Shown: positions 1 to 33,341 of the stretch, piece by piece
Position numbering within the stretch: the stretch's first letter is position 1
How the letters are laid out: the number at the start of each line of letters is the position of its first letter
Virus record (IMG/VR): IMGVR_UViG_3300027816_000268
Span: 1-33,341 of that record
Direction: 5' to 3' (one strand)
DNA length: 33,341 bases
Source of the DNA: a virus
The notes under the pieces: generated by a model
The model's database searches: none
What the model saw: only the letters and a program-made list of their open reading frames with translations
Told to the model about the DNA's origin: nothing
Made by a program: the position numbers and the translations under genes

Positions 1-886
1 CCCAGCGTTTTTCTTGATTGACTGCATCCACAAACATCTGTGTGCATTCATCGCGTGTTTCTTCGCGGATCTTGGCAAAATCTGCATCATCTGAGGGCAA
101 CAGTTTCAGCAGAGTTTGCGTGGAGCCCAAGTGCAGATTTTCGTCCCTGCAGATCAGTTTGATGATCTTGGCATTGCCTTCCATCTTTTTAAGTTCAGCA
201 AAAGCCCAACTACAGGCAAAACTCACGTAAAATCTAATGCCTTCCAGCACATTGACATTGTTAAGGCACAACCACAGCAGGCGCTTCAGTTGATAAACGT
301 CAACGTCTAGGGTTTCTCCGTCAATGGTGTGGCGACCTTCGCCCAGTAATTGATAGGCCTGCACACCACGGATCAAGCGATCATAGTATTTGCTGATGTC
401 GTTGCCGCACTCGATGATCTCATTGATGTCCAACATATCATCAAACACTTGGCTGGGGTTGGGATACACGTTACGTATGATATGTGTATAACTTTTGCTG
501 TGAATGATTTCTGAAAAACTCCAGGTTTCGATCCAGGTTTCTAGTTCAGGTAAAGTGCAGATCGGTAGGAAAGCCAGATTTGGACTGCGGCCTTGCACTG
601 AGTCCAACAGTATCTGGCGCTTGAGATTACTGGTGAAAATGTGTTGTTCATGTTCTGTGAGATCCTTGAAATCTTTGGCGTCACGTGTGACATCCACTTC
701 TTGCGGCTGCCAAAAAAAACTCAACTGTTGCTGTGTGAGTTTTTCAAACTGGCGATACTTCATGGTATCATAGCGTTGCATACCCAAGGACCCTTCGGGA
801 TCCAAAAAGGCTGATCCAGTGTCATGATTCTGACGCCGGAAATTTAATACTGTGGGGTTAGATTTTGCAGGCTTCACAATCGTCAT
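1..886 (-). CDS. nrdB: Ribonucleotide reductase class Ia, beta subunit (partial, cut by window edge)
   Basis: Small radical-generating subunit of aerobic ribonucleotide reductase; with NrdA it makes deoxynucleotides for phage DNA synthesis. About 295 residues are visible and the C-terminus lies outside the window. All di-iron and radical residues of the family are present when aligned by spacing to E. coli NrdB: Asp95 (LLDSVQGR), Glu126, His129 and radical Tyr133 (SEIIHSKSY), Glu215 (NVLEGIRFY), Glu249 and His252 (RDENLHL). I chose the ATG at 884-886, inside the end of nrdA, because the reading frame stays open to it and it gives a natural N-terminus (MTIVKPAKSN...); an AGGA lies just upstream. 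The 29-base overlap with nrdA suggests translational coupling. A start at Met36 (MQRYD) would truncate the conserved N-terminal arm. Confidence 0.96.
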   Translation of the reverse strand, partial: MTIVKPAKSNPTVLNFRRQNHDTGSAFLDPEGSLGMQRYDTMKYRQFEKLTQQQLSFFWQPQEVDVTRDAKDFKDLTEHEQHIFTSNLKRQILLDSVQGRSPNLAFLPICTLPELETWIETWSFSEIIHSKSYTHIIRNVYPNPSQVFDDMLDINEIIECGNDISKYYDRLIRGVQAYQLLGEGRHTIDGETLDVDVYQLKRLLWLCLNNVNVLEGIRFYVSFACSWAFAELKKMEGNAKIIKLICRDENLHLGSTQTLLKLLPSDDADFAKIREETRDECTQMFVDAVNQEKRW

Positions 887-3161
887 CTTCCTGTAGGGTT
901 GCTGGTGCTTCAACGATCTGCGACTTGGCGTGTAGTTTATCTACATCCACTTCGCCGGCGCCGTCAAAGGTGTTGAAATAATACAGTGTCTTGCCGCCAT
1001 ACTTGTAGTGCATGACCAAGTGGCGCATCATTTCGCTCATGGGAATCTTGTCTTCTTCATAGAACTGCGGATTGTAACTGGTATTGACTGATATGGCCTG
1101 GTCGATGTACTTCTGCAGTATGGCCATGATCTTGAGATATCCTTCGGGACTCTTTTGATCCCAAAGCAGTTCGTATTTGTTTTTTAGGCGACGATACTCG
1201 GGAACCACTTGCTTGAGCACACCATCTTTGCTTTGCTTGATAGATACAAAACTGCGTGGAGGTTCTACACCGTTGGTGGCATTGGCGATCTGCGCCGATG
1301 TCTCCGAAGGCATCAAGGCCATGAGTGTGGAATTACGGATACCGCCTGTGCGCAATTGTTCGCGCAAGGACTGCCAGTCGCAGTATTCTTTGTGCGGCAC
1401 CAGTTCATTGACTTCGGGCTTGTAGGTATCAATGGGCAATACACCATCGGCATACTTGGTTTGATCGCTCAAGGGACAGGCGCCTTGTATACTAGCGAGA
1501 TCCGCAGACGCCTTGATCAGATAGTAGCTCCAATGCTGTGCCCAACGATCCACTTCTGCCAAACAGGCAGGATCGCTGTAGGTATAATCATTTTTGGCCA
1601 ACCAATATGCAAAGTTGATGATGCCAATGCCCAAGGGTCTACGACCTTCAGTGGCCAATTGTGCGGCCAACACTGGATAATCTTGATATGATAACAATGC
1701 GTCTAATCCATGTACAGCCAAGCGGCAAGCACTTTCCATTTCTTCGGGATTGCGGAACGCTCCCCAGTTGATGGCGCTGAGTGTGCATAGGGCGATCTCA
1801 CCTTGATCGTCATTGATGTGTTCCAAAGGTCGGGTGGGCAGCGTGATTTCACAGCAGAGATTGCTCATGCGCACAGGGGCCAGGTCAGGCTTGAACGATG
1901 AATGATTGTTCACGTGATCCACGTTCATGAGATAGATGCGACCTGTGTCTTTGCGCTCCTGTATGAATGCCGAGAACAAGTCCACTGCTTTGATCTTTTT
2001 CTTGCGCAGACGTGTGTTGCGTTCTGCGGCTTCGTACAATTCACGGAAACGATCTACATCGCTGAAAAATGCTTCGTACATTTCAGGAACATCGTGTGGG
2101 CTAAACAAAGTGATGTCTCCGCCGGACAACAGTCGTTCATACATGACTTTGTTGAACTGCACTCCATAGTCCATGTGACGCACACGGTTTTCGTCGGTGC
2201 CTTTGTTGTTTTTCAACACCAACAAATCTTCTACTTCCAAATGCCACAGGGGATAATACAGTGTGGCTGCTCCGCCCCGCACACCACCTTGACTGCAACT
2301 TTTGACTGCTGTTTGGAAATGTTTGTAAAAAGGTATCACGCCTGTGTGGTAAGCATCGCCATTGCGGATAGGACTGTTGAGTGCGCGGATGCGACCAGCG
2401 CCAATTCCGATGCCAGCACGCTGGCTCACATACTTGACGATACTGCTGGCTGTGGCATTGATAGAGTCCAGACTGTCGTCGGTTTCAATCAGCACGCAAC
2501 TACTGAACTGTTTTACAGGTGTGCGCACACCGGCCATGACCGGAGTTGGCAAACTGATCTGATGCTGACTGATGGCATCATAGTAATCTCGCACCCAGTT
2601 GAGCCTGGTGTTCTGGGGATATCCTGCAAACAGTGTGGCCGAGATCAGCATATAACACATCTGCGGCGTTTCAAAAATGTCGCGGGTCACACGATTCTGC
2701 ACCAGGTACTTGCCACGCAACTGTTCCATGGCCACATAAGTGAGGCTTTCGTCCCGCTCGTGGTGTATGTAACTGTTGAGCCGATCCCACTCGTCCGCAG
2801 AATAATAATTGGCCAGTTCGGGATCGTAGAATCCGCGCTCGATATTTTTCTTGACCAAGTCGTGGATATGCCAAGGATCAAACTGTCCATACACCTGCTT
2901 GCGCAAATGATAGTTGATCAATCGACCAGCCACATACTGATAGTTGGGCGTTTCTTCTGAAATAAGATCAGCTGCTGACTTGATCAGGGTTTCTTGTATG
3001 TCTGCTGTTTTGATTCCGTTGTAAAACTGTATGTGGCTTTTGATTTCTACTTCTGATGCCGAAACTCCTGTGATTCCTTCGGTGGCCCAAAATACTACCT
3101 TGTGTAATTTTTCTAAATCCAATGGCTCTTGACGGCCGTTGCGTTTGCTTACTGTGATCAT
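858..3161 (-). CDS. nrdA: Ribonucleotide reductase class Ia, alpha (catalytic) subunit
   Basis: Large subunit of class Ia ribonucleotide reductase, 767 residues, close to the usual 750-760. The N-terminus is an ATP-cone allosteric domain (about residues 1-95). Active-site cysteines sit at the expected spacing: Cys222 (QFSSC), Cys436 (SNLCCEI, with Glu438) and Cys459 (ALCTLSAIN). The radical-transfer pair Tyr727-Tyr728 and a C-terminal thioredoxin/glutaredoxin-reducible pair Cys762/Cys765 (CEACKI) are present, so the enzyme looks intact. The ATG is preceded by TAAGGT at a good distance, and the ribosome site overlaps the end of the upstream gene (stop at 3166). It is followed by overlapping nrdB. 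No promoter of its own is obvious, so it is probably read as part of the operon starting upstream. Confidence 0.98.
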   Translation of the reverse strand: MITVSKRNGRQEPLDLEKLHKVVFWATEGITGVSASEVEIKSHIQFYNGIKTADIQETLIKSAADLISEETPNYQYVAGRLINYHLRKQVYGQFDPWHIHDLVKKNIERGFYDPELANYYSADEWDRLNSYIHHERDESLTYVAMEQLRGKYLVQNRVTRDIFETPQMCYMLISATLFAGYPQNTRLNWVRDYYDAISQHQISLPTPVMAGVRTPVKQFSSCVLIETDDSLDSINATASSIVKYVSQRAGIGIGAGRIRALNSPIRNGDAYHTGVIPFYKHFQTAVKSCSQGGVRGGAATLYYPLWHLEVEDLLVLKNNKGTDENRVRHMDYGVQFNKVMYERLLSGGDITLFSPHDVPEMYEAFFSDVDRFRELYEAAERNTRLRKKKIKAVDLFSAFIQERKDTGRIYLMNVDHVNNHSSFKPDLAPVRMSNLCCEITLPTRPLEHINDDQGEIALCTLSAINWGAFRNPEEMESACRLAVHGLDALLSYQDYPVLAAQLATEGRRPLGIGIINFAYWLAKNDYTYSDPACLAEVDRWAQHWSYYLIKASADLASIQGACPLSDQTKYADGVLPIDTYKPEVNELVPHKEYCDWQSLREQLRTGGIRNSTLMALMPSETSAQIANATNGVEPPRSFVSIKQSKDGVLKQVVPEYRRLKNKYELLWDQKSPEGYLKIMAILQKYIDQAISVNTSYNPQFYEEDKIPMSEMMRHLVMHYKYGGKTLYYFNTFDGAGEVDVDKLHAKSQIVEAPATLQEDDDCEACKI

Positions 3162-3165
3162 TGTT

Positions 3166-3606
3166 TTACCTTATTTTGCTGACTAAATCTACTGCTGGTA
3201 TACTACGTATGACTGACAACTGCTGGAGGTTAATATTTACGATCTCGCGAGGAGTCCAATTCAATACATATTTTCCCTGTTCCACTATGACTAAATTGGT
3301 TTCTAAAACCGCTGTATCGGTGCATAGCGACAGCGTTGCCGCTTCAACTAAATTGTTTCTACCACTTAGAATAATAGTATACACGATTCCCAAACCGCGA
3401 GCAAGATCACTTTGATCATCTTCGCGTATAAGGTCCCAGGGATCTGGCCAGTTTTGTGGTTCGCGCCAATCGAATGTGGGCTTGACTTCGGGAGCAAATT
3501 GCCAGAAATCGTTGACTTCCAATAGAAAGTCTTGATCTGGCAAAGTGCTACAACGAAGATCGTGCCAGGCTACCAGCCGATCTTCGTAGATCCCGGGATA
3601 TTTCAA
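3166..3606 (-). CDS. Unknown 146-residue protein downstream of tailspike
   Basis: I do not recognise this protein with confidence. It is acidic and rich in Trp and Pro in its first half (FDWREPQNW, PDPWDLI at about residues 45-60), has no signal peptide or membrane segment, and ends in a beta-rich segment. The start is a TTG at 3604-3606 that overlaps the TGA of the 2000-residue fibre gene (TTGA overlap); there is no nearby ATG and no clear ribosome site, so translation is probably coupled to the fibre gene. That coupling suggests a role with the fibre, such as a chaperone, adaptor or small virion part, but this is only inference from position. It is followed after 4 bases by nrdA. Confidence 0.75.
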   Translation of the reverse strand: MKYPGIYEDRLVAWHDLRCSTLPDQDFLLEVNDFWQFAPEVKPTFDWREPQNWPDPWDLIREDDQSDLARGLGIVYTIILSGRNNLVEAATLSLCTDTAVLETNLVIVEQGKYVLNWTPREIVNINLQQLSVIRSIPAVDLVSKIR

Positions 3607-6600
3607 TTGTTGTCTACTATTTCGTCGATATAAAACTTCATTGTACCAGCACCATTGTAAATGCTGCTGTTGGCGTTGCTGTTGTCATAACCAATCACTG
3701 CGATAGCATTGCCCGGTGCGTTGGTAACTGTGAGTTGGAAACCAGATTCATAGTTTTCTGTAAAATCATCATCACTTTGTACATTTATAGTAGTACCACC
3801 GGAAACAGCATTGTAGGTTTGTCCACCAGTTATATTCAGCACTCCCGAGCGACTGTAGACATTGCCTCCATCCGTTAGACGCACAGCATAGTTAATCATG
3901 GTACTGGGATTGTTTCTGGTATCAATTATCAAGGGTTGCTGATACTCGCCCACAATAGCATAAGCACTGGCGTTGGCCGACAGGTTAGAAACTGGGCCAC
4001 CGATGGTTACATTAGGTGCATTACCATATCCTGAACCTCCGATCAGTCCCGACAAGAACACATTACCATATGTTTCCAAAGAGAATGCTATGGTAGCATT
4101 GGTTCCCACTAAACCATCAGAAGATATAGCAACTGTGGGCAACTGAGTATAACCATAACCACGATCTACGAAAATTAGATTGGCCAGTTGACCAGTGCTG
4201 GACAATTGACTGTATACCACAGCAGTTGTTATATTAGGGAAAGCATTGGGTTCAACCGTGACCACCGGAGCAGTCACATATCCGTTACCGTCGTATAGTG
4301 TGTTGCTGTTGGCATCAAAACTCACACCCACACTGATCACGCTGTAACTGTTGGCTGCTGGTGATATGCTCAATATGTTAGCACCCGATCCTGGACCAGA
4401 AACCTGAGTGATCACTGTGTTGGCCAGTATGCTGTTGGCTGCAGGACCATCATAAGGCACGCAATAACCAGCACCGATGTTGCTCAACTGGAAGAACAAG
4501 TTGCCCACTGTGTTGAGATTGGTTGTTCCCACTGCTGATGTAACATTTACACCCGTTACAGAGAATGTGGGACTGGTCACATAACCTGTTCCTGAATTGG
4601 AAACTGTAATGCCCACCACGATACCGTTGGCATTGGCTCTAGTAGTGGTAGCAGTGGCATTGACTGTGCTGATGTCCCAACCAGTGAAAGTCAAACTAGG
4701 TGCTGTTTGATAGCCTTGACCTGCGTTGAGTATGACCAAACTCTGTACGCCCATGGTAGCATTGACAAATGCTGTCTGTGTAATGGTGTTGGCCACTGTA
4801 TTAGCGGCCAAGGGTGTGTTGGCTTTGTTGGCAGGGAAAGCACTGTACTGACCACCGAACACAAGATTAGCGTTGGCTATCCATCCCATGCTGTTCAAGT
4901 TGGCTGTGACATTGGCTGCTGTGCCACCGCCGCCGATTGTGATCGCCGGTGCATTGTTGTTATAGTAACCATTGCCACCGTTGAGCAATCTAATGCTGCG
5001 TATGCCGTAGCCTGGGTCAAATGTAGCGCCCGTACCAGCAACACTGTTACTGGTAGTGGTGACCGCGCTCAGTGCCGGTAGTGTGGCAATAAAGTTTCCA
5101 CTGTTGGTCAGTGTGAAATTGTTTATCTCATAGGTCACGTCAAAGTAAGGATTTTCTGTAGGTGTGGCGCCAATGACATTACCAGGGACATCAAATAGTT
5201 GACTATTGATTATATAATTTCCTGTATTGGCTACTGAGAAATTGCGTATGCCAAACGTGAAATTAAATATTGCTCCTGTGCCGCTGGCATTACCGCCAAT
5301 TACGATATTACCACTGTCTCCATAGAAATTGGTAGTAAAGTTGCCATAGTCATTGAAGGTAAACGCAGTGACTCCACCGTTGGCATCAGTCGAGGTAATT
5401 TTTAATTCTGCAGGAACTGAATAATTGCCAGTATTACCATAATAAATCGTTTCATTGATGGCATAGCCAGTACCGGCAACTGCCACGTTGGTCAATAGAT
5501 ATGGACTGATACGCAATCTAGTGACTGTGACATTGGCAGCTGTGCCTGATCCTCCGATCAGTGTAACAGTATTGCCTACAAATAAGTTCGCACCATATTT
5601 GCTGGGGTCAGCGACTGCGTTAGCAGCCATTGCGATTGTTTTGATCCTAGTGGTATTGACCTGCACCTGCGCATTAGTGCCGTCACCGCCCACTAATGTC
5701 AGCATATTTGTGGCCTGGTATCCAACTCCACGATTGGCTGCTGTAATAGTAACGATCTGCGCCGTGGCATTGCCAGTGGCTGTATTGCCCGCGATGTTGG
5801 GCGCGGCAAATGTCAAAGTAGGAATTGACGTAAAGGCATTACCATTGGCATTGAGTGTGATGTTACTTACTGCGGCGTAGATATTGGCAACACTGATTCT
5901 AGCGTTGCTGTTGGCTGCCACTGCACCATTGGCAGGAATATCTAATATGTCCCCAATGCTGTATCCATTGCCGCGTTGTGTTATGGTAAATGAAACTACA
6001 TTGGCAAACACTCTGATGTCTGCATTGACTGTGTTAGCGCCAGTCAGCAATGGTGTGATCTGTGCTTCTGGCATGTATGCATATCGATTGCCGCCTGAGG
6101 TCAGTGTCACTGTATCAATGGGGAATCCCAACACAGCGTTGGCCACAGTGGGATATCCACTGACTGTAAATGTTGGGCTGGTGAACACCACTGTATAGGT
6201 ATTGCCGCTCACATAGTTAGCACCACCGTTGGTCACAGTGCAGTTGGCTACACCATATCCTACTGTGCCATTGCCAGTGGCAGTGACATAACCATTGGCC
6301 ACACTGATAGTTCTAATGACAGTAAGAGATTGACTTGACTGGCTGTTGGCAAATGATACTGGTACAGAATTGGCTTCATAAACAGGATAGATGATATCAC
6401 CACTGGGACTGTATATTACCGATCCTACCACAACATCGGCCGGAATATATGTTCCAGTGATGCTGCCGCCAGGAGTGATTCCGGTATAACTGCTGGTCAA
6501 TGTTATGACGCTGTTACCATTGCTCCAGGAACCTGTTACGGATACTGCCTGATTGGAATTACCTCCCTGTGGTTCAGGGAATGTTATAGTCACATTGCTA

Positions 6601-9600
6601 GCTGCTGTATAACCCGAACCAATGGTTAAATTACCTGCCGTGGCATTGCCTTGATATAGAGATAGTCCATACCCTTTGATTATTACATTGGCCACACAAT
6701 TGCCAAAACTCTGTGATGAGGTATTGCTCAATGTGGTGTTGGCCACAGACACTGAAACATTTTCAGGGTAACCACGGCCAATGTTGGCCACTACAAAATC
6801 AGAAACTCCACGTGCCACATCCACTGTGGCTATGGCAGATCTAGCACCTGTGCCGTTGAGAATGCCGTAACCAAAACTTATGGGTTGACTTACACCATTG
6901 GCTATCCAACTTGTAACAGGATCACCGGCTACCCCAATTTGCACATTACCGTTGGCGCCTGCATAGACGTTGGCACTGAACACGGCGGTAATAAGATTGG
7001 CATTGACACTGCCCACTATGACATTCAGTGGTATTCCCTGTGCCGCGATAGTGGCACCAATCTGTATGTTGGGACTGGCAGGCTCTAGTGTGATGGTGGA
7101 ACTGTTGCCGCCCCAGGATCCATAAAAAGTATCAACGCTGGCTGTGCCAATTATAGTAGGTGGACTAAAGGTCACTGAGACATTACCTGACCAACCTGAA
7201 CCTCCAGCAGTGATTTGTGTGTTGGCCTGATCCATCTGACGGCCTATTACAACACTGGCCGTGGCAGTGATGCCATTGGGATTCAGCGTTGGACCTTCTA
7301 TGGTTACGTTAGGAATTAGATTAGGTAGATATCCATTACCACGATCATTGAAAATAATTTCGCTCACACTGTTGCCTGTAAGCAATACGCCAGCTGGTAT
7401 GGTAATGTTGGCAATAATATTGGCGCCCACCGGGCTTGTAACGCTGGTGTTGAGTATGCGCTGACCCAAAGCTATAGCTTCTGTGCCCTGGAACGCTATA
7501 CTGGTTTGCGTGTTTAAGTAAATTCTTGCAAATGTTCTGGCCTGTACATCTGTACGGGCAAACATATCGCCCACGCTTAGACAGTTGCGATTTGAAAAAT
7601 AAATGATATTGTTGGTAGGCACATCGCCGCCGGCCACATTCAAGAATATGTTGTGTCCAGTTGTGATCATCTGACCACTGACCAAGAATGTCTGTGTATT
7701 CTGACTGGCAAACTTGATGCCTTCTTGGGTGACAGCGTCCATGGTATTGTTGACTATGATCCAACTGAAATCATCTGTGTTGCTGAGGATGCCTTGTCTG
7801 AGATTGGTAAAAGATCCATTGCTAACTGTGATGCATTGGGTAGAGTAGACTTCGCTGACATTACGGCTAGTGGCATCACTTAAAATACCATAACTGATGC
7901 CTGTAAACTTACAAGCATCGAATTGGATGTTCTTTGTAGGATAAGTTACACTGTATGCTGCTTGACTTTGATTCAAGGACACACCGGCGGTATTGCTGGT
8001 AGTGCTACCGTTGCCCGCAAATGCCACACGCTCGAATCTCACATTGTTGGCACGCTCGACCAAGAACACATCTTGTACATAAATGGTTCTGGGATTGCGG
8101 AACGTCATGTCTCTGATCAGGATGTTTTGCGGATTGACACCAGCAGTGGTGTCTATGGCCGAACCAATCTCCTGCAGACTGCTGGCAGTACGAGCCACAT
8201 AATCAGCTGGCGTGGTAAATGTCAAGGGTTCGTTGGTTCTCACCGACGACTGTGCTTGATTTAAAGTGATATTGCCTGTGGCTGTGTCAACTTCAATGAT
8301 CTGAGATCCCGATGTGATGCCGCTGCCACTTACATACATACCCACTGTAAGATTTTGTACGCTGGGAGCACCACCGGATGTGGCTGCAACAGAAATTTCA
8401 GTAGCGGCATTTGCCCAGGTGCCATAGCCTGTGCGGCTGTTGACCATTTCGATGATGCTGTGATCTAATCCTTCCCCGCTGAGAGTACAGTTGGGAGGAA
8501 TCAGCAGCGCCGAACTTACTATGTAACGACCTGCTGGGAACAACAAGATCCTGCGTGTGAGCGGAGCCGACGGTTCGGCTGTGTTGTAAGGTGCCACGCA
8601 ATACAGTTGATTGAGAGCAGCATTGATGGCAGCAGTGTCGTCGGTCTCGCCGTCACCTACAGCACCAAAGTCTCTAACACTGACTGTGTCATCTAATTTT
8701 TCCTGCAGTGTCCTAGTGCTGTCTGTATGAAATACCAATTGCACTGGAGCAGCAGGTGCCACGCCAATGTTCTGGCTCAGTGTCAATGTTGTATATGAAA
8801 ATTGTACTGTGACTGTTCCACCTGTTGTTATGGCTTGGCTGATGTAAATGGTATTGTCAACGATGCTGGTCACTACTGTGCCGTTGGGGACCACACCAGA
8901 ACCAGATGTCACTGCCACTTTGCTTCCTACCAAGATACCCGCAGCACTGGCCACATTAAAATTTGATTGGCCTAGAGTGAAAGTCACCGATGACGCCGAA
9001 ACAGGTGTGCCTGCGGTCAATCCTAAAACTTGTGTGTTGCTAGGAACGCCCGATCCGGTAACATTCATACCCGATTGAATGCCTGTGGCATCGCCTACTA
9101 TTAAACTTGTGGTGTAATCTGTGCTCCAGTAACCATAGGTCACTAGGCTGCCGCCGATGAATGCTATGCTGGTATAGGAATCAGCATCCAGCACTGTGGC
9201 TGCAGATATGGTAATACTGTTGCCACTGATACCTGTCACAAAGGTATTGGGTGCCAGTCCCGGACCAATGACCAGTTGTCCCAGGGCGATGCCGGTGTTG
9301 TTTAACACTGTGAGACTGGTGCTGCCGGCGCTCCAGGTAGCAGAAGCAAATGTAGGACTGGAACTTACTGTGTAGCCGGCTTCTTCACCTTTATAGGTAT
9401 AAGCACCAGCGATGGTAAAAATGTCAGAATATTCAGTTAATAATTCAGTGTTGCCAACTTCGGGCGCACCTTCTTCGATGGTACCGTTACCAATGAATAA
9501 TCTGCGTGTGTCAATGCTCCAGCCCAGTTCGGCTGTGCTTAACTGTGGAAGATCGCGCTGCAGGCCCGATCTGTTATTAATCTGCGTGTATTGGGTGATT

Positions 9601-9605
9601 GCCAT
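3603..9605 (-). CDS. Giant tailspike/tail fibre protein with pectate-lyase-like beta-helix and glycine-rich repeats
   Basis: A 2000-residue virion protein. Order of parts: an N-terminal attachment segment (about 1-65) with AELGWSIDTRRLFIGNG, similar to the N-terminal motif of Mtd-type phage receptor-binding proteins; Ser/Thr/Gly-rich beta segments (about 80-300); a pectate-lyase-superfamily signature at about 308-327 (VRDFGAVGDGETDDTAAI) starting a right-handed beta-helix to about 700, typical of tailspikes that bind or cut polysaccharide; then some 20 degenerate copies of a 35-50 residue GxGY...P.V.. module (about 745-1890); and a distinct C-terminal domain (about 1915-2000). No catalytic residues can be assigned by eye. 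A late box CTAAATA lies 19 bases before the ATG, with a TAGGA ribosome site between. It most likely acts in host-surface recognition. Confidence 0.85.
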   Translation of the reverse strand: MAITQYTQINNRSGLQRDLPQLSTAELGWSIDTRRLFIGNGTIEEGAPEVGNTELLTEYSDIFTIAGAYTYKGEEAGYTVSSSPTFASATWSAGSTSLTVLNNTGIALGQLVIGPGLAPNTFVTGISGNSITISAATVLDADSYTSIAFIGGSLVTYGYWSTDYTTSLIVGDATGIQSGMNVTGSGVPSNTQVLGLTAGTPVSASSVTFTLGQSNFNVASAAGILVGSKVAVTSGSGVVPNGTVVTSIVDNTIYISQAITTGGTVTVQFSYTTLTLSQNIGVAPAAPVQLVFHTDSTRTLQEKLDDTVSVRDFGAVGDGETDDTAAINAALNQLYCVAPYNTAEPSAPLTRRILLFPAGRYIVSSALLIPPNCTLSGEGLDHSIIEMVNSRTGYGTWANAATEISVAATSGGAPSVQNLTVGMYVSGSGITSGSQIIEVDTATGNITLNQAQSSVRTNEPLTFTTPADYVARTASSLQEIGSAIDTTAGVNPQNILIRDMTFRNPRTIYVQDVFLVERANNVRFERVAFAGNGSTTSNTAGVSLNQSQAAYSVTYPTKNIQFDACKFTGISYGILSDATSRNVSEVYSTQCITVSNGSFTNLRQGILSNTDDFSWIIVNNTMDAVTQEGIKFASQNTQTFLVSGQMITTGHNIFLNVAGGDVPTNNIIYFSNRNCLSVGDMFARTDVQARTFARIYLNTQTSIAFQGTEAIALGQRILNTSVTSPVGANIIANITIPAGVLLTGNSVSEIIFNDRGNGYLPNLIPNVTIEGPTLNPNGITATASVVIGRQMDQANTQITAGGSGWSGNVSVTFSPPTIIGTASVDTFYGSWGGNSSTITLEPASPNIQIGATIAAQGIPLNVIVGSVNANLITAVFSANVYAGANGNVQIGVAGDPVTSWIANGVSQPISFGYGILNGTGARSAIATVDVARGVSDFVVANIGRGYPENVSVSVANTTLSNTSSQSFGNCVANVIIKGYGLSLYQGNATAGNLTIGSGYTAASNVTITFPEPQGGNSNQAVSVTGSWSNGNSVITLTSSYTGITPGGSITGTYIPADVVVGSVIYSPSGDIIYPVYEANSVPVSFANSQSSQSLTVIRTISVANGYVTATGNGTVGYGVANCTVTNGGANYVSGNTYTVVFTSPTFTVSGYPTVANAVLGFPIDTVTLTSGGNRYAYMPEAQITPLLTGANTVNADIRVFANVVSFTITQRGNGYSIGDILDIPANGAVAANSNARISVANIYAAVSNITLNANGNAFTSIPTLTFAAPNIAGNTATGNATAQIVTITAANRGVGYQATNMLTLVGGDGTNAQVQVNTTRIKTIAMAANAVADPSKYGANLFVGNTVTLIGGSGTAANVTVTRLRISPYLLTNVAVAGTGYAINETIYYGNTGNYSVPAELKITSTDANGGVTAFTFNDYGNFTTNFYGDSGNIVIGGNASGTGAIFNFTFGIRNFSVANTGNYIINSQLFDVPGNVIGATPTENPYFDVTYEINNFTLTNSGNFIATLPALSAVTTTSNSVAGTGATFDPGYGIRSIRLLNGGNGYYNNNAPAITIGGGGTAANVTANLNSMGWIANANLVFGGQYSAFPANKANTPLAANTVANTITQTAFVNATMGVQSLVILNAGQGYQTAPSLTFTGWDISTVNATATTTRANANGIVVGITVSNSGTGYVTSPTFSVTGVNVTSAVGTTNLNTVGNLFFQLSNIGAGYCVPYDGPAANSILANTVITQVSGPGSGANILSISPAANSYSVISVGVSFDANSNTLYDGNGYVTAPVVTVEPNAFPNITTAVVYSQLSSTGQLANLIFVDRGYGYTQLPTVAISSDGLVGTNATIAFSLETYGNVFLSGLIGGSGYGNAPNVTIGGPVSNLSANASAYAIVGEYQQPLIIDTRNNPSTMINYAVRLTDGGNVYSRSGVLNITGGQTYNAVSGGTTINVQSDDDFTENYESGFQLTVTNAPGNAIAVIGYDNSNANSSIYNGAGTMKFYIDEIVDNN
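3936..7373 (-). repeat. Coding array of about 20 GxGY modules in the giant fibre
   Basis: Degenerate protein repeats of about 35-50 residues. Each has a hydrophobic strand, a turn such as RGNGY, GGSGY, SGTGY, AGQGY or RGYGY, then xxxPxVxI/F and a Gly/Ala/Asn-rich stretch. Examples of clear copies are GGNGYYNNNAPAITIGG, AGQGYQTAPSLTFTG, RGYGYTQLPTVAIS and GGSGYGNAPNVTIGG. The copies have diverged strongly at DNA level, so this is an old expansion rather than a recent tandem duplication. Boundaries are approximate. The same module occurs in the fibre-like gene at 19232-20824. Confidence 0.8.
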
Positions 9606-9624
9606 AGTTCAAGTCCTATGACAA

Positions 9625-9641
9625 TATTTAGTGATATTTAG
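9625..9641 (-). promoter_or_regulatory. Late promoter box(es) for the giant fibre gene
   Basis: On the minus strand the motif CTAAATA occurs twice, at 9625-9631 (CACTAAATATTG context) and 9635-9641. The nearer copy is 19 bases from the ATG at 9605, leaving a short leader that contains TAGGA. It matches the late-box pattern found before other structural genes in this window and resembles the T4 late consensus TATAAATA. The second copy overlaps the stop of the nuclease gene and may be incidental. Confidence 0.6.
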
Positions 9642-10384
9642 GCCTCAGCGATTTGCTGGTAATATTGCTCTACTCTGGTCCACCATTGGCGCTTGTACAG
9701 CTCAAATTCAAAGCCTTCTACCACAAATTCTTGATACTCGGGCGTGCCCGTCATCAGCCCATCGCGATCTGTTTCGGGCTTGACGCACATCAAAATCACA
9801 CCCTTGTTGATGGCAGTACCGTATACTTCGTTGTGAGCTTCTGCGTAGGCCGCCAACTGCAGGAAATAATCATCAATCCACTCGCGCTTTTTGGGCTTGT
9901 TGGTCTGCTTGTAGTCCAGGATGCTTTCAGAAACCACGCCATCTTGACCACGATGCAGTCCTATGCCATCAGATGTGCCAGCATAAACCTGTGGAAAATA
10001 CAAGGGCACTTCCATGCCCCAGAATTCTTCAACACGATCCAAGCCCTGCTCGATCACACAGTTGGCCATGTGCCAACTGGGCTTGGCAAAGGGATTGCCT
10101 GGTTCTGGCACCCGCTGACCTTCTAGCACATACTTTTCCAAATAGGTATGCATACGTGTGCCGCGATTGGCTGCTTCGGTGGTGATCTGCTGTGCTTTTT
10201 CCACGCCCACACGTCTGCGCCATTCCTGCAAGGCCTGCTTTTTTTCCTCAGGTGTAGTGGCTGAAAGTATGGTGGTCACCGACGGTACAGCGTGACCCTC
10301 GGGTGTGGTATAAAGCCTGCGGCCTTCTACTGTGGTTCTGGGTATGGGCTGGTAATCGTAACGCTGTTGATATCGGGATAACAT
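9638..10384 (-). CDS. PD-(D/E)XK superfamily nuclease (RecB-like exonuclease fold)
   Basis: A 248-residue DNA nuclease of the PD-(D/E)XK family. Visible motifs in order: an upstream helix with His79 (GTRMHTYLE), Asp139 in AGTSDGIG, Asp157-Tyr-Lys159 in ILDYKQTNKPK (the catalytic D...DxK core), and a QxxxY motif (Gln176-Tyr180, QLAAY) typical of RecB-type nucleases. Only two cysteines are present (Cys109, Cys200), so it lacks the 4Fe-4S cluster of Cas4/AddB-type members. Likely roles are processing DNA ends in recombination-dependent replication or degrading host DNA. It is preceded by a sigma70-type early promoter whose -10 box ends six bases before the ATG, with no Shine-Dalgarno sequence, so the transcript is probably leaderless and early. 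Confidence 0.88.
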   Translation of the reverse strand: MLSRYQQRYDYQPIPRTTVEGRRLYTTPEGHAVPSVTTILSATTPEEKKQALQEWRRRVGVEKAQQITTEAANRGTRMHTYLEKYVLEGQRVPEPGNPFAKPSWHMANCVIEQGLDRVEEFWGMEVPLYFPQVYAGTSDGIGLHRGQDGVVSESILDYKQTNKPKKREWIDDYFLQLAAYAEAHNEVYGTAINKGVILMCVKPETDRDGLMTGTPEYQEFVVEGFEFELYKRQWWTRVEQYYQQIAEA

Positions 10385-10390
10385 CTGACA

Positions 10391-10419
10391 ATAGTACTAT
10401 CTTGTGAGTATTTTGTCAA
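10391..10419 (-). promoter_or_regulatory. Sigma70-type early promoter, predicted leaderless, for the nuclease gene
   Basis: Minus strand: -35 TTGACA at 10414-10419 (perfect), 17-base spacer, -10 TACTAT at 10391-10396 (4 of 6), then exactly six bases (TGTCAG) and the ATG at 10384. The standard start point, seven bases after the -10 box, falls on the A of ATG. It lies in the gap between iscA and the nuclease gene. Confidence 0.75.
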
Positions 10420-10428
10420 TGATTTTGA

Positions 10429-10755
10429 TCAAACTCTAAATGACTCGCCGCAGCCACAGCGATCCTTTTCATTGTCATTGATAAACTCAAATCCTTCATT
10501 GAGCCCACGTTTCTGATAGTCAATGGTCATGCCGTCGAGATACACCAGATGCTCGGGCTTGACATAGATTCTAACACCCTTATCATCGTAGTGTGCTATA
10601 CAGTGCTGGCCCTGTTCGTTGTCTACATACTCCAGGGTATAGGCCAGACCCGAACAGCCAGTGGTTCGCACACCCACACGGATGCCTAGACCGCGACCAC
10701 GGCGGGTTATCGAGTCTTGAATTTTGCCAGCGGCAATGTCAGTGACTGAGATCAT
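10429..10755 (-). CDS. iscA: A-type iron-sulfur carrier protein IscA
   Basis: A 108-residue A-type carrier of the IscA/HesB family that accepts iron or nascent clusters and passes them to apoproteins. The three signature cysteines are present at family spacing: Cys34 in TTGCSGLAY and Cys100/Cys102 in the C-terminal CGCGESF. Length and ends match bacterial IscA, so the protein looks functional. The ATG lies inside the end of iscU (17-base overlap) without a strong ribosome site, implying translational coupling and matched production of the two proteins. The family assignment is secure; IscA rather than SufA or ErpA is chosen because of the adjacent IscU and overall similarity. Confidence 0.95.
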   Translation of the reverse strand: MISVTDIAAGKIQDSITRRGRGLGIRVGVRTTGCSGLAYTLEYVDNEQGQHCIAHYDDKGVRIYVKPEHLVYLDGMTIDYQKRGLNEGFEFINDNEKDRCGCGESFRV

Positions 10756-11128
10756 GTTTTTTGCGATAGTCTTCTATAGCAGCCTTGATGGCATCCTCGG
10801 CCAGAATCGAACAATGTATCTTCACCGGGGGCAGAGCTAATTCTTCAGCGATGTCACTGTTACGAATAGCACTAGCAGCGTCCAAGTGCATTCCTTTAAC
10901 CATCTCAGTGACCAAACTGGAGCTAGCAATGGCTGATCCGCAGCCATATGTCTTGAAACGAGCATCTCTAATAATGCCATTTTCGTCTACCTTTATTTGA
11001 AGTTTCATCACATCACCGCAGGCCGGCGCACCCACCATGCCGGTGCCTACGTCAACATCGCTTTTGTCAAAGGAACCCACGTTACGTGGATTCTCATAGT
11101 GATCAATCACCTTGTCACTGTAGGCCAT
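10739..11128 (-). CDS. iscU: Iron-sulfur cluster assembly scaffold IscU
   Basis: A 129-residue IscU, the scaffold on which 2Fe-2S clusters are built with sulfur from the cysteine desulfurase IscS. All ligand residues are visible: Cys37 and Asp39 (GAPACGDV), Cys63 (TYGCGSAIASSS), and His-Cys near residue 105 (KIHCSILAEDA). The LPPVK motif recognised by the HscA chaperone is intact, so it could plug into the host Isc machinery (IscS, HscA/HscB). No phage iscS, hscA or fdx is visible nearby. The ATG has a GGAG ten bases upstream, inside the end of the 47-residue gene. With iscA it forms an auxiliary metabolic pair, probably acquired from a bacterial host. Confidence 0.96.
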   Translation of the reverse strand: MAYSDKVIDHYENPRNVGSFDKSDVDVGTGMVGAPACGDVMKLQIKVDENGIIRDARFKTYGCGSAIASSSLVTEMVKGMHLDAASAIRNSDIAEELALPPVKIHCSILAEDAIKAAIEDYRKKHDLSH

Positions 11129-11134
11129 AAATCG

Positions 11135-11278
11135 TTATCTCCAGAAAAATAATATTGCTTTGATTCGATCAATGTATTTTTGTAGATATTTCTTTTGGAA
11201 TGCCTTGGCGTATTCGGGTTGTGGGAAATTCCAACCAATGAACATACCTACTATGATCCAAAATATAGTTTCTAACAT
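11135..11278 (-). CDS. Small single-pass membrane protein (47 residues)
   Basis: A short gene with strong start signals: GGAGG at 11284-11288 on the minus strand, five bases before the ATG at 11276-11278. The product begins MLETIFWIIVGMFIGWNF, a hydrophobic stretch long enough to span the membrane, followed by a cationic amphipathic tail (residues 21-47, rich in Lys, Tyr and Gln). It ends six bases before iscU and carries the iscU ribosome site in its last codons. Similar tiny N-anchored membrane peptides are common in T4-like phages; their role is unknown. The quality of the ribosome site is the main reason to call it real. Confidence 0.7.
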   Translation of the reverse strand: MLETIFWIIVGMFIGWNFPQPEYAKAFQKKYLQKYIDRIKAILFFWR

Positions 11279-11303
11279 AACAGCCTCCTATTGAAAAGTC
11301 AAG

Positions 11304-11681
11304 TTATTTGGTAGCTTGTCGGGCCACGCGGTTGGCCATTTTGCTGACTATGGCCTTGTTGTCTGTGGGCGCAGGTCCCGATGCTGTGGGCACTTCGGCA
11401 GCCGTTTGTTCATCGGCGCCACGGAAATATATCACATCTTTGTCAATGGTTCTAATCACATTACTCAAAGGTGCAGCGGTACTGGCATTGATAAAACTAT
11501 CGTTACTGATATTAGACATACCCATGTTCTTGGCGTGCTGTAGAAATGCATCCAGATCCATGGTGGCATTTTCGCCTGCTGTTTCGCTTTGATTCATAAA
11601 AAGTTCTGCCAGGGCAGTTAACCTCAGCAGATCATTTTTTGGAATGGCAGAAGGTGCTGTTGCAAACTCACGTAAACGCAC
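11304..11681 (-). CDS. Unknown 125-residue protein, virion-assembly region
   Basis: Not recognised. The protein starts MRLREFATAPS, a short amphipathic leader resembling the MKLxE/MKIxEI starts of several phage proteins in this region. It is mostly helical to about residue 65 (LLRLTALAELFMNQ, LDAFLQHAKNMGM) and then disordered, ending in basic residues (MANRVARQATK). No membrane segment or known motif is seen. It begins three bases after the stop of the 376-residue gene and is likely cotranscribed with it from the late box at 12803, pointing to a virion or assembly role, by position only. Confidence 0.7.
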   Translation of the reverse strand: MRLREFATAPSAIPKNDLLRLTALAELFMNQSETAGENATMDLDAFLQHAKNMGMSNISNDSFINASTAAPLSNVIRTIDKDVIYFRGADEQTAAEVPTASGPAPTDNKAIVSKMANRVARQATK

Positions 11682-11684
11682 GGT

Positions 11685-12776
11685 TTACTTTCTTGCGCGG
11701 CCCAGAGCTTCTTCGCTGCCTAAATCTGCAGCAACTTCTTCTTCTGGAGGGGGCATATCTACTGCAGATAACTCGTCGCCGGCTGCGGCACCTAGATCAG
11801 CACCGGCTTCGGCACCCAATTCGGCACCAATGTCAGCTCCGGCGATATCACCCGGGGCAGGTGCTAGGCCTGCGCCTGTGGCCTGACCTGTGAGTCCTGC
11901 CAATGCTGTGTCCATCTGACCTTTGCTGGCCTGCAGTGATTCTAACAATCCCTGAAGTCCGGCAGCGGCTGTTTGATTGAATGCCTGTGCTTTGTCTGGA
12001 CTGAGTTCGTACTTGATGGAATCAGTCAACGCTGGCAGTTCTTTGTACAGCATTTCACTGGTCTGCTCAATCATCTTTTGCATACGGTCAGCCATGTCCT
12101 GCGCGGCCAACACTACCTGTGCGGTTTCCACTTCTGAAGCTTCGCGCAAGGTTCTCTTGATCTGATAAACACCTGACTCCACAATGCGTTTTACTGCGAT
12201 CTTGCGCTCCATCTGTGGATACACACGCAGATGCAGTCGACCACCATCGCGCTCGGCTGCTTCGTTCACACGGTCTTTGATTTCGCGCACACTGCAACTC
12301 ATGCCTTCTTCCATGTCGTCTTCGGCCATGGCCATGAGTTCCATGACAGCATCTTCGTCGTATTCTTCGCCCAAGGATACGCCACCAGTGGCAGAGGTCG
12401 ATCCTGGTGCACCTTTGATCAAGGCCATGATTGATTCAGCGTCTTTTTTGTCCTGTGCTGAGGGATTGGCCATGCTTTTTCCTGGATGAGCCAACTGGCT
12501 CAGAGCTGCTGTCTGACCTGGTGTGAGTGCTTCTTGAACTCGTTGTTTCAAAGCCTGCTCCAACATCACAGCTTTAAGGTAAGCGGCACTGCGCTGGCTG
12601 GTATGGAAATTTGGCTGTTTGCGATATTCACCAATGGTGCGACTTACCTGCTCTAGCATGGTACGGGCTCTGGCAGCGTCAAGGCTGGCAATGGCTAACT
12701 TTTTACCAAATTGGCTTTCAATGATACCGGCTGTGTTTTTGCTGGTATTTTTAAGTGCGAGGTCTGTGAGTTTCAT
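11685..12776 (-). CDS. Conserved T4-like structural/assembly-type protein, Ala/Glu-rich tail
   Basis: A long frame continues to 12815, but I place the start at the ATG at 12774-12776 (MKLTDLALKNTSKN): AAAGGA precedes it at good spacing and a late box CTAAATA lies 26 bases upstream, inside the longer frame. The 363-residue product is helical and highly charged, with a conserved-looking middle (VETAQVVLAAQDMADRMQKM, KELPALTDSIKYEL) and a low-complexity C-terminal third of Ala, Gly, Asp and Glu that ends in basic residues (ALGRARK). From memory this resembles a conserved protein of T4-like cyanophages and pelagiphages found in virion-gene clusters; the exact role (scaffold, core or capsid-associated) is not known to me. 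The acidic disordered tail would suit a scaffold-like protein. Confidence 0.75.
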   Translation of the reverse strand: MKLTDLALKNTSKNTAGIIESQFGKKLAIASLDAARARTMLEQVSRTIGEYRKQPNFHTSQRSAAYLKAVMLEQALKQRVQEALTPGQTAALSQLAHPGKSMANPSAQDKKDAESIMALIKGAPGSTSATGGVSLGEEYDEDAVMELMAMAEDDMEEGMSCSVREIKDRVNEAAERDGGRLHLRVYPQMERKIAVKRIVESGVYQIKRTLREASEVETAQVVLAAQDMADRMQKMIEQTSEMLYKELPALTDSIKYELSPDKAQAFNQTAAAGLQGLLESLQASKGQMDTALAGLTGQATGAGLAPAPGDIAGADIGAELGAEAGADLGAAAGDELSAVDMPPPEEEVAADLGSEEALGRARK

Positions 12777-13215
12777 CAGGGGTAATCCTTTTAGTTTGCA
12801 AGTATTTAGTGACAACTGGGTATTTGTCTAGGTGAATTCGAGCATTTTCACGCAGGGCCTGCGCTTGGCCCAGTTTGGATTCGTGCAAGCCAACATGGAT
12901 CATGTTCTGTATGCGTGTCATGTGTATGTCAATATCGGCCTGGGCCCGGCTCAGCTGTTGATCTAAATTCCGTATGTGCTGAGCTGCTGGAAAATCCTGG
13001 TGTTTCATGGCTGTGCAATAGCGCAGTGCAGATTTCATGGTGTGGAATTTCTGCACCCGCTGGCTGGGCTCTATCACCAGTATTTCGCCCCTGTGCGGTA
13101 TCAGTTCATAAGCAGCATATATGGCATAACCCCTGTGGGTGCGCAACAGCAGTTCCGGATGGCGCCGTGATTCTTGTGCCAGTTTTCTCAGCGTTTCAAA
13201 TCTAGCGTTTTCCAT
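12751..13215 (-). CDS. Conserved T4-like phage protein of unknown function (154 residues)
   Basis: No named family recognised, although the pattern LLRTHRGYAIYAAYELIPHRGE (residues about 23-44, a small beta-rich module) followed by a long charged helix (about 75-120) reminds me of a conserved unknown protein in aquatic T4-like phages. It is basic and lacks membrane segments. It begins one base into the stop of the upstream gene (13215 shared) and its 3' end overlaps the start region of the 376-frame gene, so it sits in a tightly packed operon that may start at the promoter near 13919-13947. Confidence 0.72.
   Translation of the reverse strand: MENARFETLRKLAQESRRHPELLLRTHRGYAIYAAYELIPHRGEILVIEPSQRVQKFHTMKSALRYCTAMKHQDFPAAQHIRNLDQQLSRAQADIDIHMTRIQNMIHVGLHESKLGQAQALRENARIHLDKYPVVTKYLQTKRITPDETHRPRT
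12803..12809 (-). promoter_or_regulatory. Late promoter box
   Basis: Minus-strand CTAAATA in CACTAAATACTTG context, 26 bases upstream of the ATG at 12776, with AAAGGA in between. It lies inside the end of the 154-residue gene. Confidence 0.6.
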
Positions 13216-13673
13216 TATTGATAAACAAACTTGGTATTGATTACAGCACCCGTGGTTTTGATTACGGATTCAAGATTTTCCACTGCTTCTTCCAGGCCAG
13301 TGATCAGCGGTACGCCGTCGCAGTCTTGCGTGAGTGCTGCCAAAGGTTTGCCGCTGATGTCATAGATATCAGCAAATTCGCTGCCAAATTCAAAAGTCCA
13401 GATTCTGCCGGCCCTGCGGTTCAGTCCTAAGACTGCGACACTGGCGTCCTGCAGTATCTGTGGTTCGGAATAAATCGTGACCTGAGTGCGCAAACTGATC
13501 AGTTGCGTAAGTGTTTCCCAATTGCGCTGTTGGTTCCTGGCCTTGGTCAATGCTGTTTGATCTGACAGTATGTGTCCCTGCCGATCAGTCAGAGGCAATT
13601 GAGTGACCTTGGCATGATTCAATATGCCAGTGGCTGTGCAGTCAAACAAGGTATAGCAAACGACTTTATTCAT
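13215..13673 (-). CDS. Conserved T4-like phage protein of unknown function (152 residues)
   Basis: Starts MNKVVCYTLFDCTATGI, a beta-strand plus turn similar to a conserved unknown protein of T4-like aquatic phages (YxLFDxTxTG). Internal features: KARNQQRNWETLTQLISLRTQ (about 45-65), a predicted helix-strand, and a WTFEFGSEFADIYD segment (about 92-105). No catalytic motif or membrane span. It overlaps the preceding gene by eight bases and the next by one, so all three are probably translated from one message. Confidence 0.72.
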   Translation of the reverse strand: MNKVVCYTLFDCTATGILNHAKVTQLPLTDRQGHILSDQTALTKARNQQRNWETLTQLISLRTQVTIYSEPQILQDASVAVLGLNRRAGRIWTFEFGSEFADIYDISGKPLAALTQDCDGVPLITGLEEAVENLESVIKTTGAVINTKFVYQ

Positions 13674-13911
13674 ATTTTAATCTATAATAAACTTCCGCAC
13701 GATTCAATAATTCTTTGAGTTCGGCATCACTACGGGCCTGCTGATGTATGTTGATCCAGAGATTCTGCCGCTGTTGCCTCACGTGGTGACTTTCCATGGT
13801 TTCTTGGATCATTTCCCTGGTATCAGTGGGTTGATTTTTGCGCCTACGATAAATGGTCTGACCACCATCTGGCGACTCGTAAACATACTCTTGATCATTG
13901 TGAACACTCAT
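13666..13911 (-). CDS. Small conserved hypothetical protein (81 residues)
   Basis: The frame is open back to 14091, but that part runs antiparallel through a terminator hairpin and over the end of the next gene in a poor composition, so I take the internal ATG at 13909-13911 as the start (MSVHNDQEYVYES). The product is charged and helical, with DGGQTIYRRR (about 15-24) and an amphipathic C-terminal helix (AELKELLNRAEVYYRLKYE). The start has no Shine-Dalgarno sequence, but a sigma70-like promoter ends seven bases before the ATG, which fits a leaderless or near-leaderless message. Function unknown. Confidence 0.7.
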   Translation of the reverse strand: MSVHNDQEYVYESPDGGQTIYRRRKNQPTDTREMIQETMESHHVRQQRQNLWINIHQQARSDAELKELLNRAEVYYRLKYE

Positions 13912-13918
13912 ATCAATA

Positions 13919-13947
13919 ATTATGCCATAAAAAAACCGCGATGTGAA
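13919..13947 (-). promoter_or_regulatory. Sigma70-type promoter embedded in a terminator hairpin
   Basis: Minus strand: -35 TTCACA at 13942-13947 (5 of 6), 17-base spacer, -10 CATAAT at 13919-13924 (5 of 6), seven bases, then ATG at 13911. The -35 element forms the hairpin loop plus one stem base of the terminator at 13931-13959, and the spacer contains the second stem arm and T-run. Confidence 0.55.
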
Positions 13948-13959
13948 ATCGCGGTTTTT
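13931..13959. terminator. Rho-independent, likely bidirectional terminator
   Basis: Perfect 12-base inverted repeat (AAAAACCGCGAT / ATCGCGGTTTTT) around a five-base loop. On the minus strand it is followed by more T residues (seven in a row), so it should stop transcription leaving the 137-residue gene that ends at 13982. The A/T flanks make it able to work in both directions. Confidence 0.88.
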
Positions 13960-13981
13960 AAAGTGCTCCTGGGTCTGTAAA

Positions 13982-14395
13982 TTAGGAAGCAGCCAGTTTG
14001 AAACCAACGTTGGTGGGTGTACCAACAACTTCGCCTGTGACGTTGGCAGCAGCCAATGCTTGTGCAGCATTGCCAAATGTGCCTGTGTCATACAGTGCTA
14101 CTGAGAGGAAACCACGTGTGTTGCCCGAACCTGCTACTGTGTCTACCTGATAGATAGCAACAGTTGTCAACTGCTGAATGCTCTGCAGAACGTTGCTGAC
14201 AGCGCCGTTAACGCCCATGCCACCTGCGGCATTAGCACCTGCAACAGCAAACTGCCAAAAGTCCAGTTTGGGACCAGCGGGCTGAACTGTGTTGCCCGAG
14301 CCTGTGGAAATGTTGGTGCTGGAAACAGGACCGTTTTGTACGTCTAGTGCAAATACTGGTTGTGCATCACCATTGGTGCGTGTAAAAATTGCCAT
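13982..14395 (-). CDS. Small Ala/Gly/Thr-rich probable virion protein, isolated and strongly expressed
   Basis: A 137-residue soluble beta-type protein (MAIFTRTNGDAQPVFALDVQ) rich in Ala, Gly, Val, Asn and Thr, with only one or two basic residues after the first ten and no cysteine, membrane span or signal. It stands as its own unit: a late-type box GTAAATA at 14437-14443, a near-perfect AAGGAGAT five bases before the ATG, and a strong terminator just after the stop. Such signals are what an abundant virion component needs. I infer a decoration, tube or head-fibre-like part; similar short proteins occur in aquatic T4-like phages, but I cannot name the family. Confidence 0.78.
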   Translation of the reverse strand: MAIFTRTNGDAQPVFALDVQNGPVSSTNISTGSGNTVQPAGPKLDFWQFAVAGANAAGGMGVNGAVSNVLQSIQQLTTVAIYQVDTVAGSGNTRGFLSVALYDTGTFGNAAQALAAANVTGEVVGTPTNVGFKLAAS

Positions 14396-14400
14396 GATAA

Positions 14401-14408
14401 ATCTCCTT
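14401..14408 (-). promoter_or_regulatory. Strong Shine-Dalgarno site of the 137-residue gene
   Basis: Minus-strand AAGGAGAT, five bases before the ATG at 14395; one of the two best ribosome sites in the window (the other is the GGAGG before the 47-residue gene). Confidence 0.8.
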
Positions 14409-14436
14409 GAGTATGTGACCTTTTTGGGTCTGCTAG

Positions 14437-14443
14437 TATTTAC
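14437..14443 (-). promoter_or_regulatory. Late-type promoter box
   Basis: Minus-strand GTAAATA (AGGTAAATACTA context), 41 bases before the ATG at 14395; one base different from the CTAAATA used elsewhere. It lies in the 75-base gap between the nucleotidyltransferase-like gene and the 137-residue gene. Confidence 0.5.
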
Positions 14444-14470
14444 CTGTCAGGAGAAAAAATGGTGTTTTGG

Positions 14471-15268
14471 TTAGGCCAAACGGCCCATCATGGTGCGATA
14501 CCAGCCGGGCGTGCCTTCTTGGATGGCTGGTAACTCTATGCCCTTGGGCTCTAGATCAGCACGGGCTTGTGCCAGTTTTGCATCTCGCTGGGGGTCTCGT
14601 TGCAGGGCCGTGACCACTGCTTCCACACCTGAGAGATCTTTGGGTGTTGCGCCTGGGTACAATATCAACTCTGCTATTTCTGTAGGATCAGTTGTGATCA
14701 TTTCGCCTGTGGCACGATCTTTCAAGCCGTACTGCCCAGACCATGTGTAACCCTGGGGATATTTCTTGTTGGCGCTGGCCTTGCCCAGGCTGTTGAGTAT
14801 GATGTGCTTCACAGCATCTTTGTACTGTGTGTCAGCAGCAGCACGTTTGGCAAATCTTGCCCATTCGATATTGGGCTCAAACATAAAGTCTACCTGCACA
14901 AATCCCAGTTGAGGCTTGCCAGCCACAGGAGCCATGAAACTCATGGTTTCATATTCAGTGGGTTTTTTATCTCGGGCAGTACCACCTGCTATGACCACAG
15001 CAGGATCCAGGTCCTGGCTCTCAGCCCAGTTTTTTAGTATGCCATATAATCGTGATTTGGGTGTTTGAGTTTTGTCTACTGCTAGATCTATGTCGCCGGA
15101 CTCGGCACGCAGACCTGTGCTGCCCAGCATGTTGTCCAACAAGGGTAATCCTGTGAGTTGTTCCAACCATAACACAGTGGGTTTTACATCAGTCTGCTTG
15201 ATAGATCTTGTCAAGACTTCGCCAGTCTTGGGATTTTTGAATTGGTTGCCGCCTTCAACTAAAAACAT
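14471..15268 (-). CDS. Nucleotidyltransferase-fold (Pol beta-like) protein
   Basis: A 265-residue protein with the Pol-beta nucleotidyltransferase signature: Gly49-Ser50 (MLGSTGLRAESGD), Asp59 and Asp61 (GDIDLAVD), and a third acidic residue, Asp127, in a later strand (GFVQVDFMF). These residues bind two metals and NTP in active members. The starting phrase VEGGNQFKNPKTG resembles proteins of T4-like aquatic phages. What it transfers, and to what (RNA, protein or small molecule), cannot be told. It shares one base with the upstream 433-residue gene and sits in a late transcription unit headed by the box at 16825, so it may act late or be packaged. The C-terminal end (PGWYRTMMGRLA) is a short conserved-looking tail. 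Confidence 0.72.
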   Translation of the reverse strand: MFLVEGGNQFKNPKTGEVLTRSIKQTDVKPTVLWLEQLTGLPLLDNMLGSTGLRAESGDIDLAVDKTQTPKSRLYGILKNWAESQDLDPAVVIAGGTARDKKPTEYETMSFMAPVAGKPQLGFVQVDFMFEPNIEWARFAKRAAADTQYKDAVKHIILNSLGKASANKKYPQGYTWSGQYGLKDRATGEMITTDPTEIAELILYPGATPKDLSGVEAVVTALQRDPQRDAKLAQARADLEPKGIELPAIQEGTPGWYRTMMGRLA

Positions 15269-16569
15269 TATTTTGCGCCGCCTCTGGTTTTCAATCCCAT
15301 GGCGCGATTCTGGAACTGCGGCAATGCTAACTGATTTAAACGTTGTACCATGCGTGGGTCAGATATGATCTCTCCTGATGCTGACCATGTTTTGTCTTTG
15401 TCGTTGTATTGGAATTCCATACCTGACTTACCTTTGATCATCACCGGTTGCTGGGAACCTGCCTGAGATTGTGCTTTCTGTGCTGTGGTACTTCCTGCGG
15501 AACTGGCAGCATTTTGCCCAGCAAGACTTGAAATCATATTGCCAAATCGATTGGCATCCATCCCGGCTTGTGGCTCTGCTGTTGTAGTATTTGCTGTGCT
15601 TTTGTTAGTGAGATTTTGTACCATATTGCCAAATCGATCGGAATCCATTCCGGCTTGTGGCTGTGCTTTGGTACTGTCAGGTGATGACTGTGACGCAGCG
15701 GCTGGTGCACCACTGGCTTGATCTGCGGTGCCTGGACTAACTGAGTTAAATTTATTTTTATCCTGGACTTTTGTCAAGGCAGTGTTTAATTGCAATGCCA
15801 CATTTGGAGACACAGGACCATAGGCACTATCCTGCCAAGACTTGCTGCGATTGTCATAAAAATAAACTTCGTTTTGATATCTAGCCTGGATGCTTCTATC
15901 CAGTACCGAAGCAGGTTTGATTTCGATTCCCTGACCAGCATCTACCCAGCGTTCGCCATAGCGTCCAGATTGGATGCTACGATCGGCAGCATACTGCAGA
16001 GTGGCTGGCAAATTATACCAAGCAGCTGAAAATCCTGCCATATCCTGTTGCAGTGCTGGGTCAATTTTCTGGCCAGCTTGATATTGTGCTGCCTTTGAAA
16101 TAATTTCATCATGTGTGGTGCCTAGTTTGTCTAACTGACTGTTGAGTTCTGGCACATTGCCAAAACTGGATTTTACACCATCTATAAAGGTCTCTATATC
16201 TGTGCCCGGGCGGCCCAGACCTGTTTTTGTCAGCAGGGTTTGAAATTTAGGACTTTTTTTAGACAATTTAGATAAAATATTTTGGAAACTGCTGGTTTGA
16301 TTGCTTAACAGTTGATTCAGCAATTGTTGGGCTATCTGTTGATAAGATTCGGGGGTGGGGGCCTTTACCTTGTTGGCTTGACCGATAAAATTCTTGGTCA
16401 GCCAGTCTGCACCTTCTTGTGACTTGGCTATTTCTGCATTGTATTGATTGGGCTTGTCTGCGCCAAATTTATCCTTTTGCCCAGTGGCGCCAGCATAAGC
16501 AGCCTTGGCTATGTCTGTCCAAGATTCTTCAGTGATCTGCTCACGTTGATATATTTCTTTAATTTTCAT
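15268..16569 (-). CDS. Unknown 433-residue Gln/Ser/Ala-rich protein with internal duplications
   Basis: No family recognised. The N-terminal 270 residues are mostly helical (MKIKEIYQREQITEESW...); then follows a low-complexity Ala/Ser/Gln linker. Two internal duplications are visible: PQAGMDSDRFGNMVQNL (about 304-320) with PQAGMDANRFGNMISSL (about 333-349), and a small module with YxxxxKxW...P...LN (about 235-265 and 384-415). It resembles a surface-display or scaffold protein with repeated short binding motifs. It overlaps the 81-residue gene by 11 bases and shares a base with the nucleotidyltransferase-like gene, so the three form one late operon. Confidence 0.72.
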   Translation of the reverse strand: MKIKEIYQREQITEESWTDIAKAAYAGATGQKDKFGADKPNQYNAEIAKSQEGADWLTKNFIGQANKVKAPTPESYQQIAQQLLNQLLSNQTSSFQNILSKLSKKSPKFQTLLTKTGLGRPGTDIETFIDGVKSSFGNVPELNSQLDKLGTTHDEIISKAAQYQAGQKIDPALQQDMAGFSAAWYNLPATLQYAADRSIQSGRYGERWVDAGQGIEIKPASVLDRSIQARYQNEVYFYDNRSKSWQDSAYGPVSPNVALQLNTALTKVQDKNKFNSVSPGTADQASGAPAAASQSSPDSTKAQPQAGMDSDRFGNMVQNLTNKSTANTTTAEPQAGMDANRFGNMISSLAGQNAASSAGSTTAQKAQSQAGSQQPVMIKGKSGMEFQYNDKDKTWSASGEIISDPRMVQRLNQLALPQFQNRAMGLKTRGGAK

Positions 16570-16804
16570 CTTGGCGCCTTATGGTTCTGCGGAAACGCTC
16601 AGGATCGCGAGTGCGGATGGCATTGAGCAATTTGCGCTGGAGATTCTCCGCAGTTTCGGTGTCATAGGTACGATCTATCATTTCCAATAGATGTATGGCA
16701 CTGTTGATGATGTTGCTGGCGCGGCTCTCCACGATATGGTGGCGATCGCGCTCTTGATACATCTCATCTAATTCTTCTAATAAACTGCGAGTCTTGCGTT
16801 GCAT
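16559..16804 (-). CDS. Conserved small helical T4-like phage protein (81 residues)
   Basis: Highly charged and all-helical: MQRKTRSLLEELDEMYQERD, then HHIVESRASNIINSAIHLLEMI and a basic end (RTRDPERFRRTIRRQ). I recall very similar short proteins in T4-like phages of aquatic bacteria, without known function. It is the first gene after the late box at 16825-16831 (20 bases upstream of the ATG); the ribosome site is weak (TGGAA). It heads the operon with the 433-residue protein and the nucleotidyltransferase-like protein. Confidence 0.78.
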   Translation of the reverse strand: MQRKTRSLLEELDEMYQERDRHHIVESRASNIINSAIHLLEMIDRTYDTETAENLQRKLLNAIRTRDPERFRRTIRRQDEN

Positions 16805-16824
16805 AATTGGTTCCAGCGATGTAA

Positions 16825-16831
16825 TATTTAG
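16825..16831 (-). promoter_or_regulatory. Late promoter box
   Basis: Minus-strand CTAAATA in CGCTAAATATTA context, 20 bases before the ATG at 16804, between the helicase stop and the 81-residue gene. Confidence 0.6.
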
Positions 16832-16838
16832 CGACCCG

Positions 16839-18248
16839 TTAGTTTTTGTTTTGTTTAATTGCTCCTAACATGGCCTTTAATTTGGTACTTTGTACATCGG
16901 CTGTGACCTTGGGCACATCATCAGAATCTGTGTTTGAAGTCAATACTTTGCTGGTACCTTTTATGCTATCTAGTATATTCACCGTGGGCTTGCGGAAAGA
17001 GTTGGCATCTTCTTGCTCACCGCAGTCGCGTATGCGCAGGGTTTCTATGTTGAATTCCAAATCAATTTTTGAACCCACGCCCGAACTGGAACGTGTTTTC
17101 ATCAGTTGTATCTGATATCTGCCTTTTTCTCGCATGCTTCTGCTGGTAAAGATACCAAACACATTGTCCGCAGTGTTGATCTTGGAAATACCTCCGGAAA
17201 TATGGCTGTGATCAAATTCTATTTCTTCCACTGCTGATCGATTCAACTGCGATGCTGTGACAAACAGCACATTTAATTCTCTGGCCAGATTACGCAATTC
17301 TTCTGACACATATTTGTCTTTCACAAACAGGTCATTGGGCGATACCTTGGCCGACACTGGCATCAAGAGATCCAGATAGTCCACACACATGAAATCAATT
17401 TTGACACCACGTTCAATTTCAAGATTTTTTACATAAGCACGTATGTCGTTCACTGTGCTCTGCGCTGGCATATACTTGATCATGAAATTGCCAGACTTTT
17501 TCTGCAGCAGACCCAGTTTCAGTTCCACATCATCGATGTTGCGAAAGATCTCTTTGCTGGCTATGTCAGTCATCATGGAATCCAATCGCATGGAGCACAG
17601 GCCTTCCGACAGTTCCAGCGTGATGTACACACCACTGAGTCCGGCCATGACCCAGTTGGCTGCTAGATTTTGCATGAACAGACTTTTGCCCGATCCCGAA
17701 CCCCCAGCAAAGATCTGCAGTTCTCCGCGATTGAAGCCACCGTAGAGTTTGCTGTCAAGCACAGGCCAGCCTGTGCTGAGTTGGCCATTGTTGCTCTTGA
17801 TGGCCATGAGTCGTTCACGCACATTGTGGAAATAGTCTGTGCCCAGTTCACGTGCTAGACACACATTGATGGCGTCTTTGATGATCTTTTCCACAGGACC
17901 AAAGTTGCCTTTTTCCAGCATATCTGCTGACTTCAATATGGCACGCTCTAGTTCTCTGTGCTGTGTGAACTTTTCAAATTCAGCCAAGAACCACTCTTGT
18001 GTGACAGTGGGCCTGGGTTCAAGATCTACTGAAGTCTTGGCTCGAACACTGTCCCTGTCGGGCACCACTTTGTATTTGTCAGCGTGTTCTTTGATGAATG
18101 CGGCTGCATCGCGTAGTTTACGATCAAAGTTTTCAGGGTTGAAAATGTTCTGCACACGAGCAAAACACTCGTGATCCTGCACAGCCATCTCTAAAAAAAG
18201 ACGCTGCATGTCAATGGTGAATTCAATTACTGCTGATTCGTTTTTCAA
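16839..18248 (-). CDS. 41: Replicative DNA helicase, DnaB/T4 gp41 type
   Basis: A 469-residue hexameric helicase that unwinds the fork and partners with the primase. An N-terminal helical domain (about 1-130) is followed by a linker and a RecA-like motor domain: Walker A GGSGSGKS (about 182-189) and a Walker B ending in Asp290 (FMCVDYLDLL), then TASQLNRS (sensor, about 333-340) and a conserved HISGGISKI segment. The C-terminal 60 residues are polar and likely disordered, perhaps for partner binding. The start overlaps the primase end by 26 bases, so the pair is read from the early promoter at 19207-19235. In T4 itself genes 41 and 61 are not directly fused in this way, but the pairing is functionally natural. 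Confidence 0.95.
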   Translation of the reverse strand: MKNESAVIEFTIDMQRLFLEMAVQDHECFARVQNIFNPENFDRKLRDAAAFIKEHADKYKVVPDRDSVRAKTSVDLEPRPTVTQEWFLAEFEKFTQHRELERAILKSADMLEKGNFGPVEKIIKDAINVCLARELGTDYFHNVRERLMAIKSNNGQLSTGWPVLDSKLYGGFNRGELQIFAGGSGSGKSLFMQNLAANWVMAGLSGVYITLELSEGLCSMRLDSMMTDIASKEIFRNIDDVELKLGLLQKKSGNFMIKYMPAQSTVNDIRAYVKNLEIERGVKIDFMCVDYLDLLMPVSAKVSPNDLFVKDKYVSEELRNLARELNVLFVTASQLNRSAVEEIEFDHSHISGGISKINTADNVFGIFTSRSMREKGRYQIQLMKTRSSSGVGSKIDLEFNIETLRIRDCGEQEDANSFRKPTVNILDSIKGTSKVLTSNTDSDDVPKVTADVQSTKLKAMLGAIKQNKN

Positions 18249-19200
18249 TTTCTCTTCTCCTCAATTCGATTTTCAAACGACTGCGTTCTCGGCTGCGGAG
18301 TATAGAAACAAGGGTGGCGAGTCTGCCATGGCGGCATACGGCATCATTCACATCTTTGATGCTGGTGTCCCAAAGTGGCATACTGACTGTGAACCCTTGC
18401 TCCGCAGCACGTTCCGCAAGTTTCAAGCCAGCACTGTCTTGGTCTGGAATAATAATTATGTCTTTGTCAAGACTTTTAAGTATAGCTATTTGATCCTCAT
18501 TGAGATCATTGTGCATCAAGGCCACGCCTCCGATGCTGAGCGCATCAAAGATGCCTTCGCACACAACGATCACTTGATCCTCGGGCCGGACCACATCTAG
18601 ATTGAACACATAGCCCGGTTGTTGATTGCTGATGTACTTGGGGCGGCGATCATCCAAGTATCTTGAAGTATGGCCCACTATGCGACCACGATATCTAAAA
18701 GGCACTATGATCCTGAAGGCTTCTCTGCCCTGTGCTTCAGGCGTGATCCATATGTCGTCAATGTCAATGCCACGCGATTCACAGTAGAGTCTATAGGGCT
18801 CGTGGTCAGGATCCACAGGATCTATTTCCACTGCCAGTTCCGGCAGGCTCTGTTCTTCAAACTCGGGTAGCGGACGACTACGACGTTCCTGTGCGATTAT
18901 GTCCTGTATGTCCCGCAGTTTGAGACTTTCCAACTGCTCACGTTTGATCTCTTCATCGGAGTATCCGGCCCAGGTCAGCAGGCGTTTGAGATTGTAGCTA
19001 AAGGTCCTGCCCGGAGTGTAAGTGGTCTTGAATCCGCAGTTGAAACAGTGATAAGTCCAGCCTGTGTCGTGTTCAATCACGCCACCGCGCCCCCGGCGAT
19101 CAGGCTTGCCTTCGGTGTGCTCACAGCAGATGGCATTGAAACTGCGCCAGCCGGACGCTGTGCGTTTTACTCTATTCATGCGGCCAAGTATATCTAGCAT
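18223..19200 (-). CDS. 61: DNA primase, DnaG/T4 gp61 type
   Basis: A 325-residue primase that makes RNA primers for the lagging strand. It has an N-terminal zinc site (Cys25/Cys26 and His28 in AICCEHTEG, Cys52 and Cys55 in HCFNCGF), a middle linker (about 60-150), and a TOPRIM catalytic domain with Glu215 and Asp219 (VVCEGIFDALS) and Asp253/Asp255 (IPDQDSAG). It is shorter than bacterial DnaG and close to T4 gp61. An early promoter (TTGACA, 17 bases, TAAAAT) ends six bases before the ATG, so the message is likely leaderless. It is followed by the overlapping helicase gene. Confidence 0.94.
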   Translation of the reverse strand: MLDILGRMNRVKRTASGWRSFNAICCEHTEGKPDRRGRGGVIEHDTGWTYHCFNCGFKTTYTPGRTFSYNLKRLLTWAGYSDEEIKREQLESLKLRDIQDIIAQERRSRPLPEFEEQSLPELAVEIDPVDPDHEPYRLYCESRGIDIDDIWITPEAQGREAFRIIVPFRYRGRIVGHTSRYLDDRRPKYISNQQPGYVFNLDVVRPEDQVIVVCEGIFDALSIGGVALMHNDLNEDQIAILKSLDKDIIIIPDQDSAGLKLAERAAEQGFTVSMPLWDTSIKDVNDAVCRHGRLATLVSILRSRERSRLKIELRRREIEKRISSN

Positions 19201-19206
19201 CCTGTT

Positions 19207-19235
19207 ATTTTACAGGATAAAATGGTGAGTGTCAA
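19207..19235 (-). promoter_or_regulatory. Sigma70-type early promoter, predicted leaderless, for primase-helicase
   Basis: Minus strand: -35 TTGACA at 19230-19235 (perfect; it overlaps the TGA stop of the fibre-like gene), 17-base spacer, -10 TAAAAT at 19207-19212 (5 of 6), six bases (AACAGG), ATG at 19200. The predicted start point is the A of ATG. Confidence 0.8.
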
Positions 19236-20824
19236 TCTCTGTAGAGTACTTGGGTTACCGAGTTGCCATAGATATTGGCAGCCACATTGGCATAGTAGGC
19301 CACATTTATGGGCACTGGTGGCAGTGCGAAACGGATGCGCACATAAGGATGATAGCCTTCGGCATTGAAATACTCTTTGCCATATTTGTTGTCGTAGTAC
19401 TGCACATTGCCAATCTGATACCAATACACTGGCTGACCATCATTTTCGTTGTTGGTGGGTTCCCAGGATCCCTGTAGTTGTACCACACCTGAGTAGTTGC
19501 GGAAGTCCACTTGGAAAGTGCTCTGTGGTGAACCGTTGCTTTGTATGATGCTGGTCCAGGCCACGGGACGATTCACACCGTCGATGGCAGCAGTATTACC
19601 AGTGTTGGTCACAGGTATGGTGATGTCTTCGCTGGCAGTAAATCTGGGAAACACTGAATCAACAATGTCCACTGAACCTCTGGCAGTGGCTGCATCATCC
19701 ACATAACCTGCTAGGTACAGCGCATCGCCGCCCACTGTGGCCACTGCTGTGCCCTGCGAAATCAAGTTGGCGTTGCCTCCACCAGTGAGTTCAATGATGG
19801 GTGGCACCACATAGTTCTGTCCACCGTTGCGTATGGTTATCACATCCAGTCTATTGGTTAGATTGCAAGTGGCCTGTGCTTGGCTGGTGGCACCACCACC
19901 GGTAACAGTGATAGCCGGTGCTCCGGTATAGCCACGACCAGCATTGGCCACTGTGATGCCTGTTAGCCTGCCTGCTAGATAGGCCACAGCAGTGGCTGCA
20001 GTATTGATATTGGCTGCGCCAGGATTAAAGGTCACAGTAGGTGGTGCATCGTAAATGCCAGCGTCTACTATGTTGATCTCTACTATGCTGTTGCCTGCAA
20101 ATGTTATGGTGGCATTGGCTGTGTTGGCTGCCTGCAGGGCAGCATTGGCGCCCAGGCCCGGACTGAACGTCACAGCAGTATTGGCATCATCGGGATCATA
20201 ACCATCACCCACATTGGTGATTTCCACCGATTCAACACCGTAGGTGATTTGTGCCAGGCCCAGGGCACTGAAGCCTCCGCCGCCGGCAAATGTGATATTG
20301 GGAGTGTGCGTGTAGCCCACACCGGCATCTAGTACCACACACTGATCCACTGCGCCAGTGATGGTGGCAGAGAGATTGGCTCCGGTACCGGTGCCGTATA
20401 CTGACACCGTGGGAGCCGAAGTATAGCCTCGACCACGGTCGGTGATACGCACTGATTTTATGATGCTGTTGCTGGCACGCTCTATGCTCCAGCTGGCGGG
20501 CTGTGCCGGAATGGCCACGGATTCTGCGGCTGTGATTATGGCCCTGCAGGTGCCCAAGCGGCTGTTGATGTTTTCCATCTGCTTGGCCAAGAGCAAATTC
20601 TCACCGTCGTTGGATATCAATCGCAGAGTAAAACTAAACAAGCTGATGTCCACTGGCTTTTGTTCTTGGTTAAGAAACTGAAAACTCAGGACGTTGTCTA
20701 CACCTTTGTTGATGATAAGTTTCTTACTAAACACTGGACTCCACCTGTACGTTGTATTTAACTCTGTGTCAACAAGAAGAACGATGGATTTTTGGTCCAC
20801 TAAATATGCTGAACTTGAGTACAT
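19232..20824 (-). CDS. Fibre/baseplate-type virion protein with inserted GxGY repeats
   Basis: A 530-residue protein. The N-terminal domain (about 1-118; NKGVDNVLSFQFLNQEQKPVD, then PAQPASWSIERAS) and C-terminal domain (about 367-530; ARGSVDIVDSVFPRF, then YFNAEGYHPYVRIRFAL) resemble the two halves of a conserved structural protein of T4-like aquatic phages as I remember it, a beta-sandwich fibre or baseplate part. Between them are six copies of a 37-48 residue GxGY module (about 121-366), the same type as in the giant fibre. The gene begins at ATG 20824; a late-type box (ATAAATA, 20832-20838) lies only seven bases upstream. No enzyme motif is present. It is most likely a tail surface component. 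Confidence 0.8.
   Translation of the reverse strand: MYSSSAYLVDQKSIVLLVDTELNTTYRWSPVFSKKLIINKGVDNVLSFQFLNQEQKPVDISLFSFTLRLISNDGENLLLAKQMENINSRLGTCRAIITAAESVAIPAQPASWSIERASNSIIKSVRITDRGRGYTSAPTVSVYGTGTGANLSATITGAVDQCVVLDAGVGYTHTPNITFAGGGGFSALGLAQITYGVESVEITNVGDGYDPDDANTAVTFSPGLGANAALQAANTANATITFAGNSIVEINIVDAGIYDAPPTVTFNPGAANINTAATAVAYLAGRLTGITVANAGRGYTGAPAITVTGGGATSQAQATCNLTNRLDVITIRNGGQNYVVPPIIELTGGGNANLISQGTAVATVGGDALYLAGYVDDAATARGSVDIVDSVFPRFTASEDITIPVTNTGNTAAIDGVNRPVAWTSIIQSNGSPQSTFQVDFRNYSGVVQLQGSWEPTNNENDGQPVYWYQIGNVQYYDNKYGKEYFNAEGYHPYVRIRFALPPVPINVAYYANVAANIYGNSVTQVLYRD
19727..20464 (-). repeat. Six GxGY modules in the 530-residue fibre-like protein
   Basis: Protein repeats at about residues 121-160, 161-197, 198-245, 246-286, 287-324 and 325-366. 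Each has a hydrophobic strand, a turn such as DRGRGY, DAGVGY, NVGDGY, DAGIYD, NAGRGY or NGGQNY, then xPxVxF/V and a Gly/Ala-rich tail. The copies have diverged at DNA level. Confidence 0.8.
20800..20806 (+). promoter_or_regulatory. Late promoter box, plus strand
   Basis: CTAAATA in CACTAAATATGC context, 30 bases before the ATG at 20837. It lies inside the first codons of the opposite-strand fibre-like gene. Confidence 0.5.
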
Positions 20825-20831
20825 AGTTATA

Positions 20832-20838
20832 TATTTAT
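20832..20838 (-). promoter_or_regulatory. Late-type promoter box, minus strand
   Basis: Minus-strand ATAAATA (GCATAAATATATAA), the closest match here to the T4 late consensus TATAAATA. It ends seven bases before the ATG at 20824 and overlaps the start codon of the divergent gene at 20837. Confidence 0.5.
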
Positions 20839-21214
20839 GCCCAATGATTTCCAGAATCTGTTAAAAGAAAAGTACCCGTTTTTGACGCTGTTGCGCTATG
20901 CTGGCACTGAATACGTGGGCATAGTACAGAACTCTGATGACATCATAACCACCCTGTACGACTATGGCAGTATCGCTGATGCAGAACTCAAGGGCAATTT
21001 TGTAGAACTGGCCAATGTGTGGTGGTGGGAAAGCAATCGCAGTATACCCATCAATATTTTTCTCAAACAGGACTGGGAGATATTTCGCCCATTTCTCAAG
21101 ACTTTTATCAACAAAGATATCGAAGTTCTCTTGGGACCGGTGACCAGCCTAAACGACATAGCCCGCAAAAAGATCAAACGTAAGTCAATTACCTTGGTCA
21201 AGCGCATGGACTAG
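20837..21214 (+). CDS. Conserved T4-like phage protein of unknown function (125 residues)
   Basis: The only plus-strand gene among the replication genes. The start MPNDFQNLLKEKYPFLTLLR, then GTEYVGIVQNSD (about 24-35), resembles a small conserved protein of T4-like aquatic phages (KYPF...YVGIVQN). The middle has VWWWESNRSIPINIFLKQDW (about 61-80) and a basic end (RKKIKRKSITLVKRMD). The beta-strand/Trp-rich centre suggests a small nucleic-acid or protein-binding fold, but function is unknown. It diverges from the fibre-like gene with a 12-base gap and its 3' end overlaps the convergent DnaE-like gene by 30 bases. A late-type box lies 30 bases before the ATG. Confidence 0.78.
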   Translation: MPNDFQNLLKEKYPFLTLLRYAGTEYVGIVQNSDDIITTLYDYGSIADAELKGNFVELANVWWWESNRSIPINIFLKQDWEIFRPFLKTFINKDIEVLLGPVTSLNDIARKKIKRKSITLVKRMD

Positions 21215-21769
21215 GTTCATATGCAGAGCAACCAACATACTATAACTGATGGCGTGAGACTTTTTAAATATAAATCCTTTGCTACTGTCGCCATCCCAAA
21301 CTGATTCAAACACTTCAGACCAAGGTTTGTTTTGTAGATGTGCTTTTCCTGGACGTATAACCGATATAAAAGCGGCAAGCCTGGGAATACTGTTGGGACG
21401 CATCGAAATTAACAAATCAGTATGATTTCCAACGTGGACTAACTGTTTAGACCACTCAACATCTTCACACAAGCGTTCCCAGGGAGGAGTGGCGGCCAGC
21501 ATCTGATCATAGTGCTGTTGATCACGGATCAGTTGATACACTGTGTTGTTCAGCAGATCGATCTTGAAATAACCGCGCTGTTCGGCCTGTTGGTAATCTA
21601 TGCTGGCATAACCGTTTAGAGTATCTCGGGGAATGTCAGTGATGTAGATGCCGGAATTGTGTCGCACCAACTGATCGTTTTTGCGCTGGCTGGCTGCCGT
21701 GTAGTCAATCAGAGCCAGCACTTGATCGCGATTGGCTAAGTCTATGTCAATGTCTGCGGCGATTTTCAT
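21185..21769 (-). CDS. Miniature protein with DNA polymerase III alpha (C-family) palm motifs
   Basis: A 194-residue protein whose motifs follow those of bacterial DnaE in order. AADIDIDLANRDQVLALI (5-22) matches the PDFDVDF...RDQVI strand, putting Asp8 and Asp10 where E. coli Asp401 and Asp403 lie. RHNSGIYITD (36-45) parallels the MHAGGVVIAP segment. QRGYFKIDLLNNTVYQLI (64-81) parallels GLVKFDFLGLRTLTII, with Asp71 at the third catalytic aspartate. SVIRPGK (136-142) recalls ALYRPGP, and FKKSHAISYSML (168-179) recalls FNKSHSAAYALV. PHP, beta-binding and OB domains are missing. It may be a tiny relative or a catalytic-core remnant; its activity is unknown. It is the last gene of the operon with the gp62-like and zinc-finger genes (ATGA overlap). 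Confidence 0.75.
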   Translation of the reverse strand: MKIAADIDIDLANRDQVLALIDYTAASQRKNDQLVRHNSGIYITDIPRDTLNGYASIDYQQAEQRGYFKIDLLNNTVYQLIRDQQHYDQMLAATPPWERLCEDVEWSKQLVHVGNHTDLLISMRPNSIPRLAAFISVIRPGKAHLQNKPWSEVFESVWDGDSSKGFIFKKSHAISYSMLVALHMNLVHALDQGN

Positions 21770-22482
21770 AGGCCCTGCTGTTGCAAATCGTGTTCTATTT
21801 TCAATTGTGTGGCTGCGTAGTCACGGAAACGCTGTGGCCAGTAGTCAGGATCAATCCAGGCGTAAATGATTTCCTGTTGCTTTGAATCCAATCTTGACAC
21901 AAACTCGTGTCCTGAAGCACAGTTCAACACAGTCCAGGCTGTGACACGTCCGGCCGTGATATCCTGTACGATGAGATTGGCATTGAGATATCTAAAGTAA
22001 TCTCTGTAGTTGGCCAGGCTTGAATAACTCTGCATGGTTTCCGTGGCTCTGGCCACAGCATCGTTGGCATCTTCCCTGCGAGTATGTGCAAGCAAAAACT
22101 CCTCGTAGATTTTGTCGCTGCTCCAGTGATAGTCGATCTTGAGTCGGCGTTGTTCCGGAGCCAGTAGCCATCGCACATAGTGTGGGAAAGCGATCACTCT
22201 ACTGCTCACACAGTATCTGCCAAATTTAACTAGCACACGATACAAACTGTTGTTTTCAAAACTTTGCCACTCGTCTGCGACCTGCTGTCCCAGGCTGCGT
22301 TTGATGGCTATGTAGGCCTGCAAGCCTAGCAACACGGGTTTTTCTCCGCGACTGTTGAACCTGCGTTTGGGCTCACAGAGATGCGCCAGCAGTGTGGATT
22401 CTTTGCTGAACTCTCGATCACAGTGCTGGCATTTATGTTTTGTCGTGTCCAAGGTCTCTATGATATTGTTTGATATCTGCAT
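21766..22482 (-). CDS. Conserved phage zinc-finger protein of unknown function (238 residues)
   Basis: The N-terminus holds a C2H2/C2HC-type zinc finger: Cys18 and Cys21 (KCQHCDREF), His34 and Cys36 (AHLCEPKRRF). The rest is alpha-rich with an aromatic, charged core (LVKFGRYCVSSRVIAFPHYVRW, about 84-105) and an ending resembling that of a conserved T4-like aquatic phage protein (WIDPDYWPQRF). It probably binds DNA, RNA or a replication protein. It overlaps the gp62-like gene by 50 bases and the mini-DnaE gene by four (ATGA), so all are co-translated and likely belong to the early replication group. Confidence 0.78.
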   Translation of the reverse strand: MQISNNIIETLDTTKHKCQHCDREFSKESTLLAHLCEPKRRFNSRGEKPVLLGLQAYIAIKRSLGQQVADEWQSFENNSLYRVLVKFGRYCVSSRVIAFPHYVRWLLAPEQRRLKIDYHWSSDKIYEEFLLAHTRREDANDAVARATETMQSYSSLANYRDYFRYLNANLIVQDITAGRVTAWTVLNCASGHEFVSRLDSKQQEIIYAWIDPDYWPQRFRDYAATQLKIEHDLQQQGL

Positions 22483-22876
22483 CTGTTATCAGTTGATCCA
22501 GTACTTCTGCGTCGGCTGTTTTGATTTCAGGAAACAGTTCTCGCAGAGTCTTGGTGCGTCGGGTTTCCCGGGATTTTTTCACACGCGGCCATGAATGCCG
22601 CTGTCGTCCCAGGCCCGGACTGGCTGCGATCAGCATATACCACTGCAGTTTAGGATGCCGGCTGAGAAGGAAAATATTTTTGTTGGCATAGTGATTGAGC
22701 AGTTGCACATATCCTGACTGTACGTCTGGAGCGGCATCAACATAACTCATCCAGCGCAAGGCCATGTAGCCACTGAACTTTTTGCGGTCTTCTGCAGATA
22801 ACTGATCATAGTACCCGCGATCTCTGCGATCTATGGCAGCCAAGAGATCCCACAAAAAATTATCTCGCTCGGCCAC
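22433..22876 (-). CDS. 62: Clamp-loader small subunit, T4 gp62-like
   Basis: A 147-residue helical, basic protein. The segments NIFLLSRHPKLQWYML (about 67-82), RQRHSWPRVKKSR (about 91-103) and LRELFPEIKTADAEVLDQLI (111-130) match the pattern I know from clamp-loader A subunits (gp62) of T4-like aquatic phages, with a short C-terminal LGHDK-type end. gp62 works with four gp44 ATPase subunits to load the gp45 sliding clamp. Neither gp44 nor gp45 is in this window, so they must be elsewhere or be reached outside the window. The start is a GTG overlapping the upstream TAG (TAGTG). The name rests on remembered similarity and the replication-gene setting. Confidence 0.65.
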   Translation of the reverse strand: MAERDNFLWDLLAAIDRRDRGYYDQLSAEDRKKFSGYMALRWMSYVDAAPDVQSGYVQLLNHYANKNIFLLSRHPKLQWYMLIAASPGLGRQRHSWPRVKKSRETRRTKTLRELFPEIKTADAEVLDQLITDADIKQYHRDLGHDKT

Positions 22877-23376
22877 TACCAGGCCTTTCTATAGTCTACC
22901 ACTTCGCAGTTGCGGCTGATGTCTTTGACAAAATACACGCATTCGGGATTGGGTTCATCATCTAGCGGCACACACAGCATCTGTCCGTTCTTTAGTTTGG
23001 GAGCATACCAAGTGATCTCATGATATACATCAATGATCTGCGTGTCAAGGAAACTGGGACGGAACGATGTCAGTGGATTGAACTGGAATGCTTTGAACCC
23101 GCGATCATTCAGGCTGGTCAAGGGCAACACTTCCAGGTCGCCCAGTTCGGGCTCGCCTATCAAGATCTTCCAGTCCAAGGGCATTTTTACACGATGCCGG
23201 CCCACCTGTAGTATCAAGGCAGGGCTGGTAAACGATTCCAAGAATATCAATGGTATATAGTGATAGTCGGGTTCATCGGGGTTGCCGTTGTCGAATACAC
23301 CAAAACGCAGGTCGTCGATCTGTTCGGGCAAACTGTCCAATTCATAACTGCAGTTGTCTAAGGTCAAGATTTTCAT
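22876..23376 (-). CDS. Conserved T4-like phage protein of unknown function, first gene of an early operon
   Basis: The frame is open to 23403, but the ATG at 23374-23376 (MKILTLDNCSYEL) is the sensible start: a perfect sigma70 promoter occupies 23383-23410, so an upstream start would lie inside the promoter. The 166-residue protein is beta-rich with YIPLIFLESFTSPALILQVG (about 40-59), LPLTSLNDRGFKAFQFNPLT (about 84-103) and IDVYHEITWYAPKLKNGQML (about 114-133), which I recall as a conserved protein of T4-like aquatic phages, often near clamp-loader genes. It has no enzyme motif. It shares one base with the gp62-like gene and leads the operon through the zinc-finger and mini-DnaE genes. Confidence 0.8.
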   Translation of the reverse strand: MKILTLDNCSYELDSLPEQIDDLRFGVFDNGNPDEPDYHYIPLIFLESFTSPALILQVGRHRVKMPLDWKILIGEPELGDLEVLPLTSLNDRGFKAFQFNPLTSFRPSFLDTQIIDVYHEITWYAPKLKNGQMLCVPLDDEPNPECVYFVKDISRNCEVVDYRKAW

Positions 23377-23382
23377 ATAACA

Positions 23383-23410
23383 ATTATACTTGAGATTGAG
23401 CAAGTGTCAA
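23383..23410 (-). promoter_or_regulatory. Perfect-consensus sigma70 early promoter, predicted leaderless
   Basis: Minus strand: -35 TTGACA at 23405-23410, 16-base spacer, -10 TATAAT at 23383-23388, then six bases (TGTTAT) and ATG at 23376. Both hexamers are exact. The expected start point is the A of the ATG and there is no Shine-Dalgarno sequence. Confidence 0.88.
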
Positions 23411-23411
23411 C

Positions 23412-24875
23412 CTAACGATACTCCAATTTCTCTTGGGTGTAGGGATATTCTGCTTCTCGATAAAAGGTTTTGCGTTTGGTCAAGTGTCGCTTGGCGAATC
23501 TGCAGGTTGAGGTTATGTCCCAGATCTGAACAAAGTCTTTGTCTTCTGCTTTACGAATGCCACGACCAATTGACTGGATAACACGCACAAAAGACTTGCC
23601 AGGCTCAACAAGCACCAGATTAAAAATACGGGGAATGTTAATACCAACTGAGGCCACACCGTAAGTAGCGACAATGATTTTGTCTGTTGTCTCCGATACT
23701 TCATCATAATGATCTTGCCTTTCTCCTGCTTTGGTAGCACCTGATATGAATACAGCACGATCGCCCAGTCTATCTACCAAGGCACGACCTGCTGTGATAC
23801 GATCCACTAGGATCAGCGTATTTCCGGTTCGATTTACTTCCTGTACTAGGCTAGCGATAGCATCCAGTCGATCTGCATCTTCCAGCAAGAACTTCAACTC
23901 GCTTTGATAGTTAGTATGTTCCTGATGATCCACCAACTGTACCACGTTCACATGGCACTGTGCCAGCACACCTTGCTGTTGCAATTCTGCGGCTGACAAC
24001 TGTCCCACCACGGGACCTATGCTGACATGCAGTGCTTCGGATTCAAACTTTTCTTTGGGTATGGTACCTGTGAGTCCCCAGCGTATGGGTATCTGGCTCA
24101 TGACGCCGGTCAGTAAGGTTTTCAATGCGTCAGCCTTGGCCATGTGTACTTCGTCCACTATCACACACACCACACCTTCTATGAACTCGCCGATGGTGAC
24201 ATCGCCTATGTCGTTGCGTGTGTTCTTCAACAGATTGTTTAGGCTTTGCCAGGTACAGATTGTATGCGTCTTGTTATATTCCTTGCGATCTCCAAAGTAC
24301 ACGCCCACATCCAATCCCAGATTCACATAGTCTTTTTCTGTTTGTGTCACGAGACTTTTGTTGGGCACTATGACTATGGTGCGACCATGTGATTCGCACA
24401 GTTGGCTCAAGGCCGCGGTCATGATAGTTTTTCCAGCGCCAGTGGCGATCTCCTGCAGGCACTGCGGATTGGTGATAAAATTGCGTATGATGGAGACCTG
24501 ATAGTCTCTCAGGACTATGGGCTCGCCTTGGGCAGGATGCCCAGCGGGCCACTGTCGATCAGCAAAGGTCGACTCTGTGATTTCTGGAAACTCAAAGTCG
24601 CGGCTGTATTCACGCAGATCTTCCAGTTCCACATCATAGCCTTCTTCGTCCAGCACAGGCAATATTTGGGGCAGCAAGTTCACATATGTGCTGCCGCCCA
24701 ACTGGAAGAACGACACCTTGCCGTTCCAGCGTCCCATCCTGACCGCTGGCAAATACCTGGCATACGGCACTTCATACTCAAACAGGCGCATGAGCCTGCG
24801 TCGAGTTTCCAGTTCCAGGCCTTCGATTTTGACATTGACTTCGTCTTTGATGATTAAGGTGGCTGTGCCTACCAT
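23412..24875 (-). CDS. uvsW: SF2 helicase, T4 UvsW type
   Basis: A 487-residue DNA/RNA helicase that in T4 unwinds R-loops and branched DNA and drives recombination-dependent replication. Residues 1-110 form the small N-terminal DNA-binding domain (EVPYARYLPAVRMGRWNGK). Motifs follow: a Q-type motif (RDYQVSII, about 123-130), Walker A TGAGKT (145-150), DEVH (241-244), GLTGT (motif III, about 267-271), and motif VI QSIGRGIRK (434-442). The length is close to T4 UvsW (about 500). The ATG overlaps the end of the upstream gene by seven bases. The protein probably resolves branched intermediates for the phage. Confidence 0.94.
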   Translation of the reverse strand: MVGTATLIIKDEVNVKIEGLELETRRRLMRLFEYEVPYARYLPAVRMGRWNGKVSFFQLGGSTYVNLLPQILPVLDEEGYDVELEDLREYSRDFEFPEITESTFADRQWPAGHPAQGEPIVLRDYQVSIIRNFITNPQCLQEIATGAGKTIMTAALSQLCESHGRTIVIVPNKSLVTQTEKDYVNLGLDVGVYFGDRKEYNKTHTICTWQSLNNLLKNTRNDIGDVTIGEFIEGVVCVIVDEVHMAKADALKTLLTGVMSQIPIRWGLTGTIPKEKFESEALHVSIGPVVGQLSAAELQQQGVLAQCHVNVVQLVDHQEHTNYQSELKFLLEDADRLDAIASLVQEVNRTGNTLILVDRITAGRALVDRLGDRAVFISGATKAGERQDHYDEVSETTDKIIVATYGVASVGINIPRIFNLVLVEPGKSFVRVIQSIGRGIRKAEDKDFVQIWDITSTCRFAKRHLTKRKTFYREAEYPYTQEKLEYR

Positions 24876-25996
24876 GAGGTATTCCCGTCGAGATAGTCCT
24901 CGCGATGATATTGAGGATCGATGTAATAGATGATTTTTCTAGCGATCTGTGCCGGCAGTGAACCAACGTCCCAGACCACAAGACCACGGCTTTTATTTAT
25001 AACTATGTCCACTGAGTCAAAATCAATGGCCTGATAGTTGTACTGATAGTCGTCCATGAATTCCCATTCGGGATTTCTGCTTCGAGCACGGTAGTATGTG
25101 CTGACCCTGTTGGGCCATCGTTGCTGTATGTCTTGGCAAAGATCGTGATAGGCATCTTGTTCGTTGATCAGTTCAACGGCCACACTGTGTTGTTCATGCT
25201 GATCGATATAATCCAATATGGCCTGATGATTGTCTTCAGACCAGGTCAGGGCCGTGGCCTGCTGTGAGTTCAACATGGCAGGCACCACAGACTCGGCATT
25301 GCTGCAGAAGTAACTGCGTAGATCTTCATGGATCTCCACGCCGGCACGCACCAGAGTATTGAGCGTGGTCAAGGTCAAAGGCAAGTGTTCAGGTATGGCC
25401 GCCATGACATGTTGATTGGCACAGTTGATCATGATGCCACCATTGACCAGCCTGGCCTGAACTGTCCACTGATCGGCCTCTGACGCACTCAGCACAGGAT
25501 CCAACAAGTCGTTGACCCGAGCGTCAATGTCATAGGCCGGAGTCCTGCTGCGACAAAACTCCAGCGTGGATCTGAGATTTTTGGCAGTAACAGGTATGAT
25601 CCACTCTTTGGCATCCGGATCCCACACAGCATCGTCCACCAGATCTCGGGCTCTACGATAGTCTGCCCAGGCATCCACTTGAGCGCGATCGTAGGGACTG
25701 CGCATGATAAGATGATCGTCTTGTAGACTCAACTGTGATCTTTCATGATCAGCAGTGGGGGGCAAGGGCATGACTGCCCAGGCAGCTGCCAGCATGGCAT
25801 CAGGATCCAGATTGGCCTGCTCAATCTGCTGGCGATATCGGTAGACCAGTTTTTCCCACAGTTCTGCCTGCTTGGGCGTGACCGCACGATTTTTGGCTAT
25901 CCTGCGGTTGTAGACTTCGGTGATGAATTGACGGTCGTATCTGGCAAATTTGATGTTTTGCAGCATCCAGTACCAGTAATTTTCACGAGATTTCAT
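24869..25996 (-). CDS. HARP-like domain protein paired with the UvsW-like helicase
   Basis: A 375-residue protein. After a helical N-terminus (RYDRQFITEVYNRRIAKNRAVT, then PKQAELWEKLVYRYRQQI, about 20-58) comes a stretch at about 98-148 (MRSPYDRAQVDAW..ADYRRARDLVDDAVWDPDAKEWIIPVTAKN) that follows the pattern of HARP domains of annealing helicases (small residue, charged helix, then W(D)P...K.W.(V)P). The remaining 220 residues are not recognised; they include DIVINKSRGLVVWDVG near the end. The gene overlaps uvsW by seven bases and is first in an early operon, with an early promoter ending six bases before its ATG. A joint role in fork or branch remodelling is likely by context. Confidence 0.65.
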   Translation of the reverse strand: MKSRENYWYWMLQNIKFARYDRQFITEVYNRRIAKNRAVTPKQAELWEKLVYRYRQQIEQANLDPDAMLAAAWAVMPLPPTADHERSQLSLQDDHLIMRSPYDRAQVDAWADYRRARDLVDDAVWDPDAKEWIIPVTAKNLRSTLEFCRSRTPAYDIDARVNDLLDPVLSASEADQWTVQARLVNGGIMINCANQHVMAAIPEHLPLTLTTLNTLVRAGVEIHEDLRSYFCSNAESVVPAMLNSQQATALTWSEDNHQAILDYIDQHEQHSVAVELINEQDAYHDLCQDIQQRWPNRVSTYYRARSRNPEWEFMDDYQYNYQAIDFDSVDIVINKSRGLVVWDVGSLPAQIARKIIYYIDPQYHREDYLDGNTSW

Positions 25997-26002
25997 AGTG
26001 CT

Positions 26003-26031
26003 ATTGTAACATATCGCTGAGGCGATTACAA
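26003..26031 (-). promoter_or_regulatory. Sigma70-type early promoter, predicted leaderless, for HARP-like/UvsW operon
   Basis: Minus strand: -35 TTGTAA at 26026-26031 (4 of 6), 17-base spacer, -10 TACAAT at 26003-26008 (5 of 6), six bases (AGCACT) and ATG at 25996. It is weaker than the other early promoters by hexamer match but has the same geometry. Confidence 0.6.
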
Positions 26032-26053
26032 ATGCGACATCGCCAAAAAGCCG

Positions 26054-26060
26054 CTAAATA
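26054..26060 (+). promoter_or_regulatory. Late promoter box for the LamG fibre cluster
   Basis: Plus-strand CTAAATA in CGCTAAATACAG context, 26 bases before the ATG at 26087, with AAAAAAGG as ribosome site. It probably serves the whole plus-strand cluster, as no box is seen before the second or third gene. Confidence 0.65.
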
Positions 26061-26086
26061 CAGGATCTAGCAAAAAAAGGTGTATT

Positions 26087-28075
26087 ATGATCATTACAGG
26101 CACTCGCGTCCGGGGTGGCAGATATTACGGTGGTACAGGCCCTGCATCAGATGCATATTTTGATTTGGTAGCATTATTACTGCCTGGTAACGGTACCAAC
26201 GGCGCTCAGAACAACACCTTCCAGGACTCTAGCACCAATGCGTTTACCATCACACGTAACGGCAATACCACGCAGGGCACATTCTCACCATTCAGCCAGA
26301 CCGGGTGGTCAAATTACTTAAATGGATCCAGTTATTTTACTGCGCCTGGTAGTACTGCTTTTGCATTTGGCACAGGCGCCTTCACTATTGAAATGTGGCT
26401 CTATGTCACTGCCTATCCAGCCAATTACGCAGTCATTCCATCGAACAGACCCTATAATGCCGGCAGTACCGATACCTGGGGTGTGTTTTTCTTTAATGAC
26501 GGTGCAGTAAGATTCTCCGATGTAAATAATACTCAAACATTCCAAACCTCGGCAGGTGCTGTGCCATTAAATGCTTGGACACATTTAGCCGTTGTCAGAA
26601 ATTCTACAGCATCAAACGACACTAAAATTTATATAAATGGCACGTCAGTTGCACAAGGGACAATTAACAGTAATTTTGCAAATAATACGAACGCAGTAGT
26701 CTTTGGCACGTCCTACGACTCTAATAATTGGTATGTTACCAGCTACGCATCCAATCTCCGAATTGTCAAGGGCACAGCGGTCTACACCAGCAACTTCACG
26801 CCAAGTACCACAGCACTGACCAACATCAGCGGTACATCACTCCTGACCTGTCAATCAAATCGCTTCGTTGACAACTCCTCCAACATATTTGCCATTAGTT
26901 TGTCAGGCACACCATCCGTGCAGGCATTTGCACCATTTGATCCCACCACTGCCTACGCCGCTGGCACAGTGGGCGGCTCGGGGTACTTTGATGGTACGGG
27001 GGATTATCTTTCTGCACCAAGTAGTAATAATTTTGGTTTTGGAACTGGCGATTTTACTATTGAGTGCTGGGTCTACCCATTAGCAAGCACAGCCCAACGA
27101 TTGTTGTTCGGTGGTGGGGATATGAATAATTTAGATATAGGTTTTTCGCCCGCCAACACTTTTCAGTACTACGACGGAAGTGTAAGAGACACAGGTGTTT
27201 CTGCGGCTGCAAGACAATGGTTTCATTTTGCAGTATCAAGAACATCTGGAACAACAAGTGTTTATGTTAATGGTGTGCGAACAAATAATTTCAGCGACAC
27301 ATCAAATACATCTGCAAGGCAGTATTATGTTGCAGGATCAAATACAGGAACAAACCCCTTTAACGGATATATAAGTAATGCTCGGATTATAAAAGGAACT
27401 GGTATTTATTCTGGAACAACCATTACTGTTCCCACAGCACCTTTCACAGCCATTGCCAACACTCAGCTGTTACTCAACTTCACCAACGGTGGTATCACAG
27501 ATGCCACAGCCAAGAATGTGCTGGAGACCGTGGGTTCGGCGCAGATCTCAACCGCGCAGAGCAAGTTCGACGGGTCGTCCATGTCGTTTGATGGCACTGG
27601 TGACTATTTGGTGTCCCCCGCAAGCGTGAACTACGAAGTAGGTACAGGGAGTTATACCATTGAGTTTTGGGTTTACTGGAATGTAATCGGTAACATCGCA
27701 ATGTTGTTTGGCTGGAATGGCGGTGCTACGGGTAGTACGTTTGGGTATACATACAGCGACGGTAGAATTGGCGTTGGGATAAATGGAACTAATGAGATTG
27801 TTTCGTCGTCCGGGCAAGCCACAACCGGGTCATGGATTCACATGGCGTTCGTTAAAAACGGTAGCACTACTACCATTTACAAAAACGGCGTTGCTATAGC
27901 AAGTAGCACTACTGGAGTTTGGTCCTCGAACACGGGCACTGCTACCTTTAGTGTTGGCGGTGGTGCAAGTGCTTCGGATACTAATTGCTACATAGACGAC
28001 CTACGCATCACTCGAGGATACGCCCGTTACACCGCCAACTTCACACCGCCTACCACGGCCTTCCCAACACAGTAA
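26087..28075 (+). CDS. LamG-domain tail fibre/adhesin, paralog 1
   Basis: A 662-residue beta-rich protein made of three LamG (concanavalin-like jellyroll) domains: about 75-238, 297-450 and 497-655. Each opens with YFDGTGDYL-like and FGTGxFTIExWVY motifs, has a central W.H.A..R strand and Y(I/V)NG strand, and ends with NGYISN.RI.KGTAVY.NFTPPT. Such domains bind sugars or proteins. The short N-terminal segment (MIITGTRVRGGRYYGGTGPA, then SDAYFDLVALLLPG) may be the attachment part and resembles the start of the next two genes. It begins with ATG after AAAAAAGG, under the late box at 26054. Probable role: host-surface binding by the virion. Confidence 0.85.
   Translation: MIITGTRVRGGRYYGGTGPASDAYFDLVALLLPGNGTNGAQNNTFQDSSTNAFTITRNGNTTQGTFSPFSQTGWSNYLNGSSYFTAPGSTAFAFGTGAFTIEMWLYVTAYPANYAVIPSNRPYNAGSTDTWGVFFFNDGAVRFSDVNNTQTFQTSAGAVPLNAWTHLAVVRNSTASNDTKIYINGTSVAQGTINSNFANNTNAVVFGTSYDSNNWYVTSYASNLRIVKGTAVYTSNFTPSTTALTNISGTSLLTCQSNRFVDNSSNIFAISLSGTPSVQAFAPFDPTTAYAAGTVGGSGYFDGTGDYLSAPSSNNFGFGTGDFTIECWVYPLASTAQRLLFGGGDMNNLDIGFSPANTFQYYDGSVRDTGVSAAARQWFHFAVSRTSGTTSVYVNGVRTNNFSDTSNTSARQYYVAGSNTGTNPFNGYISNARIIKGTGIYSGTTITVPTAPFTAIANTQLLLNFTNGGITDATAKNVLETVGSAQISTAQSKFDGSSMSFDGTGDYLVSPASVNYEVGTGSYTIEFWVYWNVIGNIAMLFGWNGGATGSTFGYTYSDGRIGVGINGTNEIVSSSGQATTGSWIHMAFVKNGSTTTIYKNGVAIASSTTGVWSSNTGTATFSVGGGASASDTNCYIDDLRITRGYARYTANFTPPTTAFPTQ
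26279..26311 (+). repeat. 33-base exact repeat copy 1 (shared with 28280-28312)
   Basis: Identical 33-base segment at the same place in the first two LamG fibre genes (coding TFSPFSQTGW). Third-gene equivalent is diverged. Confidence 0.9.
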
Positions 28076-28087
28076 AAGGAAATAGAA

Positions 28088-30124
28088 TTGTTAATATCAG
28101 GTTGTCGAGTCCGAAATGTTGTAATGTCCGCAACATCTGTTGCCGAGAGCGACGATTATTTCAACTTGGTAACACTACTGCTGCCTGGTACCGGGACCAA
28201 TGGAGCACAGAACAACACTTTCCTGGATTCCAGCACTAACAACTTCGCTGTCACACGCAATGGCAGCGCCACCCAAGGTACATTCTCACCATTCAGCCAG
28301 ACCGGGTGGTCAGGTTATTTTGACGGTAGTGGAGATTATCTGACTGTTGCTAATAATGCAGCGTTAAATTTTGGAACGGGAAATATGACCATTGAGTGTT
28401 GGGTTTATTTAAACTCAACTGCTGGCACACAAACTATTGCAGCAAAATGGCAAAGCGGTAACACTTCGTGGATATGGCAATTTACTTCGTCAACAATGAC
28501 TTTTTACTTTTCTGGGACATCGTCATCGTTTTCATGGAGTCCTGTAGCAAACACTTGGTATCATTTAGCACTATCAAGAAGTGGAACAGATGTAAAATTT
28601 TTTGTTAATGGTGTTCAAACAGGGGCAACATCAACCAATGCTGGAAACGCAGATTCAACAAGCATTGTTGCAATAGGGGCAAACAACGATGGGCCACAGC
28701 AATACTTAAATGGATATATAAGTAATTTTCGTGTAGTTAAGGGCACCGCGGTCTACACCGCCAACTTCACACCACCTACTGCACCACTCACTGCCGTATC
28801 CGGCACCTCGCTCTTGACCTGTCAAAGCAACCGCTTTGTTGACAACTCCTCCAATGCATTTGCCATAACGGTTACGGGCAATACCGCAGTGCAGGCATTT
28901 GCACCATTTGACCCTACCACTGCCTATGCTTCTGCTACCAACGGCGGTTCGGGATACTTTACAGGAACCAGTTCCACTGGTTATCTTTCGCTGACGCAGG
29001 CGGCATCAAATGCTATTTTTCCCAGTGGTGGTACCGGTGGCTTTACTATAGAATTTTGGTTTTTTCCTGCTGCTACATCAAGCACATTTAATAGCGTCGT
29101 AGCCGGTGCTTGGACTGGCACAGTGGGACAAGTCTGGTGGGAAATAAATTGCGGCAGCACTGGTTTCAATATTACATTAGGCAATAATGGTTTTGGTTCC
29201 AGTTCAGGCAATATACAAAGCAGTACTCCGTTTATAGCCAACCAATGGACGCACGTAGTCTTACAAAGAAGAAGTAATGGTACATCTTGGGACGTGTACC
29301 AAAATGGTGTCAATGTTTCTGCTAATCAAACCAGTCCTAACAATTTTAATCTGTATTCAGTGGCTCCTATTCGGATAGCCTACGGATATGGCAATACTGT
29401 TCTGTCAAGTTTAACTGCTTTCTATTTGGCCAACTTTAGAATTACAAACTCACAAGTTTATTCCAGTAACTTTACTCCGCCCACTGAACCTTTACCTCCT
29501 ATCTCCGGCACTTCATTACTACTGAATTATATCAATGGCGGCATCATCGATGCTACCGCCAAGAATGCACTAGAGACTGTGGGCAACGCCAGTATCAGCA
29601 CCACACAGAGCAAGTTCGGGGGATCATCCATGAGGTTCGATGGCTCTGGGGACTACTTAGCTGTTCCAAATTCTGTTGGACTAGACCAAGTTGGAGATTT
29701 TACACAAGAATGTTGGTATTACCGAGCTGGTGCTGGAGAAGGTAATCTAGATGTTATGTTTCTTAAAAACATAACAAATTACTTGTATATTGCTGTTAAT
29801 CGAAATGATTCTAATAAAGTCACAATAAATCAGCACAACGTTGGCTCTCTCATTACAGGAACAACACAAACTGCTTTAAACACTTGGTATCACCTTGCGG
29901 TTTCCAGAAGCGGAAGTAACGTCAGATTGTTCGTTAATGGCGTTCAAGAAGGTTCAACCGCTACATACTCGACAAACACTTCTAATTCTGCAATTTCATA
30001 CATTGGCGGTTTTCCCGGCGCTCACGGTTTAAACGGTTATATCGACGACCTACGCATCACCCGAGGTTTGGCAAGATACACTGCTAACTTCACGCCACCC
30101 ACGCAGGCCTTTCCCACACTATAA
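28088..30124 (+). CDS. LamG-domain tail fibre/adhesin, paralog 2
   Basis: A 678-residue paralog of the preceding gene, again with three LamG-like domains (about 76-240, 295-475 and 515-672). It starts at a TTG (28088-28090) preceded by AAAGGAAAT; the choice is supported by alignment with the third gene, where the same place is ATG (M-Y-I-S-G-C-R-V versus M-L-I-S-G-C-R-V). The inner parts of its LamG domains differ from those of paralog 1, while the junction segments are nearly the same. It lies 12 bases after the first gene and ends 12 bases before the third, all in one direction and likely one message. Confidence 0.85.
   Translation: MLISGCRVRNVVMSATSVAESDDYFNLVTLLLPGTGTNGAQNNTFLDSSTNNFAVTRNGSATQGTFSPFSQTGWSGYFDGSGDYLTVANNAALNFGTGNMTIECWVYLNSTAGTQTIAAKWQSGNTSWIWQFTSSTMTFYFSGTSSSFSWSPVANTWYHLALSRSGTDVKFFVNGVQTGATSTNAGNADSTSIVAIGANNDGPQQYLNGYISNFRVVKGTAVYTANFTPPTAPLTAVSGTSLLTCQSNRFVDNSSNAFAITVTGNTAVQAFAPFDPTTAYASATNGGSGYFTGTSSTGYLSLTQAASNAIFPSGGTGGFTIEFWFFPAATSSTFNSVVAGAWTGTVGQVWWEINCGSTGFNITLGNNGFGSSSGNIQSSTPFIANQWTHVVLQRRSNGTSWDVYQNGVNVSANQTSPNNFNLYSVAPIRIAYGYGNTVLSSLTAFYLANFRITNSQVYSSNFTPPTEPLPPISGTSLLLNYINGGIIDATAKNALETVGNASISTTQSKFGGSSMRFDGSGDYLAVPNSVGLDQVGDFTQECWYYRAGAGEGNLDVMFLKNITNYLYIAVNRNDSNKVTINQHNVGSLITGTTQTALNTWYHLAVSRSGSNVRLFVNGVQEGSTATYSTNTSNSAISYIGGFPGAHGLNGYIDDLRITRGLARYTANFTPPTQAFPTL
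28149..28185 (+). repeat. 37-base exact repeat copy 1 (shared with 30198-30234)
   Basis: Identical 37-base segment in the N-terminal part of paralogs 2 and 3 (coding DDYFNLVTLLLP). Confidence 0.9.
28280..28312 (+). repeat. 33-base exact repeat copy 2
   Basis: Second copy of the 33-base segment at 26279-26311, in the same position of the paralogous gene. Confidence 0.9.
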
Positions 30125-30136
30125 GAGAATATTGAA

Positions 30137-33100
30137 ATGTACATATCAGGTTGTCGAGTTCAAAATGCTGCTATGTCAGCAGTGTCTATTCCAGAAGGCG
30201 ACGATTATTTCAACTTGGTAACACTACTGCTGCCAGGCACGGGCACCAACGGCGCTCAAAACAATACATTCTTAGACAGCAGCAGTAGCAGTGTCACAGT
30301 TACTCGCAATGGCACACCCACTCAAGGTACGTTCTCACCCTTTAGCCAAACAGGATGGTCAGGTTATTTTGATGGGAGTGGAGATTGCTTACGAACAACG
30401 GCATTAAATATAAGCAGTGGAAATTTTACAATAGAAGCGTGGGTAAATTTAACTACTATGCCAACAACAGATAGTTGGCCAGGAAGTTATTCTAATTGGA
30501 TGGTAATTGTTGGTGTTGGGTCAGCGAGTATGGCAGATGGGTGGCAATTTCGTATTGGACAAACTATTTTAGCATTTGGTACAAACAATGATACTACAGC
30601 AGTAAGCGGAACTCATGGCATTACAGCTGGTTCTTGGAACCACTTGGCTTGTGTGAGAAATGGAAATGTGTATACGCTTTATGTAAATGGGTTTTCTGTA
30701 GCAACAGCAACATATACAGCCAACCAACCTGGAACAGGAGCTTTTACATGGGTGGGTAGTGAAACTAACCAAGGTGCTTATTTAAATGGTTATATTAGTA
30801 ATTTAAGGATTTTAGCGGGAACATCTTTTTATACTACTAATTTTACACCTCCAACATCACCACTTACTGCTATAACAAATACTTCTTTATTGACTTGCCA
30901 ATCAAATCGCCTCATTGATAACTCCACTAATGCTTTTACTATCACTAAAAACGGTGATGTTAAAGTTTCTGCATCTGGTCCGTTTACAGAAACAGATACT
31001 ACGACAGGATCAGGTTATTTTGATGGGGCGGGGGATTACCTAACCGTCGCTGATAGCGCAACACTTGAGCCAGGCAGTTCTAACTTCACCATTGAGTGCT
31101 GGATATACCCAACAGCAACAGGCTCATTCTTGGGCGTATTTAGCAAGCGGACAAACAATGCAACAGATTACTCGCCAATACAAATTTTGATTAACAGCGG
31201 AACAATGACATTGTTTGCTTCAACTACAGGGTCATCTTGGGCAGTTAATGTAAACGCATCCACTAGTCCACCGCTAAACGCATGGTCACATATTGCAGTA
31301 GTGCGAAACGGGACGGCATCAAACAACTTGGTGCTTTACTTAAACGGAGTTTCTGTTGCGACGGGAAGCGTTAGCAATACGGCACTAGTAAATAATTCCG
31401 GTGCTTGGGCTATAGCTGCTGACTCTGATGATGGGGGCGGTAACTTTGCTGGATATATTTCTGGATTCAGATATGTGCTTGGTTCTGCGGTTTACACGGC
31501 TACATTCACACCACCTACCGCTCCATTAACTGCTGTTGCTAACACCCAAATTCTTACACTACAAACTCGTCAGCCAGTTAACAATCATAGTTTTATTGAT
31601 GCATCTAGAAATAATCTTTTAGTAACTAAAGTTGGTAATGCATCTCAAGGATCATTCTCACCATTTAGTCCAGGAGGATGGAGTAATTATTTTGATGGTA
31701 CAGGTGATTATTTAAACGTATCATATCTTTCTAGTAACTTTGGTACTGGTGATTTTACAGTAGAGGTATATGTTTATCTAACGAGATATGATGTTGATGG
31801 CAATAATATAATAGATACAAGATCAGCAGCAGCAGCTAATCCGTTTGTTTTTGGTATAATTACAACTGGTGCATATTATTACAACGGTACGACATATAGT
31901 TCTTCTACAGTAGTTCCTTTAAATACTTGGGTCCATTTAGCTATATGTAGATCTGGAACTACGATTAAGATCTTTCAAAATGGTATAGAAACCCTATCAA
32001 GAACAGATGGTTCTAATTTAACGGGTACTAGTACTGGCAGCATAACTATCGGTAGAGCAGTACAAGGAGTCGCACATTTAAATGGATATCTTTCTAATTT
32101 AAGAATAGTGAAAGGTACAGCTGTTTATACTACTAACTTTACTCCACCAACTTCAGAATTAACTGCTATTGCTAATACTTCTTTGTTGATGTGTCAGTCT
32201 AATAGATTTATTGATAACTCTACAAATAATTTTACCATCACTAAAAACGGTGACGCTGCAGTAGTTAACTTTTCTCCATTTAAACCAACAGCAAACTATT
32301 CTAGAACGACACATGGCGGTAGTGTTTATTTTGATGGTAGCGGTGATAGTGTTGACTTAACACTTGCAGATTCAAATATCGCGATTGTTGGTAATAGGGT
32401 AGGAACTACACAATTCGTTTGGACGATTGAGGCATGGATATATCCATTAAGTAACGCATTTACGATTATACAAAGAGCAAGCAATAGTGTTGGAGCCATT
32501 GAGTGGTATTGGTATCATGATAGTACTAATGGATTAATGTGGCACCACCGCGATTATGGCAGCAATGATCGGTTTGCATATGCAAACATAGTGTTGAAAC
32601 AAAAACAATGGTATCATATTGTCCAGCAAAAAGAAGACAACAGTACATGGGTTTTTTATGTTAATGGAGTGAAATGTAATACTACATACGGTGCTGGTGG
32701 AAGCCCTAATGCTTATGGAGACGTTAACCTAGTTAATGGAAATTTAACTAAAATTGGTGCTTCTACGACAGGTCCTGCTGGAGCTTTCTATATGTCTGAC
32801 TTTATGTTCACTAGAAATATTCGATATTCTGGAAATAATATTACATTACCTACATCTCCAACAACTGCTAACAGTTATACTAGTTTATTGCTTAATTATA
32901 ATAATGCTGGCATCGTAGATGTTTCCTCTCGCAATGTTCTAGAAACTGTTGGTGGCGCAGGAATAACCACATTAACTAAAAAATACGGTACAGGTTCTAT
33001 GTATTTTGATGGTGTAGATGATAATGTTGTCATTCCTTATGATGAAAAATTTTCTCTAGGTACAACAGATTTTACTGTTGAGGGGTGGTTTAATTTTGCA

Positions 33101-33341
33101 AATATTAATACTAATTATAGAATGCTTGTACTTTTAGGAGATGGTGCCAATGGTGGTAGTGTTTATCATGGATGGTCTTTAGGTTATTTGGGTTCTGAAG
33201 GATCAAATCAAATTATATTTAAAAGATATGATGGAACTGATTATAGCTATACAACTACTGGGGTTACTATTTCAGCTAATACATGGTATCACATTGCTGT
33301 ATCTAGATATAATAGCGTATTAAAAATATTTGTTGATGGGG
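30137..33341 (+). CDS. LamG-domain tail fibre/adhesin, paralog 3 (partial, runs off the window)
   Basis: An open frame of at least 1068 residues with no stop before the window end. It starts at ATG 30137 (MYISGCRVQNAAMS), with a start region matching paralog 2. At least five LamG-like domains begin near 30362, 31014, 31687, 32321 and 33000 (YFDG-type openings: GSGDCL, GAGDYL, GTGDYL, GSGDSV, GVDDNV). It is larger than its neighbours. From about 31560 on the DNA is visibly more A/T-rich, with A/T-ending codons, unlike paralog 1, which points to a separate source for these domains. The role is probably receptor binding by a long modular fibre. Confidence 0.85.
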   Translation, partial: MYISGCRVQNAAMSAVSIPEGDDYFNLVTLLLPGTGTNGAQNNTFLDSSSSSVTVTRNGTPTQGTFSPFSQTGWSGYFDGSGDCLRTTALNISSGNFTIEAWVNLTTMPTTDSWPGSYSNWMVIVGVGSASMADGWQFRIGQTILAFGTNNDTTAVSGTHGITAGSWNHLACVRNGNVYTLYVNGFSVATATYTANQPGTGAFTWVGSETNQGAYLNGYISNLRILAGTSFYTTNFTPPTSPLTAITNTSLLTCQSNRLIDNSTNAFTITKNGDVKVSASGPFTETDTTTGSGYFDGAGDYLTVADSATLEPGSSNFTIECWIYPTATGSFLGVFSKRTNNATDYSPIQILINSGTMTLFASTTGSSWAVNVNASTSPPLNAWSHIAVVRNGTASNNLVLYLNGVSVATGSVSNTALVNNSGAWAIAADSDDGGGNFAGYISGFRYVLGSAVYTATFTPPTAPLTAVANTQILTLQTRQPVNNHSFIDASRNNLLVTKVGNASQGSFSPFSPGGWSNYFDGTGDYLNVSYLSSNFGTGDFTVEVYVYLTRYDVDGNNIIDTRSAAAANPFVFGIITTGAYYYNGTTYSSSTVVPLNTWVHLAICRSGTTIKIFQNGIETLSRTDGSNLTGTSTGSITIGRAVQGVAHLNGYLSNLRIVKGTAVYTTNFTPPTSELTAIANTSLLMCQSNRFIDNSTNNFTITKNGDAAVVNFSPFKPTANYSRTTHGGSVYFDGSGDSVDLTLADSNIAIVGNRVGTTQFVWTIEAWIYPLSNAFTIIQRASNSVGAIEWYWYHDSTNGLMWHHRDYGSNDRFAYANIVLKQKQWYHIVQQKEDNSTWVFYVNGVKCNTTYGAGGSPNAYGDVNLVNGNLTKIGASTTGPAGAFYMSDFMFTRNIRYSGNNITLPTSPTTANSYTSLLLNYNNAGIVDVSSRNVLETVGGAGITTLTKKYGTGSMYFDGVDDNVVIPYDEKFSLGTTDFTVEGWFNFANINTNYRMLVLLGDGANGGSVYHGWSLGYLGSEGSNQIIFKRYDGTDYSYTTTGVTISANTWYHIAVSRYNSVLKIFVDG
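30198..30234 (+). repeat. 37-base exact repeat copy 2
   Basis: Second copy of the 37-base segment at 28149-28185. Confidence 0.9.

Follow-up and report, generated by a model that had tools for sequence, protein, structure and literature searches.

Four minus-strand genes in a 33,341-nucleotide stretch of viral DNA (the window) were each preceded by a sigma70-type promoter lying almost directly against the start codon. The textbook example of phage expression from leadered messages with Shine-Dalgarno (SD) sequences is T4 together with its relatives. The question was whether the messages of these genes have the start codon as their very 5' end, and whether such an arrangement belongs to early replication genes or to the phage group in general.

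Sigma70-type promoters fused to ATG in the window

The sequence-only reading had described a TTGACA-like and a TATAAT-like hexamer separated by 16-17 nt and followed, after exactly 6 nt, by ATG. This arrangement was read directly at all four genes (Table 1), and each promoter had -35 and -10 hexamers with a spacer within the 15-19 nt of sigma70 promoters. The promoter at 23376 (-) matched the consensus at 12/12 positions, and the promoter at 25996 (-) carried a TG one base upstream of its -10. A rule-based look at each upstream region found an SD before 0/4 of these genes; by this rule, the earlier statement that they lack one was confirmed.

The strict motif TTGACA-N15-18-TANNNT-N6-ATG had 3 occurrences in the window where 0.03 were expected, and 0/100 shuffles reached 3. 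Scored with promoter matrices of approximate E. coli frequencies, the window had 4 sites that reached a sigma70 score of 10.5 and stood 6 nt from an ATG, all on ORFs of at least 50 codons. When the window was dinucleotide-shuffled 200 times, the same score and spacing gave a mean of 0.13 sites and a maximum of 1, and no shuffled site lay on an ORF of at least 50 codons. The scan against chance that had been proposed earlier came out in favour of the motif, both here and in the 6-nt peak of the relatives described below.

Table 1. Promoters, boxes and genes of the window considered in this study.
Feature	Position (strand)	Description
Sigma70-type promoter 1	10382..10419 (-)	TTGACA 10419-10414, N17, TACTAT 10396-10391, N6, ATG 10384-10382
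Sigma70-type promoter 2	19198..19235 (-)	TTGACA 19235-19230, N17, TAAAAT 19212-19207, N6, ATG 19200-19198
Sigma70-type promoter 3	23374..23410 (-)	TTGACA 23410-23405, N16, TATAAT 23388-23383, N6, ATG 23376-23374
Sigma70-type promoter 4	25994..26031 (-)	TTGTAA 26031-26026, N17, TACAAT 26008-26003, N6, ATG 25996-25994
Exonuclease, leaderless candidate	9638..10384 (-)	PHROG 298; Pfam PDDEXK_1 below cut-off only
DNA primase, leaderless candidate	18223..19200 (-)	PHROG 47, Toprim
DnaB-like helicase	16839..18248 (-)	Second gene, after primase; TTG start, AGGAG SD; internal contrast
PHROG 11279 protein, function unknown, leaderless candidate	22876..23376 (-)	PHROG match
375-aa protein, family unknown	24869..25996 (-)	Fused promoter; directly upstream of uvsW
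UvsW-type helicase	23412..24875 (-)	Next gene after the 375-aa protein
T4-late-type box CATAAATA	20832..20839 (-)	7 nt from the ATG at 20824; candidate for late expression, leaderless or nearly so
Virion/tail-type protein	19232..20824 (-)	Several PHROG head and tail families; no SD; box CATAAATA-N7-ATG

All four promoters had been said to head replication or recombination genes. This held for the exonuclease and for the primase-DnaB pair; the third promoter heads a run whose last gene is DNA-polymerase-like, and the fourth gene precedes uvsW. The labels gp62-like (22876-23376) and HARP (24869-25996) found no support in Pfam or PHROGs. A megablast of positions 12000-26500 against named phages gave no match.

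Spacing and start codons in relatives

The spacing between strong sigma70-type promoters and ATG was counted in the window and six relatives; G001, whose primase shares 97% amino acid identity with that of the window, was excluded from the pooled counts. Among pairs at 0-30 nt, 48/239 lay at 6 nt (p 4e-24 versus uniform), and this bin was the largest across 0-60 nt. When homologs were clustered, 32 clusters remained at 6 nt, whereas every other spacing as far as 29 nt had between 1 and 13. No peak was observed at GTG/TTG starts in the same genomes (8/145 at 6 nt). An SD accompanied none of the 48 pairs at 6 nt but 78/112 of those at 20-30 nt, and the base before ATG was C or T in 38/48, compared with 328/674 for ATGs with a 5-nt SD (p 4e-5). 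The spacing had been called constant at six; its mode is indeed 6, with a real range of 5-7 nt.

The 6-nt bin was not the largest in every single record. The same phages carried a second class of sigma70-type promoters with 30-nt leaders and an SD in 28/37 cases, and the 30-nt and 6-nt bins held 7 versus 4 pairs in G007, 6 versus 5 in G009, and 9 each in G003.

The orthologs of the PHROG 11279 gene were compared after exclusion of matches that aligned only from a residue later than the first, that had less than 70 nt upstream or contained N, or that duplicated another upstream. The promoter lay 5-8 nt from the start in 124/153 distinct upstreams; together with the pooled count, this indicated that the placement is conserved beyond the window. 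Where the promoter was fused, the start was ATG in 124/124, an SD was present in 1/124, and C or T preceded the ATG in 117/124. The other 29 upstreams had no fused promoter; an SD was present in 17 of them, and every one of the 8 non-ATG starts was among these 17. On the PHROG 11279 tree, 13/145 rows had neither fused promoter nor SD, and sign tests were marginal, with few independent switches (median p 0.03 for SD and 0.06 for non-ATG starts).

Primase orthologs had a promoter 5-8 nt from a start in 88/99 upstreams examined. Because GTG served in 11 of these 88 leaderless-type starts, AUG is preferred but not required. Fused promoters were less general before the other genes: 14/75 upstreams for the exonuclease, many of whose other orthologs come after iscA, 17/31 for homologs of the 24869-25996 protein, and 39/120 for UvsW homologs with a fused promoter of their own. 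Left out of these counts were the upstreams of 55/154 primase, 18/93 exonuclease, 13/44 24869-25996-gene and 68/188 UvsW matches.

T4-late-type boxes and the border of the group

T4 late promoters are of the TATAAATA type and are used with gp55. TAAATA-type boxes were likewise found before genes in these phages. Structural genes had been regarded as mostly leadered, in contrast to the four genes above. This contrast is too simple: the virion/tail-type gene of the window has no SD and a box 7 nt before its ATG. The homologous boxes lay 6, 5 and 4 nt from ATG in G004, G008 and G009, respectively. Across the relatives, 129 box-ATG pairs fell at 4-7 nt versus 16 at 8-15 nt. The distribution was bimodal, with 30, 55, 16 and 28 pairs at 4, 5, 6 and 7 nt and a second rise from 16 nt, and no comparable peak was seen at GTG/TTG starts; the AT-only word ATTTAA served as control. 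Behind boxes at 4-7 nt, an SD was found in 3/143 cases (G001 included). C or T preceded the ATG in 89/101 cases at 4-6 nt, compared with the same 328/674 (p 6e-15), and ACT preceded it in 14/28 cases at 7 nt. Late-type fused genes, which include portal and virion proteins, outnumbered sigma70-type fused genes in 7/7 relatives surveyed; in the window itself the count was 1 versus 4. Three named relatives, as well as G001-G004 and G006, gave a distant match to T4 gp55 (9/14 records counting T4), and none was detected at the same sensitivity in G005, G007-G009 or 121Q. The window is a fragment.

T4 shares sigma70-type early promoters with these phages, and the arrangement had been called unlike that of T4. 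This was borne out: T4 had 0/15 pairs at 6 nt, and no leaderless peak of the early or late class appeared in the 150 of its 169 kb scanned. Pairs at 6 nt were also absent from Atu_ph07 (0/62), PAC2 (0/29), 121Q (0/62) and S-PM2 (0/9). Phosso, with 2/26 at 6 nt and 6 at a looser cut, blurs the border of the group. Although 121Q, PAC2, Atu_ph07 and Phosso are among the nearest named relatives for UvsW and primase in the matches listed, and have a similar gene order, leaderless candidates made up 0.5-1.2% of their genes versus 5-12% in seven uncultivated relatives. These are crude counts, made with a longest-ORF caller in which every in-frame ATG among the first 60 codons could count as a start.

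Probable leaderless expression and its alternatives

The evidence consists of placement, conservation, start-codon dependence, the missing SD, the pyrimidine before +1, and the absence of the feature from T4 and most named relatives. These comparative data strongly back leaderless messages. Very probably, as judged from sequence comparison, the four genes are leaderless, and leaderlessness is a trait of this large, uncultivated lineage of T4-related jumbo phages in general, with two promoter classes fused to AUG. In the first class, a host-sigma70-type -35/-10 pair stands 6 nt before the ATG, often of replication, repair or recombination genes; in the second, a T4-late-type TAAATA box stands 4-7 nt before the ATG of virion and other genes. 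We infer the 5' ends, the timing of the two classes as early or late, and the way in which ribosomes initiate. Standard promoter geometry places +1 on the A at 6 nt for sigma70-type and 5 nt for late-type promoters. The view that the promoters are positioned for a predicted +1 at the A of ATG agreed with the spacing, the ATG starts, the missing SD and the pyrimidine before ATG. RNA polymerase would start at this A, the first cistron would be read from a 5'-terminal AUG with no SD, presumably by 70S ribosomes or with IF2 assistance, and downstream cistrons could use their SDs. Promoter type and gene content suggest that the sigma70-type promoters fire early.

A closely related possibility is that the messages start 1-5 nt before the ATG, and that ribosomes reach this short-leadered start by 70S scanning or in some other way that needs no SD. 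RNA polymerase can shift its start by a base or two, and such variable start-site choice, like the ACT found before late-type ATGs at 7 nt, which fits a 3-nt leader, would agree with it. The modes of 6 and 5 nt are, however, those predicted for a +1 on the A, and the pyrimidine directly before that A points the same way, so we consider short leaders unlikely. Leaderlessness could also be a by-product, with no translational role, of genome compaction that squeezed promoters into minimal gaps. Three of the four window promoters do take up the whole gap, of 31, 35 and 44 bp, that separates their gene from the preceding one, and the fourth lies inside a 90-bp divergent gap. Compaction alone nevertheless predicts a continuum, whereas the spacings observed have a sharp peak, a depletion at about 8-15 nt for late boxes, and further modes that are leadered and carry SDs; it also leaves the ATG dependence unaccounted for. 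T4 and 121Q are dense genomes and lack the feature, and compaction as the whole explanation seems quite improbable.

The sequence-only reading had taken leaderlessness as a feature of early replication operons as opposed to structural genes, in effect a temporal device. Sigma70-type fused genes in the window and G004 were often genes of DNA metabolism (primase, exonuclease, an SbcD-like protein, a further exonuclease and an endonuclease), with 6/10 of the G004 proteins searched having no PHROG match or one of unknown function. We rejected this restriction, which now appears very improbable, because in the seven relatives surveyed the late boxes are fused to more genes than the sigma70-type promoters, portal and virion genes included, and because the sigma70-type promoters of these phages also include a class with leaders of 30 nt and, in most cases, SDs. 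Promoter-like sites are frequent in general (40 found versus 24.4 expected in 9000-27000), and functionless TATAAT-like words near ATG might arise from AT-richness; given the shuffles, the neighbouring spacings, the AT-only control word and the conservation in many phages, an origin by chance is almost certainly wrong.

Leaderless expression as a group feature resembles several known systems, as far as the available parts of the cited papers describe them. In phiYS40, a Thermus thermophilus phage, most middle and late mRNAs are leaderless, which makes leaderlessness a programme of that phage, beyond any single gene (PMC3594737), and infection is reported to shift the initiation factors, with IF2 raised and IF3 lowered; the Thermus group is rich in leaderless genes (PMC3160421). 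The phages here differ in being T4-related, in having both sigma70-type and T4-late-type promoters, and in their host, for which the sole hint, via IscU, pointed to Proteobacteria/Burkholderiales. In the TA-led leaderless genes of bacteria, TANNNT precedes the start by about 12 bp (Zheng et al. 2011, PMC3160421). The first T of the -10 likewise lies 12 nt before ATG here, with no SD and a preference for AUG (apart from the GTG exceptions in primase); the differences are the phage setting and the second, late-type promoter class. The lambda cI mRNA, called leaderless (PMC9031893), also has its start codon at the message 5' end and no SD; it is one gene, compared with about 5-12% of genes here by the crude count. 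AR9 has leaders of 26-491 nt, and the same source remarks that phage transcripts are 'often leaderless' (PMC5312081). The word 'leaderless' occurred in the reference list only of PMC9004378, PMC7403470, PMC11845039 and PMC9693318, and in the reference list and once in the text of PMC4631060. Among the matches listed (titles and starts of abstracts, mostly outside subscription journals), we found no report that T4-related jumbo phages make leaderless mRNAs, whether early or late. The predicted arrangement appears to be new as a clade-wide variant of known leaderless phage expression.

Start-fused promoters of two unrelated classes at about 5-12% of genes suggest that start-codon recognition can be rewired genome-wide in a phage lineage. 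It becomes possible to test what part leaderless initiation plays in lytic growth, a leaderless model would call gene starts in such phages better, and a promoter can be read beside many of their start codons. A more speculative and doubtful idea is a second translation channel, in which SD-independent initiation, served by both promoter classes fused to AUG and possibly helped by phage-encoded bS21, would spare many first cistrons competition from host messages or SD-directed control.

Two phage-encoded translation proteins were considered as correlates of the feature. IF3 genes occurred only in Phosso, Atu_ph07 and 121Q among 20 records. A link between phage IF3 and the absence of leaderless genes is kept as a remark only, because neither IF3 nor the feature occurs in PAC2 and a weak peak is possible in Phosso. 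The ribosomal protein bS21 was encoded in 14/20 records and was present in most long relatives. It does not discriminate, since it also occurs in Phosso, Atu_ph07 and PAC2, where the feature is missing, and a link to leaderlessness was rejected.

Promoter spacing before start codons

The sequence-only reading had described four minus-strand genes with a TTGACA-like element, a 16-17 base spacer, a TATAAT-like element and six bases to the ATG. These sites matched the description exactly, and they were far more frequent than chance allows. We scanned relatives for the same arrangement, using neighbouring spacings as the control and a uniform distribution over 0-30 nt as the null. Strong sigma70-like sites 6 nt before ATG were in excess in each of eight records (uncorrected p<0.01 each). 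In the pooled set (the window and the uncultivated relatives G002, G003, G004, G007, G008 and G009), 48 of 239 sigma70-type/ATG pairs within 0-30 nt were at 6 nt, and GTG/TTG starts gave no 6-nt peak (8/145). A Shine-Dalgarno (SD) sequence was present in 0/48 pairs at 6 nt versus 78/112 at 20-30 nt. Counted as homolog clusters, there were 32 at 6 nt, 10 at 5 nt, 4 at 7 nt and 29 at 30 nt; every remaining spacing up to 29 nt held 1-13. When the range was widened to 60 nt, the largest pooled bins were 6 nt (48) and 30 nt (37). Since 28 of the 37 pairs in the 30-nt bin carried an SD, they represented a second, leadered sigma70 class, whose own fixed spacing stands out almost as much as the leaderless one; in two records, G007 and G009, pairs at 30 nt outnumbered those at 6 nt. 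Seven of the 12 listed 30-nt sites combined TTGACC-N17-TATA(A/C)T with a TATAGT motif and an SD of the AGGAG type. This class, with a TATAAT-like -10 and the common leader, was observed in L331, L332, L334, L341, L364 and L366.

Among named phages, 6-nt pairs were absent from the scanned Atu_ph07 (0/62; 400 of 490 kb), PAC2 (0/29; complete), 121Q (0/62; 340 of 349 kb), T4 (0/15; 150 of 169 kb) and S-PM2 (0/9; 120 of 196 kb), and Phosso had 2/26 (400 of 469 kb). In G004, ten proteins whose genes had a sigma70 promoter close to the ATG were searched; the matches included SbcD-like, exonuclease (PHROG 255), endonuclease and phosphoribosyl transferase proteins, and six had no match or one of unknown function.

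Structural genes had been proposed as a leadered contrast. This failed in the relatives, where T4-type late boxes ([ACG]TAAATA) also adjoined the ATG: 30 were at 4 nt, 55 at 5 nt, 16 at 6 nt and 28 at 7 nt, followed by 16 in total at 8-15 nt and another mode, with leaders, from 16 nt upward. The 4-7 nt peak was absent before GTG/TTG starts and when the AT-only word ATTTAA replaced the late box. Only 3/143 close cases (G001 counted) had an SD, and the named phages had 1-4 close cases apiece. Matches of ten G004 proteins with a close late box included portal, virion structural, endolysin-like and radical-SAM proteins. Homologs of the virion-type gene at 20824 had the box at 6 nt (G004), 5 nt (G008) and 4 nt (G009). 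In G002, G004 and G007-G009, homologs differed in whether the spacing was 5 or 7 nt, 6 nt being rarer. A distant gp55 relative was present in G001-G004 and G006 and was not found in G005 or G007-G009. By a crude gene call, leaderless candidates made up 5.2-12.3% of genes in seven uncultivated relatives and 5/30 in the window, in contrast to 0-1.2% in the six named phages.

Predicted transcription start and conservation at orthologs

RNA polymerase prefers to start at a purine (+1) that follows a pyrimidine (-1). A pyrimidine directly preceded the ATG in 38/48 sigma70-type, 89/101 late-type (4-6 nt) and 25/28 late-type (7 nt) cases, versus 328/674 ATGs preceded by a five-base SD (p 4e-5 for sigma70-type; p 6e-15 for late-type at 4-6 nt). 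The difference held against leadered SD genes of the same promoter class (sigma70-type, 43/83, p 0.003; late-type, 75/125, p 2e-6). This pyrimidine may be taken as a sign of a transcription start at the ATG. If the last base of TATAAT is at -7 and that of the late box at -6, the modes of 6 and 5 nt, respectively, fit +1 at the A. In the 7-nt late cases, ACT preceded the ATG in 14/28, and the leader may be 0 or 3 nt.

For PHROG 11279, 153 distinct upstream regions were compared. The best sigma70-like site lay exactly 6 nt before the start in 104, and a site above the score cut lay 5-8 nt away (fused promoter) in 124. All 124 fused cases started with ATG, one had an SD, and 117 had the preceding pyrimidine; the 29 others included 17 with an SD and 15 with the pyrimidine. 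All eight non-ATG starts were among those 17 and lay at the aligned position (ATT in L026, L023, L063, L140 and L155; GTT in L271; CTG in L315; TTG in L109). ATT is otherwise known as the start codon of infC. Since SD-led orthologs start at the same codon, the start is independently supported. A tree of 145 proteins showed 13 changes in the fused promoter, 12 in SD and 8 in non-ATG start. Among 11 independent pairs differing in promoter, SD differed oppositely in about 6, the same way in 0.3 and not at all in the rest (median p 0.03); among six differing in non-ATG start, the promoter was opposite in about 5 (median p 0.06).

Fused promoters were found upstream of 88/99 primase, 17/31 HARP-position, 39/120 UvsW and 14/75 exonuclease orthologs, several in-frame starts being permitted if the alignment began after residue 1. 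The exonuclease promoter was the least conserved; in many relatives this gene directly follows iscA, often with a TTG start. In L164, L170, L174, L206, L210, L212 and L226, tandem CTATAATTG-like units, a run of several -10-like words, adjoined its ATG.

Proposed mechanism and relation to known systems

Transcription probably begins at the A of the ATG, first by host sigma70 polymerase and afterwards by polymerase carrying a phage late factor. Downstream genes can use SDs: dnaB, second after primase, starts with TTG and carries an AGGAG. A review (PMC9031893) describes leaderless mRNAs as mostly read by 70S ribosomes that bind a start codon located at the 5' end or close to it, as not requiring bS1, and as generally aided by IF2 and impeded by high IF3, with exceptions. 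We infer that the gain would be freedom from SD competition with host messages. bS21 was encoded in 11/16 uncultivated and 3/4 named records searched (14/20 overall), including relatives without the leaderless feature; one study proposes that bS21 in freshwater phages directs ribosomes to phage messages (PMC9723584). Phage-encoded IF3 was observed in Phosso, Atu_ph07 and 121Q and was not found in PAC2 or the sixteen uncultivated records (20 searched).

Leaderless phage expression is already known: lambda cI is an example (PMC9031893), and Thermus phage phiYS40 uses it as a programme (PMC3594737); the -10-to-start distance is likewise a published mark of leaderless genes (PMC3160421). Among the literature matches listed, none reported leaderless messages in T4-related jumbo phages, where they are predicted here.

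The phage and its gene neighbourhood

The window, a complete IMG/VR record of 33,341 bases, is a genome fragment from a T4-related jumbo phage. Among the matches listed, the named phages closest in UvsW and primase were Sinorhizobium phage Phosso, Agrobacterium phage Atu_ph07, Pseudomonas PA5oct-like phages (PAC2) and the 121Q group, all with similar gene order. The primase of G001, a 133-kb relative, was 97% identical in amino acids.

Features of the window
Position	Strand	Feature	Observation
start 10384	-	exonuclease	sigma70-type, 6 nt to ATG
10429-11128	-	IscA and IscU genes	
start 19200	-	primase	sigma70-type, 6 nt to ATG
start 20824		virion-type gene	late-type, CATAAATA then 7 nt then ATG
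20837-21214	+	opposite-strand ORF	flanked by polymerase-like gene and virion gene
22876-23376	-	PHROG 11279	sigma70-type, 6 nt to ATG
start 25996	-	HARP-position gene before uvsW	sigma70-type, 6 nt to ATG
26087-33340	+	three large genes in succession	N-termini alike; first two have many PHROG families (baseplate/virion) in common

The IscU was up to 86% identical to that of a Burkholderiaceae genome and up to about 83% to gammaproteobacteria; the former match hints at a betaproteobacterial host. An opposite-strand ORF, compared by position only, was also observed at about the matching place in 121Q, Phosso, Atu_ph07 and PAC2.
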